From Bacteroidaceae bacterium (GTDB taxonomy: Bacteria; Bacteroidota; Bacteroidia; Bacteroidales; Bacteroidaceae), in assembly GCA_017464345.1 (NCBI GenBank), contig JAFUAH010000019.1, positions 1-64,000 of the forward strand: 64,000 nt of DNA, in the 5' to 3' direction. Both the position numbers and the translations under genes were made by a program. The notes under the pieces were generated by a model. That model worked only from the letters and a program-made list of their open reading frames with translations, ran no database searches and was not told the DNA's origin. This document shows positions 1 to 64,000 of the stretch, in pieces; position 1 is the stretch's first letter; every line of letters begins with the position of its first letter.

Positions 1-10
1 AGCAGGTATC

Positions 11-175
11 TCATAGCATCAGCATCGGGTCTTTCACCCAGACTTCGCCCTGGTGTCTTCTGGCGGCCTCCACGTATTTGTTGCCTGCCGGCTTTGCGGC
101 ATTGATGGCTTTCCTTTCCTCGGGAGAAAGTTGCTTCCTCCGTCTTGAGGTTTTTCTTGTTGTCGTTGCTTCCAT
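11..175 (-). CDS. Small basic hypothetical protein (54 aa)
   Basis: A 54-residue reading frame begins with ATG at 175 and ends at a TGA at 11-13. The N-terminal half is rich in Arg, Lys and Thr (METTT-like start followed by RKTSRRRKQ), and the rest has no membrane segment or cysteine pair. I do not recognise a family. It lies downstream of the decayed toxin-antitoxin pair on the same strand, 44 bases after the toxin remnant, so it may belong to the same transcript. The composition fits a small nucleic-acid-binding or antitoxin-like protein, but that is only a guess. It could also be a fortuitous frame. Confidence 0.4.
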   Translation of the reverse strand: MEATTTRKTSRRRKQLSPEERKAINAAKPAGNKYVEAARRHQGEVWVKDPMLML

Positions 176-219
176 AATCGTATCGTTTTTAATTATCTTT
201 CTGTAGGGGTGTGGGGAAA

Positions 220-393
220 CTACTTGACCTCGCTTGCCAATGTGGTGGGGTCGCGTCTTACGTCCCAGAAGGCAACGAAGTAGATGATGTCGCCATCGAT
301 GCGATAGACGATTTTGTCGAGGCGGTTCATCACATAACTTCTGTACATCACAGGGCGCTCGGCTAAAAGAGGCTCTTCATGGCCAATGTTTGC
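220..393 (-). pseudogene. RelE/ParE-family toxin remnant (C-terminal part only)
   Basis: The frame carries about 57 residues ending WDVRRDPTTLASEVK, with the segments NIGHEEPLL, MYRSYVMNRLDKIVYRIDG and IYFVAFWDVRRDP. These match the C-terminal half of RelE/ParE toxins of Bacteroidetes, in which roughly 100 residues are normal. The N-terminal helices are absent. The recognisable part starts inside the end of the upstream antitoxin gene in another frame. The ATG that overlaps the antitoxin stop (380) gives only five codons before a stop. An open frame extends up to 447, but its first 18 codons are just the antitoxin read out of frame. I infer that a deletion fused the antitoxin tail to the middle of the toxin, so the product is very probably inactive. 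Confidence 0.6.
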
Positions 394-697
394 GGTCTTC
401 TTCTGCAAACTCCTTTTCCAGTTCGTCCATCGCCTCGTCGAAGTCATAGACCCGACCTTCGGCTATGTCACGCTCGGCCTGGTCAATCCTTGCGTTCAGT
501 TCCTCCATGGTGAAGGGGCGCAGGGAGTATTCCTCGTCGTCGGCCTCCACAGCCTTGTGGGCCGACGATGGCTTTACGCTCTCTATGAGCATCGTCACCA
601 ACTCCAGTTTGTCGCTGTAGTCGAGTTCCTTTGCTACATTCCACGCCTTGATGACGGGCTGTGATGCATGTCGTCTTCTTGCGGTTGTTATTGCCAT
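377..697 (-). CDS. Antitoxin of a decayed type II toxin-antitoxin pair
   Basis: The 106-residue product begins MAITTARRR and continues with a segment (VIKAWNVAKELDYSDKLELV, then MLIES) typical of antitoxins that accompany RelE/ParE toxins in Bacteroidales. Its C-terminal half is acidic (EELNARIDQAERDIAEG, then DEAMDELEKEFAEED), as expected for the toxin-wrapping region. I chose the ATG at 697 because it directly follows a TATCTTTG promoter box at 729-736; an in-frame start at 742 would lie upstream of that box. The last residues (RKHWP) are encoded by DNA that in another frame reads as toxin, so the native antitoxin tail has probably been replaced. With its toxin broken, the gene may persist as a regulator or as a relic. 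Confidence 0.6.
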   Translation of the reverse strand: MAITTARRRHASQPVIKAWNVAKELDYSDKLELVTMLIESVKPSSAHKAVEADDEEYSLRPFTMEELNARIDQAERDIAEGRVYDFDEAMDELEKEFAEEDRKHWP

Positions 698-728
698 ATC
701 TCCTTGCGTTTTTACGTTATCTACGCTG

Positions 729-736
729 CAAAGATA
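729..736 (-). promoter_or_regulatory. Promoter -7 box TATCTTTG for the antitoxin gene
   Basis: CAAAGATA on the plus strand reads TATCTTTG on the minus strand, a match to the Bacteroidetes -7 consensus TAnnTTTG. It lies 31 bases upstream of the antitoxin ATG. No clear -33 TTTG is seen. Confidence 0.5.
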
Positions 737-846
737 CAACAATTTTCGTGAGATTAGTCGCCTTGCGGCGAGAAATCTTCCAAATCCTGGAGAATAATAT
801 CCGTAATGTCTCAGTATGTCAAAGAACGCTTCTTGTCTTCTCCACC

Positions 847-972
847 TTATTTATAGTGGAACGGCCAGCCGCAGTGCTGGCAGCGGTATATCTCGCCGTC
901 CTCGTCGATCGCGTCGCGAGGCATCTCGAAGGAGGTCTCCTTCCTGCATTTCGGGCATCTTATTGTCGTCAT
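847..972 (-). CDS. Small zinc-ribbon protein (41 aa)
   Basis: The 41-residue protein has two cysteine knuckles, CPKC at residues 6-9 and CQHC at 31-34, followed by GWPFHYK. This is the layout of a zinc ribbon of the kind that binds one zinc ion. I start at the ATG at 972 (MTTIRCPKC), because the longer frame from 1056 runs through repeated DNA. Similar short zinc-ribbon proteins occur widely in Bacteroidetes with no assigned function. The gene follows the membrane protein at 1075-1845 on the same strand, separated by a short segment with 16-bp direct repeats, so co-transcription is possible. Confidence 0.6.
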   Translation of the reverse strand: MTTIRCPKCRKETSFEMPRDAIDEDGEIYRCQHCGWPFHYK

Positions 973-984
973 TACTCTTTTTTT

Positions 985-1048
985 AGAAGTTATCGAAGTT
1001 CTTGCCTTGCAAGCGACCAGAGGTCGAGCGAAAGAAGTTATCGAAGTT
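985..1048. repeat. Pair of 16-bp direct repeats flanking two small hairpins
   Basis: AGAAGTTATCGAAGTT occurs at 985-1000 and again at 1033-1048. The 32 bases between contain CTTG..CAAG and CGACC-AGA-GGTCG inverted repeats. The unit lies between the zinc-ribbon gene and the membrane protein gene. It resembles a small structured intergenic repeat; no second copy was noticed in the window. Confidence 0.5.
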
Positions 1049-1074
1049 AAAGACATTCCTGCCTCCTTGTCTTT

Positions 1075-1845
1075 TTAGAACTCCTCCAGTTCCTCCAGCG
1101 TCTCCACCCTCCACAGCAGGAAGGCGATGATGACGAGCGTGACGACCTGCGAGAGATATTCGCGCAGAAGTTCGCCACTGTTGCTGGTGTAAACCTCGTA
1201 GACCACGAAGAGGCCCACGGCGAACGTGAGGCTCTGCCACGCCTCCTTGTGCTCCAAGTCGGCGTAGTTGTCGCGCAGCCAGCGACCGTAGCGCCACAGC
1301 GCGAGGGCGTAATAGACGATGAAGCCGACGATGAGCGCCAACTGGCAGTAGGGCAGCACGTCGTAGCCCCAGAACTCGTCGCGCCGGGCGATGCCCACGA
1401 TGGCTGTTACCATCACCGCCAACACCTCGGCCACAAGCCACGGCCAGAGAGGGCGGCGCCGGTCCTGCACCATGGCGAGCAGCACCGCCATCGTGAGCGG
1501 CACGAGCGTCACATGGTCGAGACAGATGTTCACGATGTTGCGCACCAAGCGGTCGTCAGTCAGCCAGACCTGGCCGAAGACGTACCACCATACGTGGCTG
1601 CCCACGATGGCCAGCATCAGCGCCGCCGTCCACCGCCTGAGCCTCAGGCTCGACCGCACTGGCTGGGGCACACGCATTGCCCCGCTCGGGGTCTTAATCG
1701 TCTTCACGCTCTCCGGCCCCTTTTCCTGCATGAATGCGTTGCCCCGTCGCCAGAGCAGATACACCGCCGCCACGAGCGCAGCGAATGCCGCCACGCAGTA
1801 GAGAGCGATGAAAATCACGTCTTGCAATCCTTCGTATTCGTACAT
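1075..1845 (-). CDS. Multi-span membrane protein, paralogue of the adjacent AraC-type regulator but without its DNA-binding domain
   Basis: The 256-residue product has about seven hydrophobic segments. It shares with the neighbouring gene (2211-3452) the landmarks YLLWRRGNAF near the N-terminus, GSHVWW / GHVWW, LxMxQDRRR, RYGRWLxDNYADLExK and LLWRVETL. In the neighbour these are followed by a linker and an AraC-type HTH region. Here the protein stops right after LLWRVETLEELEEF, so it is the sensor-like half alone. The two genes lie in tandem on the same strand, 365 bases apart, which suggests duplication followed by loss of the regulatory half. It could be a partner or antagonist of the full-length regulator, or a decaying copy. 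The frame is intact and the start at 1845 fits the paralogue's N-terminus. Confidence 0.65.
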   Translation of the reverse strand: MYEYEGLQDVIFIALYCVAAFAALVAAVYLLWRRGNAFMQEKGPESVKTIKTPSGAMRVPQPVRSSLRLRRWTAALMLAIVGSHVWWYVFGQVWLTDDRLVRNIVNICLDHVTLVPLTMAVLLAMVQDRRRPLWPWLVAEVLAVMVTAIVGIARRDEFWGYDVLPYCQLALIVGFIVYYALALWRYGRWLRDNYADLEHKEAWQSLTFAVGLFVVYEVYTSNSGELLREYLSQVVTLVIIAFLLWRVETLEELEEF

Positions 1846-2210
1846 AATCTATCAGGTTTTGCTTGCTAAAAATGACACGAATTTACAAAAAATCCGCGAA
1901 TCAGCCGCGCCCGAATCCGCCGCCTCGGAAGGTTTTGCAGATTTGATGAGTAAGTTTTGCAGATTTGATGATTTTGCAAATTTGACCAGTCCGAATTGCA
2001 AATTTGACCAGTCGGCGCAGCACTTCTTTAACACGAATTTCCATGAATTGAACATGAATTATTCATTAATTATTTATGGTGAATTCGTGAGACTCGCTAC
2101 GCACTTGGCTCGTCCAAGAATTCGTGTAAAATAAAAAGCCGAGCCCATCCTTGCGGATGTCTCGGCGGACATAGTTTTTCTTATGCTAAATTTCTTATGC
2201 TAAGGCTCTC
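1846..2210. repeat. Intergenic region with degenerate 17-22-bp tandem repeats and inverted cacgaatt repeats
   Basis: No gene is visible in these 365 bases. Four related units with TTTTGCA(G/A)ATTTGA as core lie at about 1932-1949, 1954-1971, 1972-1991 and 1994-2013. Further on, ACACGAATT at about 2031 and AATTCGTGT near 2120-2129 form a wide inverted repeat with internal ATGAATT copies. A terminator-like hairpin at 2138-2166 closes the region. Confidence 0.55.
2130..2166 (-). terminator. Terminator of the AraC-type membrane regulator
   Basis: GCCGAG and CATCC pair with GGATG and CTCGGC around a TTGC loop. On the minus strand the stem is followed by a T-rich run (plus-strand AAAATAAAAA). It lies 45 bases past the stop codon at 2211. 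Confidence 0.6.
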
Positions 2211-3452
2211 TTAGAGAATTACCCCCCCCGAGTCGCGCATCCAGGCGGTGACGCTCTGGCCGGTGCGCAGCACGAAGGCACGGGCGAAGGTGCTGTAACT
2301 GCGGAAGCCGCTCTCGCTGGACAGCTGCTGGGCGACAATGGGCTGACCGGCAGCAGCCAACTCCTGATAACGGTTGATGAAGTGATTGATGCGCAGGTTG
2401 TTTATGTAGATGTTGTAGGTGATACCCTGCCGCGAGAAATATTGACTGAGATAGTAGCGGTTGGTGCCCACGGCCTGGGCCAACTGCTGTAGCGTCAAGT
2501 TGTGCTGCAGGTAGAGTCGCGTATCCACGCAGTGTTCTTTCAGCAGTTGCTCGATCTGGGCAAGGTCGATGCTGACAGGATTGGCCGACGGCTGCTGTTC
2601 AGGCTGTTCCTGCTGCATCGGCATTATTGGCATTATTGGCATTGTATCGGGGACAAACGTAGATTCTGCCGGCGCGGCGCCAACCGGGCTTTCCTGAGCC
2701 TGTGGGATGTACTTTTCGTCTGCCGGCGCAGCCTCCAACTGCGGCAGCGTCTCCACCCTCCACAGCAGCAGGCCGAATAGCGCGAGTTCGGTGAAATGCA
2801 AAAGGAACATCAAGAGGGTGGCATCGATTTCAACGAGCGTGTAGAGCATGAACAGCAGCAAACAAGCGAGTGTCACCACCTGACTGAGCCACACCTTCTT
2901 GTTCTCCAGGTCGGCATAGTTGTCGTTCAGCCAGCGCCCGTAGCGCCTGACGGCAAGCACCATATAGATGGTAAAGAGCACATAGAGCAACAGAACGTAG
3001 GCAATGGCCACGAGCAAGATCTGCTGACTGGGATAGACTATGAGCACGCCGCCCAGCACCAAGAACGGCACCATGGCCACGAAAGCGGGCCAAACAGACC
3101 GTCGGCGGTCCTGCAGCATGGAGAGCAGCGTGCCGGCGAGGGTGGTGAGCAGCGACACGCAGTCGAGCACGACCACCGCCACGTAGCCCGGCGAAGGAGG
3201 CACAGCATCCAGAAACCGAAGGTCACGGGAATAGACATAGAACAGCATCCACCACACATGCCCCAGCACCGCCATAATAAAGAACGCTGCCGCCCAACGG
3301 CGCAGTCGCACCGGCGGCGTGATGTCCGGCGCGAAAGCATTGCCCCGGCGCAACAGCAGGTAGAGGGCCGCCAATAGCGGCACCGCTCCCGTCACGCCGT
3401 AGAGGATGAAAAACAGTATCGACTGTACAGATGTCTGTCCTAAAATATCCAT
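2211..3452 (-). CDS. Membrane-embedded AraC-family transcriptional regulator
   Basis: The 413-residue protein has an N-terminal domain of about seven membrane spans (residues 1-250, ending LLWRVETL). A Pro/Gln-rich linker follows, with a short MPIMPIMPM repeat encoded by a 12-bp tandem repeat near 2621-2645. An AraC-type HTH region occupies the last 100 or so residues (LTLQQLAQAVGTNRYYLSQY, GITYNIYINNLRI, QQLSSESGFRSYSTFARAF). Such 7TM-AraC fusions are common in Bacteroidetes and would sense a signal in the inner membrane while holding DNA. I start at 3452 (MDILGQTSV) because it aligns with the paralogue; an in-frame start at 3608 lies upstream of the promoter-like TATCTTTG at 3570-3577. The target genes and ligand are unknown. 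Confidence 0.8.
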   Translation of the reverse strand: MDILGQTSVQSILFFILYGVTGAVPLLAALYLLLRRGNAFAPDITPPVRLRRWAAAFFIMAVLGHVWWMLFYVYSRDLRFLDAVPPSPGYVAVVVLDCVSLLTTLAGTLLSMLQDRRRSVWPAFVAMVPFLVLGGVLIVYPSQQILLVAIAYVLLLYVLFTIYMVLAVRRYGRWLNDNYADLENKKVWLSQVVTLACLLLFMLYTLVEIDATLLMFLLHFTELALFGLLLWRVETLPQLEAAPADEKYIPQAQESPVGAAPAESTFVPDTMPIMPIMPMQQEQPEQQPSANPVSIDLAQIEQLLKEHCVDTRLYLQHNLTLQQLAQAVGTNRYYLSQYFSRQGITYNIYINNLRINHFINRYQELAAAGQPIVAQQLSSESGFRSYSTFARAFVLRTGQSVTAWMRDSGGVIL

Positions 3453-3468
3453 AATCTTGTATGCAAGT

Positions 3469-3558
3469 CTGCGATTTTTGGACAAGCCAAGCGGCAAAGC
3501 CGAGCGAAGCGAGAGCCATGATGCTTGCATCAATGGCCAATCGTGAGCAAACTCGCAG
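3469..3558. repeat. Palindromic repeat-like element in the leader of the AraC-type regulator
   Basis: The segment is bounded by CTGCGA (3469-3474) and its inverted copy TCGCAG (3553-3558). It contains a GATGC-TT-GCATC hairpin. It lies between the TATCTTTG box at 3570-3577 and the start codon at 3452, so it would be in the 5' untranslated region. Confidence 0.4.
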
Positions 3559-3569
3559 CGTTTACGCCG

Positions 3570-3577
3570 CAAAGATA
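3570..3577 (-). promoter_or_regulatory. Promoter -7 box TATCTTTG for the AraC-type regulator
   Basis: CAAAGATA on the plus strand matches the TAnnTTTG consensus on the minus strand. It would give a leader of roughly 110 bases that includes the palindromic element at 3469-3558. Confidence 0.45.
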
Positions 3578-3662
3578 GTAAAAAATCGTCAAATAAGCGA
3601 CACTTCAATCCATTTTAGCCCCTTTTTGGCGACATTTTGTCTGATTACTGGACATATCCCTA

Positions 3663-4829
3663 TCAGAGGGTGGAGAGGAAGGAGGCGAAGCGTTGCAGGG
3701 CCTCGGCAAGGATGCTCCGTGGGCAGGCGAGGTTGATGCGCAAGAAGGTGCTGCCGGAGGGATTGTAGGCCTCGCCCGCAGTGAACCAGACGTGGGCTTC
3801 CTCGCGCAAACGCGTTTCCAGCACCTTGGAGGAAAGACCGAAGGCCGCACAATCGATCCAGGCCAAATAGGTGCCCTCGATGCGGGTGAGCGCAACCTGT
3901 GGCATGTTCTCGCTCAGGAACTGTGCCAGGTACTGATAGTTGCCATGGATATACTCCATCAGCTGGGTCAGCCACTCCTCCCCTTCCGGCGTGTAGGCAG
4001 CCTGCAGGGCCACCACGCCAAAGGGATTGACATCGCAGGTCTCGTTGATGTTGATGCGACGGTCGATGAGGGCCCGTTTCCGGGCATCGGGGACGGTGAT
4101 GTTGGCCAACTGAAGGCCTGCGATGTTGAAACTCTTGCTCGCCGAGGTGCAAACGGCCGAGTTCTGGGCAAACTCGGGGCAGAGACTGGCAAAGGGGGTG
4201 TAGTGATGGCCCGGCATGACGAGTTCGTTGTGAATCTCGTCGCTGACGACGAAGACACCATGGCGCAGGCAGATGTCGCCCATGCGACGGAGTTCGTCGG
4301 GTGTCCAGACACGTCCCGTGGGGTTGTGAGGATTGCAGAGGAGGAAGAGTTTCACGTCCTCCTCGACAATCTTGCGCTCGAAGTCGTCGAAATCTATCTC
4401 ATAATGGTTGTCCCGGCGGATGAGGGGATTCTCGACCAGTGCGTTGCCGGCATTGCGGAGGCAGGAGAAGAAACAATTATAGACGGGTGTCTGCATGAGC
4501 ACCTTGTCGCCAGGGCGGGTGAGACTTTGCAGAATGGCTGCGATGGCGGGCACGACACCGATGGTGTAGAGGATGTGCTCGCGCTGCATCTGCCACCCAT
4601 GGCGGCGACTGAACCAGCGGACGACGGCTTGGTAGTAGGATTCGGGGACGTGGACGTAACCGAAGACACCATGGTCGAGACGGCGCTGAAGGGCCTGCTG
4701 GATGCAGGGGGCAGCAGGGAAGTCCATATCGGCCACCCAGAGAGGGAGCAGGTCGGGGTCGGGGCATTCGTCCCACTTCACACAGTCGGTGCCACGGCGG
4801 GGGATGATTTCGTTAAAATCGTAGTTCAT
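3663..4829 (-). CDS. malY: PLP-dependent aminotransferase/C-S lyase of the MalY/PatB family
   Basis: The 388-residue fold-type I PLP enzyme has the usual family length. Landmarks are LPLWVADMDFP (residues 28-38), CNPHNPTG (165-172), SDEIHNE (196-202) and the PLP-binding lysine in SASKSFNIAG (K232). MalY/PatB enzymes cleave cystathionine and related C-S compounds to a thiol, pyruvate and ammonia; some members are general aminotransferases. The protein is cytoplasmic. The next gene, a DUF3737 protein, lies 31 bases upstream on the same strand, so the pair is probably an operon. The spacer is made of repeated AGTTCATAGTTCA units. The exact substrate cannot be read from the sequence. Confidence 0.88.
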   Translation of the reverse strand: MNYDFNEIIPRRGTDCVKWDECPDPDLLPLWVADMDFPAAPCIQQALQRRLDHGVFGYVHVPESYYQAVVRWFSRRHGWQMQREHILYTIGVVPAIAAILQSLTRPGDKVLMQTPVYNCFFSCLRNAGNALVENPLIRRDNHYEIDFDDFERKIVEEDVKLFLLCNPHNPTGRVWTPDELRRMGDICLRHGVFVVSDEIHNELVMPGHHYTPFASLCPEFAQNSAVCTSASKSFNIAGLQLANITVPDARKRALIDRRININETCDVNPFGVVALQAAYTPEGEEWLTQLMEYIHGNYQYLAQFLSENMPQVALTRIEGTYLAWIDCAAFGLSSKVLETRLREEAHVWFTAGEAYNPSGSTFLRINLACPRSILAEALQRFASFLSTL

Positions 4830-4861
4830 AGTTCAAAGTTCATAGTTCATAGTTCATAGTT
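4829..4861. repeat. Tandem AGTTCATAGTTCA microsatellite between the malY-like and DUF3737 genes
   Basis: The spacer consists almost wholly of imperfect copies of AGTTCATAGTTCA. The same kind of array recurs at 15700-15743, and a related TTTCAAC array lies at 43095-43153. Confidence 0.7.
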
Positions 4862-5712
4862 TAAGGTGCCACAACTTCGATGATGCAGTCGGCAGGTGCC
4901 TTGCGGTTCTCATCAATAATGATTTCGCCGACGGTGCCGCGGACGACGATGCTGCCAGAGGTGGGGTTCTTGATGCTGTGGACGGGGCCGTTGATGGTGG
5001 CATGGACAGTGCTGTACTCAAAGCCCAGATTGGCATCCTCGCCCATGGTGCAGTCCTCGAGGACGAGGTTTTCGCAGTAGCAGAGGGGCTGCTCGCCAGT
5101 GATGTGACAGCGGACGAGACGGAGGTTTTTGCTGTACCAGCCAAGGTACTCGCCGTTGATTTCGGAGTCATAGACGGTGACGTTCTCTGTCTCCCAAAAG
5201 GCGTCCTTGGTGTTGAGGACGGCGTTACGAATCTCCACGTTACGGCTGTACTGGAAGGAGTAGTTGCCGTCCTGACGATAGCGGTCGATGCGGATGTCTG
5301 AAGTGTGCATGAAGAGGTAGTCGCAGTTCTGGATGCGGCAGTCCTGGATATCCACATGGTCGCAGTCCCAGAGCATTTCCTGCCCGTCGGTGAACTCGCA
5401 GTTGCGCAGTGTGATGCCGGAGACGCGACGGAACATCTTGGGTGCCTCGATGCGGCAGTCCGTCATGCGACAGTCGCGGCTGTACCATACGGAGGAACGG
5501 GCCGTGGGGACAAAGAGGCAGTTGCGGACGTCGAATCCCCGGCACTCCCAGAGGACGTATTTCCCTTCGAAGCGACAGTCCTGGGCCTCAATGTTGTAGG
5601 TTTCCTTAATACTTGACTCGCCAAGGTGGATGGTGACCCCTTCGAGGCGGAGGTCATGTTCGCGATAGAGCGGACGCTCGCCGCCGAACTCTTGATTCTT
5701 AATCACTTTCAT
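4861..5712 (-). CDS. DUF3737 family protein (right-handed beta-helix)
   Basis: The 283-residue protein begins MKVIKNQEFGGERPLYR, the signature start of DUF3737 proteins. It consists of repeated short strands rich in DCR / NCxF / ENV turns (for example RFEGKYVLWECRGF, RNCEFTDGQEMLWDC, YDSEINGEYLGWYSKN), as in right-handed beta-helices. There is no signal peptide, so it should be cytoplasmic. The biochemical role of the family is unknown. It is the first gene of a likely two-gene unit with the MalY-like enzyme. The length and both ends look intact. The AT-rich upstream region (5713-5943) shows no good TAnnTTTG box. Confidence 0.8.
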   Translation of the reverse strand: MKVIKNQEFGGERPLYREHDLRLEGVTIHLGESSIKETYNIEAQDCRFEGKYVLWECRGFDVRNCLFVPTARSSVWYSRDCRMTDCRIEAPKMFRRVSGITLRNCEFTDGQEMLWDCDHVDIQDCRIQNCDYLFMHTSDIRIDRYRQDGNYSFQYSRNVEIRNAVLNTKDAFWETENVTVYDSEINGEYLGWYSKNLRLVRCHITGEQPLCYCENLVLEDCTMGEDANLGFEYSTVHATINGPVHSIKNPTSGSIVVRGTVGEIIIDENRKAPADCIIEVVAP

Positions 5713-5765
5713 ATACTATATATCTTTTATTAAGTAACTAATCAAAATTGGCTGATATTATTTTT

Positions 5766-5913
5766 AACACAGAGAATATATTTAAGTGGAGTTATACAAG
5801 AGGCATCGAAGATGCTTCACAGAGAAACTACGCCCTATCGCCTCGCCGTAAGGCCTCTGTGCAGGACCTTTGGTCTCTCTTGCGTCCTCTCATGTAATGA
5901 TAAACTCTGTGTT
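5766..5913. repeat. MITE-like intergenic element with 9-bp inverted ends
   Basis: AACACAGAG at 5766-5774 is inverted as CTCTGTGTT at 5905-5913, giving a unit of 148 bp. Internal structure includes GCATC-GAA-GATGC. There is no open reading frame. It fills most of the 231-base space between the DUF3737 start and the MATE gene end. Confidence 0.45.
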
Positions 5914-5943
5914 GAGATAATACTTATAACCAATTGACACGAA

Positions 5944-7392
5944 TTATTCTGTGATGTGAATCTTTTTCAGCCGCAGGCGCAGCAGGAAGATGATACCACG
6001 CACGGTGAGCTCTATACACATGGCCAGCCAGACGCCCCTGAGCCCCATGGTTTGCGCCAGGACGTAGGCCAAGGGGATGCGCACCAGCCAGATGCTGCCC
6101 AGATTCATGATACAGGGGACGAGTGTGTCGCCCAATCCCATGAAGACACCATAGACCACGATGGAGGCGGCATACATGGGTTCGGCAAAGGCCTCGATGC
6201 GCAGGGCCATGGTGCCTGCAGCCTGCACCGCCACGTCGGGGGTCATCATCTGCATCAACTGGGGCGCGGCCAGGTACATCACCACGCCGAGGCAGGTCAT
6301 CACACCCACGCCCAGCCCGACGGACAGCACGGAGAAGGCGCGAATCAGGTCGCCGCGCTTCGCCCCGTAGCTCTGGCCTATCAGCGTAGTGGCTGCATCG
6401 CCAATGCCATAGCCTGGCATGTAACACAGGCTCTCCACCACCACGCCGATGGTGTTGGCTGCAATGGCCACGGCCCCCAGCGGAGCTACAATGATGGTGC
6501 TGACAATCATGGCCCCACAGAAGACGACATGCTCCACAGCCATGGGCAGACCGATGCGGAAGGCGCGGCGGATGATGGGGAGGTTGGGAGAGAGGTAAGA
6601 GGTAAGAGGTGAGAGGTGAGAGGAGACATTTTCCTCTTGAGAATCACTTAAAGAGGCTGATACATTACTCTCACTTCTCGCCTCTCTCCTCTCACCTCTG
6701 AATAGCGCCAGTTCCGGGCTGCGGGTGATGAGATAGCCGAAGCTACAGCCCGTGGTGATGACAGAGGCAATCGTCGTGGCCAGCGCTGCCCCCACCACTC
6801 CCCATAGGGGGATGAGGAGGAAGTTGAAGAGGACGTCGAGGGCCGCCATCATGATGCCCAGCAGCATGGGGGTCTTCATGTTGCCGCTGCTGCGCAACAT
6901 GCCGTTGGACAGGAAGAGCAACTGATTGACGGGAACCGTCAAGGCCCAGATGAGGAAGTACTGCGACGAGAGAGCCGCCACCTCAGGCGAACCGCCCAGG
7001 GCACGGGGCCACCACGAGTGGATGCTGACACAGAAGAGCGAGATAAGCACGCCCAGCGACATGCAGATCATCAGGGCCTGGCGCAGGACGTTACGCGCCT
7101 CCTCGTACTCCTTCGCCCCGATGTGATGGGCCACCAGTACGCTGAAGCCTGCCCCGATGGAGGCCGTCAGACCGCCAAAGAGCCAGCAGGTGGTCGAGAC
7201 CAGTCCGATGCTGGCCGTGGCGTTGGCCCCCAAGTGTCCCACCATCATGGTATCGATGTACTGCATCACGATGGTGCTGAGCTGCCCCAGGATGGCAGGC
7301 ACACTGAGGGTCAGGACGAGGGACAGTTTCTCCCGTCGGCCCATGCTGCCTCCGTCGCGCAGCTTCTGCAAAAGTATCTGTTTCCGGCTCAT
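5944..7392 (-). CDS. MATE family multidrug/cation exporter
   Basis: The 482-residue membrane protein has about twelve spans in two MatE halves. Landmarks are LSVPAILGQLSTIVMQYIDTMMVG at the N-terminus, GAKEYEEARN, and in the second half GLPMAVEHVVFCG and GQSYGAKRGDLIRAF. MATE proteins expel drugs or organic cations in exchange for Na+ or H+ in the inner membrane. I start at 7392 (MSRKQILLQ), 22 bases downstream of a TATCTTTG box; an in-frame extension to 7662 runs through repetitive DNA. Between the two halves is an unusual in-frame stretch of about 40 residues (encoded by 6588-6705) rich in Ser, Glu and Arg. It coincides with a palindromic GAGGTGAGAGG repeat and is probably an inserted element in a cytoplasmic loop. 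Confidence 0.85.
   Translation of the reverse strand: MSRKQILLQKLRDGGSMGRREKLSLVLTLSVPAILGQLSTIVMQYIDTMMVGHLGANATASIGLVSTTCWLFGGLTASIGAGFSVLVAHHIGAKEYEEARNVLRQALMICMSLGVLISLFCVSIHSWWPRALGGSPEVAALSSQYFLIWALTVPVNQLLFLSNGMLRSSGNMKTPMLLGIMMAALDVLFNFLLIPLWGVVGAALATTIASVITTGCSFGYLITRSPELALFRGERREARSESNVSASLSDSQEENVSSHLSPLTSYLSPNLPIIRRAFRIGLPMAVEHVVFCGAMIVSTIIVAPLGAVAIAANTIGVVVESLCYMPGYGIGDAATTLIGQSYGAKRGDLIRAFSVLSVGLGVGVMTCLGVVMYLAAPQLMQMMTPDVAVQAAGTMALRIEAFAEPMYAASIVVYGVFMGLGDTLVPCIMNLGSIWLVRIPLAYVLAQTMGLRGVWLAMCIELTVRGIIFLLRLRLKKIHITE
6588..6705. repeat. GAGGTGAGAGG-type palindromic repeat inserted in frame in the MATE gene
   Basis: The left half has repeated GAGGTGAGAGGTGAGAGG units. The right half (TCTCACTTCTCGCCTCTCTC, then CTCTCACCTCT) is its inverted counterpart. 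The translated product contains SPLTSYLSP. A second copy of the family sits in the GH2 gene at 18051-18147, where the product contains SPLTSHF. The reading frame stays open through both. Confidence 0.75.
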
Positions 7393-7414
7393 CGCATCGT
7401 GTGCAAGGCGGTTG

Positions 7415-7422
7415 CAAAGATA
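7415..7422 (-). promoter_or_regulatory. Promoter -7 box TATCTTTG for the MATE gene
   Basis: CAAAGATA on the plus strand matches TAnnTTTG on the minus strand. It lies 22 bases upstream of the chosen ATG and supports that start over the longer frame. Confidence 0.5.
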
Positions 7423-7763
7423 ATAAAAAAAATCGGTTTCTGCAATAGGCTTCACCCGATACGATATAATATAAAAGGTACGTGTGTGCACACGCGCACG
7501 CACGCTAATAGGTCGGAGCTTCGTCCCGTACGGGACGGAGGCCAAAGCTGGGCAGGACGGAGGCCAAAGCCGTACGGGACGGAACGCCAACCTGCGCGGG
7601 ACGAAAATGGGCCCTACGCTCCCCGTCCCAGAAGCGTCCCCAAGAGGTTGCGGACTTGCCAACTTGTCACGAAAAGCGACAAAATGCCCCAGGACAGGGC
7701 TTTGCGTCGGAGTTTGTAACCCCTGGGACAGAAAAGAACAAAAGAAAGAAAGGAGAAAGAAGT
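7423..7763. repeat. Divergent region between MATE and clpB with GTACGGGAC repeats
   Basis: No gene is seen. GTCCCGTACGGGAC is a perfect palindrome at 7523-7536 and GTACGGGACGG returns near 7572. The stretch GTCGGAGCTTCGTCCCGTAC around 7512-7531 matches the reverse complement of the central part of the 90-bp palindrome copy at 20031-20120, so this looks like a relative or fragment of that family. A second inverted pair, CCCCAGG / CCTGGGA, spans about 7687-7728. No CIRCE element or other heat-shock operator was recognised. Confidence 0.5.
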
Positions 7764-10292
7764 ATGAATCTGAACAAATTTACCATCAAGGCGCAAGAGG
7801 CCGTCCAGGAGGCGGTGAAGCGCGTACAGCAACAGGGGCAGCAGAACATCGAACCCGAACATCTGCTGGCCGGAATACTGAAGGTGGGCGAACAGGTGAC
7901 AGGCTTCGTCTTCCGGAAACTGGGCATCTCCCCCACCCTCGTGCAGCAGGCCACCGATGCACAAATAGGCAGTCTGCCCCGCGTCAGCGGCGGCGAGCCC
8001 TATCTGAGCCGCGAGGCCAACGACGTACTGAACCGTGCCGAGGACATTGCCCAACGTGGAGGCGACGAATTCGTCAGTCTGGAACACATGCTACAGGCCA
8101 TCCTGGCCGTGAACTGCACGGCATCGAAGATTCTGAAGGACGCCGGCATGACGGAAAAGGAACTGGCAGCGGCCATTCAGGAACTGCGTGGCGGACAGAA
8201 AGTGACATCGCAGTCGAGCGAGGACACGTACCAGAGCCTCTCGAAGTACGCCAAGAACCTGGTAGATGAGGCACGCGCCGGCAGACTCGACCCCGTCATC
8301 GGCCGCGACGACGAAATACGCCGTGTGCTGCAAATCCTCTCACGCCGCACCAAGAATAACCCCATCCTCATCGGCGAACCGGGCACGGGTAAGACGGCCA
8401 TCGTGGAAGGCCTGGCCCACCGCATCCTCAGGGGCGACGTGCCCGAGAACCTGCGCGACAAACAGCTCTACTCGCTGGACATGGGTGCACTCATCGCCGG
8501 TGCCAAATATAAGGGCGAATTTGAGGAACGACTGAAAAGCGTCGTCAATGAGGTGACGAAGAGCGAGGGGCAGATTATCCTGTTCATCGACGAGATTCAC
8601 ACCCTCGTGGGTGCTGGTAAGGGCGAGGGGGCCATGGACGCCGCCAACATCCTGAAGCCTGCACTGGCACGTGGCGAACTCAGGAGCATCGGTGCCACGA
8701 CGCTGGACGAGTACCAGAAGTACTTCGAGAAGGACAAGGCACTGGAACGACGGTTCCAGAGTGTCATGGTGGACGAGCCGGACGTGCCCTCCTCCATCAG
8801 CATCCTGCGCGGACTGAAGGAACGCTACGAGAACCACCACAAGGTGCGCATACAGGACGATGCCATCATAGCCGCCGTGGAGCTCTCGCACCGCTACATC
8901 ACCGACCGTTTCCTGCCCGATAAGGCCATCGACCTCATGGACGAGGCGGCTGCCAAACTGCGCATGGAGCGCGACTCCGTGCCCGAGGAACTGGACGAAA
9001 TCACGCGTCGGCTCACCCAACTGGAAATCGAGCGTGAGAGCATCAAGCGCGAAAAAGACAGCCTAGGCCATCTAGATAATCTAGAAAAACTAGAAAATCT
9101 AGAAAAAGAAATCGCTAACCTGAAGGAGCAGGAGACGCAGTTCCGCAGCAAGTGGCAGGGCGAGAAGGAGTTGCTGAACCGCATACAGCAGAACAAGCAG
9201 CAAATCGAGCAACTGAAGTTCGAGGCTGAACGCGCCGAACGCTCGGGCGACTATGCCCGCGTAGCCGAGATACGCTATGGCAAACTGCAATCGCTGGAGC
9301 AGGAGATTGAGCAAATCAAGGCTCAACTGCGCGAGGCACAGGGTGGCGAGGCCATGGTCAAGGAGGAAGTGACCGCCGACGACATTGCCGACGTCGTAAG
9401 TCGCTGGACGGGCATACCCGTGTCGAAAATGATGCAGAGCGAACGCGACAAGCTCCTGCACCTCGAAGAGGAACTGCACCGCCGCGTCATCGGACAGGAC
9501 GAGGCCATACAGGCCGTCAGCGATGCCGTGCGCCGCAGCCGGGCCGGACTGCAAGACCCGAAGCGCCCCATCGGTTCCTTCATCTTCCTGGGTACCACGG
9601 GTGTCGGTAAGACGGAACTGGCTCGCGCACTGGCCGAATACCTCTTCGACGACGAACAGATGATGACCCGCATAGACATGTCGGAGTATCAGGAGAAGTT
9701 CTCGGTATCGCGCCTCATCGGAGCGCCTCCAGGATACGTCGGCTACGACGAGGGCGGACAACTGACTGAGGCCGTGCGGCGGAAACCGTACTCGGTGGTG
9801 CTCTTCGACGAGATTGAGAAGGCCCACCCCGACGTCTTCAACACCCTCCTGCAAGTGCTCGACGACGGTCGGCTAACCGACTCGAAGGGCCGTACGGTGA
9901 ACTTCAAGAACACCATCATCATCATGACCTCCAACTTGCGCCAAGAGCAACTGCGCACGGCCATGCGCCCCGAGTTTCTGAACCGTATCGACGAAGTCAT
10001 CACCTTCCATCCGTTGAAGGAAGAGGAAATCCGTCAAGTGGTTCAACTTCAGTTGAACAATCTCCAGCGGATGCTCACACAGAACGGCGTGACGCTCAAC
10101 GTCACCCCGGAGGCCATCGACTTCCTGGCCCGCGAGGGCTACGACCCCGACTTCGGCGCACGGCCCGTGAAGCGTGCCATCCAGCGCTTCTTGCTGAACG
10201 ACCTCTCGAAAGCCCTCTTGGGCACGGGCATTGACAAAACACGGCCCATCACCGTGGAAGCCCAGAGCAACCACCTGACATTCCGCAACTGA
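7764..10292 (+). CDS. clpB: ClpB protein disaggregase
   Basis: The 842-residue hexameric AAA+ chaperone resolubilises aggregated protein with DnaK. It has Clp N repeats ([14 protein letters not shown], residues 1-145), AAA-1 with Walker A GEPGTGKT (K210), a coiled M-domain (about 390-540), and AAA-2 with Walker A GTTGVGKT (K616) and MTSN (N724). I start at 7764, the usual ClpB N-terminus. Two oddities are visible. Between MTSNL and [10 protein letters not shown] there are only nine residues (726-734), where other ClpB proteins carry about 29. The M-domain also contains a short [10 protein letters not shown] tract encoded by TCTAGAAAA repeats with CTA leucine codons, unlike the CTG/CTC used elsewhere. 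The total is about 20 residues shorter than the norm. The gene ends at a strong hairpin shared with the converging lacZ-like gene. Confidence 0.95.
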
Positions 10293-10335
10293 ACAAAAGT
10301 AGAAAGACTGGCCGCCTACAAGCCTGGGCATAAAT

Positions 10336-10379
10336 CAAAGAGCGAGGCCCGCGAACTGAATCGCGGGCCTCGCTCTTTG
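10336..10379. terminator. Bidirectional terminator between clpB and the beta-galactosidase gene
   Basis: A perfect 19-bp stem (10336-10354 with 10361-10379, CAAAGAGCGAGGCCCGCGA and its complement) surrounds a six-base loop. It lies between two converging stop codons and suits both strands. Confidence 0.85.
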
Positions 10380-10406
10380 GTTTGTATTTATGTATTGCCG
10401 TCCTTC

Positions 10407-13598
<3,192 letters not shown>

Positions 13599-13625
13599 TT
13601 AATTAACTAACAATACTTTGTGCAA

Positions 13626-13633
13626 CAAAGATA
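13626..13633 (-). promoter_or_regulatory. Promoter -7 box TATCTTTG for the beta-galactosidase gene
   Basis: CAAAGATA on the plus strand matches TAnnTTTG on the minus strand, 46 bases before the ATG at 13580. Confidence 0.5.
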
Positions 13634-13786
13634 AGCATAATTCATCATCCGTGCAAACCTTTGGTCAAATAATGTGGTGCAGAGGCACGGATAATATGGT
13701 ATTGAACCTTGGAGTCTCTAAAATCCGGATGATATGGAGGAGAAGAAATAACGCACTATTATCGTGGCCGTTTCAATAATATTTCG

Positions 13787-13794
13787 TAACTTTG
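13787..13794 (+). promoter_or_regulatory. Promoter -7 box TAACTTTG for the DUF6057 / PD40 / GH2 operon
   Basis: TAACTTTG matches the Bacteroidetes -7 consensus and lies 22 bases before the ATG at 13816. No convincing -33 TTTG is present. The rest of the 235-base divergent region holds nothing I recognise. Confidence 0.5.
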
Positions 13795-13815
13795 GGGCAC
13801 GTAAGACAAGAAAAC

Positions 13816-15699
13816 ATGAAACGAATAGCAAGATTCATCGTCCCTGGGCTCATGGCCGTAACCCTCGTGGTGATGGGGTGGCTGGTGCTGCGGACGGAGA
13901 GCGAGGTGCTCTACCGCTTGCAGGAACTCTCCCTCTGGTTGCCCACCCGGTACTTCTTCCACATCTCCACATTCTACCCCGGCGGTGTGCTGACATGGGC
14001 GGCTGCCTACATGACACAATTCTTTTTCCACCCTTGGCTCGGTATGGGACTGATGCTCCTATGCTGGGGCGCCATCATGGCCTTGCTGTGCCAGCGGTTC
14101 CACCTGCGCGGCCCATGGCGGTTGCTGAGCCTGCTGGTGCCCCTGTGCCTGCTGGCCTGCCTAGTGCAGACGGGCTACTGGCTCTACTACATGAAACTCC
14201 AAGGTCACGCCTGGGTGCCCACGTTGGGCGTACTGCTCTCCCTGCTGTTGGCCTATGTCCATCAGCTGTTACCTGACCCTCGACCCCGAATCGGCTGGAT
14301 GGTCGTCGTGGGAGTGCTGGGCTATCCCCTGATGGGGGCTTGGTGGGGCCTGGCACTGGCCCTGATGGCCGTACCGCGCCACCTGCGCATGGACAAGTGG
14401 GAAGCCCTGAGCGTAGGCTTGGCCCTCCTTTTCGTAATGGCCATGCCTCCCATTTTTGTGCGTTGGTTCTACGGCCAGGTGGAGATGGCACAGGCCTGGC
14501 TGGCTGCCATGCCCTCGTTCCAGTATGGCAAGACCGATTGCCCTGCCTACCGATTGCCCTACTATGCCTTGGCCCTGTCCTTCTTCGTCTGTGCCCTGCC
14601 AGGCCTCATCTATCGCAATAGCGAGGCCTCGTACAAGGAACTGCGCCTTTCGTGGACAGTGTCGATAGTCTTCATCGCGCTAGGTTGCTGGGGCGTGTCG
14701 GAGCGCTGGGAACGTGACACGAACTTCCACAAGGAGGTGAGTATGACGAACGCCATCCACCGCCTCGAATGGGAACAGGTGCTGCACATCATGCTCGACC
14801 CGGAGGTGGGCCGCCCCATGCCACCTACGCGCGTCATGGTGATGATGAAGAACCTGGCCCTCTTCCGCCTGGGCCGGGCCGGCGACGAGATGTTCCGCTA
14901 CCCCGAGGGCTCTGAACAGCAGCATGCCCCGTGGCAGGTGAGGATGACCCAGGTGGGCGGCAAACTGCTCTACTATCACTACGGCAAGGAAGGCTTCTGC
15001 TACCGCTGGTGCATGGAGGACGGTGTGGAGTTCGGCTGGAGCGTGGACGTGCTGAAGTATATGACTAAATGCAGCCTCATCACCCACGATTGGGATGTGG
15101 CACAGAAATACATTGACATGCTGGCCCAGACCCGCTACCATCGAGAATGGGCAGAAAAATACGCCACCTACGTGCGCCACCCCGAACGGATGGCTGAGGA
15201 CGAGGAGATGCGCCCCATCATCCCGATGGCCGAGTTCCCCGACCGTCTGGACGGCGACAACACCCTCGTCGAACTCTATCTGCTGCGCACCTTCTCTGGC
15301 GGCTTTGGTGCCGATCCTGGCTATCAAGAGATGACAGTCATTTGTTCCCTTATTATGAAGGATATCGACCTCTTCTGGCCTCGCTTCCTGCAGTACCTGA
15401 ACATGCACCAGAAGGAGGAGGGATTCCGTGTCCCCACCCACTATCAGGAGGCCGCCTACCTCTACTCCATGCTCGAACCGCAGCGCCCTAGCGAACTCTG
15501 GCCTGGCATGACCAACGCCGAGGCTCTGCCGCGCCTGCCCTTCGACGAGAGCGTGAAGCAGAGTTATCAGCAGTTCATGGACTTTAACACCCAGTGCGGC
15601 TCCATGTCCGAGGAGCAGAAGAAGTCAGCCTTCCGTCCGCAGTTCGGCGACACGTTCTACTACTTCTACTTCCTCGTACGCAACCAGAAAACGAACTAA
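13816..15699 (+). CDS. DUF6057 family membrane protein
   Basis: The 627-residue protein has a hydrophobic N-terminal half with about ten membrane spans, starting MKRIARFIVPGLMAVTLVVM and including YFFHISTFYPGGVLTW. A soluble C-terminal half of about 300 residues is rich in Trp, Tyr and Arg and helical repeats (MTNAIHRLEWEQVLHIML, KLLYYHYGKEGF). This is the layout of DUF6057, a Bacteroidetes family of unknown function. I start at 13816 because it follows the TAACTTTG box by 22 bases and begins the first membrane span. It is the first gene of a three-gene plus-strand unit and is followed after a TTCACAGTTCATAG-type spacer by the PD40 lipoprotein. The close pairing hints at a joint role at the envelope. 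Confidence 0.75.
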   Translation: MKRIARFIVPGLMAVTLVVMGWLVLRTESEVLYRLQELSLWLPTRYFFHISTFYPGGVLTWAAAYMTQFFFHPWLGMGLMLLCWGAIMALLCQRFHLRGPWRLLSLLVPLCLLACLVQTGYWLYYMKLQGHAWVPTLGVLLSLLLAYVHQLLPDPRPRIGWMVVVGVLGYPLMGAWWGLALALMAVPRHLRMDKWEALSVGLALLFVMAMPPIFVRWFYGQVEMAQAWLAAMPSFQYGKTDCPAYRLPYYALALSFFVCALPGLIYRNSEASYKELRLSWTVSIVFIALGCWGVSERWERDTNFHKEVSMTNAIHRLEWEQVLHIMLDPEVGRPMPPTRVMVMMKNLALFRLGRAGDEMFRYPEGSEQQHAPWQVRMTQVGGKLLYYHYGKEGFCYRWCMEDGVEFGWSVDVLKYMTKCSLITHDWDVAQKYIDMLAQTRYHREWAEKYATYVRHPERMAEDEEMRPIIPMAEFPDRLDGDNTLVELYLLRTFSGGFGADPGYQEMTVICSLIMKDIDLFWPRFLQYLNMHQKEEGFRVPTHYQEAAYLYSMLEPQRPSELWPGMTNAEALPRLPFDESVKQSYQQFMDFNTQCGSMSEEQKKSAFRPQFGDTFYYFYFLVRNQKTN

Positions 15700-15743
15700 C
15701 AATTCACAGTTCATAGTTCTCAGTTCATAATGCACAATTCACA
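15700..15743. repeat. TTCATAGTTC-type microsatellite spacer
   Basis: The spacer is built of imperfect units such as CAATTCACAGTTCATAGTTC. It is the plus-strand counterpart of the array at 4829-4861. Confidence 0.6.
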
Positions 15744-17273
15744 ATGATGACACCCAAGTTCCGTTCATTATGTCGCGATTCTATCGCAACGATAGCCCTC
15801 CTCCTCGCCGCCTGCTCCAACCCCAAGGTTCCCGCCACCTACACTGAGAGCGAGCAGCAGCCCGACATCTTCCCCGAATATCAGGAAGTCACCGTCCCCA
15901 CGAATATCGCTCCGCTGACCTTCACCGTCCAAAACGAGGGCACGGACTTCGTCACCCGCATCACTGCCGGCGGTCAGGAATGGCTCTACGGCGACAAGGA
16001 CGTTTGCCCCTCGCCCAAAGAATGGGAGCAGATGAAAAGAAATCTCGTAACCTCAAAAACTCACCCAACCTCAATGCAGGTCGAAGTCTTCGTGGCCAAG
16101 GACGACAAATGGCAGCGCCTCAAGCCCTTCCATATCTACGTCAGCCCCGACAGCATCGACCCCTACATCTCCTACCGCCTCATCGCACCCTCATACGTCA
16201 CTTACGAGGACCTGACCATCAACCAGCGCTGCCTGGAGACGTACGACGAGAGCCTCATCTACGGTAACATGTCCAATTCCAACGAGATTGACGGGCAGTG
16301 CATCAACTGCCACGCCTATCAGCAGTACAACCCGGAACGCCTGCAATTTCACGTCCGTCAGGCCCACGGCGGCACTATCATTGCCTACGACGGTAAACTG
16401 GAGCGCATCGACATGAAGACTGGCAAGACCGTCTCCGCTGGTGTCTATCCCGCCTGGCACCCCACCGAGAAACTGATTGCCTACAGCACCAATCACACGG
16501 GGCAGTCGTTCCATACCAACGACAACCAGAAGGTGGAGGTGCAGGATACCTACAGCGACCTGATGCTCTACGACGTGGAGCACCACGAGGTCTTGCCCCT
16601 GGAGTGCGACACGAACCAACTCGACTGCTTCCCCTTCTGGAGCCCCGACGGCAAGTACCTCTACTACTGCTCGGCCCACTACATCAAGCAAGACACGGCT
16701 GAGACCATATCCAAGGAGTTCGACATGATTCAGCACTACAAGGATGTGAAGTACAGCCTCTACCGCCGTCCCTTCACGCTGGAGTCGAAGACATTCGGCG
16801 AGCGTGAAATGGTCTTCGATGCCGCTGCCGACTCGATGTCGGCCACCCTGCCCCGCATTAGCCCCGACGGACGCTGGCTCCTCTTTACGATGGGCAATCA
16901 CGGTGTATTCCACATCTGGCACGCCGATGCAGACCTCTACCTCATAGATCTCCAGTCGGGCGAGGTGCGTCGCCTGGACGAACTGAATTCTGACAACGTG
17001 GAGTCGTACCACTCTTGGTCCAGCAATGGCCGCTGGGTCATCTTCAGCAGTCGCCGCACCGACGGCAACTTCACCCGTCCCTACATCGCCCACTTCGACG
17101 GACAGGGACACTTTACGAAACCTTTTGAACTGCCGCAGCGCAATCCCCTGTACCACCACGAACTCCTGCGATCCTACAACATCCCCGAGTTCATGACGGG
17201 GCCCGTCCGCATCCGCCCACAGGAGTTTGCGGCCCAGGTTCGCCGCGACTCCATCCGCGCCACGGCGAAGTAG
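15744..17273 (+). CDS. PD40/TolB-like beta-propeller lipoprotein with a CxxCH motif
   Basis: The 509-residue protein starts with a lipoprotein signal (ATIALLLAAC, lipidated Cys at about 24). After about 150 residues it has GQCINCHAY, a CxxCH motif of the kind that binds c-type heme. The remainder shows WD40/PD40 propeller blades (VYPAWHPTEKLIAYST, FPFWSPDGKYLYYCS, LPRISPDGRWLLFTM, YHSWSSNGRWVIFSS). This suggests an envelope-anchored propeller that may carry one heme. The role is unknown. It is the second gene of the DUF6057 unit and ends 84 bases before the GH2 start chosen here. A short AT-rich stretch near 16033-16080 (RNLVTSKTHPTSM) uses codons unlike its surroundings and may be a small insertion. 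Confidence 0.75.
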   Translation: MMTPKFRSLCRDSIATIALLLAACSNPKVPATYTESEQQPDIFPEYQEVTVPTNIAPLTFTVQNEGTDFVTRITAGGQEWLYGDKDVCPSPKEWEQMKRNLVTSKTHPTSMQVEVFVAKDDKWQRLKPFHIYVSPDSIDPYISYRLIAPSYVTYEDLTINQRCLETYDESLIYGNMSNSNEIDGQCINCHAYQQYNPERLQFHVRQAHGGTIIAYDGKLERIDMKTGKTVSAGVYPAWHPTEKLIAYSTNHTGQSFHTNDNQKVEVQDTYSDLMLYDVEHHEVLPLECDTNQLDCFPFWSPDGKYLYYCSAHYIKQDTAETISKEFDMIQHYKDVKYSLYRRPFTLESKTFGEREMVFDAAADSMSATLPRISPDGRWLLFTMGNHGVFHIWHADADLYLIDLQSGEVRRLDELNSDNVESYHSWSSNGRWVIFSSRRTDGNFTRPYIAHFDGQGHFTKPFELPQRNPLYHHELLRSYNIPEFMTGPVRIRPQEFAAQVRRDSIRATAK

Positions 17274-17357
17274 CGATATACACATTATTCTATGCACATG
17301 AAACACATTGCATTTTTCCACATTTTGCCCTTTGGACGAGCCTACTCACGTCCGGCT

Positions 17358-19979
17358 ATGCTCAAACAAGTTTGGCATCGCTCTCTCTTGTTCGCAGCCT
17401 TCTCATTTCTCTCTTTTCTCAATCCCGTCTTCGCCCAGTACGAAGAGGTGAAGAAAACTTCCATCGGCAATAACCGCCCGTATGCCGAAATCCCTATATT
17501 GGAGGATAGCCAAGTGGCTCATGTCCCCTCCCTCACAAGGAGGGCCGGGGTGGGTCTCTTCAACTTCGACTGGCGGTTCCAACTCGGTAATCCCGAGGGT
17601 GCTGAGCGCGAGGACTTCGACGACTCCGACTGGCGCAAGCTCGACTTGCCCCATGACTTCCAGTTCGAACAGCCGTGGGACGAGCAGGCTGGCGGTGCAC
17701 GCGGTTGGAAGGGACAGTGCGAGGGCTGGTATCGCAAGACCTTCCAGGCTCCTGCATCGTGGCAGGGACTACAGGTGCTACTCGACTTCGAGGGCCTGAT
17801 GTACTATGGCGACGTCTATGTCAATGGTACAAAGGTAGCATCCTCCGAATATGGGTATCTGGGGTTCGAGGCCGACGTGTCCAAATATCTGCACTACGGC
17901 GAGGGCGCGGATGGACAGAATGTCGTGGCCGTCTATGCCAATTCCGGCAAACCCAAGGCCAGCCGCTGGTACACGGGTGCCGGTCTGTTCCGCGACATAC
18001 ACCTGAAACTACAAAATCCCACACACATAGCCTGGCATGGGATATATGTAAGAAGTGAAAGGTTAGAGGTGAGAGGTGAGAAGAATGGAACACTGTCTCA
18101 AGATGAGATTGTATCCTCTCCCCCCTCACCCCTCACCTCTCACTTCCAAGTGAACATCACCGTCGATGTCTGCGGTTTCCCCCATGGCAGCGGGGAGCAG
18201 CCGAAGACCCTCGTCCATGCCACGGTGAAGGATCGCGACGGTCATGTGCTTGGCAGTTCGGCGGCCGAGGTTCCCACCCTCACGAAGCACAGCCACGACG
18301 AAGTCCCGCTGCCCCACATCACCCTCACGGCTCCCACGCTCTGGGACCTGGGCAACCCCTACCTCTATACCGTGGAGGTGGAAGTCTTCGTTGATTCACT
18401 GCTCGTTGATTGTCAGACGGAGCGTTTCGGCGTGCGCACCATCGAGTACTCGCCCGAGTTCGGGTTCAAACTGAACGGACGGAAAGTATTCCTCAAAGGC
18501 ATTGCCAACCACCACGACCTCGGCGCACTGGGCGCAGCCTCCTATGACGATGCCATCCGCCGGCAGTTCGCCGTGATGAAGCAGTTCGGATTCAACTGCC
18601 TCCGCTGCTCGCACAACCCCTACAGCCCCTCGCTGACGCGCATTGCCGACGAGATGGGGCTGCTCATCGTTGACGAGCTCATCGACAAGTGGAGCGACGA
18701 CGAATACTGGGGCGGACGAAAGCCCTTCATGCAGTTGTGGCCAAGCCTGATACAAGAATGGATAACGCGCGACCGCAACTGTCCGAGCGTGGTGCTCTGG
18801 AGCCTGGGCAACGAACTCCAGATACGCGACAACTGGAGTGGCTACAAGACCAACGACTGGGGCATCACGACGTACCGCATCTTCGACCAGATGGTGAAGC
18901 GCTACGACCGGACGCGCCCCACCACCGTGGCCATGTTCCCAGCCCGTGCCGGAGCCATCCGTGAGGAGAAGGAATTCAAGACCTATTTTGCTCCGCCCGA
19001 ACTGGCTTGTGCCACCGAGGTCAGCTCGTTCAACTACCAGTGGGACTGCTATCCGAAGTACTTCGAGTACAAGCCCGACATGATACTCTTCCAGAGCGAG
19101 GCCGTGACGAATCAGCTCCAGGCCCCCTTCTACGGCATGGACCAGAAGCGCACCGTCGGCCTGGCCTACTGGGGAGCCATCGAGTACTGGGGCGAGTCGA
19201 ACAAATGGCCCAAGAAGGGGTGGAACTACTCCTTCTTCCGCCACACGCTGTGGCCCAACCCACAGGCGTGGCTCATCAGGGGAGCCTTCCAGCCCGAGAA
19301 GCCCGTGGTGCGCATCGGTGTGCTGACGGGCAGCGAGTCGGTCAGCTGGAACGCCATCGACGTGGGACAAAAGACATACACCGAGTTCTGGAACTGCCCC
19401 GAAGGCTCGAAGCAACAGGTGACAACCTTCACCAACTGCGACGAAGTGGAACTTGTGGCCAACGGCCGGAGCCTGGGGCGGCAGCAGAACGACACCACCG
19501 ATGTCTTCAAGCGTGGACTGATTAAGTGGAACAACGTCGAGTACGGAAGGGGCGGCATCCTCATGGCCATCGGCTACAAGGGTGGCAAGGAAGTAGCTCG
19601 CCACCAGATAGAAACTGCCGACAAGGCTGTGAAACTAATCATCGAAGCCGAGGAACGACCAGGCATGACAGCGGAACTCCCAGCTGACGGCATGAGCCTA
19701 CAGTACCTAACCGTCCGTGCCGTCGATCGGCGGGGCAACACCGTCCCCTCGTTCGACGAGCCGCTGACCGTCACCGTGGAAGGCCAGGCCGCCAGCCTGC
19801 TCTCCCTGGACAATGGCGACCACTACACCAGCGACCTCTTTGGTCCCTCTATTAACACAAAGCGCATGTACATGGGCCAGATGCAAGTCATCTTGCGCAC
19901 TACATGTCAGGCAGGAAAGGCAACGGTTAAAGCCTCCACCCCCAGCCTCCGCACCTCGCTAAAGGTAGAGAGCAGATAA
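17358..19979 (+). CDS. Secreted GH2 family glycoside hydrolase
   Basis: The 873-residue enzyme has a signal peptide (MLKQVWHRSLLFAAFSFLSF, cleavage near NPVFAQ), then GH2 sugar-binding, Ig-like and TIM-barrel domains and a C-terminal Ig-like region. The acid/base Glu is in WSLGNELQ (E486) and the nucleophile in ILFQSEAVTN (E581). DUF4982-type and GH2 C-terminal features follow. Substrate is probably a beta-galactoside or related beta-glycoside; this cannot be settled by eye. An in-frame ATG at 17292 would add 22 residues before the signal, so I prefer 17358. Two in-frame repeat insertions are visible: a GGAGGG-type palindrome at 17524-17562 (VPSLTRRAGVGL) just before the first domain, and a GAGGTGAGAGG palindrome at 18051-18147 at a domain border. 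Confidence 0.85.
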   Translation: MLKQVWHRSLLFAAFSFLSFLNPVFAQYEEVKKTSIGNNRPYAEIPILEDSQVAHVPSLTRRAGVGLFNFDWRFQLGNPEGAEREDFDDSDWRKLDLPHDFQFEQPWDEQAGGARGWKGQCEGWYRKTFQAPASWQGLQVLLDFEGLMYYGDVYVNGTKVASSEYGYLGFEADVSKYLHYGEGADGQNVVAVYANSGKPKASRWYTGAGLFRDIHLKLQNPTHIAWHGIYVRSERLEVRGEKNGTLSQDEIVSSPPSPLTSHFQVNITVDVCGFPHGSGEQPKTLVHATVKDRDGHVLGSSAAEVPTLTKHSHDEVPLPHITLTAPTLWDLGNPYLYTVEVEVFVDSLLVDCQTERFGVRTIEYSPEFGFKLNGRKVFLKGIANHHDLGALGAASYDDAIRRQFAVMKQFGFNCLRCSHNPYSPSLTRIADEMGLLIVDELIDKWSDDEYWGGRKPFMQLWPSLIQEWITRDRNCPSVVLWSLGNELQIRDNWSGYKTNDWGITTYRIFDQMVKRYDRTRPTTVAMFPARAGAIREEKEFKTYFAPPELACATEVSSFNYQWDCYPKYFEYKPDMILFQSEAVTNQLQAPFYGMDQKRTVGLAYWGAIEYWGESNKWPKKGWNYSFFRHTLWPNPQAWLIRGAFQPEKPVVRIGVLTGSESVSWNAIDVGQKTYTEFWNCPEGSKQQVTTFTNCDEVELVANGRSLGRQQNDTTDVFKRGLIKWNNVEYGRGGILMAIGYKGGKEVARHQIETADKAVKLIIEAEERPGMTAELPADGMSLQYLTVRAVDRRGNTVPSFDEPLTVTVEGQAASLLSLDNGDHYTSDLFGPSINTKRMYMGQMQVILRTTCQAGKATVKASTPSLRTSLKVESR
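17524..17562. repeat. CCCTCC...GGAGGG palindromic repeat in frame near the start of the GH2 gene
   Basis: CCCTCCCTCACAAGGAGGG forms a small palindrome followed by CCGGGGTGGGTC. It is translated as VPSLTRRAGVGL between the linker and the first GH2 domain. Similar CCTCC-CACAAGGAGG repeats are familiar from Bacteroidales intergenic DNA. Confidence 0.5.
18051..18147. repeat. GAGGTGAGAGG-type palindromic repeat inserted in frame in the GH2 gene
   Basis: AGAAGTGAAAGG, then GAGGTGAGAGGTGAG on the left is mirrored by CTCACCCCTCACCTCTCACTT on the right. It encodes about 30 residues (YVRSERLEVRGE to SPLTSHFQ) between strands of the beta-sandwich region. It belongs to the same family as the copy in the MATE gene. 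Confidence 0.75.
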
Positions 19980-20018
19980 GGTCTAATTGAAAATTTAACA
20001 GAGAAGGACAACTATCCC

Positions 20019-20132
20019 GCAGGGCTCTTGCTTGTGGGTCAATTGTCCGTCAAGCGAAACCCGTACGGGACGAAGCTCCGACTCGGGCGAGTCGGTCTTG
20101 ACGGACAATTGACCCACAAGCAAGGGCCCTGC
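20019..20132. repeat. 90-bp palindromic element, copy 1 (core 20031-20120)
   Basis: The core has 24-bp arms at 20031-20054 and 20097-20120 that are perfect inverted repeats, starting CTTGTGGGTC and ending GTCCGTCAAG. They enclose 42 bases that hold a CCCGTACGGG palindrome and a CCGACTC-GGGC-GAGTCGG hairpin. In this copy the stem extends to 36 bp with one T/C difference. It lies between converging genes, the GH2 hydrolase and murF-alr. The other copies are at 35366-35455 and 52473-52562. It may act as a terminator here, but no T-run follows on either side. Confidence 0.95.
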
Positions 20133-20137
20133 ACCTT

Positions 20138-22513
20138 TCATTCTTTATAATATACGCGCTTGACGCGATTGCTGACAGCCGTCAGCACCTCGTAGGGAAT
20201 GGTGTCGCAGACATCGCTAAGGCGAGTGACGGGCAGGGCGGAACCAAATATGACGGCTTCGTCGCCCTCACGGCATGGTATGTCGGTGACGTCTATCATG
20301 CAGACATCCATACAGATGTTGCCCACATAGGGCGCCAATTGTCCGTTCACCAGACAGGCAGCACGTCCCTGGCCCAGGTGGCGGTTCAGCCCATCAGCAT
20401 AGCCGATGGGCAGGACGGCGATGCGACTGTCGCGGCAAAGGCGCCCACGCCGACTGTAGCCCACTGTCTCGGTCTGGGGTACATCATGGATTTGCAGGAT
20501 GGTGGTTTTCAACGTAGAAACATTGTTTAGGGGTTGGTTATCTCGTGGATTGATGCCATAGAGGCCCAGGCCCAGGCGCACCATGTCCATGTGGCGCTGG
20601 GGGAAGTGCTCGATGCCAGCAGAGTTGCAGATATGCCGCAGTATGCGATGCCCCACGTAAGCAGCCTGCAGGACATCGGCACCGAAGGTGAAGCGACGAA
20701 ACTGTTCGTCGGAGAAGTCGTCCAGATGGTCGTCATCGCTACCCACGAAATGGGAGAAGACGCTGCGTGGCAGAACGGCATCCTGGCTGCGCAGGCGCTC
20801 CACCAGACGGGGCATGTCGCGTTCAGGGTCGAAGCCGAGACGATGCATGCCGGTGTCCAGTTTGATGTGTACGGGAAAACCCTTTATGCCCTCACGCTCA
20901 GCGGCGGCGATGAGGGCATCGAGCAGGCGGAAGGAATAGACCTCGGGCTCAAGACCGTGACGGAAAAGAGTACGGAAGGAAGTCATCTCAGGATTCATAA
21001 TCATGATACCCGTGGAAATACCTGCCTGGCGCAACTGCACTCCCTCGTCGGCCACGGCTACGGCCAGATAGTCCACACCATGGTCCTGCAGGGTGCGCCC
21101 CACCTCCACACTACCGGCCCCATAGGCATCAGCCTTCACCATGCATATCATGCGCACATCGGGTTTCATCAGGGAACGGTAGTAATTGAGGTTGGCCACC
21201 AAGGCATTAAGGTCCACCTCCAAGATAGTCTCATGGACACGTTCCTCCAGCCGGGCCACAAGAGCCTCGAAATGGAAGGCGCGGGCACCCTTGATGAGCA
21301 CCACCTGCTCCTGCAGGCGAGCCAAGAACTGACTGGAGAGGAGGTCGTCGGTGTCTGGGAAGAAATGGCACTGAGCGCCCGTACCCTTCATGAGCGTGAG
21401 GGCCATGGAGCAGATGGCAGGCCCTACGCCGACGAAGGTGTCCACCCCCGCCTGATGTACCAGCTGGGCCACCTCCTGATAGAGGCGTTCGTCGGGGATT
21501 CCGGTCTGCTGCATATCGCTCAGGATGAGGGTGTGGCTGCGTCCGCTCTCGTCGGGACGGCGATTCATGAAGTCCAGGGCGATGCGCAGAGAGTCAGGGT
21601 CATTGTTGTAAGAGTCGTTGATGAGGGTGCATCCGCCGTGGCCGTTCATCACCTCCAGTCGCATAGGTACGGGTTCCAACTGGGCCATGCGCTGGCGCAC
21701 GGTCTCCTCCTCCAGCCCTAAATAGCGGCAGGCTGCAGCACAGAGTTCCTTATCCAAATCCCAGGGAGAGACATCGGGCGAGACGCTAACGGGAATGAGC
21801 TTGCCCGGGAAGCCACACTCGCGTATGCAGATGTCCACCACGCGGTTGCCCGTGGGGTAGACCAGTGCCTCAGCATCACGGAAAAGGCGAAGTTTCTCCA
21901 GACACTTCTGACGATAAGAAGTAAAATTCTCCTGATGGGCGTCGCCCAGCCCCGTGAAGACACCCAGCGTGGGCTGTACGATGGCCGCCAGACGCTCCAT
22001 CTCGCCGGGCTGGCTGATGGCGGCCTCGAAGATGCCAATCTGAGTCTCCTCGCTCAGACTCCAGACGGAGAGGGGGACACCAATCTGACTGTTGTAGCTG
22101 CGAGGGGAGCGAGTGACGACATGGTCGGGAGAAAGCATCTGCGACAGCCATTCCTTGACCATGGTCTTGCCGTTGCTGCCAGCAATGCCCACTACCGGCA
22201 CGCAGAAGCGCCGACGATGCTCAGCGGCCAGATGCTGCAGTGCAGCCAGTGTGTCGGGCACTTGCAGGAAAACGGCTCCAGGCAGGTCATCCCCAGGCAG
22301 CATGCTGACTACGAAGGAGCGCACGCCACGCTGATAGAGCTGGGAAACATAGCGGTGACCGTCGCCACGGGATGTGACAAGGGCAAAGAACAGTGTATCC
22401 TCGGGTGAAGAGAGACTACGGCTGTCCGTCAGCAACCAGCGCACAGGCTGGTCGGTCTGGGTCGTCACTTTGGCACCAAGGATGGCGGCTATAGATTGTG
22501 TAGTGTATGTCAT
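20138..22513 (-). CDS. murF-alr: Bifunctional MurF ligase / alanine racemase
   Basis: The 791-residue fusion protein combines UDP-MurNAc-tripeptide D-Ala-D-Ala ligase (residues 1 to about 425; ATP loop GSNGKT at 112-117) with a PLP-dependent alanine racemase (about 425-791; PLP lysine K460 in VKADAYGAG; C-terminal SRRGRLCRDSRIAVLPIGYADG). It makes D-Ala from L-Ala and adds D-Ala-D-Ala to the peptidoglycan precursor in the cytoplasm. The fusion is typical of Bacteroidetes. I start at 22513 (MTYTTQSIAAILGAK), which is the usual MurF N-terminus and lies 29 bases after the GSCFA gene, so the two form an operon. An in-frame extension to 22675 overlaps GSCFA and is unlikely. Confidence 0.93.
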   Translation of the reverse strand: MTYTTQSIAAILGAKVTTQTDQPVRWLLTDSRSLSSPEDTLFFALVTSRGDGHRYVSQLYQRGVRSFVVSMLPGDDLPGAVFLQVPDTLAALQHLAAEHRRRFCVPVVGIAGSNGKTMVKEWLSQMLSPDHVVTRSPRSYNSQIGVPLSVWSLSEETQIGIFEAAISQPGEMERLAAIVQPTLGVFTGLGDAHQENFTSYRQKCLEKLRLFRDAEALVYPTGNRVVDICIRECGFPGKLIPVSVSPDVSPWDLDKELCAAACRYLGLEEETVRQRMAQLEPVPMRLEVMNGHGGCTLINDSYNNDPDSLRIALDFMNRRPDESGRSHTLILSDMQQTGIPDERLYQEVAQLVHQAGVDTFVGVGPAICSMALTLMKGTGAQCHFFPDTDDLLSSQFLARLQEQVVLIKGARAFHFEALVARLEERVHETILEVDLNALVANLNYYRSLMKPDVRMICMVKADAYGAGSVEVGRTLQDHGVDYLAVAVADEGVQLRQAGISTGIMIMNPEMTSFRTLFRHGLEPEVYSFRLLDALIAAAEREGIKGFPVHIKLDTGMHRLGFDPERDMPRLVERLRSQDAVLPRSVFSHFVGSDDDHLDDFSDEQFRRFTFGADVLQAAYVGHRILRHICNSAGIEHFPQRHMDMVRLGLGLYGINPRDNQPLNNVSTLKTTILQIHDVPQTETVGYSRRGRLCRDSRIAVLPIGYADGLNRHLGQGRAACLVNGQLAPYVGNICMDVCMIDVTDIPCREGDEAVIFGSALPVTRLSDVCDTIPYEVLTAVSNRVKRVYYKE

Positions 22514-22542
22514 ATCGGGATGAAGTTTGTGAATATATTGAT

Positions 22543-23517
22543 TTAGAGATTTAGTTCCGGATAGTCGGCCGCCAACTGGCGCATCTTGTCGTCCAGCCTG
22601 CGGTGCAGCTGCTCGCTGGCCTCCGACTCGGGATGCAGAGGACGGTGCTGAGCCATGCGGGCCACATCGGCCCATCGGGCCAGATACTCACGGGCCTCCT
22701 GCGAGAACCATGCAGACTGCATCCGTTGCCAGATATACTGCACGGCCTGGGCCGAGGGGTGGAGCATATCGTCGGCATAGAAACGGTAGTCGCGCAGTTC
22801 GTCCAGCACGATTTCGTAGGCCGGGAAATAGGTCACCCACTTCGGGTGACGACGTTGCAGAACATCGGCCATGCACAACAGGTGAGCCTTGCCCAACTGG
22901 CTCTCATGGAAACCGTATTTCCGGTAGCGATAGGGGCTCACCGTCAGCACCACCTGTAGGTGCGGATTGTGTTCGTACAATGGCAGCAGTGCCCCCTCCA
23001 GGGCTTCCGCCATCTCGTCGGCATCCATCACCCTCTCTACAAAGTCACGCCGCTGCACCTTGTGGCAATTGGCCACGGGGTGAACGGCGTCACGGTAGGC
23101 ATAGTAGTGGTTAGTGCCAAAGGTAAGAAACAGGTGGTCGGCCCCGGCCAGCGCTTCGCGCAACTGGTTCAGCGCTTCCTCGGTGGCTTGTCGGCAGGCC
23201 TCCAGGGTGGGGCGCGAAAGGGAACTGTCACCCAGCCATGTATGCCACAGTCCACCATCCTGGACATAGTCGCTGACGGGGTCAGTCTGGAGCGGAGCCG
23301 TCAGCAACCGGACGATGCTCATGGGGTTGTACATCACACCCAGAGGATTCACCGTCACGCGCAGCCGGCTCTCCCGGAAACATCCGCCCACGTGCTCTGC
23401 AAAACAAGAACCCAGAAACACACTCCTGTCCCCCACCCTTATCGGGTGCAAAGGCTCCGGCACGTCCACTGGCGTGCGCAGCAAAGGTAGTTCAGATATG
23501 GCTTTCGCGGTGTGCAT
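22543..23517 (-). CDS. GSCFA domain protein
   Basis: The 324-residue protein contains the name-giving LGSCFAEHVG motif (residues 35-44) and the downstream FLTFGTNHYYAYRDA and LTVSPYRYRKYGFHESQ blocks. These resemble SGNH/GDSL-like hydrolases, with S37 and a C-terminal HPSAQAVQYIW segment as likely catalytic parts. The substrate is unknown. Its constant place next to murF-alr in Bacteroidetes suggests a cell-envelope role. I start at 23517 (MHTAKAISELPLL), preceded by a TAATTTTG box at 23539-23546; an in-frame extension to 23568 lies upstream of that box. Confidence 0.85.
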   Translation of the reverse strand: MHTAKAISELPLLRTPVDVPEPLHPIRVGDRSVFLGSCFAEHVGGCFRESRLRVTVNPLGVMYNPMSIVRLLTAPLQTDPVSDYVQDGGLWHTWLGDSSLSRPTLEACRQATEEALNQLREALAGADHLFLTFGTNHYYAYRDAVHPVANCHKVQRRDFVERVMDADEMAEALEGALLPLYEHNPHLQVVLTVSPYRYRKYGFHESQLGKAHLLCMADVLQRRHPKWVTYFPAYEIVLDELRDYRFYADDMLHPSAQAVQYIWQRMQSAWFSQEAREYLARWADVARMAQHRPLHPESEASEQLHRRLDDKMRQLAADYPELNL

Positions 23518-23538
23518 GAACTTTTGCTTTTCCGACTG

Positions 23539-23546
23539 CAAAATTA
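23539..23546 (-). promoter_or_regulatory. Promoter -7 box TAATTTTG for GSCFA-murF-alr
   Basis: CAAAATTA on the plus strand reads TAATTTTG on the minus strand, 21 bases before the GSCFA ATG. Confidence 0.5.
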
Positions 23547-23638
23547 ATGATTTCCCCCGACATGGCACTACGCAACGGGCTAAAAAAGCAATGCAGAAGA
23601 GCGAATATGGCCTTTTCGGGACAATATCGCAGACAGAA

Positions 23639-23670
23639 TTTGGCCATACGGCGAGAATTTTGTAACTTTG
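23639..23670 (+). promoter_or_regulatory. Full Bacteroidetes-type promoter (TTTG -33, TAACTTTG -7) for the lipoprotein gene
   Basis: TTTG at 23639-23642 and TAACTTTG at 23663-23670 are 20 bases apart, the expected spacing. The leader to the ATG at 23755 is about 80 bases. Confidence 0.65.
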
Positions 23671-23754
23671 CGTCCGGTTTCAGAGAAGCCATGACTACAG
23701 AATAACAAAATACATAGCAACACTACATCGTTTATATTTATCCAAATCACAACA

Positions 23755-25236
23755 ATGATGAAAAAGAACATAATCCTCTGGCTGATGATCTCAGCCACGC
23801 TGATGACCGGGATGCTGACTTCATGCTCCAGCGACGGGACATCGGCCCTCCTCAACGACGAAGTTCGCCCCGACTTTGGCTTGGTGCGCACCCCTGACTT
23901 CCGCGCCTACTCCGGTAGCAGCGAACTTATTGTTACCCCCCCCACTCGTTCGGCTAACGTAAACGGCAATCTCTGGTATCAGGAATGGCAGCGCCCCACC
24001 AACGTCACCCCCGAAGAGGTGGAACGCGTAGTTGCCGAATTCAGCACTCCACGTCCGGATGCTCACAACACACGTCAGGTGACGTGGCGCAACTTCTGGG
24101 TACAGCAGGTCTACAAAGGCGAAGCTACTTATACCGACGGCTACGGACAGAACATCGGCCGTGCCTCTGACAAGATGAATCACCTGCAAGTGTTCAACAA
24201 CCTGCGAGAGAATGTCATCAGTTGGTGGCCCAAGGAAGTCGAAATCGAAGAATGGGCCGGCAGCTATGAGCACATCAACAACTTCAACAATGGCACAAAC
24301 ACTACGGTCTACACCGATGACGTGACGGGCCAACAGTACGTGGGCACCACACTGATGGTGACCATGGGCAGCGACGGACGTGCCGAGCAGTTTGCATACC
24401 ACAATACGGTGGACAGCAAATACCACTACGACTACATCATCCTGGAAATAGACGGTGCCTATTACGTAGGCTTTGACTTCTACGCCCACGGCACCGACGA
24501 CTACCCTGCCAACAAGAACATGGATGTGGAGCGCGACTGGGTCTTCAACGACTGGATCGTAAAAATCAGTCCAGCACAAAAGCTGGGTGAGTCCGAGGCT
24601 GACCCGACCTTACCCACTATTGACCCGACAACTCCTCCCAGCATTCCAGACACTCCCTCAGTGGGCGAGGTGGAAGTGAACCTCTCCATCAATGCACCGC
24701 GTGAGAAGGATGACTACATTGCCACCAAGCTCTCCATCCATGTCCGCGACACCACAGATGTGGAGGTCTTCATCCCCGTAGAAGCACAGTACTACTGCGA
24801 CACCGATGATATGAACATCGTTCTTTCCCATCGGCTGGAGGCTGAAATCCACAGCCCACTCTCGACATCGGCCACCTACGTCATCGACGGTCACGAGGTG
24901 ACGGCCACCGTCAGTTACGAGTTGGGTGGCATCCGCATCCAAACCCATGGCATCAACGCCGAAGTGCTAAAGTACCTGCGCAATCAGTATGGCGACGGCA
25001 TCACATTCGAAATCTGGAACTACTACAACAATCAGGGCACGCGCGAGACCCTGAAGCCATTGTTCGATGCATCCACCGTCACATTCACCAACGCCACAGA
25101 CCAGTACATCAACGCCTTTGCCCGCCTGGGCGAGGAACGCAATCCGCTGGACTGCACAGTGACACCGCCCGCTGAATACGGCGAAGGCCAGGCTAACGAC
25201 GGAACTGCCAACTACAACGTTATATACAGAAAATAA
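23755..25236 (+). CDS. Large lipoprotein of unknown function
   Basis: The 493-residue protein has a lipoprotein signal ending MTGMLTSC (Cys 23). The mature part has an N-terminal region of about 270 residues with many Trp and Asn (NLWYQEWQRPTNVTPEEVE, WRNFWVQQVYKGEATYTDG). A Pro-rich linker (DPTLPTIDPTTPPSIPDTPS) and a C-terminal beta-rich domain of about 190 residues follow. I do not recognise the domains. The position suits an outer-membrane surface or periplasmic lipoprotein. It has its own promoter and is followed by a strong terminator at 25282-25332, directly before the exopolysaccharide-like gene cluster. Start may be 23755 or the next ATG at 23758. Confidence 0.75.
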   Translation: MMKKNIILWLMISATLMTGMLTSCSSDGTSALLNDEVRPDFGLVRTPDFRAYSGSSELIVTPPTRSANVNGNLWYQEWQRPTNVTPEEVERVVAEFSTPRPDAHNTRQVTWRNFWVQQVYKGEATYTDGYGQNIGRASDKMNHLQVFNNLRENVISWWPKEVEIEEWAGSYEHINNFNNGTNTTVYTDDVTGQQYVGTTLMVTMGSDGRAEQFAYHNTVDSKYHYDYIILEIDGAYYVGFDFYAHGTDDYPANKNMDVERDWVFNDWIVKISPAQKLGESEADPTLPTIDPTTPPSIPDTPSVGEVEVNLSINAPREKDDYIATKLSIHVRDTTDVEVFIPVEAQYYCDTDDMNIVLSHRLEAEIHSPLSTSATYVIDGHEVTATVSYELGGIRIQTHGINAEVLKYLRNQYGDGITFEIWNYYNNQGTRETLKPLFDASTVTFTNATDQYINAFARLGEERNPLDCTVTPPAEYGEGQANDGTANYNVIYRK

Positions 25237-25281
25237 AAACTGGCAGACCGTGCACCCCCACCCTTAGCACACACATCCAAA

Positions 25282-25332
25282 GAGAAGATGACAGGAGGCC
25301 GACACGCCACCAGTCATCTTCTCCTATTTTTT
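25282..25332 (+). terminator. Rho-independent terminator or attenuator just before the HEAT-like gene
   Basis: GAGAAGATGAC (25282-25292) pairs with GTCATCTTCTC (25313-25323) and is followed by CTATTTTTTTA. The run of T ends only a few bases before the ATG at 25337, leaving no room for a promoter in between. Confidence 0.8.
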
Positions 25333-25336
25333 TACC

Positions 25337-26626
25337 ATGGAAACTATATCGACCCTGAGTTACTACTTTCACCTGCTTGCGACGTATACGACCTATTATT
25401 CGTCGTACTGGCGCGACCTATATCGCGACTACCCCTACGAGGTGAAGACTGCCATCTGGGTTATCCAGTGGGCCCTGATACTCATCGTCATCCTCACCAT
25501 CATCCTCGAACACCGAGGCCACCTGCGCCGCAAACGCGAACGCATGGAAGCCAGACTGGAAGAACGCTATGGCGAAGCCTTGAATCATATCTTCGCTACC
25601 GACAACGACCATCAGATTACGCGTGACGAGATAATCTCCCGGTTCCACCTCAGCAGTAAGGAGGCTTCGAAGCACGGACTGTTGCGCGACGATGGCGAAC
25701 GCCGAACCATGTGCCGAATGATATACCATCGCCTCATGAACGACGAAACGGCCGGCCCCAACCGCCAGAAAAACCTACAACTGCTACTGGACATCTTCGC
25801 ACTGCCGTCCTTTCTGGAGGGGGAGGTCAGCCTGGGCAATATGAATAACAAAATGACTGCCATGACCATGATACGCGCCTTCCGCCTCTACATCAGTCCG
25901 TGGGTCATAAACAAACTTCTCAATTCCAAGCAAACACAGGTGCGCCGACTGGCCATGTACTCGTCCGTGATGTCCAGTTCCGACAGTGAACTGGAATACT
26001 TCGAGACCGACTTTTTTGATAAGAACTGTTGCATCTACGACGAAATAGAACTGGGCTATACCCTGCACCGCCGACGTGCAGCCGGACTTAAGTTGCCCAA
26101 CCTGGCACATTGGGCCCACCTACAGAAGAATGACAACACGAAGTGCATGTTCGTCCGCCTAATGCGCCGCTTCGACCAGCACGAATATTGCCACCAACTG
26201 GAAGACCTCTTCCGTGAAAGTAAACACAAAAAACTGATAGAGGAAATCTCGCGCACTTGGGGTTATCTCCACTACACCGAGAGTGAGCAACTGCTGGTAG
26301 ACACCATGCTCACCCAGCCTGACGACACAAAAGTGGCCATCATGCATGCTGTCACCCGCATGGCCTCGGGGCAAAGCCTCAGCCTGCTGCTAGACGGATA
26401 CGAGAATACCACCAATCCGCATGTTCGCTTCGAGGCGCTACGTTGTATGTACAGCTACGGTCAGGAGGGACGCGACCTGCTGGCACATCTGGAAAGCGAG
26501 GCACCAGAGGCAGACCATAAGTTCTTCAGTTTCTTCCACAACCCCATCACGCTCAACCGCATACCCTTGGACAAGGAACAAGCCTATCACCCCTCTGTAG
26601 AGACCGTATATAACCTTTCATACTAG
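25337..26626 (+). CDS. Membrane-anchored HEAT-repeat-like protein of the exopolysaccharide-like cluster
   Basis: The 429-residue protein has one clear membrane span (about 38-57, TAIWVIQWALILIVILTIIL), a basic stretch (RGHLRRKRERMEARLEER) and a long helical cytoplasmic region. Repeated helix pairs such as LLNSKQTQVRRLAMYSSVM and TNPHVRFEALRCMYSYG resemble HEAT repeats. Such repeats serve as protein-protein scaffolds. The gene is 46 bases upstream of a processive GT2 synthase on the same strand. It may be an inner-membrane partner that assembles or controls the synthase, in the place that PgaD or PilZ-containing subunits occupy elsewhere. This role is an inference from context. The only nearby control signal is the terminator at 25282-25332. 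Confidence 0.7.
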   Translation: METISTLSYYFHLLATYTTYYSSYWRDLYRDYPYEVKTAIWVIQWALILIVILTIILEHRGHLRRKRERMEARLEERYGEALNHIFATDNDHQITRDEIISRFHLSSKEASKHGLLRDDGERRTMCRMIYHRLMNDETAGPNRQKNLQLLLDIFALPSFLEGEVSLGNMNNKMTAMTMIRAFRLYISPWVINKLLNSKQTQVRRLAMYSSVMSSSDSELEYFETDFFDKNCCIYDEIELGYTLHRRRAAGLKLPNLAHWAHLQKNDNTKCMFVRLMRRFDQHEYCHQLEDLFRESKHKKLIEEISRTWGYLHYTESEQLLVDTMLTQPDDTKVAIMHAVTRMASGQSLSLLLDGYENTTNPHVRFEALRCMYSYGQEGRDLLAHLESEAPEADHKFFSFFHNPITLNRIPLDKEQAYHPSVETVYNLSY

Positions 26627-26672
26627 CCAAAGAAAAAAACTAAGAATAAAGAATAAAATTTGAGATAGTGCC

Positions 26673-28145
26673 ATGTCTATTTGGATGACTATATATTACG
26701 TCTTCTGCTACATTATCTTCGGCTACACGCTGACGATCATGGCCAGTTACCTTTTCTTCATTTTCCAAAGCTACCGGGCACAATACAAGCTCTCCATCGA
26801 CATGCCTGATGACGAGACCATAAAATACCAAATGAAGGGCTCGCCACTGACTCCGGCTGTTTCCATCATCGCCCCAGCATACAATGAGGAGGTTACCATC
26901 ATTGACAACGTCAATTCGTTAATGCAGATAGACTATCCCGACTACGAAATTATCATTGTGAACGACGCCTCCAGCGACCGCACGCTGGAACTGCTCATCG
27001 ACACCTTCGAGATGGTGGAGGTGCCCTATGACGTAGCTATGCGCGTACCCTCCAAGCCTATTAAACGTGTACTGAAAAGTACCAATCCCAAGTACTCTAA
27101 ACTTGTCGTTGTAGACAAGGAACGTGGTGGCCGCAAAAGCGATGGTTCCAATGCCGGCATTAATGTCTGTTCCAACAAGTACTTCGTCTGCACTGACGTG
27201 GACTGCATCGTCGAACCCATGGCCTTGTACCGTATGATGTGGCTTGTCATCAATAGCCACGTGCCCACTATTGGCGTCTCGGCCACCATGCTCATGAGCA
27301 ATGGCTGCGTGGTAGATGAGGGACGCGTTGTGGAAGCTCGTGTACCTTGGAGCATACTGCCCATGTTCCAACAGCTGGAGTACATGCGCTCCTTCCTCAT
27401 CGGTAAACTCGGATGGTCCAATATCAATGCTCTACCCAATATCTCTGGCGGATTCGGGCTCTTCGACCTCGATGTCGTGGTGAAGTCTGGCGGATATGAC
27501 AATACTTCCATGGCCGAAGACGTGGATATGCTTCTGCGCATGGTCACTTACATGCGCAATAGCGGCCAACCTTTCCGCATTGCCCAAGTGCCTAAAGTCT
27601 GTTGCTGGACAGAAGGCCCCTCCTCCCTGAGAGCACTCTATCGCCAGCGCATCCGCTGGGCACGCGGTCTGTTCGAGATTATCTCCAACCACCGCAAACT
27701 CTTCTTCAATCCCCATTACGGCCCCATCGGAGCATTCACACTGCCCTACATCTTCATGTTCGAGTTTATTGCCCCCATGCTGGAGTTGGGAGGCTACATC
27801 TTCATGATATGGTTGCTGTTCATCGGGGGTATCAATTGGAATACAGCCTTCATCATTTTCGGCATGATATACATGTTCTCCGTCCTGATGTGCTTCTTCC
27901 TTCTTTTCTTCGACTATTCCACACAGGCTGTACCATGGTACAATCGCCGTCGCAGCTATTGGCACCTAGCCCTGGCAGCCTTTATCGAACCCTTCATCTA
28001 CCACCCCATCATCTCCTACTGCTCCAATGTAGGCTACTTCCAATACATCATGAACACCACTGCCGTCTGGAAACCCATTCAGCGCACAGGTGTGAAAAAG
28101 AAAGAAAAAACGAAAAACGAACCTCATGAAGACAATAAATCATAA
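26673..28145 (+). CDS. Processive family 2 glycosyltransferase (polysaccharide synthase)
   Basis: The 490-residue inner-membrane enzyme has an N-terminal span, a GT-A domain (about 60-335) and four or so C-terminal spans. It has all motifs of processive beta-glycan synthases: VND (D98), TDVD (D175/D177), AED (D283) and QRIRW (325-329). This matches PgaC, NodC, hyaluronan and cellulose synthases, which polymerise a UDP-sugar and move the chain across the membrane. No PilZ domain is attached. The following TPR/beta-barrel gene overlaps it by 20 bases, so translation is probably coupled. Substrate cannot be told by eye; UDP-GlcNAc or UDP-Glc are plausible. Confidence 0.85.
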   Translation: MSIWMTIYYVFCYIIFGYTLTIMASYLFFIFQSYRAQYKLSIDMPDDETIKYQMKGSPLTPAVSIIAPAYNEEVTIIDNVNSLMQIDYPDYEIIIVNDASSDRTLELLIDTFEMVEVPYDVAMRVPSKPIKRVLKSTNPKYSKLVVVDKERGGRKSDGSNAGINVCSNKYFVCTDVDCIVEPMALYRMMWLVINSHVPTIGVSATMLMSNGCVVDEGRVVEARVPWSILPMFQQLEYMRSFLIGKLGWSNINALPNISGGFGLFDLDVVVKSGGYDNTSMAEDVDMLLRMVTYMRNSGQPFRIAQVPKVCCWTEGPSSLRALYRQRIRWARGLFEIISNHRKLFFNPHYGPIGAFTLPYIFMFEFIAPMLELGGYIFMIWLLFIGGINWNTAFIIFGMIYMFSVLMCFFLLFFDYSTQAVPWYNRRRSYWHLALAAFIEPFIYHPIISYCSNVGYFQYIMNTTAVWKPIQRTGVKKKEKTKNEPHEDNKS

Positions 28146-30939
28146 TAGAGGCATGAGGTGCGTCGCCACTATGGGCTGGATGCTATTGATTCTGCTGGTG
28201 GGCATAAGCGCACCTGCCGAGGCAAAAGAGGAAGAGGAGGCACATCTCACCCGCAACTACATCAACCGTATCAAACAATACATCGCCGTGAACTCGTGGA
28301 GCGAGGCCAAGCGCATCATCGACGAGGGCCTGTCCTTCTACCCCGACGACCCAGACCTGCGATACTACAACGGACGTTACTTCTACGTCACCCACAACCT
28401 GGACGAAGCCCGATACAATCTGATTCGCGCCACGCAAGACGACGACCAACATTTTCAGGCCAAACGCTTGCTTGTGGACGTAGAAGAGGAACAAAAGCAC
28501 TACTCCAGTTCCATCTGCTACATCAACGAACTGCTTGAGTTCCAACCCTATGACCGCGACCTTTGGCGTCGCAAGATTGCCCTCTATCGCAAACTGGGCA
28601 ACCATGCGGAGGCCGACGCAGCCCTGCAACGTCTGGCTCGCATCTATCCCAATGACACCATCGTGAACAAAGAACTGCGCGACCGCAATCGCGAAACCTG
28701 GAACGAAGTGTTAGGACGCAGTTCGCTTCCTCAGTCTGCCAATAGCCTGGAACGCTGGCTCGAACTCGACCCCAAGAATTTTGAGTACTACGAACAACTC
28801 ATCAACATCTACGAACGCATGGGTGAATATGACCATGCTCTAGGTGCTGTAAATCGTGGTCTGGTACACTTCCCGGGCAACGGCATCTTGGTAAACAAAG
28901 GGGTCGGTCTGTTGGTGTACCAAGAGCGTTATACCCAGGCCATCAACTTTGCCAAGCAAAACGGAGGGGCACGCCTCTACGACGACCTACTGCACGAAAT
29001 TGCAGCCGACGCCCGACTTCACGACCCCTATGAGGCTCATGCACGACTTTACGCACAAACCCATGACAAGGACGCACTCACCTATCTCATCAATACATCC
29101 CTGACGCGCCACTATGATGATGATGCCCGGCTCTACCTCAACGAAGCCATCAAGCGCGATGGACGTACTACACCACTGCTGATGAAACTCTACGCTCTGG
29201 AGAAACATACTGGCAATAACAGTGCTGCACTCCGCCTGTTAGAGGAGCTATGTGACAAAGATACCAATGATGATGAATTGACCGAGGAATACGCCAACCT
29301 GATGTTGGCCCTAGGGCGTCATGACATGGAAACAGCTCAATGGGCTGATGCCCACACTCATCTGACACGTGCATTAGACAAGATGACCCCGACACAAGAG
29401 GCTTGGCCCGCTGCCGTTTCGTGCCAGATTAGTGTATTAGGACACTTAGGTCGATACGAAGAAGCTCGCGAGCTCCTGCAGGAAGCTTCGCATCAAACTT
29501 CCCACGAACAGGTCAGCCGCTTTATCTCGGCCTACGAAGCCATCATGGTTGTCAGGCTCCGTACACTCGTGGAGGAAGAGCACTATGAAGAGGCTCTGCG
29601 ACAAGCAAGAAATCTGCTCAGCGAAGTGCCTAATAGTGAGGCGGCTCTGCGGTGCTGTATCAACATGTGCCAAACCCTTCATCGCGACGACTTATTCTAT
29701 GACTATGCCCGACAAGGCTATGAAGCACACCCAGACATTCCCTACTTCATCATAAAATGGGCACAGGCCCTGCAACAAATGGGGGAGAACAGCAAGGCAC
29801 TATCTCTATTGCTCCCCCACCAATCGGACGAAGAGTGGGTGAACCCACAGCTGGTCATGGCCCACTCAGCCATCAGTGCCGAATGGGGACAAGAATTACT
29901 GAAGAACCACATGCCGGAACGGGCCCTACACATCGTGGATTCTGCACTCGTCTACACTCCCAACAACAAGGAGCTACTCTTCATCAAGGGACTGGCTTAC
30001 GAACATCTGAAAGACTTCCGAAAAGCATGGCAACTGCAACAGAGCAACTATGAGCCTGGCAATGCTGAGCAAAAGGAATGGTACGAGCACATGCGGTACA
30101 TTCGCTTCCGCAGCTACAACAACCGAATCGATGCTTCATATACCTCCGCTTTTTACGATACGAAGAACGACGGACTGGCCTCCATCGGGCACCTCTATTC
30201 CGTGGCCAATTTGGCCTACAGCCATTTGTTCAAACGCGATGCCGTGACTGGACAAATCAGTTACAAGGGAATCGACGGCTACCACACCGACGAGGATAAC
30301 GAGACCGGCGGCATCGGTCTGGACTTCATGGCACAGTGGGAGCATACTTTCAACCACCGCTGGAGTGGGCTGGCCAGCCTAGCCTATTCTACTCGCTTTT
30401 TCAATAAAATCGGGGCTAACCTCTCTGCCAGTTATGCTGCTAACCGAGGCTGGACACCCAGCCTGAGACTGGGATACCGCCGCACACCAAGAACTTACCT
30501 CTATTTGGATGCTGGCCAGAGCCAGCAGGAGAAGTTCAACTTGCTGCTCATCAGTCCCTCCGTGGAGAAATCCTGGGGGCGCATTAAGGCCATGGCCAAC
30601 ATTGACCTCACAGCCATGAAGTCGGGGCTATACTACAATGTTGGGCTGAAGGGAAAACTCTTTATCAACGAAGATAATATTTCTTCCGTCTCCCTGCTGA
30701 CAGGTTTTGGTTCCTTCCCCGAACTCTCCTTTTTTGAACAGACCGCCCTGCGCAACGTCTCGCACACCAACGCCATGGTGGGCTTCGATGCCCAGTACCT
30801 CTGTACATCCAATCTCTACCTAGGGCTGGCTGGCAGCTGGAACACCTATTTCAATCCACATCGGCTAGCCGACGGCAGTCTGACGGACTCCTACCGCAAC
30901 ATATACAGTCTAACCCTGCAACTCCACGTTGCTTTTTAA
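28126..30939 (+). CDS. TPR protein with C-terminal YaiO-type outer-membrane beta-barrel
   Basis: The 937-residue protein has a signal peptide (GWMLLILLVGISAPAEA), about 600 residues of TPR-like helix pairs (SWSEAKRIIDEGLSFYPDDP, YEEALRQARNLLSEVPNSEA, MPERALHIVDSALVYTPNN), and about 280 residues of alternating strands ending in LTLQLHVAF. The terminal Phe is typical of outer-membrane barrels. The layout equals PgaA, BcsC and AlgK/AlgE-type exporters, in which TPRs in the periplasm guide a polymer to the barrel. It overlaps the GT2 gene by 20 bases; a start at 28153 (MRCVATMGWM) would remove the overlap and still keep the signal. I infer an outer-membrane exporter for the product of the synthase. 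Confidence 0.8.
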   Translation: MKTINHNRGMRCVATMGWMLLILLVGISAPAEAKEEEEAHLTRNYINRIKQYIAVNSWSEAKRIIDEGLSFYPDDPDLRYYNGRYFYVTHNLDEARYNLIRATQDDDQHFQAKRLLVDVEEEQKHYSSSICYINELLEFQPYDRDLWRRKIALYRKLGNHAEADAALQRLARIYPNDTIVNKELRDRNRETWNEVLGRSSLPQSANSLERWLELDPKNFEYYEQLINIYERMGEYDHALGAVNRGLVHFPGNGILVNKGVGLLVYQERYTQAINFAKQNGGARLYDDLLHEIAADARLHDPYEAHARLYAQTHDKDALTYLINTSLTRHYDDDARLYLNEAIKRDGRTTPLLMKLYALEKHTGNNSAALRLLEELCDKDTNDDELTEEYANLMLALGRHDMETAQWADAHTHLTRALDKMTPTQEAWPAAVSCQISVLGHLGRYEEARELLQEASHQTSHEQVSRFISAYEAIMVVRLRTLVEEEHYEEALRQARNLLSEVPNSEAALRCCINMCQTLHRDDLFYDYARQGYEAHPDIPYFIIKWAQALQQMGENSKALSLLLPHQSDEEWVNPQLVMAHSAISAEWGQELLKNHMPERALHIVDSALVYTPNNKELLFIKGLAYEHLKDFRKAWQLQQSNYEPGNAEQKEWYEHMRYIRFRSYNNRIDASYTSAFYDTKNDGLASIGHLYSVANLAYSHLFKRDAVTGQISYKGIDGYHTDEDNETGGIGLDFMAQWEHTFNHRWSGLASLAYSTRFFNKIGANLSASYAANRGWTPSLRLGYRRTPRTYLYLDAGQSQQEKFNLLLISPSVEKSWGRIKAMANIDLTAMKSGLYYNVGLKGKLFINEDNISSVSLLTGFGSFPELSFFEQTALRNVSHTNAMVGFDAQYLCTSNLYLGLAGSWNTYFNPHRLADGSLTDSYRNIYSLTLQLHVAF

Positions 30940-30966
30940 TGAATCATTTCCTCCCCCTCACGAGAC

Positions 30967-32682
30967 ATGAACCGCTCACCGTTTCTATACCTGCTTCTAA
31001 GCCTTTTCATCAGTTCCTGCAACCATCTGATGGCTGATGAAGAGGCTACAGCCTTTGAATATCGAGAAATACACTTACCCGACGGGTACACTTCCGAGGG
31101 GAAAGCACTTGGGCTGAATAACATAGACCAAGACTGGGGGCTGTGGGGGCACCATCTGGGGACTGTACTGCCGGCCTCCCATTCACATTCGGTCTATGCC
31201 ACCCAGGACGGACGTCCCAGCGAGGAGCAGTTCTGCTTTTCATCTGACAAACTTTACGAATACATCTGCACTTACGTCCGGGATAACTTCGGCACCAAGC
31301 ACACACAGCGTTTTGCCATCCTGCCCAACGACAACTCCATCGTCTGCCAGTGCCGGCAATGTGTGGCCAGGGGATGCACGCCAGAGGATGCGACGCCTGC
31401 TGTCTCCTACATGCTGGAACGCCTGGCTGCCCGTTTTCCCCACCATCAGTTCTTCACTTCTTACTATCTAACTACCCACAGCCTGCCCACACGCCCCATG
31501 CCTGCAAACACAGGAGTGCTCATAAGTGCCATCACCTTCCCCCTAAGCACGCACACCACACCGCAAGAGGAGGCATTCACACGCTTGCTTAAGGATTGGG
31601 CCCAACTGACTCCGAACATTTACATCTGGGACTATATCAATAATTTCGACGACTACTTTACGCCTTATCCTGTCCTGACCGTTATGCAGCACCGCTTCCG
31701 GCTATATGCCTCAGCAGGCGTTCGTGGCATATTTCTGAATGGAAGCGGGACGGAGTACAGCACCTTCAGCCGTATCCACACCCACCTGCTGTCCGAACTC
31801 ATGTGCAAACCTGATGCCAACTGGCGTACCCTGCTCACCCAAACTTGCGACAAACTCTATCCCGTGACAGGCTCTACCATAGCCCACTTCATCTTGCAAC
31901 AGGAGGATTCCTTACAAGATCAGCCGGCCCCCCTGCCTCTCTACGAAGGCATGGAGGTTGCACGCCACAACTATCTGCACGAAACAGACTTCACAACCTT
32001 CCACGACCAGCTTCTACATCTCTTGCCACAGACCAAGGGGAAGGAACACCACGAAATATCCTTGCTCGTCCGTGCCCTGATGTTGCCTCGCCTCGAACTT
32101 AAACGCATACATGCCCAAACCGCCGATACCCAATCCATGCTGGAGCAATTGGCCAGCCTGGAAAAGGAGGGTATACACGTGTACAGCGAGACGTGCTGGA
32201 CGATAGACGACTACGTCAAGGAGTACGACAAGATGGCACGGCACGCCCAGAGTACCAATCATATCAATCGTCTACTGGGGCAGACACTACTGCCACTGAC
32301 AGCACTTGATGAGGGCTACACCGACATCTCCATCCTCACCGATGGTCTACTAGGCCTGCCCAGCAACTATCACTGCGGCCATTTCATATCCTCTGCCGAC
32401 CCGACACTGCGCATCGTGCTGCCCAAACTCCCTGGACTACGCCGCGTTTGCGTCGGGCTCATCAGCAACCAGCAATTCCACATAGGTCTGCCCCGACGCG
32501 TAACCCTGACCAGCGGCGACAACGAGATTGGCAGCATCGTCCCCCACCCCACCACAGCCGTGGCCCAACGCACTACACTGGAGTTCGAAGTTCCCCAGCA
32601 AGTGGAAACTCCGTTGACCATCACACTATACCACAATCCCGAAGCCCACACCATGGCCATCGACGAGATAGAAGCCTATTAA
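30967..32682 (+). CDS. DUF4838 lipoprotein (GH20-like hydrolase fold expected)
   Basis: The 571-residue protein has a lipoprotein signal ending LFISSC (Cys 18). It shows DUF4838 hallmarks: FAILPNDNSIVCQCRQC (residues 117-132), ATPAVSYMLERLAARFP, FTSYYLTTHSLP and NIYIWDYINNFDDYFTPYPVL. DUF4838 is related to the catalytic barrels of glycoside hydrolases such as alpha-glucuronidases and GH20. C127, C129, C132 and C137 lie close together and could bind a metal. It follows the exporter gene after 27 bases. By position it corresponds to the periplasmic trimming or modifying hydrolase that accompanies PgaABCD, Pel and alginate systems. Activity is unproven. Confidence 0.75.
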   Translation: MNRSPFLYLLLSLFISSCNHLMADEEATAFEYREIHLPDGYTSEGKALGLNNIDQDWGLWGHHLGTVLPASHSHSVYATQDGRPSEEQFCFSSDKLYEYICTYVRDNFGTKHTQRFAILPNDNSIVCQCRQCVARGCTPEDATPAVSYMLERLAARFPHHQFFTSYYLTTHSLPTRPMPANTGVLISAITFPLSTHTTPQEEAFTRLLKDWAQLTPNIYIWDYINNFDDYFTPYPVLTVMQHRFRLYASAGVRGIFLNGSGTEYSTFSRIHTHLLSELMCKPDANWRTLLTQTCDKLYPVTGSTIAHFILQQEDSLQDQPAPLPLYEGMEVARHNYLHETDFTTFHDQLLHLLPQTKGKEHHEISLLVRALMLPRLELKRIHAQTADTQSMLEQLASLEKEGIHVYSETCWTIDDYVKEYDKMARHAQSTNHINRLLGQTLLPLTALDEGYTDISILTDGLLGLPSNYHCGHFISSADPTLRIVLPKLPGLRRVCVGLISNQQFHIGLPRRVTLTSGDNEIGSIVPHPTTAVAQRTTLEFEVPQQVETPLTITLYHNPEAHTMAIDEIEAY

Positions 32683-32711
32683 GCAACACATAAAACGTAA
32701 ACGAACAACAG

Positions 32712-33299
32712 ATGAAGAAGTTGCGCCCACACCAGCTGTTTGCCGCCTGCCTGACGGCGATTGTCCTGCTCCTGTGCATCTCTTGCGAGAAGAAACTCGA
32801 ACCGGCCACCATCATCGTCACCGACCCTGTGCGTCACTACTATCCCGTGGTGCAAGGCGAGATGCTGGGCATCACCTACGAGATGGAGAATACCTGCGAA
32901 CACCCTCTCTTCATCCAAGAAGTACAGACGACGTGCGGTTGCATCATTCCCCGTGACGCATTGCCCATTGTCATTCTGCCCCACAAGAGCGGTTTCCTGC
33001 ATCTCGACTTCAATACCATTAAGAATTCGGGCTACGTCAGTCACCATATTTACTGCTATGGCAATTTCCGCGACTCGGCACGCATACACCTTAGTTTTGA
33101 CACGAACGTTGTCCCACAGGCCGACTACATCCGCGACTACGAACAACTTTGGCAGGAACAAATCAGGCATCGCCGTTCCGTGCGCTCATTCGTGGATGGC
33201 GAATCGTCACAGAAAGGCTACTACACCAACGAGCACGAGGACCCTCGTACACTGAACAAGGAAGAGATTCAGAACACGGTGGATACGTACACTCCCTAA
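32712..33299 (+). CDS. DUF1573 family lipoprotein
   Basis: The 195-residue protein has a lipoprotein signal ending LLCISC (Cys 25). One DUF1573 Ig-like domain follows, with the diagnostic VQTTCGCIIP segment, then a charged tail of about 60 residues. DUF1573 domains occur in many Bacteroidetes envelope lipoproteins and have no fixed function. This is the last gene of the five-gene cluster, 29 bases after the DUF4838 gene. Its stop codon is only nine bases from the stop of the converging DUF4435 gene, and no terminator hairpin is visible there, so the two transcripts probably overlap. Confidence 0.78.
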   Translation: MKKLRPHQLFAACLTAIVLLLCISCEKKLEPATIIVTDPVRHYYPVVQGEMLGITYEMENTCEHPLFIQEVQTTCGCIIPRDALPIVILPHKSGFLHLDFNTIKNSGYVSHHIYCYGNFRDSARIHLSFDTNVVPQADYIRDYEQLWQEQIRHRRSVRSFVDGESSQKGYYTNEHEDPRTLNKEEIQNTVDTYTP

Positions 33300-33308
33300 A
33301 CGCCTTCT

Positions 33309-34376
33309 CTACAAAGCCGCTGATGCCCCCGACGACGACCTCTCGCAGTCAGTAGTAGCCTGTGGTGAGTCTGACAGCGGGCACATACCTTCGGCAAACT
33401 GCCGAAGGTCGTCATGCAAGCGGCGGAAGGGTTCACTCTGGAGATACTTCGTACTCTTACGCAACATCTGATCTATGGCACCCAGCCGACGCTGGTAGCA
33501 TGAGAGTTCGTTCTGCCGTTGCTGACTGTGGACGGCATTGCGCCGGATTTCGGCTTCACGCTCCTTGCGCAACAGAGAACAGATGGGGGTCAGAAGGGGA
33601 ATGATGACACCGTCCATGACTGCATGGCCCTGCATGTACAGGTAGGTGGTCTCTGGCGTAAGCCCCATGCTCAACAACTGCTCCTTCAGTGGCTTATATG
33701 TCTTTTTGCCCTCAGGATAGTGCTGCTGCATCCAGTTTATCTTGCGATTGACGGTTCGGCGCAGTGTCTCCAGCGTGCGTTCGGGGTGATAGGGATTGAC
33801 ATCGCGAATGCTGACCAGTCCTGCAAAGTCCATTAGCGTGAAGCGACTGTAACAGTCGTAGCGATAGACCCAGACACTCCATACGAAGAGCGGCCAGACG
33901 ATGCGGCTATACTCGGCCATGAAACCTTCCAAGTCCACCATCTCACGATCGTTCAGCGTACTCATCACGCACACCTCATGCAGGCCACGAGCATAGCACT
34001 GATAATTCTCAATGGCATAGACATAGGTGTGGAAGATAAAAGGATTCTGGATGATGTTCCTCGAAACGGGCGTCGCCCCCTGCATCAGATAGTCGTAGTC
34101 GGCATCCACACAGGCAATCATCGCTCCACCCAAGTTTGCGCCCAACCGATTGGCCAGTACATATTTCTTTCCCTTTCCCAGGTTAGTCCGCGAGGGCAGC
34201 ATCACCTCGAAGGTGAGCCTATCCGTCTCAAACTCGTCGAGCACCTGCCGCCAGAAGAGCACATCGTCGTAACTCTCCACGTATGCCACCACCCTGCGTC
34301 GGGCCCGGTTGGGACGCAGGCGGTTAGCGGCTTCGATGTAGCGAGAAGTGATGTTGTCTGTCAGACGTTTGCCCAT
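33309..34376 (-). CDS. DUF4435 protein with TOPRIM-like acidic residues (AriB-like)
   Basis: The 355-residue cytoplasmic protein begins MGKRLTDNITSRYIEAANRLR. It has VVAYVESYDDVLFWR (E34) and AMIACVDADYDYL (D91, D93, D95), the E...DxD pattern of TOPRIM nuclease folds to which DUF4435 is related. The C-terminal third is helical and basic. It lies 53 bases after an ABC-type ATPase gene on the same strand. The ATPase + DUF4435 composition is that of the PARIS anti-phage system (AriA + AriB), where the DUF4435 effector acts when the ATPase senses a phage anti-restriction protein. Here the ATPase is shorter than I expect for AriA, so a housekeeping or other conflict role is also possible. Confidence 0.7.
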   Translation of the reverse strand: MGKRLTDNITSRYIEAANRLRPNRARRRVVAYVESYDDVLFWRQVLDEFETDRLTFEVMLPSRTNLGKGKKYVLANRLGANLGGAMIACVDADYDYLMQGATPVSRNIIQNPFIFHTYVYAIENYQCYARGLHEVCVMSTLNDREMVDLEGFMAEYSRIVWPLFVWSVWVYRYDCYSRFTLMDFAGLVSIRDVNPYHPERTLETLRRTVNRKINWMQQHYPEGKKTYKPLKEQLLSMGLTPETTYLYMQGHAVMDGVIIPLLTPICSLLRKEREAEIRRNAVHSQQRQNELSCYQRRLGAIDQMLRKSTKYLQSEPFRRLHDDLRQFAEGMCPLSDSPQATTDCERSSSGASAAL

Positions 34377-34429
34377 GGCGATACCTTTTCTTACGGCTGC
34401 TATTTATTTTCTCTTTTCCTTTTACGTAT

Positions 34430-35248
34430 TCACTGCTGGACGATGTCCTCCACGTCCGTCACACAGTCCTGCCATCCGTCCATGACAACGGCAGGGCTGT
34501 GGGTCGTGAGAACTACCTGGACGTTCGGATTCAGGTCACGCACCAGGGCTACAAGACGTTTCTGCCACTCGAAGTGCAAGCTCACCTCCGGCTCGTCCAT
34601 AAACAAGGTGTAGTGTTCACGATTCTGCACCAGCACGGTCAGCAGGATGATGAGCATTTGCTTCTCACCCGAAGACAGCTGGTAGGGTTCTATCACTTCA
34701 TCGTACTGCCGGAAAACAATCTCATTACTGTCGCGGGCGATGGTCTTCCCCGTCTCGCTGAAGAGTTCGTCCACCACGTCCTGGAAATGGGCCTTTTCGC
34801 CCACCATGGCCTGTGCCCGCTCCTGTGCATCGGGCAGACCGGAGGTCAGCAGTTCTATCATGCGGCGGGAGAGATTCACCTGATAGTCCAGATAGCGCCG
34901 CTGCAACATGTAGAGTTGCAGATCCAGCTCCGTCTGCAACTTCAGGTCCGTCACCTTTGAAAGCAGTTCGCTAGAGATGACGGCACGGTCGAAGGAGCGT
35001 ATGACATCGAACTTCACCGTCTCGGCCTCCTCAGGGCTGTACGTGATGCTGACGCCATCCAGATTGCGTTCCAAATCACGGAATTCTATGAGTTGCTTCA
35101 CCACGCGATTCAGTATGGTGGACTTCCCGACACCGTTCACACCGCTCAGGATGTTCACGTCGGGACGCAGTTCCCACACAATGTGGCGCCGTCCACTCCA
35201 CAGCGAGTCTATCTCTATGCGCTGAATATAATCTGCTGTCTTTTTCAT
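34430..35248 (-). CDS. ABC-type AAA ATPase (AriA-like, partner of DUF4435 protein)
   Basis: The 272-residue protein has Walker A GVNGVGKST (36-44), a helical insert of about 140 residues, the ABC signature LSSGEKQ (191-197), Walker B YTLFMDEPEVSLH (213-225) and the H-loop TTHSP (H250). This is the compact ABC-ATPase/AAA_15-AAA_21 type found in OLD, RecF-like and AriA proteins, without membrane spans. It is the upstream gene of the DUF4435 unit. It is about 270 residues, short for the type, and has no nuclease domain of its own, consistent with the effector residing in the next gene. Upstream, on the other side of palindrome copy 2, is a divergent nitroreductase. Confidence 0.78.
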   Translation of the reverse strand: MKKTADYIQRIEIDSLWSGRRHIVWELRPDVNILSGVNGVGKSTILNRVVKQLIEFRDLERNLDGVSITYSPEEAETVKFDVIRSFDRAVISSELLSKVTDLKLQTELDLQLYMLQRRYLDYQVNLSRRMIELLTSGLPDAQERAQAMVGEKAHFQDVVDELFSETGKTIARDSNEIVFRQYDEVIEPYQLSSGEKQMLIILLTVLVQNREHYTLFMDEPEVSLHFEWQKRLVALVRDLNPNVQVVLTTHSPAVVMDGWQDCVTDVEDIVQQ

Positions 35249-35358
35249 GGCTGCAATTTATGGGTTTCCTGTGTCAAAGGTAACCATTTCGCAGCAGACG
35301 GCCAAATATTACCAGTCTATTTTTCATGGCAAAGCATCCCGCATTGTCGGCAAGCACG

Positions 35359-35462
35359 GCTTCGCCTTGTGGGTCAATTGTCCGTCAAGGCCGACTCGCC
35401 CGAGTCAAAGCCCAGACCCGTACGGCTTTCGCTTGACGGACAATTGACCCACAAGGCGAAGC
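35359..35462. repeat. 90-bp palindromic element, copy 2 (core 35366-35455), inverted orientation
   Basis: Arms at 35366-35389 and 35432-35455 are identical to those of copy 1 over 24 bp, and the stem here is perfect over 31 bp (35359-35389 with 35432-35462). The 42-base centre matches the reverse complement of the centre of copy 1, so this copy is inverted. It lies between divergent genes (the ATPase and the nitroreductase), which excludes a pure terminator role. Confidence 0.95.
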
Positions 35463-35506
35463 CCTAGCTTTTCCTCTCGCAAGGCCTATATGTTCAGATT
35501 TTTTCG

Positions 35507-35514
35507 TATCTTTG
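35507..35514 (+). promoter_or_regulatory. Promoter -7 box TATCTTTG for the nitroreductase gene
   Basis: TATCTTTG matches the consensus and lies 29 bases before the ATG at 35544. Confidence 0.5.
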
Positions 35515-35543
35515 TATCCGAGGAACCGATAAAACGTAAGCCT

Positions 35544-36044
35544 ATGAACTTCAAAGAACTTTGCGCAACGAGATACAGTTGCCGCCAGTACAAGAGTGCC
35601 CCCATTCCCGAGGAAACGCTGGACTACATCCGCGAATGCGTGCGTCTGGCACCCTCGGCTGTCAATCTGCAGCCGTGGCGCTTCCTGCTCATCACCGATG
35701 CGGAACGACTGGCACAGGTCAAGTCCTGCTACAAGCGCGAGTGGATAGAGACAGCTCCGGCCATCGTCATCTGTTGCACCCGGCGCGACGAGGCCTGGAC
35801 ACGCCGCTGCGACCAGCACAACCACAGCGACATCGACATTGCCATCGCCACCGAACACCTCTGTCTGGCTGCATCGGAACAGGGGCTTGGCAACTGCTGG
35901 GTGTGCAACTTCGACGTGGACAAACTGAACCAGACGGGCATCGTGCCCGAAGGCTACGAGGCTGCCGTACTGGTGCCTCTGGGCTATGCAGCCGACCAAG
36001 CGACGGAGAAAAAGCGCAAACCCATGGAGGAAGTATGGGGATGA
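35544..36044 (+). CDS. Nitroreductase family FMN protein
   Basis: The 166-residue protein has the nitroreductase landmarks RYSCRQYKSAPIPEE (9-23), RLAPSAVNLQPWRF (35-48, phosphate/FMN binding) and AATEHLxLAASEQGLGNCW-type helix followed by a VPLGY segment. It belongs to the short FMN-dependent members of Bacteroidetes that reduce nitro compounds or quinones with NAD(P)H in the cytoplasm. I start at 35544 (MNFKELCATRYSCRQ), 29 bases after a TATCTTTG box. It ends at a strong hairpin at 36050-36094. The physiological substrate is unknown. Confidence 0.88.
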   Translation: MNFKELCATRYSCRQYKSAPIPEETLDYIRECVRLAPSAVNLQPWRFLLITDAERLAQVKSCYKREWIETAPAIVICCTRRDEAWTRRCDQHNHSDIDIAIATEHLCLAASEQGLGNCWVCNFDVDKLNQTGIVPEGYEAAVLVPLGYAADQATEKKRKPMEEVWG

Positions 36045-36049
36045 ACAAT

Positions 36050-36100
36050 GAGCCGGGGGCTGTGTCGTCATGTTTTCGACACTGCCCCCGGCTCCGTTTT
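36050..36100. terminator. Bidirectional terminator between the nitroreductase and the large secreted protein
   Basis: GAGCCGGGGGC (36050-36060) pairs with GCCCCCGGCTC (36084-36094), continuing inward as TGTGTCG/CGACACT. It is followed by CGTTTTCG on the plus strand and lies between converging genes. Confidence 0.8.
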
Positions 36101-36155
36101 CGCTATGGCCCATCCCGTTTACAGAAACCGGAATAGGAAGGGAACCTTGCTCCTG

Positions 36156-39100
36156 TCACGGCCTGTTGAGGCTCTTCTTTCCTCGGCGGATGTAGATGCC
36201 CGGTCGTCGTGGGTCGATGCGCCGTCCGCTGAGGTCGTAGGTAGCCTCGGAGCCGTTGCCAACCTGCGTTTCCGTCAGGCCCGTCTCGATGTCCCTGTCC
36301 TCTAACGACAGTTCGCGCGTCAGCACCTTACGCTCCACGTTGCCTGCCGAGTCGGTGGCCACGACGCAGAAACCGTATTCGATGTCCTCGAAGCAGGTCA
36401 CCGTACACTGTGGACCTGTCAGGTGCTCGGCTACTAGAATCCATGGAGCCAGTTTGCCCTGCTGGGCATACACGTCGTAGTACCAGATGCCCGAACGGTT
36501 GTCCTCGCCCTGAAGCGTCAGCACGATGGTGGAGTCGCTGTCGAAACTGCCATCCATGATGCAACTCGTCGGCGGTATGGCATCCACGATGTTCGTCCAT
36601 GTGGGCGTGAGGATGGGAGCCTCGTAGTCGAAGACAATGCTGGCGCGGTTGTTCACCTCCGTGCCGTCGGCCTTGCCCTGCTTCACGCCAATCTCGTACA
36701 GCACCTCGCCGATGCCCGACGTACCGTCGTAGTTCACGGGTAGAATACCCTGCATCACGTCGTCCGTCGGTTCCATCGTCATTGGGTCGAGGCTCTGGAA
36801 CGTCCACGTGGCGATGCCCTTCGCCGGGTCATACTCGCCCGTCACCTGTGCGATGGCATTGATTTCCGGGCGCATGTCGATGGTCTTCACGAACTCAGGA
36901 TTTCCGTCCAACTGCTCCGTATGGTTGCCTATTTTCACGCTCATGGGAGTAAACGTCCCGAGGTCGAAGTACCGGCTGTCCAGCGTATCACGGATAACAA
37001 TCGTATGTGCCGAGGCCGTAGCCAGTGCCGTGTCGTTCTCGAATTCGATAGTATAGTTCACCCGTGCCACGGAGTCGGCCAGATACTTCGTACCAGATTC
37101 AGACAGGTAGCCGTAGATTTCGTTGGGGTCAAAAGACATACCACCTTCCGAAGCACCACCATTAGGGGGTGGGGGGGGACAACCAGGCCTTGGTTTAGTC
37201 CAACTCTTGAAACAACTAAAGTCTCCATCTGTTGGATGAGCCCGATCTATATATGCGACTAATGCCGATAATCCAGTTCCCAAATTTGCGTAATTCCCAT
37301 TATACATTTTCAAGTACTTAATACCATATTTGGACAATTTTGTGGCTACGCAGCTAATAGCTGCACTTACCGCAGATTTTGCAGCATTGCCAATCATACT
37401 TTTTAGGTCATCTTCAGAGCCATCCTCGCCACATGCAAGAATCTTGAAACTTTTATTGATAGAAGACGCTACAGAAACCCCACAATCAGCAGCATTGATA
37501 GCTCCTGCCACTTGTGGCCCAAAAACAAAAGAAACCGCAGAACCCATATCTAGATAGAAACTTGCTGTACTAAGCAGACAATCTAATCTCTCGTCCCAAC
37601 TGCACAATGCACTTGGTGCCTTGAAGCGTGCCCTGACATACTTCGCATCACTTGACATCTCCACAGATGAATATGAAGGCCAATTTTCAGGCACTGTGAA
37701 GTATGCCCATACACTTTCGTTAGCGGATATAGTAAGTCTCAATATTTTTGTTTCATATGCTCCAATGTTAGTAAAGAAATAGTTACTTCTTACATGGATA
37801 CTATCATTAGGATTATTTTCATCCTCAACCTTGAATTTTAGGAAGTGGTGGTCGTCTCCTAATTGTTTATTAAGAATTTGGAGTTCATTGATTTCTTCCG
37901 CAGAAAGAGAATCGGTATCTAAACCATCGAATATACCTTGAAGCCCTAACCCATCGTATTGAATATGATAAATACCGTCTTCATTTATCTTATTCATTAT
38001 CCATGTGTAGATAGGAACCGAATAGGCTGTCATATTCCCCTTATTAGTAATCTTAATTGTATAAGTAGTACTACCTCCATGTTTAAAGGTGCTAGGGAAA
38101 GACACCTCAGTTTCAAGTATAATGTCTATAGGTTCTTCAATTACGACAATATTAGAAACTTCGACATCTTCTATTGTGAAGTGAAATAGAGCATTGTATG
38201 TACCTAGATTCGTATTCGTAAAGTTGAAAGTGACCGAGGTTTCAGCATCTTTTTCATGTCCAACATCAATAGAGTGAATGGTATCGCCTATAGCATTGTA
38301 TAGGTCAACGCAGTATAGGTCACGGAAACCATTCCCTTTGAATGTAATTGTGTTGTATCCACCATTGCCTACGGTATGTACATCCCATTCCACAACATCG
38401 TACTTGTCCATGTGCATGTAGTCGAGGGTCATTGTCGAGCGAGTTCCCGTGACGTCATGCACGGCCAGATAGTGCGTACCGCTCTCCCACGTGTGGATGC
38501 CTCCGAATGTTACGGATTCGGCTCCGGATACCGCATAAAGTTCCTTGCCCGATGGGGAGAACAGTTGCATCGTGCACGCCTGGCTGCTCTTGAACGCCAG
38601 CGTATCGCCTGGCTCAGCATAGACCGTGTACCAGCGGATGTCGTTGTTTCCGACCTTTGGGAATGTCTGCGTCTCGTGCAGTTCGCCTACGGGGAACACG
38701 TCCTCGCTCACCCGTTCGTCCACGTACTCCCGCGTGGCCTCGGTCATGCGCTTACTGACATCCCAGAAGCGGATGTGGAACTCATTCTTGGCATAAATGA
38801 GGGGGCTACCATCCTTAATGGCAAACTGGAAGTTGCAGGAGCGTATGGGCTGCGTTTCCACAGGCAACAGGGAAATAATGCTGACCGTATCCTGACGGGG
38901 TTCGTAGGTCGTGATACGTTTCTGACCGTCAAGGTCGTTCAACCAATACCAGAATTCCGTGATACCACTTCCTCCGAGAGGGATTTTGGTGAAATAGGCT
39001 GTCTTGATGGCCGTACAACTACCATTTGAACCTATCAGCCAGTAACTCAGGTGGTGCAATCCATCAGACAGGGCAGAAACATCGAGGTCAAAATGATAAA

Positions 39101-40916
39101 AGCCATTACTAATGGCAGTAGCTTCTATGGTAGTGGCATTTGCGCCGTCCACTATATAGTAACACTTCATTTCGTCCAGTACGTCTTGTTGTGTTGTAAA
39201 AAGGAATGTGCCTTGCCGGTAATCGGAGCATACACCGCTGGGCATTATGGTCTGCAGCATATACTGGTGTACCCCCTCGGAAAGCGAACTGACATCTATC
39301 GTCCATGCCATTGTGCCATTGGAACTGGACACCTGTTCATCGCAGAATAGTTCACCATCGACCCAGAACAGGCATTCCATATTATCCAAGTTCTCTACCA
39401 GGGGAGTCCTTACAAACAGGTAAGTCCGTGGAGCAGAAAGCGTATCGCCATGTGCGACCTGTATGGATAGGCTGTGCAACCCTTCCGTCAGGCTACTTAC
39501 ATCAGCTTCGAAGTTGCACAGTGGGCTGCTCACTCCTGTGAATATTGTCGTTTCTGTGTCGAACCAGTAGGTATATTCGTAGGGAAAGTACTGATGGCGT
39601 ACAGTTGTCAGGCTTGCAAGCCACCCTTCTATTTGGCTGTTGCTGTCAAATGCATTGTTAACAAGGGCTGCCCCGATAGTAGCAAGTAGTGCCATTGTTG
39701 TTTCGTCGTGACTACCAGCAGCGATCAGCATGTCATTATATTGGTTATACTCTGTTGTCAATTGCTGTACCAACGAGAATCCGTCTTCTGCATACTTGAT
39801 GGCTTCGGAAATAGTATTCTCAACAGTCTGTTGTTGTTCCTCTGTCGAATTTTTATTAATACCTTTGTAGGCTGTAAGGGCTGCATCCAGTTTCCGTTTT
39901 CCTTCCGCTGTTAACCCGTCACACAGCAACAATTCGTTTACTCTATCGAGAAGATTTTTAAACCTTGTGTCAAAGGCAATCTGCGCGGCATCGGTATCTG
40001 CTCCATAATACCACAATGTGAAGTTATCCCAAATGCACCAGAGTGTATAGTTCTCCTCCAGACGTGCGCCAATCGTGAGTTCGCCATTCTCCACCGTAAC
40101 GATGATGGGGGCAATAGTGTACATACCTTGGCTAAAGGAGGCTGAAGCATCACTCATGGAGTTCTCACTACCTTTCATAACAGGGAATGTACACGTAGCT
40201 TCATTAGCAAAAAATACGGGCAGATGGTCATTGTCGTTACCGTCCTGTCGGTAGAAGCCCTGGGCTTGCAGCCCATAAATACCGTTAGGTACGCTTATCG
40301 TCTGACTCATCGTAAAAGTGGCGTGCCACGATTCCACACAGAAATTAGTTACGTCACCTTCATTATTTTTGTTCGACGCCTCGAATGTCCATTTATCATA
40401 CCAACGGTTGTTACGTCCGAAATTGGCATCACCAACAAGGAACGTCGCATTCATCGGATTGGTCTGTGTTGCTGTCGCAAGTGCTGAGGTTGCGTCTGCC
40501 ACAGAAATAATTTCCCACTGGACATTGGGTGACGTTGCATCAGTCTCGGTTTTACCCAATACGGTAGTGCTGCCGTCATAGCCATAGTAGATTCCGCCAT
40601 TGCCTATTGTGTAATAGCCGTTGGCGCGCTGTTCGATAGTAAGGGCAACGGGAGTGCCATTATCCATGTAATCTCCATTGAAGTAGAACTGGGAACCGCC
40701 GTTGTTTACCTGACTCTCCAGATGGTATTTCCCATCATTGAGTCTCACCCATGTCACGTATTCGGGATTCTCAACCAATGAGGCGCGTGTACCCCAGTCG
40801 TTGCCTGCCCCCCAATATTTACCCGTTGCCACATTGCGCACCAGATAGTTTCCATCATCAAGTGCCAGAACGTGAGCGCAGAGACTGAGCGATAATAATA
40901 ACAATAGTTTTCGCAT
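36156..40916 (-). CDS. Very large secreted multidomain surface protein
   Basis: The 1586-residue protein begins with a signal peptide (MRKLLLLLSLSLCAHVLA). The first 150 residues (GNYLVRNVATGKYWGAGNDW) form a carbohydrate-binding-like module common in Prevotella exoproteins. Next come a beta-sandwich with NGIYGLQAQGFYRQDG, helical and Ig-like repeats (SLTEGLHSLSIQVAHG, SLSEGVHQYMLQTIMPSG, ALSDGLHHLSYWLIGSNG), a CARDB-like region, and a DUF7619/DUF11-like domain (VNYTIEFENDTALATA). The C-terminus ends ATYDLSGRRIDPRRPGIYI with basic residues, a tail typical of type IX-secreted or surface-exported proteins of this group. The span 37190-38330 is much more AT-rich than both ends of the gene, suggesting a mosaic origin. 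The ligand is unknown. Confidence 0.8.
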   Translation of the reverse strand: MRKLLLLLSLSLCAHVLALDDGNYLVRNVATGKYWGAGNDWGTRASLVENPEYVTWVRLNDGKYHLESQVNNGGSQFYFNGDYMDNGTPVALTIEQRANGYYTIGNGGIYYGYDGSTTVLGKTETDATSPNVQWEIISVADATSALATATQTNPMNATFLVGDANFGRNNRWYDKWTFEASNKNNEGDVTNFCVESWHATFTMSQTISVPNGIYGLQAQGFYRQDGNDNDHLPVFFANEATCTFPVMKGSENSMSDASASFSQGMYTIAPIIVTVENGELTIGARLEENYTLWCIWDNFTLWYYGADTDAAQIAFDTRFKNLLDRVNELLLCDGLTAEGKRKLDAALTAYKGINKNSTEEQQQTVENTISEAIKYAEDGFSLVQQLTTEYNQYNDMLIAAGSHDETTMALLATIGAALVNNAFDSNSQIEGWLASLTTVRHQYFPYEYTYWFDTETTIFTGVSSPLCNFEADVSSLTEGLHSLSIQVAHGDTLSAPRTYLFVRTPLVENLDNMECLFWVDGELFCDEQVSSSNGTMAWTIDVSSLSEGVHQYMLQTIMPSGVCSDYRQGTFLFTTQQDVLDEMKCYYIVDGANATTIEATAISNGFYHFDLDVSALSDGLHHLSYWLIGSNGSCTAIKTAYFTKIPLGGSGITEFWYWLNDLDGQKRITTYEPRQDTVSIISLLPVETQPIRSCNFQFAIKDGSPLIYAKNEFHIRFWDVSKRMTEATREYVDERVSEDVFPVGELHETQTFPKVGNNDIRWYTVYAEPGDTLAFKSSQACTMQLFSPSGKELYAVSGAESVTFGGIHTWESGTHYLAVHDVTGTRSTMTLDYMHMDKYDVVEWDVHTVGNGGYNTITFKGNGFRDLYCVDLYNAIGDTIHSIDVGHEKDAETSVTFNFTNTNLGTYNALFHFTIEDVEVSNIVVIEEPIDIILETEVSFPSTFKHGGSTTYTIKITNKGNMTAYSVPIYTWIMNKINEDGIYHIQYDGLGLQGIFDGLDTDSLSAEEINELQILNKQLGDDHHFLKFKVEDENNPNDSIHVRSNYFFTNIGAYETKILRLTISANESVWAYFTVPENWPSYSSVEMSSDAKYVRARFKAPSALCSWDERLDCLLSTASFYLDMGSAVSFVFGPQVAGAINAADCGVSVASSINKSFKILACGEDGSEDDLKSMIGNAAKSAVSAAISCVATKLSKYGIKYLKMYNGNYANLGTGLSALVAYIDRAHPTDGDFSCFKSWTKPRPGCPPPPPNGGASEGGMSFDPNEIYGYLSESGTKYLADSVARVNYTIEFENDTALATASAHTIVIRDTLDSRYFDLGTFTPMSVKIGNHTEQLDGNPEFVKTIDMRPEINAIAQVTGEYDPAKGIATWTFQSLDPMTMEPTDDVMQGILPVNYDGTSGIGEVLYEIGVKQGKADGTEVNNRASIVFDYEAPILTPTWTNIVDAIPPTSCIMDGSFDSDSTIVLTLQGEDNRSGIWYYDVYAQQGKLAPWILVAEHLTGPQCTVTCFEDIEYGFCVVATDSAGNVERKVLTRELSLEDRDIETGLTETQVGNGSEATYDLSGRRIDPRRPGIYIRRGKKSLNRP

Positions 40917-40940
40917 AAGTCGGAAGTCCTGTGAGATTTA

Positions 40941-41978
40941 CTATTTTCCACCATTCACTTCAATTTCCACACTCAGCTTACCGTCGGCTGTGGATTTGCT
41001 GGCCACATTACATTTGGTAATTTGAGGCCCAGACACCGTGGGATCGAAGGGCATAATGCCACCATAGATACCCACCTGCGTACCATCGAGGCCAAGATAT
41101 TGGGCTTTGGCAGCATCGGTCAGTGCGAATGTCTCGTTGTCGGGGAATTCAGGCGTAAAGGAGGAGTAGGTGGCGAACACATTGGAATAGCCTTCCACTG
41201 CGGTATTTGTGCCATTCGTCACGTTGGCCAGCAAATCAATATCGTTCTGTGCTGCATATACGCATACCGTATTGTAGAGGGAATGCGAGGCATCCAATGA
41301 TGCCTTTAGTCCGTTCTCTATGTAGATGCAGTTCTTCATCGTAGCATTGAAGAAGTCCCGATCACCCCAGTTGCCACGACTGACGATGCAGTTTGTAAAA
41401 TCAAACGATGTGTAATATTTACCAGAATTTGAACTAAGATCAGTCTCAGGGTAGTTGACAATGCAATTAATACATGAGACGGAGGCTTTCGTACTTGAAG
41501 TATTACTCTTTACACTAAGAAGTGTCGTTATTCTACAATTAATAAAGCTATAGTTCTTCCATCCTATGTAACCAAAGTAGTATTTCCTGACAACTCCTTT
41601 TAATCTGCACTTAATAAATGTGGCATATTTAGCCCCAGCTGTTATAGTTCCGTTATGATAAATACCTTCAATAGTATTCTCTTCCCTAACTTCAAAATCT
41701 CCTGAAATTATAGTTGGCAACGTCCCTGTTAGGGTGTTGGGCTCCATTCCTGCTCCACGGATTGTCAGTTTTTTATTAAAATCTACTGCGTTAAAAGTAC
41801 CACTACTCAACGTGATGATATCGCCGTCAACTGCAGCATCATGTGCGTCTATTAGTGCCGAAGCTGAATAATAGGTTTTGACTTCACCTTCATGACTCAA
41901 TGTAGCAATCAACGAGGATTGTGCGAAACTCAGGGTTGCCATCATCAGTGCAACCATCGAAAGAAATAACTTTTTCAT
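40941..41978 (-). CDS. Secreted beta-helix-like protein
   Basis: The 345-residue protein has a signal peptide (MKKLFLSMVALMMATLSFAQ). A parallel beta-helix-like body follows, with repeated short strands (ATFIKCRLKGV, YSFINCRITTL, ASVSCINCIVNYP, SFDFTNCIVSRG, ATMKNCIYIENG). There is no C-terminal sorting tail. It lies 24 bases before the 1586-residue protein on the same strand, so both are probably made together and may act at the surface together. I start at 41978; the frame extends upstream to 42083 but runs through the structured leader. The middle of the gene (about 41380-41940) is AT-rich. The substrate is unknown. Confidence 0.72.
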   Translation of the reverse strand: MKKLFLSMVALMMATLSFAQSSLIATLSHEGEVKTYYSASALIDAHDAAVDGDIITLSSGTFNAVDFNKKLTIRGAGMEPNTLTGTLPTIISGDFEVREENTIEGIYHNGTITAGAKYATFIKCRLKGVVRKYYFGYIGWKNYSFINCRITTLLSVKSNTSSTKASVSCINCIVNYPETDLSSNSGKYYTSFDFTNCIVSRGNWGDRDFFNATMKNCIYIENGLKASLDASHSLYNTVCVYAAQNDIDLLANVTNGTNTAVEGYSNVFATYSSFTPEFPDNETFALTDAAKAQYLGLDGTQVGIYGGIMPFDPTVSGPQITKCNVASKSTADGKLSVEIEVNGGK

Positions 41979-42240
41979 TTGCTCTTTGTTTTTATAGGTT
42001 AGTACTAAATTTGTTTCCTTCTGTGTCATTATGGGAAACCAGCACTCACCTATGGGCATAAGAAAAGCGCAGGTCTTCACCATACGCTCCTCAAGGTTTG
42101 GTACTACCTACTAAATACTATGGCAAGCCTGCACTTCTTAGCACAAGCTACAATGTATTTAGTTTTGCTCGTACACTTTCCGAGGTACCAATTCGAGGAG
42201 CGATTGAGCAAATAACATGTCGTGCTTCCGCTGGAGCACG
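41979..42240 (-). promoter_or_regulatory. Long structured 5' leader of the two secreted-protein genes (riboswitch or attenuator candidate)
   Basis: From the TAATTTTG box at 42244-42251 the transcript would have about 260 untranslated bases. Near its 5' end GTGCT..AGCAC forms a hairpin. At 42067-42136 AGTGCAGG-CTT-GCCATA pairs with TATGGT-G-AAG-A-CCTGCGCT, a stem of about 17 bp with one or two bulges around a 34-base loop. No known riboswitch class was recognised. Confidence 0.5.
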
Positions 42241-42243
42241 GGA

Positions 42244-42251
42244 CAAAATTA
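42244..42251 (-). promoter_or_regulatory. Promoter -7 box TAATTTTG upstream of the structured leader
   Basis: CAAAATTA on the plus strand reads TAATTTTG on the minus strand. It lies upstream of the hairpins at 42067-42136 and of the ATG at 41978. Confidence 0.45.
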
Positions 42252-42310
42252 TGGATTATTTATGAAAGAACAAAGAAAAAGCCCGAAAAGTTTGGCGGTG
42301 TAATTTGATT

Positions 42311-43093
42311 TCATGCCAGGAACAGGAAGATTGCCGGAACCTTTGACAGGTCTGGCAATTCTTGTTTCCGCCACTCTGCAATGGTGTGGGTGCGAATCCA
42401 CTCCTCCTCCGTCGTGATGCCAGCGGCAATGCACAGGCGTGTCTTGGCCGAAAGGGTGCGCAAGAGCGTATCGTAGAGGCGACGATTGCGATACGGGGTC
42501 TCAATGAAGAGTTGCGTCTGGTGTTCATGGAGGGAACGCTTCTCCAGCACTTGCAACCGACGGGCACGCTCGCCCTCGTCGATGGGCAGATAGCCATTGA
42601 AGGCAAAGCTCTGACCGTTCAGGCCACTGGCCATAACGGCCAATACCATGCTGTTCGGGCCCACGAGGGGAATCACACGGATGCCACGGCGCTGGGCTAT
42701 GGCCACCACGTCGGCCCCAGGGTCGGCCACGGCTGGGCAACCGGCTTCACTGATGACCCCAACGGGCAGTCCGTCGGCTATCGGCTCCAGATAAGAAGCA
42801 AAACGGTGCTCGTCGGCGTGCTTGACCTGCGGTCTTCCTCCTTCACGACTCGACAAAGCCGAAGAAATCTTCGCTTTGTGCTCGCTGCTCGCTCGTTTAC
42901 CCATCTCGTAAAAAACACAGTCGTCGATGGGGAACTCGCGGTCCACACGCCGGAGGAATCGGCGTGCCGTGCGCACCTCCTCCACGATGAAGTGGCGAAT
43001 CTGGCGTATCACTTCGACATTGTACGGGGGCAACACCTGCTCAATCGGCGTGTCGCCCAAAGTGCAGGGTATCAGGTATAGAACTGATTCCAT
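42311..43093 (-). CDS. SAM-dependent methyltransferase of the tetrapyrrole-methylase fold (RsmI-related)
   Basis: The 260-residue protein has the landmarks LYLIPCTLGD (6-15), GVISEAGCPAVADPGADVV, VGPNSMVLAVMASGLNGQSF and QLFIETPYRNRRLYDTLL. These define the tetrapyrrole-methylase fold used by RsmI (16S rRNA C1402 2'-O-methylation). This shorter Bacteroidetes branch may methylate rRNA or another target. Between FYEMGK and HADEHRF, where relatives have only a few residues, is an insertion of about 25 residues (RASSEHKAKISSALSSREGG). It is encoded by a hairpin-forming segment at 42845-42900. The spacer to the upstream glycosyltransferase is a TTTCAAC tandem array. Confidence 0.8.
   Translation of the reverse strand: MESVLYLIPCTLGDTPIEQVLPPYNVEVIRQIRHFIVEEVRTARRFLRRVDREFPIDDCVFYEMGKRASSEHKAKISSALSSREGGRPQVKHADEHRFASYLEPIADGLPVGVISEAGCPAVADPGADVVAIAQRRGIRVIPLVGPNSMVLAVMASGLNGQSFAFNGYLPIDEGERARRLQVLEKRSLHEHQTQLFIETPYRNRRLYDTLLRTLSAKTRLCIAAGITTEEEWIRTHTIAEWRKQELPDLSKVPAIFLFLA
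42845..42900. repeat. Palindromic insertion in frame in the methyltransferase gene
   Basis: ACAAAGCCGAAGA and TCTTCGCTTTGT form a hairpin at 42853-42881 within a segment rich in GCTCG. It is translated as RASSEHKAKISSALSSREGG, and the frame is kept. Confidence 0.55.
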
Positions 43094-43094
43094 G

Positions 43095-43153
43095 TCTTCA
43101 ACTTATCAACTTTCAACTTTCATTTTTCAACTTTCAACTTTCAACTTTCAATT
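43095..43153. repeat. TTTCAACTTTCAAC tandem array overlapping the end of the glycosyltransferase gene
   Basis: About seven imperfect copies of CAACTTT fill the spacer between the methyltransferase and the glycosyltransferase. They also supply the last codons of the latter (KLKVES). Confidence 0.75.
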
Positions 43154-44186
43154 TATCAAAGGTTTTCTTTCCTTTCACGTAATATAGCCAAAGCAAGGAG
43201 AAGGTAGATTGTTCGGGAACGGGGACAAGCACGGCCTGGCGAAGATTTTCTGCACGGTCAGACTCAAAACCGGGACGCATACGGCGGAAATCCAGCCTTC
43301 CGCACCAGACTGCCCGGAAGGAGCCCCACTGACCCTTCAGTAGGAACTGCAACGATGCCAAGGCATCGAGCCACAGGCGGATGCGGAACACCGTCCGCAG
43401 GCGTTCCTCCGGCAGGTTCTTGTACAAGAGCAGGAGATTGTTACGGAAGTTAAGGTAGTCCTTGTGGGGATTGCCCTGGGGCAGCGTGCCGCCCCCCAGA
43501 TGATAGGCCACACTCTGTGGCACCACCACCACCCCACGGCCCCGGCTGCGCAGACGCCAGCAGAGGTCTATCTCTTCCTGATGGGCAAAGAAGCGGCCAT
43601 CCAGGCCGCCCACGTTCCAATAGTCAGCCCGGCGGATGAGCAAGGCAGCTCCCGTAGCCCAAAGCACCGGATGCACGTCGTCGTACTGCCCACAATCCTT
43701 CTCCACAGTCCCAAAGACACGTCCACGACAATAAGGGTATCCCAGGGCATCGACAAAACCGCCCGAAGCCCCAGCATACTCGAAATAGTCGGGATTCCAC
43801 TGGCAAAGCAGTTTAGGCTGGCAGGCCGCCACTTCGGGATGGGCCTCCATGTAGGCGAGCATGGGCGACACCCATCCTGCCCGAACCTCCACATCGCTGT
43901 TCAAGAGCAGATAATAGGCATACGCATCTCCCGTCTCCTCCAGGCACTCAGCGTCCAGGGCAGCCAGGCCGCGATGGTAGCCCTCGGCAAAGCCATAGTT
44001 CTTGTCAAGCACGATACGGCGTACGTGAGGCATTTCAGACGCCAGGTAGGATATGCTGTCGTCCATGGATCCGTTATCCACGACCACGACATCGGCCTCG
44101 GGTGTGTTTTGCGCCACCGAAGGCAGGAAGCGGCGCATCATGTCCGCACCGTTCCAGTTCAGTATGACAATGGCAATACTTTTCAT
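43134..44186 (-). CDS. Family 2 glycosyltransferase (rhamnosyltransferase-like)
   Basis: The 350-residue protein has a GT-A fold starting VILNWNGADMMRRFLPSV, with VVVDNGSMDDS, YLLLNSDVEV (DxD-like), ALLIRRADYWNVGGLDGRFF and EEIDLCWRLRSRG. This is the WbbL/rhamnosyltransferase type that adds a sugar to a lipid-linked glycan at the inner membrane. No strong membrane span is present, but the C-terminus is amphipathic and basic. The start (ATG at 44186) overlaps the MtaB stop by four bases (ATGA), so translation is coupled. The last few residues (KLKVES) are encoded by the TTTCAAC repeat array, so the C-terminal end has been replaced or extended by repeat DNA. Confidence 0.82.
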   Translation of the reverse strand: MKSIAIVILNWNGADMMRRFLPSVAQNTPEADVVVVDNGSMDDSISYLASEMPHVRRIVLDKNYGFAEGYHRGLAALDAECLEETGDAYAYYLLLNSDVEVRAGWVSPMLAYMEAHPEVAACQPKLLCQWNPDYFEYAGASGGFVDALGYPYCRGRVFGTVEKDCGQYDDVHPVLWATGAALLIRRADYWNVGGLDGRFFAHQEEIDLCWRLRSRGRGVVVVPQSVAYHLGGGTLPQGNPHKDYLNFRNNLLLLYKNLPEERLRTVFRIRLWLDALASLQFLLKGQWGSFRAVWCGRLDFRRMRPGFESDRAENLRQAVLVPVPEQSTFSLLWLYYVKGKKTFDKLKVES

Positions 44187-45520
44187 ACGAATTCTCCCAT
44201 TAAGGCCGTCTCATCAGCATTCCAGCCAGTCAGACGGACATTCACGATTTGGTTGTCCCTGTCGTGCACAGCGGCATTGCATGTCACTCTTATGTAATTG
44301 TCTGTGAAACCACCTGTCACGCCCTTGCGCTTCCCGTGTTCCAGCAACACAGGGCGCACCGTACCTATATACTTATTATAAAACGCGTGCGTATGGGTGC
44401 GAGAGATGTCCAGAACCTGCTGGCTACGTTCGTGTTTCAGTTCGGGACTGACGCGGTGAGGAATGTTGAGGGCTTTCGTTCCTGGACGCTCGCTGTAGCT
44501 GAACACATGATACTGACTGACGGGCATCCGGTCCATGAATTCGCGTGCCTCGGCAAAGTATTCGTCAGTCTCGCCTCGCATCCCCACGATGACATCCACG
44601 CCGATGAAGGCATCAGGCATCAACTGGCGTATGCGCTGCATCTTCTGGGCAAAGAGAGCCGTGTCGTAGCGACGGTGCATCAGCCGCAGCACCTCGTCGC
44701 TGCCTGACTGCAAGGGCACATGGAAATGAGGCATGAAGGCACGACTGCCGGCACAGAACTCCAGCACTTCGTCGGTCAGCAGATTGGGTTCGATGCTACT
44801 AATGCGATAGCGTTCGATGCCCTCCACACGGTCCAGGGCACGAATCAAGTCCAGAAACGTCTCCCCCGTTGTTTTACCAAAGTCTCCGATGTTCACGCCC
44901 GTAATGACAATTTCCTTGCCTCCCTGACGGGCTACATCCTCAGCCTGCGCCACCAGCGAGGCCACAGAACCGTTGCGGCTGCGCCCACGGGCAAAGGGGA
45001 TGGTGCAATAGGTGCAATAGTAGTCACACCCGTCCTGCACTTTCAGGAAGTAGCGCGTGCGGTCGCCACACGAACAGGAAGGAACAAACAGACTCTCCCC
45101 TCTCCCTGGTAGGGAGGGGCTGTGAATAGGCCTGATGGGGGTAGGCCTGCTGTGGGAGAGTCCGTCCACTATCAGTTCTACTGCCCTACCCTTCTGGTCA
45201 GCTCCCAACACGAGATCCACTCCCTCTATGGCTGCAATATCCATCGGCCGCAACTGAGCATAACAACCTGTTACCACCACAAAAGCACCAGGATGCTGTC
45301 TCACCAAACGATGGATGGCCTGCCGGCACTTATGGTCAGCCACCTCCGTGACACTGCACGTATTCACAAAACAGATGTCGGCCTGCTCGTCCTTCCGGGC
45401 ACGCACGGCGCCCAGTTCTTCCAAACGTTGGGCGACGGACGAAGTTTCTGCAAAGTTCAGTTTACAGCCCAAGGTGAAATAGACGGCCTTTTTTCCTTTC
45501 AATGGTGAATCCTGATTCAT
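44183..45520 (-). CDS. mtaB: tRNA t6A37 methylthiotransferase MtaB
   Basis: The 445-residue radical-SAM enzyme adds a methylthio group to t6A37 of tRNA. The N-terminal UPF0004 domain has C19 (TLGCKLN), C55 (FVNTCS) and C86 (TGCYAQL) for one Fe-S cluster. The radical-SAM cluster is at CDYYCTYC (C165, C169, C172). A TRAM-like end follows. Between the domains, residues 122-146 (SHSRPTPIRPIHSPSLPGRG) are an in-frame insertion encoded by a palindromic element at 45091-45162. I start at 45520, four bases after the TATCTTTG box at 45525-45532; a start at 45601 lies upstream of the promoter. Confidence 0.9.
   Translation of the reverse strand: MNQDSPLKGKKAVYFTLGCKLNFAETSSVAQRLEELGAVRARKDEQADICFVNTCSVTEVADHKCRQAIHRLVRQHPGAFVVVTGCYAQLRPMDIAAIEGVDLVLGADQKGRAVELIVDGLSHSRPTPIRPIHSPSLPGRGESLFVPSCSCGDRTRYFLKVQDGCDYYCTYCTIPFARGRSRNGSVASLVAQAEDVARQGGKEIVITGVNIGDFGKTTGETFLDLIRALDRVEGIERYRISSIEPNLLTDEVLEFCAGSRAFMPHFHVPLQSGSDEVLRLMHRRYDTALFAQKMQRIRQLMPDAFIGVDVIVGMRGETDEYFAEAREFMDRMPVSQYHVFSYSERPGTKALNIPHRVSPELKHERSQQVLDISRTHTHAFYNKYIGTVRPVLLEHGKRKGVTGGFTDNYIRVTCNAAVHDRDNQIVNVRLTGWNADETALMGEFV
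45091..45162. repeat. 72-bp palindromic element inserted in frame in mtaB
   Basis: GACTCTCCC at 45091-45099 is inverted as GGGAGAGTC at 45154-45162. The inside carries CCCTCTCCCTGGTAGGGAGGGG and TAGGCCTGATGGGGGTAGGCCT. The length is exactly 24 codons, and the frame is open. It falls in the linker between the UPF0004 and radical-SAM domains. Confidence 0.75.
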
Positions 45521-45524
45521 ATTG

Positions 45525-45532
45525 CAAAGATA
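45525..45532 (-). promoter_or_regulatory. Promoter -7 box TATCTTTG four bases before the mtaB start
   Basis: CAAAGATA on the plus strand reads TATCTTTG on the minus strand and is followed by CAAT and ATG. The predicted transcription start falls at or next to the start codon. Confidence 0.6.
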
Positions 45533-45703
45533 GCATAAATCACGCGAAGAGCCAAATTTTTCAAACATACATGAAAAAAGCCCGGAATCTGGCAAAATCA
45601 TACTTCTCTATAAATCAGCATATTATTAAAACTATTATTAAAAACATTAAAAAAAGTTGAAAAAAAGTTGCCCTTAAGTGATACAACGTATTGAAATAAG
45701 TCG

Positions 45704-45711
45704 TACCTTTG
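45704..45711 (+). promoter_or_regulatory. Promoter -7 box TACCTTTG for the small lipoprotein
   Basis: TACCTTTG matches the consensus. The 160 bases upstream are very AT-rich, and the leader to the ATG is about 50 bases. Confidence 0.6.
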
Positions 45712-45762
45712 CATCGGTTTTAAAAGCAATTGATTGTTTTATTAATTTAACTAAGTAAAAAA

Positions 45763-45927
45763 ATGAAAAAGTTAGCATTCTTGTTCGTAGCTGTTGCAGC
45801 TATCTCGTTCGCTTCTTGCGGTAATGGCACTCAGCAGGCTGAGGCCGAGGACACCACTGCAGTAGACACTGTTGAGGTTGTTGATACCGTTGCAGCTGAC
45901 ACCGTAGCTGCCGACACTGTTGCCTAA
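45763..45927 (+). CDS. Small acidic lipoprotein with Val-Asp-Thr repeats (54 aa)
   Basis: The 54-residue product has a lipoprotein signal (KKLAFLFVAVAAISFASC, Cys 19). The mature peptide of about 36 residues is acidic, made of TVEVVDTV / AADTVAADTVA repeats and has no aromatic residue. It is framed by a TACCTTTG promoter with an AT-rich upstream region and by a strong terminator at 45954-45989, as for a highly expressed single gene. Small lipoproteins of this type are common and unstudied in Bacteroidales. A Braun-lipoprotein-like or surface-coating role is possible but unproven. Confidence 0.75.
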   Translation: MKKLAFLFVAVAAISFASCGNGTQQAEAEDTTAVDTVEVVDTVAADTVAADTVA

Positions 45928-45953
45928 GTATTAGCATACGGACAATAGGTCTT

Positions 45954-45989
45954 AGAGGGATTGCACGATAGTGCAGTTCCTCTTTTCGT
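45954..45989 (+). terminator. Terminator of the small lipoprotein gene
   Basis: AGAGGGATTGCAC pairs with GTGCAGTTCCTCT around GATA and is followed by TTTTCGTTT. Confidence 0.8.
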
Positions 45990-46024
45990 TTATTACGGAT
46001 ACATATCATTCTGAACTATACAAT

Positions 46025-46059
46025 AAGAGGAGGCATGTCGCTTTGACATGCCTCCTCTT
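46025..46059. terminator. Hairpin between the small lipoprotein and rplI (terminator of the ribosomal operon)
   Basis: AAGAGGAGGCATGTC (46025-46039) is perfectly complementary to GACATGCCTCCTCTT (46045-46059). On the minus strand TTATTGTAT follows. Confidence 0.7.
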
Positions 46060-46078
46060 GCTATTGGACTCGTATAGT

Positions 46079-46612
46079 TTACTCGGCAACGGGAGCCTCA
46101 GCCTCGGCAGCAGGAGCCTCTTCTACTACGGGAGTCTCCTCTACAGCAGGAGCTTCCTCGACTGCGGGAGCACCCTCGGCAATGACGGTGAAGGGGATTT
46201 CTGCACTGACCTCCTTGTGGAGCTTCACGACAGCCACGTAGTCGCCTACGGTCTTCACATCCTTCACGACAATCTTCTTGCGATCTATGTCGAAGCCCAA
46301 CTTCTGGAGTTCGTCGGCAATCTGCAAGGAGTTCACGCTGCCATAGATGGAACCCGTGGCACTCACCTTGGTGACAATGGTCAGGGCAACACCGGCCAAC
46401 TTGTCGGCAACAGCCTGAGCCTCAGCCTTGATCTTAGCCAGTTTCACAGCCTGCTGGCGCAGGTTCTCGGCGAGCACCTTCTTAGCGCTCGGACTAGCGA
46501 TGACACCCTTGCCCTGGGGGATAAGATAGTTACGTCCGTAACCAGACTTAACATTCACGATATCGTTCTTGTAACCCAAGCCGATAACATCTTCTTTCAG
46601 AATAATTTCCAT
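46079..46612 (-). CDS. rplI: 50S ribosomal protein L9
   Basis: The 177-residue protein has the standard L9 N-terminal domain (MEIILKEDVIGLGYKNDIVNVKSGYGRNYL), the connecting helix and the C-terminal rRNA-binding domain ending near PFTVIAEG. An acidic Ala/Glu/Pro/Val tail of about 30 residues follows (EEAPAVEETPVVEEAPAAEA) which bacterial L9 proteins outside this group usually lack. L9 lies at the base of the L1 stalk and helps keep the reading frame. It is the last gene of rpsF-rpsR-rplI, 21 bases after rpsR, and ends before the hairpin at 46025-46059. Confidence 0.95.
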   Translation of the reverse strand: MEIILKEDVIGLGYKNDIVNVKSGYGRNYLIPQGKGVIASPSAKKVLAENLRQQAVKLAKIKAEAQAVADKLAGVALTIVTKVSATGSIYGSVNSLQIADELQKLGFDIDRKKIVVKDVKTVGDYVAVVKLHKEVSAEIPFTVIAEGAPAVEEAPAVEETPVVEEAPAAEAEAPVAE

Positions 46613-46633
46613 ATATCTTACCTCCTACTTTAA

Positions 46634-46903
46634 TTATTTCATCAAATCGGTTACGAAGGGCAGCAGAGCCAGATGGCGGGCACGCTTAACAGCCTGGGCC
46701 ACGCGGCGCTGATACTTCAGAGAGGTGCCTGTGATGCGGCGGGGGAGAATTTTGCCCTGCTCGTTCAGGAACTTCTTCAGAAATTCGGGATCCTTATAAT
46801 CGATGTACTTGATACCGCTCTTCTTGAAACGGCAATACTTCTTGCGCTGCGTATCGATAGCAGGAGCGTTGAGATAACGGATTTCAGATGATTGCTGTGC
46901 CAT
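46634..46903 (-). CDS. rpsR: 30S ribosomal protein S18
   Basis: The 89-residue protein has the S18 core [24 protein letters not shown] and [33 protein letters not shown]. It binds the platform of the small subunit next to S6. It lies two bases after rpsF, the conserved order for the S6:S18 pair. The N-terminal 20 residues ([20 protein letters not shown]) are the usual extension in Bacteroidetes. Confidence 0.96.
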
Positions 46904-46905
46904 GA

Positions 46906-47253
46906 TTAAGCCTCCTCTTCCTTCTTGTTAAATTTGTTTCTTCTCTTCTCTGCATACTGGGCAGCATACTTCTCGTTCTTGATGGTCAGGAAACGGATGA
47001 CCCTCTCGTCACGACGGAAGTTTACTTCCAGCTTCTTGATGAGCTCGGGCTGAGCCTTGAACTCGAACATTACATAGAAACCCGTAGATTTTTTCTGGAT
47101 AGGATAAGCCAACTTCTTCAGGCCCCACAGTTCCTCGTTGATGAGTTCTGCACCGTTGTCGGTGAGCAGGCCTTTGAACTTGTTTACCGTTTCCTTCATC
47201 TGATCGTCAGACAAAACGGGAGTTAAAATGAAAACGGTTTCGTACTGGTTCAT
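46906..47253 (-). CDS. rpsF: 30S ribosomal protein S6
   Basis: The 115-residue protein begins [26 protein letters not shown] and contains [21 protein letters not shown] and [16 protein letters not shown], the S6 signature. It ends with a basic/acidic tail ([12 protein letters not shown]). S6 binds S18 in the platform of the small subunit. It is the first gene of the operon, behind a TACCTTTG box at 47302-47309 with a leader of about 45 bases. In other bacteria the rpsF leader can bind S6:S18 for feedback; the leader here is short and A/T-rich, and I see no clear structure. Confidence 0.96.
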
Positions 47254-47301
47254 AATACGTTTTTAATGAGTTAATAAATAGTATTTTTGCATAAAGCGGT
47301 G

Positions 47302-47309
47302 CAAAGGTA
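47302..47309 (-). promoter_or_regulatory. Promoter -7 box TACCTTTG for rpsF-rpsR-rplI
   Basis: CAAAGGTA on the plus strand reads TACCTTTG on the minus strand. A CTTG (TTTG-like) sits 20 bases further upstream. Confidence 0.6.
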
Positions 47310-47496
47310 GTGTTTTTTCCCGATATTACCAAGTATTTCGTCTTTTAATATCACAAAAATTATGTACTCAGGCCATATAAGGCATGAATATGGTCTTCAA
47401 ACGTTTTTTTTAGCGGAAAAGTTTCGCCGTGTCATTTTTTTTGTGTTATTTTGCATCTGATAAGTGCGAATTAGAAACAATAAAACAGAATATATT

Positions 47497-47661
47497 ATGA
47501 CAAAGTATGCAGGAATTGGGCTTATCGTCTTGGGTGCCCTTGTTCTTTTAATTAGTTATTTTGCGGAGTTGGTGGACATGAACCCTGTTCAGTTCACAGG
47601 TCTTGGACTGATTATCGCCGGTCTCATAGCCCACATTATCATCACCCGCCGCACAAAGTAG
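47497..47661 (+). CDS. Small two-span membrane protein (54 aa)
   Basis: The 54-residue protein has two hydrophobic segments, AGIGLIVLGALVLLISYFAE (5-24) and TGLGLIIAGLIAHIIITRR (33-51), with a short polar hairpin between (LVDMNPVQF). The end is basic (TRRTK), which predicts both termini in the cytoplasm. I recognise it as a small Bacteroidetes membrane protein without known role. I start at 47497 (MTKYAGIG), since the upstream part of the frame is not hydrophobic. A strong hairpin at 47693-47731 follows. Confidence 0.7.
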   Translation: MTKYAGIGLIVLGALVLLISYFAELVDMNPVQFTGLGLIIAGLIAHIIITRRTK

Positions 47662-47692
47662 GCCGGAAGACAGCCGTATGGCCCTTCACCTT

Positions 47693-47731
47693 ACAAGGGG
47701 GCACTTCATTCATCTTGAAGTGCCCCCTTGT
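47693..47731. terminator. Bidirectional terminator between the small membrane protein and rprY
   Basis: ACAAGGGGGCACTTCA (47693-47708) pairs perfectly with TGAAGTGCCCCCTTGT (47716-47731) around a seven-base loop, between converging stops. Confidence 0.85.
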
Positions 47732-47761
47732 CATTTATCGGCAACGGATTACATCATCTCG

Positions 47762-48472
47762 TCACTCCTCTACTTTCACTCCGCCAGGAGCTATCAGCTT
47801 GTAGCCCTTGCCGTGCACGTTGTTGATTTCGATGTCAGGGTCGGCCTTGAGGTGCTTGCGTAGCTTGGTGATGTAGACATCCATGGAACGGGCATTGAAG
47901 TAGTTGTCATCTATCCAGATAGTCTTCAAGGCCAGTTCGCGCAACAGAACGTCGTTGGCGTGGGCACAGAGCAGGCCCAGGAGTTCGCTCTCCTTGGTGG
48001 TCAGTTTCACTTGTTCGGAACCGATGGTGAGCATCTGGCGCTGGGTGTCGAACAGGAACTTGCCCAGCCGGTAGCAGACCACCGTCGGTGCCACAGTCCC
48101 CTTCACACGGCGCAGAATGGCCTCCATGCGGAACACTAGTTCGTCCATGGAGAATGGTTTGGTCAGATAGTCGTCGGCTCCGATTTTGAAACCTTCGAAG
48201 ATATCTTCCTTGAGATTACGCGCTGTGAGGAATATGATGGGCACCGTGGCATTCACCTTACGTATGTCCTGGGCCATGGTGAAGCCATCCTTCTTGGGCA
48301 TCATGACATCCAGCACACACATGTCATAGTGCCCTCTCATGAAGGCTTTCATGCCTGCTTCGCCATCCAGATACAGTTCGGCATCGTATCCCTTGGCCTG
48401 CAAATACTCTCTCAACAGCATGCCCAGGCTCTCGTCGTCCTCGCATAGCAGAATGTGTAGTTTCGTATCCAT
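47762..48472 (-). CDS. rprY: OmpR-family response regulator (RprY type)
   Basis: The 236-residue protein has a receiver domain (HILLCEDDESLG; phospho-acceptor D55 in CVLDVMMPKKDG; K105 region LTKPF) and a winged-helix output domain (LTTKESELLGLLCAH, NARSMDVYITKLRKHL, NNVHGKGYKLI). It matches RprY, a Bacteroidetes regulator implicated in stress and envelope responses. It follows the sensor kinase gene after 32 bases on the same strand, so the two form an operon. Targets cannot be named from this window. The call RprY rather than another OmpR member rests on the pairing and overall similarity. Confidence 0.85.
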   Translation of the reverse strand: MDTKLHILLCEDDESLGMLLREYLQAKGYDAELYLDGEAGMKAFMRGHYDMCVLDVMMPKKDGFTMAQDIRKVNATVPIIFLTARNLKEDIFEGFKIGADDYLTKPFSMDELVFRMEAILRRVKGTVAPTVVCYRLGKFLFDTQRQMLTIGSEQVKLTTKESELLGLLCAHANDVLLRELALKTIWIDDNYFNARSMDVYITKLRKHLKADPDIEINNVHGKGYKLIAPGGVKVEE

Positions 48473-48504
48473 CGTGTTATATTTTGTATGTTATTCTTGT
48501 ACGG

Positions 48505-50022
48505 TCAGGTCTTCAGCGTGGGCAGCATTATCGTGAACGTGGTTCCCTGCCCTGGTTCACTTTCTACCTTGATGGTCCCCTTGTGCTGGCGCACCATGTT
48601 CTTGACGTAGGCCAGGCCGATGCCAAATCCCTTGACGTTATGCTGGTTACCGGTATGCACACGGTAGAATTTCTCGAAGATGCGCTTCAAGTCTTCCTTC
48701 TTGATGCCTATGCCATTGTCGCGGATGCTCATGACGTACTTCTGCCCCATATTGTGTGTGGAGACAGCGAGATGGAGGGGCACGTCGTCGCGCCGATACT
48801 TCACGGCGTTGTCCAGCAGGGTGGAGATGACATTCGTGAGGTGCATCTCATCGAAGTATACGTTGGGATTCTCAGCTTCGAGCGATGCATCTATGATGCC
48901 GCCCAGGCGCTCTACCTTCAGGGCGAAGGACGTCCCGATGATGTTCTCCAACAGTTCGTCGGCATTCAGTTCTACGGGCTTCAGGGCGATGTTGTCATGG
49001 TCGTATAGCGACATTTGCAGTACCTTCTCCACCTGATAGCGCAGACGCTTGGTCTCGGTGTCTATCACCTTGCCCAGATTGTCGTACATGGCCGGTGTCT
49101 TCTTCACGGTGTCGTCGGCCAGCATCTGTGCGGCCAGTGACAGGCTGGCTATGGGGGTCTTGAACTCATGGGTCATGTTGTTCACAAAATCGTTTTTCAT
49201 CTCATTGATTTTGCGCTGACGAGCAAAGAGATAGATGGTGAACATGAAGGTGATGAACAGGACGAAGGTGAAGACCATGGCCGGGACCATCAAACGTGCC
49301 ACCCCCAGCACATAGCGGTTACGGCCGGGGAAGTGTACCCTGACGATGCCCATGTTGTTGGCCGGATCGTTACGAAAGAGGGTCTGCGTGTAGGTGTAGT
49401 CCCCTCCCCTTTCCTCATAGTCCGGACAGCGATAGACCTCGCGCCCGTCACTGGTGGAGATGGTGAAGTGGAAGGGCAGGGTCACACCATTCTGCTCCAG
49501 GTTCATGCGCAGACAGGCATCCAGGAACTTCGGATTGATGCGCTGTTCGAAGGAGTTTTCGCTGGCATTATAGAGGATGGAGTAGATGACCTCGTCCAGT
49601 ATGCCTTTCTGATAGAGGTAGGCATTGCGCACGGCCATCTGGAACTGCTGCGAGGCCAAGGGGAAGGACTGGCGTTGGTTCATACCCAGCGAAAGGCGCG
49701 GCATCATGCTGATAGTGTCGAAGCGCTGTACCCCCATCAGTGTGGGGTTGCCCAGGACCTTGCCCACGTGTGGGCTATGGTCGTCGCCATCCATCTCGGC
49801 CAGTTCCTCCACGTAGTTGGAGACGATGCCCTCCAGGTAGTTGAAGGTCTCGTTGCGCTCCAAGTCGTGCGAAGCCTGGTCCAGACTGCGCTTCACGCTT
49901 TCATCGAACTGGTCCTTGCGCATCTTCACCATCATGCCCGTGTATTGGCTTTGCAGCAGCAGCAACACAACGAAACTGACGCCAATGCTTATGCTTATGA
50001 CCCAAAGTACCCAACGTTTCAT
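48505..50022 (-). CDS. rprX: Sensor histidine kinase (RprX type)
   Basis: The 505-residue inner-membrane kinase has an N-terminal span (about 4-23), a periplasmic sensor region of about 220 residues without a known domain, and a second span (about 245-267). HisKA (NNMTHEFKTP, H285) and HATPase domains follow, with N box STLLDNAVKY, G1 IRDNGIGI and G2 GFGIGLAYV. It should phosphorylate the RprY-type regulator. The ATG at 50022 follows the TATCTTTG box at 50027-50034 by only four bases, so the mRNA is predicted to be leaderless. The terminator of the upstream EF-G gene lies directly before this promoter. Confidence 0.88.
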   Translation of the reverse strand: MKRWVLWVISISIGVSFVVLLLLQSQYTGMMVKMRKDQFDESVKRSLDQASHDLERNETFNYLEGIVSNYVEELAEMDGDDHSPHVGKVLGNPTLMGVQRFDTISMMPRLSLGMNQRQSFPLASQQFQMAVRNAYLYQKGILDEVIYSILYNASENSFEQRINPKFLDACLRMNLEQNGVTLPFHFTISTSDGREVYRCPDYEERGGDYTYTQTLFRNDPANNMGIVRVHFPGRNRYVLGVARLMVPAMVFTFVLFITFMFTIYLFARQRKINEMKNDFVNNMTHEFKTPIASLSLAAQMLADDTVKKTPAMYDNLGKVIDTETKRLRYQVEKVLQMSLYDHDNIALKPVELNADELLENIIGTSFALKVERLGGIIDASLEAENPNVYFDEMHLTNVISTLLDNAVKYRRDDVPLHLAVSTHNMGQKYVMSIRDNGIGIKKEDLKRIFEKFYRVHTGNQHNVKGFGIGLAYVKNMVRQHKGTIKVESEPGQGTTFTIMLPTLKT

Positions 50023-50026
50023 GGTG

Positions 50027-50034
50027 CAAAGATA
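50027..50034 (-). promoter_or_regulatory. Promoter -7 box TATCTTTG four bases before the rprX start
   Basis: CAAAGATA on the plus strand reads TATCTTTG on the minus strand and is followed by CACC and ATG. Confidence 0.6.
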
Positions 50035-50046
50035 CGGAAAAATGTT

Positions 50047-50084
50047 AAAAACGGAGTGAGAAACGTCTGTCTCTCACTCCGTTT
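50047..50084 (-). terminator. Terminator of the EF-G-like gene
   Basis: AAACGGAGTGAGA (50049-50061) pairs with TCTCACTCCGTTT (50072-50084). On the minus strand CCGTTTTTAACA follows. It lies 25 bases past the stop at 50109. Confidence 0.8.
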
Positions 50085-50108
50085 TTAGCATTATTAACAT
50101 TCGAGGGG

Positions 50109-52262
50109 CTATTCTGCCGACTCAGCCTCGTGTTCCTTGATGAGTTTCAGCTGCACGTCAGCGGGCACGAGTTCATAGCTGGCGAAGCTCATGATGAAGC
50201 TGGCCCGGCCGCCCGTCAGGCTGCTCAGTGCCGTGCTGTAGGACGACATCTCCTTCAGCGGAGCACGTGCGGTCAGTTTCTCATAGCCATTCTCGCTGGT
50301 CATGCCCATAATCATGGCCCGACGTCCCTGCAGGTCGCTCATCACGTCGCCCAGTTTGTCACTCGGCACGAACACCTCCACGTCGTAGATGGGCTCCAGA
50401 ATCTTCGGCCCGGCCTCACGGAAAGCCTGTGCGAAGGCCTGACGACCGGCAAGCATGAAGGAGAGTTCGTTGCTGTCCACAGGGTGCATCTTGCCGTCAT
50501 AGACGATGACGCGCACGTCACGAGCGTAGCAGCCCGTCAGCGGGCCCTGCTCCATGCGCTGCATGACGCCCTTCAGGATGGCGGGCATGAAGCGTGCGTC
50601 GATGGCACCGCCCACCACAGAGTTGATGAACACGAGCTTGCCACCCCACTCCAGGTCGATGACTTCCTCGCTCTTGGCATTGATGCGGAATTCCTGATTG
50701 CCGAACTTGTAGACCTCGGGAGCGGGCATACCCTCGTAGTAGGGCTCCACGATGAGGTGCACCTCGCCGAACTGACCTGCGCCGCCAGACTGTTTCTTGT
50801 GGCGATAGTCGGCCCGGGCTGCCTTGGTGATGGTCTCGCGATAGGGTATCTTGGGCTCGTCGAACTGTATCTGTATCTTTTCGTTGTTCTCCATGCGCCA
50901 CTTCAGCGTGCGCAGGTGGAATTCACCCTGACCGTGCACCAGTATCTGCTTCAGTTCCTTCGACTGCTCGATCTGCCACGTGGGGTCTTCCTCGCGCATC
51001 CGCTGCAGGGCATTCATCATCTTCTCGGTCTCACTCTCGTTCACGGCACGGATGGCACGCGAGTACTTCGAGTTGGGATACTTAATGAAGTTGAAGCGGT
51101 TCTCAGCATTCTTGTCGTTCAGCGTGTTACCGGTCTTCACGTCTTTCAGCTTCACGGTACAGCCTATGTCGCCAGCCACCAGTTCCTCCACCTTGATGCG
51201 GTTCTGGCCGGCACAGCAGAAGAGCTGGGCCATGCGCTCCTTCGAGCCACGGTCGGCATTCGTCAGGTCGTCGCCCTCGTGCACGCGGCCGCTCATCACC
51301 TTGAAGTACTGCACCTCGCCGATGTGCGGCTCCACGCTGGTCTTGAAGAAGAAGAGGCTGGTGGGGCCGTCGGCCTCGGGTTTCACCTCTGCGCCACGGG
51401 TGTTGTAGACGGGAGGCATCTCATCGACGAAGGGAACCACGTTGCCCAGGAACTCCATCAGGCGGCGTACGCCCATGTCCTTGCCTGCGCATACGCAGAA
51501 GACAGGGAACATGCCGCGCATGGCCAGTCCCTTGCGGATGCCTTCGCGCATCTCGTCCTCGGTCAGTGTCTCGCTCTCGAAGAACTTCTCCATCAGTGCC
51601 TCGTCGTTCTCGGCAGCAGCCTCCACCAGAGCCTTGTGCAGTTCGGTAGCCTTCTCCATCTGGTCGGCGGGGATGTCCTCGATGGTGGGTGCACCGCCCT
51701 CGGGGCCCCACGAGTACTTCTTCATCAACAGCACATCGATGACGGCATTGAAGTTGGGACCGGTCTCAATGGGATACTGTACGGGCACTACCTTGGAACC
51801 ATAGATGTCGGTCAGTTGCTCCAGTATGCGGTCGTAGTCGCAGTTCTCGTCGTCGAGCTGGTTCACCAGGAAGATGACGGGCTTGCCCAGTTTCTCGGTA
51901 TAGCGGAAGTGGTTCTGCGTGCCCACTTCCACGCCGTTGGCGCCCTTCAAGAGCAGCACGGCCGTGTCGGTCACGTTCAGGGCCGTCATGGCTGCGCCCA
52001 CAAAGTCATCCGAACCCGGACAGTCGATGATGTTCAGTTTCTTTCCATTCCACTCTACATGGAACACGGTCGAAAAGACCGAGTAGCCGTACTCCTGCTC
52101 CACGGGGAAGTAGTCGCTCACGGTGTTTTGCTGCGTGATGCGGCCACGACGCTTGATGATGCCTGCTTCATAGAGCAGGCTCTCCGTCAGGGTTGTCTTT
52201 CCGGCACCGTCATTGCCTAACAGGGCAATGTTTTTGATCTCATGAGTCTGATAAACTTTCAT
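50109..52262 (-). CDS. EF-G paralogue with altered GTPase motifs (EF-G2 type)
   Basis: The 717-residue protein has all EF-G domains. The P-loop is GNDGAGKTT (16-24). The G3 motif is DCPGSDDF (80-87) where EF-G has DTPGHVDF, so the catalytic His is Ser84. Switch I reads EQEYGYSV instead of EKERGITI, and G4 is NQLDDE instead of NKMD. Domain IV has the usual tip (RFMPAILKGVMQRMEQGPL). This fits the second EF-G of Bacteroides, reported to work in translation without GTP hydrolysis during carbon starvation and to aid gut colonisation. It is a single gene with its own terminator. The ordinary fusA must lie elsewhere in the genome. Confidence 0.85.
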   Translation of the reverse strand: MKVYQTHEIKNIALLGNDGAGKTTLTESLLYEAGIIKRRGRITQQNTVSDYFPVEQEYGYSVFSTVFHVEWNGKKLNIIDCPGSDDFVGAAMTALNVTDTAVLLLKGANGVEVGTQNHFRYTEKLGKPVIFLVNQLDDENCDYDRILEQLTDIYGSKVVPVQYPIETGPNFNAVIDVLLMKKYSWGPEGGAPTIEDIPADQMEKATELHKALVEAAAENDEALMEKFFESETLTEDEMREGIRKGLAMRGMFPVFCVCAGKDMGVRRLMEFLGNVVPFVDEMPPVYNTRGAEVKPEADGPTSLFFFKTSVEPHIGEVQYFKVMSGRVHEGDDLTNADRGSKERMAQLFCCAGQNRIKVEELVAGDIGCTVKLKDVKTGNTLNDKNAENRFNFIKYPNSKYSRAIRAVNESETEKMMNALQRMREEDPTWQIEQSKELKQILVHGQGEFHLRTLKWRMENNEKIQIQFDEPKIPYRETITKAARADYRHKKQSGGAGQFGEVHLIVEPYYEGMPAPEVYKFGNQEFRINAKSEEVIDLEWGGKLVFINSVVGGAIDARFMPAILKGVMQRMEQGPLTGCYARDVRVIVYDGKMHPVDSNELSFMLAGRQAFAQAFREAGPKILEPIYDVEVFVPSDKLGDVMSDLQGRRAMIMGMTSENGYEKLTARAPLKEMSSYSTALSSLTGGRASFIMSFASYELVPADVQLKLIKEHEAESAE

Positions 52263-52471
52263 AATATTAGGTTTTAAGATATCTGTATGCCTTCTATATA
52301 TATTATATAATAGGTATTCTTGGCATTTTTGCCTATTTTAGGCCCATTCGGTTTGCAATTTAGCGAAAACCTTCGATGTGGCCAAATGTTTTTCCGCTTT
52401 TTTACAAAAAATCCGTATATAAGTCCCGTTTCAGTCCCGAGGGCACGCACCGAGGGTTCCCTAGGGCCTTT

Positions 52472-52563
52472 CCTTGTGGGTCAATTGTCCGTCAAGCGAG
52501 ACCCGTACGGGTCGGGGCTCAGTCTCGGGCGGGTTTCGCTTGACGGACAATTGACCCACAAGG
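52472..52563. repeat. 90-bp palindromic element, copy 3 (core 52473-52562)
   Basis: Arms of 24 bp at 52473-52496 and 52539-52562 are identical to those of copies 1 and 2. The centre is again 42 bases, with CCCGTACGGG at its left and a GTCTCGGGCGGG segment at its right, in the orientation of copy 1. It lies between divergent genes. Confidence 0.95.
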
Positions 52564-52648
52564 CCGTCCTCTTCGTGAACGAGGCGAACCTTAGGAGGGA
52601 TTTCTTTCGTTTTGCTCCTCGGCTGACCGATTTCTCAATATTTTTCCG

Positions 52649-52656
52649 TACCTTTG
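52649..52656 (+). promoter_or_regulatory. Promoter -7 box TACCTTTG four bases before the hemW start
   Basis: TACCTTTG is followed by CCCC and the ATG at 52661. Confidence 0.6.
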
Positions 52657-52660
52657 CCCC

Positions 52661-53809
52661 ATGACATCACTGGGTCTCTACATCCACATCCCCTTCTGCC
52701 GCAGCCGGTGCATCTACTGCGACTTCTACTCCACCACCCTGCCTGAGACATGGCAGATGCGCTATGTCGAAGCGCTGAGACGCGAGATGGAGATGGTGCA
52801 GAGCAGGGCCATGCGACTGAGCGCCGACGGGCTCAGCACGCTCTACATCGGCGGTGGCACGCCCTCCCTGCTCTCGCCCCATGCCCTTCGGCTGCTGTTC
52901 GAGTTCGTGGAACGGAACTTCACCCTGCAGCCACAGGCCGAGGTGACCATCGAAGCCAATCCCGACGATGTGACGGCTGAATGGGTCTCCAGGCTCCGGG
53001 ATACACCAGTAAACCGCATCAGCATGGGTGTGCAGTCGCTGGACGACGACATCCTGCGCACCCTGCGCCGTCGCCACACAGCCGGCCAGGCACGCCAGGC
53101 CGTCGGGCTGCTGCACAGGGCGGGATACACCAACCTGAGTATGGATCTCATCTACGGACTGCCGGGACAGACCCGGGCCCAGTTCGGGGCCGACGTGCGC
53201 GAGGTGCTGTCCATGGGAGTACCCCACCTGTCGGCCTATGCCCTGCAGTTCGAGGAGGGCACCCCCCTGGCCGAGATGAAGCGCCAAGGCACGGTGGACG
53301 AGGCCGACGAGGAACTGAGCCTCAGCTGCTACCTGCAGCTCCTGGACCTGACCCAAGAGGCCGGTCTGGAGCACTACGAGATTTCCAACTTTGCACGTCC
53401 CGGATTCCACTCACGCCACAACTCGTCGTACTGGACAGGAGCCCCCTACCTGGGTCTGGGAGCCGGCGCCCATAGCTATGACGGGGAGCGCACGCGCAGT
53501 TTCAACTGCGCGGATGTCAGGGCCTACGTCGAAGCCATCAACCAAGGGAGGCTGCCGTCGGAGGCTGAAGTTCTCTCTGAAAAAGAGCGCTACGACGAGC
53601 GCGTCATGCTCTCCCTGCGCACCTCGCAGGGACTCTCGCTGACGGCTATCGGACGGGACTTCGGCCCTGCCATGCGCCGCCATTGTGAATGTATGGCACA
53701 ACCCCACCTCCACGCCGGACGGCTACAAAAAAAGCCGGATGAGACCTTATGTCTCACCCGGCAAGGGTTGTTCGTCAGCGACGACATCATCTCCGACCTT
53801 ATGGCCTGA
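52661..53809 (+). CDS. hemW: HemW-type radical-SAM heme chaperone
   Basis: The 382-residue protein starts MTSLGLYIHIPFC and has the radical-SAM cluster CRSRCIYC (C13, C17, C20). The TLYIGGGTPSLL, SMGVQSLDDDILRTLRR and DLIYGLPGQT blocks and the HemN C-terminal domain follow. It is of the HemW branch, which carries heme, rather than a true coproporphyrinogen dehydrogenase, as judged from the N-terminus and length. The ATG follows the TACCTTTG box by four bases. A hairpin with seven A residues at 53727-53762 lies inside the last 30 codons; it is the terminator of the converging DUF4827 gene and shapes the C-terminal codons here. Confidence 0.88.
   Translation: MTSLGLYIHIPFCRSRCIYCDFYSTTLPETWQMRYVEALRREMEMVQSRAMRLSADGLSTLYIGGGTPSLLSPHALRLLFEFVERNFTLQPQAEVTIEANPDDVTAEWVSRLRDTPVNRISMGVQSLDDDILRTLRRRHTAGQARQAVGLLHRAGYTNLSMDLIYGLPGQTRAQFGADVREVLSMGVPHLSAYALQFEEGTPLAEMKRQGTVDEADEELSLSCYLQLLDLTQEAGLEHYEISNFARPGFHSRHNSSYWTGAPYLGLGAGAHSYDGERTRSFNCADVRAYVEAINQGRLPSEAEVLSEKERYDERVMLSLRTSQGLSLTAIGRDFGPAMRRHCECMAQPHLHAGRLQKKPDETLCLTRQGLFVSDDIISDLMA
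53727..53762 (-). terminator. Terminator of the DUF4827 gene located inside the hemW coding sequence
   Basis: GCCGGATGAGAC (53734-53745) pairs with GTCTCACCCGGC (53751-53762), with one mismatch, around CTTAT. On the minus strand it is followed by seven T residues (plus-strand A-run 53727-53733). It lies about 100 bases past the minus-strand stop at 53861. Confidence 0.75.
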
Positions 53810-53860
53810 CGCCACGCAGTGCACCACCGCCGGCAAAGCCGATACGGGGAAAGATGCTGC

Positions 53861-54577
53861 CTACTCCCGGAGGCGCTGGTAACTGATTTCGTAGAAACAG
53901 GGATAGACGTTGCTGGTGGCATCGGCCGTACCCTGTCCGTGTGGCACAATCAGTCGCACCAGGGCTATGCCTTCGTCATCCGCTTTCTGCCGTCCCAGAT
54001 TGATGTACGACAGAGGCACCACCCAGCCCGAGGGCACCGACTTGGAGTTGTTGTTGGGCACGCCATAGAGCAGATACATGGCTCCGCCGCCATTGATTTC
54101 GGTGTTAAAACTTGCCGAAATCGTACCATACTGGTTGCTCACGTCCAGGATGCCCGGTGTAGCTATCCAGTAAGGTGTCAGGTCTGTACTCTGCAGGCTG
54201 TCAGCCAGGATGTTATACTCCCAGTAGCGTGTCATGACGCGCGTCTGCTCCCCATGTTTCAGACGTTCACCCGGGCCCTTACGTACGATTTGCATGTAGA
54301 TACCCGTATTGGAAAACAGCACGAACTCGTTCTTGCTGACATCCGTCATGGAGTCCTGTGCCTCAAACTGCTCCTGCGAGATGACATTTATTCCGGGAAT
54401 GTTCAGCAAGGTGTCATCGTCGTGGCCCAGTAAAAGCAACGGGCTACGCTTCAGGAAGGCACCGACCACCTTCCTCTCCTTCTCCTTTTGTTCGGCGTAC
54501 GACTCATCATCGTGGCACGCCGTCAGGCCTATGCTCACGAGCACAGTGCCCAGTATCAGTATCAATATGTGCTTCAT
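53861..54577 (-). CDS. DUF4827 lipoprotein
   Basis: The 238-residue protein has a lipoprotein signal (MKHILILILGTVLVSIGLTAC, Cys 21) and a mature domain that starts HDDESYAEQKEKERK. It includes IPGINVISQEQFEAQ, GIYMQIVRKGPGE and FNTEINGGGAMYLLYG, the layout of DUF4827 (a Bacteroidetes FKBP-like family). It should be in the periplasm or on the inner face of the outer membrane, and may be a folding helper. I start at 54577, eight bases after the TACCTTTG box at 54586-54593. Its transcript is predicted to end inside hemW. Confidence 0.8.
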   Translation of the reverse strand: MKHILILILGTVLVSIGLTACHDDESYAEQKEKERKVVGAFLKRSPLLLLGHDDDTLLNIPGINVISQEQFEAQDSMTDVSKNEFVLFSNTGIYMQIVRKGPGERLKHGEQTRVMTRYWEYNILADSLQSTDLTPYWIATPGILDVSNQYGTISASFNTEINGGGAMYLLYGVPNNNSKSVPSGWVVPLSYINLGRQKADDEGIALVRLIVPHGQGTADATSNVYPCFYEISYQRLRE

Positions 54578-54585
54578 AGCGAGGG

Positions 54586-54593
54586 CAAAGGTA
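54586..54593 (-). promoter_or_regulatory. Promoter -7 box TACCTTTG for the DUF4827 gene
   Basis: CAAAGGTA on the plus strand reads TACCTTTG on the minus strand, eight bases before the ATG at 54577. It abuts the terminator at 54594-54644. Confidence 0.55.
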
Positions 54594-54644
54594 CGAAAAA
54601 ACAAGAGCACTGCAAAAGAAAAGTGCGCTTTTCTTTTGCAGTGC
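54594..54644 (-). terminator. Terminator of the DHH phosphoesterase gene
   Basis: GCACTGCAAAAGAAAAG (54607-54623) is perfectly complementary to CTTTTCTTTTGCAGTGC (54628-54644). On the minus strand CTCTTGTTTTTTCG follows. Confidence 0.85.
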
Positions 54645-54671
54645 CAGAAAGGATATTTTTTTTACTCCTTT

Positions 54672-55721
54672 TCACTCCTGCCTCAACAGAGGCTCGTACT
54701 TCTTGACAGCCTGGCGCACCACACGCACGGCTTCGTCCATCGTCATGCGCAGACTGCCACCAGCAGCATTGCGATGGCCTCCTCCGTGGAAGAACTCTGC
54801 ACACATCTCGTTGCAGGGGAAATCGTCCACGCTGCGAGTGGAAACACGTATCAGCCCATGCTGCTCAGTGTCCTCTCGCAGGAAGATGCTCAATTTCATA
54901 CCTTCCATCTGCAGAGGCAAGTTCACCACGCCCTCCGTGGCCCCATTCTTCGTCTGAAAGTGTTTACGTTCTTCGTTGGTCATGGTTATCAGGGAGACGT
55001 GCAGTTCGTTCATCACCTCCATCTTGACGTACAACAGATAGCCCAGCAAGCGGAAACGAGACTCTGTGTAGGTAAAGAAGACATTGCGGTAGATGCGGTC
55101 CTTGTCGATGCCCGTCCGCAAGAGCAGACTGACGGCTTCAAAGATTTCGGGGCGATTGGAGGCATAGGTGAAGGCACCCGTATCGGTCATCATGCCCGTG
55201 TAGAGGGCTGTAGCCTCTTCGACCGTCAGCACTTCGGCCCACCCCATGTCCACCATCAGGCGCAACAGCAGTTCGCAGGTGCTACTCATGTCGGGACGAG
55301 AGACCGTCAGATGGCAATTGGCAACGGGCTCCAGATGGTGGTCTATCATCAGACGGGGGGCTGGGCAGGCATCCAATTTAGCAGCCAAGGTCTCTCCCAC
55401 TCGCCCGACGTCGTTGAAGTCCAGCATCACCAGCAGGTCGGCCGCAGCCAAAGCCTGTTCGGCACGTTTGGGGGTACGGTCGGCCAAAACAATCTCGGTA
55501 GCCGTGGGCAACCAACGCAGGAAATCGGGAAAATTGTTGGGGGCAACCGCCGTGACAGTCTTGCCCTGGCGACGCAGCAATAGCGTCATGGCTGCCATGC
55601 TGCCGATGGCGTCGCCGTCTGGATTTTGGTGACACACTACCACCACCTGTCGGGCACGCTCCAACAATTGGGTCAGCGTGTCGCGATTAGCTTCGGATAA
55701 AACTCGTTCCAGCATTGCCAT
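54672..55721 (-). CDS. DHH/DHHA1 phosphoesterase (NrnA-like)
   Basis: The 349-residue cytoplasmic protein has the DHH domain (VVCHQNPDGDAIGS, LVMLDFNDVGRVG, LMIDHHLEP with the DHH triad, TGMMTDTGAF) and the DHHA1 domain ending FFHGGGHRNAAGGSLR. It matches NrnA, which removes short oligoribonucleotides and can cleave pAp or linear dinucleotides. The start is the ATG at 55721, sharing one base with the stop codon of the secreted endonuclease (TGATG). A GTG at 55724 is an alternative. The coupling to a secreted nuclease gene suggests a shared nucleotide-salvage context: the endonuclease cuts outside and the DHH enzyme works on small products inside. That link is inference. Confidence 0.88.
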   Translation of the reverse strand: MAMLERVLSEANRDTLTQLLERARQVVVVCHQNPDGDAIGSMAAMTLLLRRQGKTVTAVAPNNFPDFLRWLPTATEIVLADRTPKRAEQALAAADLLVMLDFNDVGRVGETLAAKLDACPAPRLMIDHHLEPVANCHLTVSRPDMSSTCELLLRLMVDMGWAEVLTVEEATALYTGMMTDTGAFTYASNRPEIFEAVSLLLRTGIDKDRIYRNVFFTYTESRFRLLGYLLYVKMEVMNELHVSLITMTNEERKHFQTKNGATEGVVNLPLQMEGMKLSIFLREDTEQHGLIRVSTRSVDDFPCNEMCAEFFHGGGHRNAAGGSLRMTMDEAVRVVRQAVKKYEPLLRQE

Positions 55722-57427
55722 CACTTTTTCATCAGTACTTTCTTTCCATTCACGATGTAGAGACCTGAGTGCCGGACTTCACTCACGCGACGCCCTGCCA
55801 GGTCGTAGACGATGCGTGATGGCGTCGTCTGCTTCGACAGCATGTCGGATATGCCCGTATCCGTTTCGGTACGCCGATAGAGGGTCACGGGCTCTTGGCC
55901 ACTCTTGTAATAGCGGAAGCGCTTCTGTCCGTTGGCGGAATTGAAGCGCAGGACGTTGTCATGCTCGCTGGCCACGACGGCTTCGCCCGTGCCACTCACC
56001 GAGAGGGTGTTGATGTACGGTGTGTCACCTGTGGCCAATCCGTTGCTACTGCTGGCCGAGCCCATGTACTTTCCGCTCTTTCCTTGGAAAGAATAGCCGC
56101 TGCCAGCAACCGCCACGATGAACTCGGCGGCCTCCGTGGCATCAGTCACAACGATTTCGTCATCCTCGATATCCACTTCTATGGTATTGTAGGTCTTGTC
56201 GAAGGTTTCCAGACTACCATTCAGGGCCAGACTTTCCTTTTCGTAGACAATAAGATATACCCCACTCCAGTCGGCGGGGGCCGAAGTCAATTTCACGTAA
56301 GAGTTACCTCCGATGGGTTTCGGGTCGTCGCCTCCCTTTGTCACCACCACACTATACGAAGCCGTGGTCGGACGGAAAGAAGCAGTGGCTCCGATGATGG
56401 CAGTGATGGTAGCCGAACCTGCAGTCTTAGCCGTCACCAGTCCGGTTGTAGCATTCACCGTGGCCACTCTGTCGTCGCTGCTTTCATAGGTGACGGTGCC
56501 ATCGCTGTTGGTCGTCACGGTCTGGGTGTAGGTGCTGCCCTCCGTTAGTGACACGGTGGGCAGTGCAAAGGTGGCCGTCGGATCCTTCTGGGATGGATTC
56601 CCATAAGGGTCTTCATAACCCGACGCATTGAAAGCGATGTCCTTGTAACTGCCCCAGATGTATTGTTCCAAACCTGGATAGTCGATGAATGGATTACGGT
56701 TGCCCTGGATACCGTAAACCACTTCATTGCGCTGTCGCTCGCGTTCGTCCACAGGATCTTCCTTGCTCCATTTCATATATAGTTCATAGGCCCAGGGCTG
56801 CAATTTGGGATAGGTGTTGTTCTGCATGGAGTTGGCCCCCTGCTGCTGCACCAGGGATTTCTCTTCATAGGCAGTCACAATATAGAAATAGATACGGGCA
56901 AAGTCTCCCTTCCATTCATCGGCAGGTTCCCACAATTGCACTGTACCATTGTTGCCAGCCGTACCTTTTCCCACCTTGATGGAACCATTGGTCCAGGTCT
57001 GGCTGGTGACCACACCCATGCCGTAGTTGCTCTTGAGACTATTGGCATCCGACTCACTGGGCATCACGTGCTGCAGATCACTGCCAATGCCCGTTGTGCC
57101 TCCGCCCCACCACGACTGGGGTATACCATGTTCCTTGTTCATCCCCGAGACGGCGCTACCGTTATTGCTGGTGAAATATCGCTTAGTGTAGCTGTAGCGA
57201 TCCACCACTTGGTTGTCACTCAAGCGGTCGGTCTGGTAGTAGTAGGTCCACAGCGAACCATAGCTTTTCACGTTAGGGTTGCCAACGATTTTGTACAGTG
57301 CCGTCTTCAGTGTCGCTGCACTCTTGCCATCGGCACTCCGGTAGTAACTGGCTCTTTCGAATGCCGAAAGCGACGCCGCCAGCAACAGGAGCAAGCAGGT
57401 CGCCATGGATTTTAGATACGTATTCAT
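55721..57427 (-). CDS. Secreted endonuclease I with Ig-like domain and C-terminal sorting tail
   Basis: The 568-residue protein has a signal peptide (MATCLLLLLAASLSAF region) and an endonuclease I (EndA) domain of about 250 residues with NKEHGIPQSWWGG and SDLQHVMPSESDANSLKSNYG, which hold the metal and catalytic His residues. A BIG2-like Ig domain (YESSDDRVATVNATTGLV), a beta-rich region and a tail ending IVYDLAGRRVSEVRHSGLY with basic residues follow. The tail is like that of the 1586-residue protein and points to surface export. It should degrade DNA or RNA outside the cell. It is translationally coupled to the DHH phosphoesterase downstream. Confidence 0.85.
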   Translation of the reverse strand: MNTYLKSMATCLLLLLAASLSAFERASYYRSADGKSAATLKTALYKIVGNPNVKSYGSLWTYYYQTDRLSDNQVVDRYSYTKRYFTSNNGSAVSGMNKEHGIPQSWWGGGTTGIGSDLQHVMPSESDANSLKSNYGMGVVTSQTWTNGSIKVGKGTAGNNGTVQLWEPADEWKGDFARIYFYIVTAYEEKSLVQQQGANSMQNNTYPKLQPWAYELYMKWSKEDPVDERERQRNEVVYGIQGNRNPFIDYPGLEQYIWGSYKDIAFNASGYEDPYGNPSQKDPTATFALPTVSLTEGSTYTQTVTTNSDGTVTYESSDDRVATVNATTGLVTAKTAGSATITAIIGATASFRPTTASYSVVVTKGGDDPKPIGGNSYVKLTSAPADWSGVYLIVYEKESLALNGSLETFDKTYNTIEVDIEDDEIVVTDATEAAEFIVAVAGSGYSFQGKSGKYMGSASSSNGLATGDTPYINTLSVSGTGEAVVASEHDNVLRFNSANGQKRFRYYKSGQEPVTLYRRTETDTGISDMLSKQTTPSRIVYDLAGRRVSEVRHSGLYIVNGKKVLMKK

Positions 57428-57465
57428 AAGGTCATGTAATTTTTAGTTTCATCCACAAAAAAGGC

Positions 57466-58794
57466 TCAACGCAGAAACAGGTCGACCCCGAAGTATGTCA
57501 CCAAGGCTGCTATCCAACCGAGGAGCACCTTGCCTGAAATATGGCGGAAGTACCACCAGATGCTCGTGTCCTCCCCCTTCAGCAGGGCATAGCCCGCCGT
57601 ACTGCCTATGGGCAACAGGCAACCGCCGATGCAGGCCGAAAGTACTACCAGGTGCCAGTACTGGCCGTTCTGAGTGAAAAACTGCTGATAGGGCGACGCT
57701 GCCATGGCATCGGGGATGACATCATATATGCTGACAGCTGAAAAGACCAGACAAACATTGTCCAGCACTGCCGACAGGATACCCATAAATACGGAGAACA
57801 CGTAGATGTCATGGATGTATGCATCAATCCATCTGCCCACCGAAGCCATAGCTCCAATCTCCACCAGCACGCTCACAGACAGAGCCACGCCGATAAAGAA
57901 CATGATGACCTGCAGCACCTCGTACTGCAAGCGACGGTCACTGCCTGGCAGAAGCACAGGCTGTTCTGTGCGGATGGAATGGCGATTGAACAGTTCATTG
58001 AGCACCCAGATGACACCTAATACGCACAGCGTTCCAAGGAAAGGAGGCAAGAGCGTCAGCCGATGGAACGTGGGCACAAACCACAATCCGCCAATACCCA
58101 GGACGAGCATGGCCAAACGCTGCCACCGGGGAATGGGCGAATCGTCGCCCCGGTAAGTGATGTGGGGACGATTGAGGTCTATCGTATTCGGCATCTCATA
58201 GCTGATAAGAAGCACCGGGATGAACGTGCCCACCAGGGCTGGCAAAATCATGGCTCCGGCAAAATCGGTGGGAGTGACGGCCCCTTTGGTCCATATCATC
58301 AGCGTAGTGACATCACCAATGACCGTAAAACTGCCACCACAACATGCCGCTATGACTATACTGGCACCAACATAGAGGCGCTGACGACGATTAGACAGCA
58401 GACGGCGCATGATGATGAGCATTAGCACCACAGTGGTCAGATTGTCCAGATTAGCACTCAGCACAAAGGTGATGAAGACAATGCCCCACAGAAAACGGCG
58501 CATATTGCGAGTTCGCAAAAAACTGGAAATGAAATCAAAACAACCATTATTATTCAAGACCTCCACAATGGCCATCGTGGAAAGCAGATAGAGGACAATG
58601 CTACAAAAATAGGCCGTATGCTGCATGAAGACATTTTCTGCAACATAGGCCTTATCCACTCCCATGCACATGTACAATATCCAACCAACTACCCCTGCAA
58701 ACATGGCAGTCGTGGCCTTATTGATGTGAATCAGATGTTCGCTGGCTATCAGGATGTAAGCCAACAACATCAGGCTGATTATTACTACGGTCAT
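57466..58794 (-). CDS. nhaD: NhaD-type Na+/H+ antiporter
   Basis: The 442-residue membrane protein has about twelve spans. Landmarks are ASEHLIHINKATTAMFAGV, NNNGCFDFISSFLRTRN, FVLSANLDNLTTVVLMLII, CCGGSFTVIGDVTTLMIWTKG, and in the second half FMGILSAVLDNVCLVFSAVS and LLPIGSTAGYALLKG. Both DN(L/V) motifs at helix breaks are typical of the IT superfamily and NhaD. It exchanges Na+ or Li+ for H+ in the inner membrane. The gene is divergent from trpB and 38 bases from the endonuclease. No frame disruption is seen. Confidence 0.85.
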   Translation of the reverse strand: MTVVIISLMLLAYILIASEHLIHINKATTAMFAGVVGWILYMCMGVDKAYVAENVFMQHTAYFCSIVLYLLSTMAIVEVLNNNGCFDFISSFLRTRNMRRFLWGIVFITFVLSANLDNLTTVVLMLIIMRRLLSNRRQRLYVGASIVIAACCGGSFTVIGDVTTLMIWTKGAVTPTDFAGAMILPALVGTFIPVLLISYEMPNTIDLNRPHITYRGDDSPIPRWQRLAMLVLGIGGLWFVPTFHRLTLLPPFLGTLCVLGVIWVLNELFNRHSIRTEQPVLLPGSDRRLQYEVLQVIMFFIGVALSVSVLVEIGAMASVGRWIDAYIHDIYVFSVFMGILSAVLDNVCLVFSAVSIYDVIPDAMAASPYQQFFTQNGQYWHLVVLSACIGGCLLPIGSTAGYALLKGEDTSIWWYFRHISGKVLLGWIAALVTYFGVDLFLR

Positions 58795-58856
58795 AGTACT
58801 TTATTACGGATATTCGGTACAAAATAACTAAATTATTCTGATTTATCAAAGAAAAT

Positions 58857-58888
58857 ATTGGCTTATTCATAGAAAATCGCTAATTTTG
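58857..58888 (+). promoter_or_regulatory. Promoter of the trp operon (ATTG -33, TAATTTTG -7)
   Basis: TAATTTTG at 58881-58888 matches the -7 consensus, and ATTG (TTTG-like) at 58857-58860 is 20 bases upstream. The leader to the trpB ATG is only about 40 bases, which leaves no space for a Trp-rich leader peptide with attenuator or for a T-box. Confidence 0.6.
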
Positions 58889-58931
58889 TCGTCGCATTGA
58901 TAGGTAAAAAGATTCAGTCAATCTGCACGAA

Positions 58932-60137
58932 ATGAAAAACTTCCAACAGGTAGATGACAATGGCTATTATGGCCAGTTTGGCGGAGCATATATCCCCGAA
59001 GTCCTATACAAGACGGTGGAGAATCTGAAACAGCAGTATCTCCCCATCATCCAAAGTGAGAGTTTCCTACAGGAGTTCCACCAGTTGCTGAGCGACTACG
59101 TGGGGCGTCCCAGTCCTCTGTACCATGCCCGACGCATGAGTGAGAAATATGGGTGCAAACTATATTTGAAGCGCGAAGATCTTAACCACACAGGGGCACA
59201 CAAAATCAATAACGCCATCGGCCAGGTGTTGCTGGCCAAGCGCATGGGCAAGACACGCATCATTGCCGAAACGGGGGCCGGCCAGCACGGCGTGGCCACA
59301 GCCACCGTGTGTGCTCTGATGAACTTGCCCTGCCGTGTCTATATGGGAGCACTGGACGTTCAGCGACAACACGTGAACGTGGAGCGGATGCGGATGCTCG
59401 GGGCCGAGGTATTCCCCGTGGAGAGCGGCAACAAGACCCTGAAGGATGCCACCAACGAGGCCATACGCGACTGGTGCTGTCACCCGAAGGACACGTTCTA
59501 CATCATCGGCAGTACGGTGGGCCCTCACCCCTACCCCGACATGGTGGCCCGGTTGCAAAGTGTCATCTCGGCCGAAATCAAGTGGCAGCTGCTGGAGAAG
59601 GAAGGGCGCAACTGGCCCGACTACTTGATGGCCTGCGTGGGCGGTGGCAGCAATGCCGCCGGAGCCATGTTCCATTACCTAAACGATGAACGCGTGCGGC
59701 TGGTGCTGGCAGAGGCTGGTGGCCTGGGCGTGGACACGCCACAGACGGCGGCCTCCATGCAGATTGGCACCGTAGGTATCCTGCACGGCAGCCGCATCAA
59801 GGTGATGCAGACCGAGGACGGGCAAATCGTGGAGCCCTACAGCATATCGGCAGGGCTGGACTATCCCGGTGCGGGTCCCATACACTGCAACCTCTACGAA
59901 ACGGGACGGGCCCAAGTAGTTCCCGTAAACGACGACGAAGCCCTGCAGGCCGCCTTTGAACTGACTCGTCTCGAAGGTATCATCCCAGCCTTGGAAAGCA
60001 GCCATGCACTGGCCCTGCTACCCAAGATGCACTTCCGGAAGGACGACATCGTGGTATTGAATCTCAGCGGACGAGGCGACAAAGACCTTGAGACTTACCT
60101 TTCACACAAAGAGGAAATAGACTATGGCAAAATATAA
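58932..60137 (+). CDS. trpB: Tryptophan synthase beta chain
   Basis: The 401-residue PLP enzyme joins indole and serine to tryptophan. It begins [13 protein letters not shown]-like ([14 protein letters not shown]), has the PLP lysine in [10 protein letters not shown] (K91), then [24 protein letters not shown] and a C-terminal [10 protein letters not shown]. It is the first gene of the trp operon, an order (trpB first) typical of Bacteroidetes. It overlaps trpE by 14 bases. The start at 58932 is about 40 bases after the promoter. Confidence 0.97.
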
Positions 60138-61554
60138 CTATCGCACTGCAACCCAAACGTTGCTGGGCGACCTACTGACCCCCGTCAGCGCTTATTTGAA
60201 AGTTCGTGATGCCTATCCCCAGAGCGTGCTCATGGAGAGTTCCGACTACCATGGCGGTGAAAACGCACGCTCATTCATCGCCCTACATCCCATCGGTTCC
60301 GTCAGCATCAGTCACGGCATGGGCCGGGCTGAATATCCAGACGGGAGTGTCACGGAGCATCCCATCACCAAGGAATATAGTTCTGCACAGTTGATTAACA
60401 ATTTCCTGACTCAATTCGAAGTCACAGGAAAGTATAGCAACTTGTGCGGGCTTTTTGGTTATACATCGTTCAATGCCGTGCACTATTTCGAGAACATCAG
60501 CATTAAGGACGAGACGCAGGAAAAGGATGATGCGCCCGATTTGATGTATATTCTGTATAAGGACGTGGTCATCTTTGACCATTTCAACAATGAATTGATT
60601 CTAATCGAAATGCTTGCGGAGGGCGAAGAGGACGACCTCGACCAATTGGAGCGCGACCTAAAGGGCCGCCCATATCAAGCGTACGGATTCCGGCCTGTAG
60701 GCGACTGCGCCAGCACCCTCTCTGACGACGAGCACCGCGAGAACATTCGGCGCGGCATTCGCCATTGTCTGCGTGGCGACGTTTTTCAGATTGTACTCTC
60801 ACGACGCTTCGTCCAGCACTACGAAGGCGACGACTTCAAGCTCTATCGCGCCCTTCGCTACATCAATCCCAGCCCCTATCTTTTCTATTTCGACTTTGGC
60901 GGGTTCCGCATCTTCGGCAGTTCGCCTGAAACGCATTGCAGAATAGAGAGGAGGGAGCACGACGAAGCTGAAGGCAGAAGGTATACCGCCTACATCGACC
61001 CCATAGCCGGCACCACCCGCCGAACGGGCGACAGCGAGCAAGACCGCCGCAACGCGGAATATCTGCGCAACAACCCCAAGGAGAATGCCGAACATGTCAT
61101 GCTCGTAGACCTGGCCCGTAACGACCTCTCGCGCAACTGCCACGACGTGCACCTCGACTTTTTCAAGGATATGCAGTTCTACAGCCACGTCATCCATTTG
61201 GTCAGCCGTGTCCGTGGGGAACTGGACCAGGAGGCCGACCCCATACAGACCTTTATCGACACCTTCCCAGCCGGTACGCTTAGCGGTGCGCCCAAGGTGC
61301 GGGCCATGCAACTCATCTCGGCATACGAACCACACAACCGGGGTGCCTACGGCGGCTGCATTGGCTTCATCGGTTTTAGCGGCAACCTGAACCAAGCCAT
61401 CACCATACGCACCTTCGTGAGCCGCAACAACGAACTGTGGTTCCAGGCCGGAGGCGGCATCGTGGCCAACAGCGACGTGGAATATGAGTTACAAGAGGTG
61501 AATAACAAACTAGGAGCCTTGCGCAAGGCCATTCTATTAGCAGAAAAACTATGA
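60124..61554 (+). CDS. trpE: Anthranilate synthase component I
   Basis: The 476-residue protein converts chorismate and ammonia (from TrpG) to anthranilate. The N-terminal region has MESSDYHG (S39-S40), the tryptophan-binding motif for feedback inhibition. The C-terminal chorismate-binding domain has [41 protein letters not shown] and [13 protein letters not shown] basic stretch ([11 protein letters not shown]) before PIAGT is longer than in most relatives. It overlaps trpB by 14 bases and trpG by four bases, so the three are translationally coupled. Confidence 0.97.
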
Positions 61555-62123
61555 TAAAGATTGTCATTATAGATAACTACGACTCCTTCACCTACAATCT
61601 GAGCCATTTGGTGAAACAGTTCGATACCGATGTGACCGTATATCGGAACGACCAGTTCCAGATGCCACAGCTGGAGGTCTTTGACAAGATTATCCTTTCC
61701 CCTGGTCCCGGCATACCGAGCGAAGCTGGCCTACTCATGGATGTCATTAGGGTCTATGCCGAACGCAAGCCCATCCTGGGCGTATGTCTGGGCCACCAGG
61801 CCATAGCCGAAGCCTTTGGCGGCAGACTGACGAACCTAAGTTCCGTATTCCATGGCGTGGAGACACCCGTACACACATGTGTGACCGACGACTATCTCTT
61901 CGAGGACTTGCCGCCTACCTTCAGCGTGGGTCGCTATCACTCGTGGGTGGCCGACAAGGAGGACTTCCCCAGCTGCCTGGAGGTGACTAGCGTGTCGGAC
62001 GAAGGTTACATCATGTCACTTCGCCATCGCCAGTATGACATCCGGGGGCTGCAATACCATCCCGAAAGCGTGCTGACCAAGGACGGAAAGCAAATCATTG
62101 GGAACTGGATAAGGAAGCGCTGA
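61551..62123 (+). CDS. trpG: Anthranilate synthase component II (glutamine amidotransferase)
   Basis: The 190-residue protein is a class I glutamine amidotransferase with IDNYDSFTYNL at the N-terminus, the nucleophile in LGVCLGHQAIAEAFGG, and His-x-Glu in GLQYHPESVLT. It supplies ammonia to TrpE. Its ATG overlaps the trpE stop (ATGA). It is a stand-alone TrpG, not fused to TrpD. Confidence 0.97.
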   Translation: MIKIVIIDNYDSFTYNLSHLVKQFDTDVTVYRNDQFQMPQLEVFDKIILSPGPGIPSEAGLLMDVIRVYAERKPILGVCLGHQAIAEAFGGRLTNLSSVFHGVETPVHTCVTDDYLFEDLPPTFSVGRYHSWVADKEDFPSCLEVTSVSDEGYIMSLRHRQYDIRGLQYHPESVLTKDGKQIIGNWIRKR

Positions 62124-62156
62124 AAACACTGTACATTCCGATTAAAGACAACGACA

Positions 62157-63152
62157 ATGAAACAATACCTAACTCGACTGATCAACGGCGAGACACTGTC
62201 CCGTGAGGACACGCACGAAATCATGCTGGGCATCACCCGCGAAGCATACAACGACAGCCAGATAGCAGCCCTGCTGATGGCCCTGCAGATGCGCACGGTG
62301 ACCGTGGACGAGATGCTGGGCTTCCGCGACGGATTACTGGAGACGGGCAAACACATTGACATGGAAGGAGGGAAGACTTTGGACATCGTGGGAACCGGAG
62401 GCGACGGCAAGAACACCTTCAACATCAGCACCTGCTCGGCATTCGTCATCGCAGGGGCTGGATACAAGGTGACAAAGCACGGCAACGGTGGCAGCACCAG
62501 CGTCAGCGGAGCCAGCAATGTGCTGGCAGGTCACGGCGTAAAGTTCACCGACAACGAGTCTGCTCTACGTCGCTCGCTGGACGAGGCTAACTTTTGCTAC
62601 TTCCATGCCCCCCTCTTTGCCTATGGCATGAAGTTCATGGGGCCCGTGCGGCGGGCGCTGGCCATCCCGACCTGCTTCAACCTGCTGGGACCGCTTGTCA
62701 ATCCATGCCAGCCCCAATGCTCGCTCCACGGGACGGCCAACCAGAGCCAGATGCGCCTCTACATCAACCTGCACCAGCGCATTGGTGACGACTTCGGCGT
62801 AGTGAACAGTTACGACGGATACGACGAGATATCACTAACCAGCGGATTCAAGCTGACAACCAATAACTTCGAAAAGGTGTTCACGCCCAAGGACCTTGGC
62901 TTCAACTATGTGGACGCGCAGGACATCTACGGCGGCAAGACGCAAGAAGAGGCGATGCACATCTTCGACCGTGTGCTGGAGAACAAGAGCACTGAAGCAC
63001 AGCGCAACGTCATCCTGGCCAATGCAGCCTGCGGCATCAGCATCATAGACCGCAACCTGAGCATTGCCGAGAGTATCGACATCGCTCGCGAATCGCTGGA
63101 AAGCGGACGGGCCATGCAGTGCTTCCGCAAGTTTGTAGAGATAAATTCGTGA
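62157..63152 (+). CDS. trpD: Anthranilate phosphoribosyltransferase
   Basis: The 331-residue enzyme transfers the phosphoribosyl group to anthranilate. The PRPP-binding loops are DIVGTGGDGKNTFNIST and KHGNGGSTSVSGASNVL, followed by FCYFHAPLFAYGMKFMGPVR and TCFNLLGPLVNPC. It lies 33 bases after trpG. The length matches the family. Confidence 0.97.
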   Translation: MKQYLTRLINGETLSREDTHEIMLGITREAYNDSQIAALLMALQMRTVTVDEMLGFRDGLLETGKHIDMEGGKTLDIVGTGGDGKNTFNISTCSAFVIAGAGYKVTKHGNGGSTSVSGASNVLAGHGVKFTDNESALRRSLDEANFCYFHAPLFAYGMKFMGPVRRALAIPTCFNLLGPLVNPCQPQCSLHGTANQSQMRLYINLHQRIGDDFGVVNSYDGYDEISLTSGFKLTTNNFEKVFTPKDLGFNYVDAQDIYGGKTQEEAMHIFDRVLENKSTEAQRNVILANAACGISIIDRNLSIAESIDIARESLESGRAMQCFRKFVEINS

Positions 63153-63189
63153 TTTTGCAGGACTTCGAATTACATAAATAGCACGGCTT

Positions 63190-63990
63190 ATGAAGGACGT
63201 TCTGGAAGAGATTGTCGCCTGGAAGCGCATCGAAGTGGAAGAACAGAAAAAAGCCCTTCCGCCACGGCAGTTACACGCCATGGTGGAGGGGCTTTTGGCA
63301 GAGGGACCTGCGCCCAAGAGCATGAGCGAGAGCCTGACGGCAAGCCCTCACGGCATCATTGCCGAGTTTAAGCGCAAGAGCCCCTCGAAGGGATGGATTC
63401 ACCCCAATGTGGAGCCTGAGCAGGTGGTGCCCCTATATGCCCAGAGCGGAGCCACCGCCCTGAGCATCCTGACCGACGAGCGCTACTTTGGCGGCCGTCT
63501 GGAATACATTTCACGCCTTGCCTCCCCCTCATCCCCTCTCCCCCCCATCCTGCGCAAGGACTTCATCATCGATGAGTATCAGCTGTTCCAAGCCCGCCAG
63601 GCCGGTGCCGATGCCGTACTGCTGATAGCAGCCGACCTCACCCTGCCCGAATGCCGGACACTGGCTCGGACGGCGCACGAACTGGGCCTGGAGGTGCTGT
63701 TGGAGATGCACAGCGAAGCAGAACTGGACTATGCCGAACTGGACGTGGACATGCTGGGTATCAACAACCGCAACCTAGGCACCTTCCACACCGACGTGGC
63801 CAACTCCTTCCGTATGGCCGACCGCCTGCCCGCCGACCGTGTCAGGGTCAGCGAGAGCGGCATCAGCCAACCGCAGACCATCGGCCTGCTGCGCGAGGCC
63901 GGTTTCCGCGGATTCCTCATCGGAGAGACCTTTATGCGCGAAGCTGACCCTGGCAAGGCACTGAAACGATTTATTGAAGGACTGTTATGA
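63190..63990 (+). CDS. trpC: Indole-3-glycerol-phosphate synthase
   Basis: The 266-residue TIM-barrel enzyme has AEFKRKSPSKGWI, SILTDERYFGG, LPPILRKDFIIDEYQ, GINNRNLGTF and SESGI, the IGPS signature with catalytic lysines in FKRKSPSK and LRKDF. Just before the last of these, a C-rich run (CTCCCCCTCATCCCCTCTCC around 63521-63545) gives ASPSSPLPPIL, slightly longer than usual. It is not fused to trpF. The stop overlaps the next start by four bases (ATGA). Confidence 0.96.
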   Translation: MKDVLEEIVAWKRIEVEEQKKALPPRQLHAMVEGLLAEGPAPKSMSESLTASPHGIIAEFKRKSPSKGWIHPNVEPEQVVPLYAQSGATALSILTDERYFGGRLEYISRLASPSSPLPPILRKDFIIDEYQLFQARQAGADAVLLIAADLTLPECRTLARTAHELGLEVLLEMHSEAELDYAELDVDMLGINNRNLGTFHTDVANSFRMADRLPADRVRVSESGISQPQTIGLLREAGFRGFLIGETFMREADPGKALKRFIEGLL

Positions 63991-64000
63991 TAATCAAGAT
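63987..64000 (+). CDS. trpF: Start of phosphoribosylanthranilate isomerase (cut by window end)
   Basis: An ATG overlapping the trpC stop opens MIIK and runs off the window. The position after trpC in a Bacteroidetes trp operon and the typical MIIKVCG-type start make trpF the best guess; only four codons are visible. Confidence 0.6.

Follow-up and report, generated by a model that had tools for sequence, protein, structure and literature searches.

Three copies of a two-armed element

The window, a 64,000-nucleotide stretch of one contig from a Bacteroidaceae bacterium, lies in an assembly of 1.9 Mb in 37 contigs that is 61% complete (the home genome, G000), and it carries one palindromic element three times. 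Copy 1 (20031-20120, plus strand; arms 20031-20054 and 20097-20120, centre 20055-20096) lies between convergent genes with called stops at 51 bp and 17 bp. Copy 2 (35366-35455, minus strand; arms 35366-35389 and 35432-35455) occupies a divergent spacer with called starts at 117 and 88 bp, and copy 3 (52473-52562, plus strand; arms 52473-52496 and 52539-52562) lies in the divergent spacer between fusA-like and hemW-like genes. These and all other gene names used here (aroB, cmk, ispH, glmM, dxs, alr, fusA, hemW, FKBP, MATE, clpB, etc.) were read by eye from translations. In all three copies the 24-bp arms, CTTGTGGGTCAATTGTCCGTCAAG and its reverse complement, are identical and the centre is 42 bp long. 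As the arms are symmetric, orientation is carried by the centre alone, and the centre of copy 2 is inverted. The initial annotation had described this arrangement, including the inversion and the convergent and divergent settings, and each of these points was borne out. It had missed that each arm is itself palindromic and that weaker palindromes lie outside the arms.

Two smaller palindromic modules, which we call Y, fill the centre. In copy 1 they are the palindrome CCCGTACGGG at 20060-20069 and GACTCGGGCGAGTC at 20080-20093, at positions 34 and 56 of the lattice described below. The complementary stretch is longer than the 24-bp arms in every copy: copy 1 has 28 bp, copy 2 has 32 bp, and copy 3 has 34 bp at 97%. 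The outer flanks of copy 1, 20019-20030 on the left and 20121-20132 on the right, are complementary to each other with mismatches (a 57-nt inverted repeat, 81% overall) and stand where diverged outer Y modules would lie, at the weak lattice positions -10 and 100. Elsewhere in the window, positions 7485-7603 hold a related array made of Y units only, without the arm motif, in which CCGTACGGG-type units are spaced 22 bp apart. An alternating purine/pyrimidine tract precedes these units and may begin before 7485.

Folding was carried out on copy 1 alone and compared with 200 shuffles, none of which was equally stable (z = -8.1 as DNA and -8.7 as RNA). The predicted minimum-energy fold of this copy is a 24-bp stem around two small hairpins, a three-way junction of the kind that had been supposed from the sequence, and one of the two small hairpins is missing from the DNA centroid fold. 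No Rfam covariance model matched above its gathering score within the window.

Distribution, spacing and sequence of the modules

The element is dispersed through the home genome rather than confined to three sites. At up to three mismatches the arm was found 34 times in G000, compared with 0 for a reversed-pattern control. Fifteen pairs with arms of this type, one half of a hybrid pair, and 3 unpaired arms account for these matches; on contig 11 lies another pair, the arms of which are a different, perfect palindrome. The total for this 61%-complete genome is thus 17 two-armed elements and 3 single arms, and the closest separate elements in the arm search are ~15 kb apart. Larger duplication was rejected as an origin: flanks of up to 2.5 kb from the 17 elements had nothing in common at E<=1e-20 except for one 106-bp pair (L037/L038). 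The initial annotation had named three copies only with no counterpart in relatives, or a larger duplicated region, as outcomes that would count against it, and neither was found. A phage or plasmid origin was also rejected, as blastn gave no match spanning 80% of the query (best E 0.08), and viral contigs gave 0 matches both to the exact arm pattern and to the paired pattern described next.

Each arm is a quasi-palindrome, CTTG-N5-CANNTG-N5-CAAG, which we named P. Among 61 genus genomes, P occurred 32 times in G000, 42 in G001, and 15 in G027, with 0 to 4 in the rest and 0 to 2 for the reversed control. The paired pattern P-N36..50-P was present in only 4 of 139 genus genomes (G000 15, G001 11, G027 7, and G155 35; control 0). 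Across public species genomes (84,980 species) it gave 51 stretches, only in the rumen Bacteroidales MAGs RUG12892, RGIG8165, and RGIG10229, which we equate with G155, G001, and G027, respectively, from identical match coordinates in two scans. These carriers are the counterparts in relatives that had been anticipated, each with other arms. Arms are species-specific (for example, CTTGACACACAGCTGTGTGACAAG in G001, CTTGCGTCACAATTGTGACGCAAG in G027, and CTTGACGCACAATTGTCCGTCAAG in G155), and centre sequences likewise differ between species. No match to the G000 arm at up to two mismatches was present in 60 congeners or in 40 genomes from its order, and its exact pattern occurred in neither the public genomes nor the viral set. 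These scans, like those of the same sets for the paired pattern, may omit entries for G000 itself or for a very close genome. A tree of G000 and eight near congeners built from GlmM and Dxs fragments contained no starred branch. We found no publications on these elements in the open-licence literature.

What these sequences share is their geometry. When palindromy was averaged over the 17 copies of G000, the main peaks fell at 12, 34, 56, and 78 from the first base (z 14 to 16), with two weak peaks further out, at -10 and 100 (z ~6), and we read this as up to six palindromes 22 bp apart in the order Y-P-Y-Y-P-Y. Side peaks inside the arms at 17.5 and 72.5 (z 10.9) are stronger than these outer peaks; others appear at 6.5, 26.5, 66, and 83.5 (z >5), and the element's own centre gives one at 45 (z 8.5). 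G155 has the same four main peaks and the right outer peak at 100 with none at -10, and in its copies with 43-bp centres the right outer peak lies one base further. In G001 the peaks are at 12, 34.5, 57, and 79 with no outer peaks, and in G027 they are at 12, 56, and 78 with none at 34; side peaks are present in all three species. Fifteen single P sites of G001 also show peaks, at -10, 12, 34.5, 57, and 79. Among 17 Y-only arrays the commonest distances between palindrome centres were 44, 45, and 66, with few cases each.

Centre length is 42 bp in 17/17 G000 elements, 42 to 43 in 35/35 of G155, 43 to 44 in 10/10 of G001, and 42 in 6/6 of G027 (analyses took 10 of the 11 G001 pairs). Geometry is thus a feature that hardly varies between species while arm and centre sequences do. 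The unit consists of two 24-bp P modules, nearly always inverted, around two Y modules, with weaker Y-like modules outside and centres ~22 bp apart. Within species, mean pairwise identity is 94 to 98.5% for arms and 50 to 86% for centres. The values for G000, 94% for arms against 71% for centres, indicate that arms are preferentially kept or homogenised. Recent spread, which had been offered to explain the perfect arms, fails by itself to account for this difference.

Arms also change in concert. Perfectly complementary arm pairs make up 15/17 of the elements in G000, 30/35 in G155, 4/6 in G027, and 1/10 in G001. Where one arm of a G000 element has changed, its partner usually carries the corresponding change: the core variant CCATTG stands in both arms of two elements and CAGCTG in both arms of one. 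Eight of the 10 G001 pairs join an AGCT-core arm to an AATT-core arm, and in 2 of 35 G155 elements both P modules run in the same direction, so a perfect long stem is not required everywhere. We aligned arms from 17/17 G000, 10 G001, 7 G027, and 16 of 35 G155 elements; rows other than those of G000 were fetched by the pattern itself, which fixes 12 of the 24 arm columns there. Arm-to-arm pairing held in 98.0% of cells (49 distinct rows), compared with 31 to 40% for a slid alignment, and its covariation score was 0.370 against 0.095. Two-sided changes occurred in 12 of 24 arm pairs, nearly all in the free columns that the pattern does not fix; shuffles averaged 10.2 and 14/500 reached 12, which places the real count barely beyond the shuffled ones.

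Pairing of each P with itself is the competing fold. As P is self-palindromic, a pairing score by itself does not separate arm-to-arm pairing from hairpins within P, for which 87.6% of cells paired with a covariation score of 0.212. In G000, 27 of 34 arms have three mismatched self-pairs, yet cross-pairing is perfect in 15 of 17 elements. The data favour arm-to-arm pairing as the better fit, with the two not cleanly separable owing to the self-symmetry of P.

Gene context and insertion sites

None of the 68 copies examined is inside a called gene, and one runs 5 bp into a called end. Called neighbours flank 63 of them on both sides, in 26 divergent, 13 convergent, and 24 same-strand settings, with one known miscall. 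Our home-made gene caller missed ispH and so listed one element (L040) as convergent that in fact sits between same-strand cmk-like and ispH-like genes and ends 34 bp before the ispH-like start; other classes may hold similar errors. On the 80 sides that face a start, the three smallest distances to a called start are 38, 67, and 76 bp, apart from the missed ispH at 34; the 51 sides that face a stop have distances as short as 12 bp. This context fits an element tolerated where promoters are spared. We rejected a terminator as the general role, given the many copies in divergent spacers, in line with the initial remark that the element is not simply a terminator.

Comparison with relatives shows filled and empty versions of the same spacers. 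In eight near congeners we followed seven gene ends that adjoin G000 elements, and both neighbours were conserved at three spacers; those at alr, HD, dxs, and ispD were left out of the two-sided comparison as the neighbour differs or was not recognised. Measured from match ends, and so approximate to some tens of bases, the distance from the aroB start to the next start at aroB|FKBP is about 376 bp in G000 and 127 to 158 in 6/8 congeners (the 6 fetched), and the distance from the cmk stop to the ispH motif is 169 in G000 and 17 to 81 in 8/8. The extra length at these two spacers, about 90 to 250 bp, is mostly greater than the 90-bp core. At these two conserved gene pairs none of the 6 and none of the 8 congeners fetched has the element, so it inserts, and the aroB and cmk elements are gains in the G000 line unless they were lost many times.

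The third spacer, from glmM to the next gene, is 465 in G000, 482 in G001, which has its own element there, and 268 to 343 in G166, G154, G172, and G027. In G155 it is 517 and holds a different array, of 21-bp period with 21-bp inverted ends, and the glmM|next motif was not found in G057 and G037. The match between G000 and G001 at this spacer is two-sided, and ancestry instead of separate insertion could explain it. An element also adjoins the fusA-like gene in both G000 (copy 3) and G155. Across 11 congeners the spacer upstream of this gene showed too little synteny for filled and empty sites to be compared. Shared sites of this kind (glmM with G001, fusA with G155) are about what chance would give, at a rough estimate of <1 each, and ancestry is therefore not claimed.

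One reading treats the elements as selected rather than selfish, each being an array for a host DNA-binding protein of nucleoid or regulatory function, with a dimer on every palindrome and 22-bp stacking near one helix face. It would account for a spacing of ~22 bp and a near-fixed centre length in four species despite different sequences, and also for a symmetric, operator-like P with the arms as the best conserved part. We consider it unlikely, however, since two spacers between conserved genes are without the element in all congeners fetched and the pair pattern occurs in just 4 of 139 genus genomes. Gene orientation is not consistent, and 22 bp does not divide evenly by 10.5.

The search for target-site duplication bears on a second reading, in which the element is a MITE whose terminal inverted repeats are the 24-bp arms and whose mover is an ordinary DDE transposase. 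No clear duplication was found in 68 flank pairs: the mean longest common flank word was 6.0, 5.8, 7.0, and 5.3 in G000, G155, G001, and G027, against 5.7, 5.9, 6.3, and 5.7 in mismatched pairs. G001 alone was slightly above its control (7.0 versus 6.3). Inverted ends, intergenic location, species specificity, and a similar copy number would suit a MITE, and BrickBuilt, from the same order, offers a comparison as an array of 23-nt repeats in intergenic DNA that has IS5-like ends (PMC4596501). With flank duplication not clear, and with weaker palindromes continuing outside arms that may not be true ends, a MITE is a rather improbable account. In addition, G000, with 39% of the genome missing, contains no gene-sized segment bracketed by an arm pair, the arrangement expected at transposon distance.

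We give very little credence to a structured RNA element needed in transcripts, such as a 3' end stabiliser or terminator, for although the copy 1 fold is very stable, arm-to-arm pairing is kept across species, and several copies lie 12 to 40 bp from a called stop codon, 26 of 63 copies lie between divergent genes, one falls between the same-strand cmk-like and ispH-like genes, and the window is without an Rfam match.

A possible mover, and known counterparts of the element

The initial annotation had proposed REP/REPIN-like spread driven by a RAYT-type enzyme. The spread itself agrees with elements that are dispersed, intergenic, and inserting at sites empty in congeners; the proposed mover gained no support, as searches of G000 and G027 with Pfam Y1_Tnp and two RAYT-like queries gave no RAYT. 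The Y1_Tnp model (PF01797) gave nothing above cut-off in the carriers, genomes that are 61 to 85% complete, so that absence of a RAYT is not proof. Two weak matches were in G001 (E 0.008 and 0.016), one of them a RAYT-like ORF with HIH and Y..NP motifs by eye. This ORF reached E 0.0038 with Pfam and 2.1e-10 with NCBIfam NF047646, both below cut-off. Pfam alone can be misleading for RAYT, as the score of this ORF illustrates.

Used as a query, the G001 ORF matched 89 of 139 genus genomes, with 3 matches in G001, 1 in G155, and 0 in G000; G027 was outside this set of 89. Of the non-carriers, G172, G154, and G037 matched and G166 and G057 were outside the set, and a second RAYT-like query had G037 as its sole match among nine genomes. 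Two of the four carrier matches were located, and the stretches around these genes (L366 on contig C29 of G001 and L364 on contig C21 of G155) contained no P or half arm. None was present either around a doubtful weak match (L365 on contig C33 of G001). Carriers G001 and G155 thus possess divergent RAYT-like genes, and this family does not follow the element in its distribution, nor does it adjoin it at the loci examined. A link to RAYT was looked for and not found, so we do not file the element as a REPIN.

We think it probable that the element is a non-autonomous, REPIN-like mobile intergenic element of a few closely related uncultured rumen Bacteroidales, moved by an enzyme acting in trans. 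Such a candidate enzyme would recognise P, probably as a single-stranded-DNA hairpin or a dimer site, and would copy or move the unit into spacers. The need for recognition, together with correction between arms within the hairpin, may keep the arms alike while the centres drift, and the P of each species would evolve alongside its own enzyme. Several results speak against this explanation: no transposase is linked to the element, the RAYT-like family is present in non-carriers as well, target duplication is not clear, and no gene in G000 is enclosed by a pair of arms.

Known REPIN-like elements have a RAYT partner. This family combines REPIN geometry, sites empty in relatives, and near-fixed spacing with modules that change wholesale between close species. 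A broader and more tentative possibility is a clade-wide class of interspersed elements that inherit their geometry but not their sequence: species-specific palindromes at ~22 bp, with paired P modules in some arrays and a terminal Z-DNA-prone tract in others, whose spread and evolution would be tied to an undescribed enzyme or DNA-binding protein. With a separate arm sequence in each of four related species, the family offers a natural experiment, as any gene with a DNA-binding region that varies in step with the arm would be the mover or binder. Spacing can be conserved without sequence conservation, and sequence searches miss such cases.

Among known systems, REPs tagged with CGTC or GTAG are, like the element, palindromic extragenic repeats, and those of the CGTC class seem to be without a dedicated transposase (PMC3733652). 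P differs in that neither tag stands unpaired at one of its ends; these ends, CTTG...CAAG, are symmetric in four species, a property partly fixed by the search pattern outside G000. TnpA-REP subclass 2.6 of Bacteroidetes (PMC6006769) has atypical secondary structures flanking its own tnpA with copies elsewhere in genomes, unlike P, which is not near the two located RAYT-like genes.

A REPIN is a REP doublet that forms a hairpin and is moved by a RAYT, and PMC8049555 describes two inverted palindromic units with a short, diverse spacer, intergenic and species-specific, with some single arms, all of which the element resembles. It is likewise dispersed and duplicated, at sites empty elsewhere. 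Unlike a REPIN, it has a 24-bp, nearly symmetric P without a GTAG tail, a spacer of near-fixed length made of two palindromes at ~22-bp spacing, and neither a linked RAYT found nor P flanking the two located RAYT-like genes. The BrickBuilt MITE of Porphyromonas gingivalis (Bacteroidales) is intergenic and species-specific, as the element is, and has 19 copies, long stem-loops, and no Rfam match; it is a 23-nt direct-repeat minisatellite of <=22.8 units with leader, tail, and IS5-like ends (GAGACC...GGTCTC) (PMC4596501). The units of our element are instead palindromic, in a P-Y-Y-P arrangement that is short, nearly fixed, and without recognised IS ends, and the nearer analogue of BrickBuilt in G000 is the set of Y-only arrays.

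Y-only arrays and alternating purine/pyrimidine tracts

In the home genome (G000), the small palindrome module Y also occurs in runs that lack P, the 24-bp quasi-palindromic arm. These Y-only arrays, at window positions 7485-7603 and at loci L183-L190, L192-L199, and L201, are made up of CCCGTACGGG-type units spaced about 22 bp apart, and near most of them lies an alternating purine/pyrimidine tract of the kind prone to form Z-DNA. The longest alternating run averaged 21 bp across 17 Y-only arrays, compared to 8.9 bp in control windows from the same loci, and in 14 of the 17 it exceeded the control maximum of 14. For P elements, in which two P arms surround a 42-44-bp centre, the corresponding mean was 8.4 in the home genome and 9.4-10.2 in other carrier genomes, where single cases reached 22.

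Variant elements and a RAYT-like family

Two home-genome elements (L200:2001-2090 and L041:3935-4024) are unusual: in one the arms are perfect palindromes and the centre is unrelated; the other is a hybrid with a different left arm. At L148:1839-1994 of the congener G027, three consecutive P arms are spaced 66 bp apart, the middle one being shared (P-42-P-42-P). A hairpin adjoining a fusA-like gene (window 50038-50095; 27 bp, 89% complementary, 4-nt loop) is possibly an ordinary terminator.

Members of a divergent RAYT-like family occur widely across the genus. The one in G001 (C29:42968-44131, equivalent to L330:1264-2430) scores under the cut-offs of both Pfam and NCBIfam, and there are matches in 88 other genomes.

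Intergenic repeats in congeners and in Porphyromonas gingivalis

Intergenic arrays with a 21-23-bp period, or neighbouring palindromes, were found in congeners both with P pairs (L291 of G155) and without them (L308 of G057, L323 of G037, and L219 of G166), each congener having its own unit sequence. In three species the spacer preceding a glmM-like gene is occupied by a palindrome element, each time a different one: G000 (L035) and G001 (L143/L288) have P elements whose arms differ, and G155 (L291) has an array of 21-bp period bounded by inverted ends of 21 bp.

On either side of the Y array at window 7485-7603 are genes that, judged by eye, resemble a MATE efflux gene and clpB. It may be by coincidence that this setting is common to BrickBuilt_16, an intergenic repeat element of P. 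gingivalis that, according to a table in PMC4596501, likewise has a multidrug-efflux gene on one side and clpB on the other.
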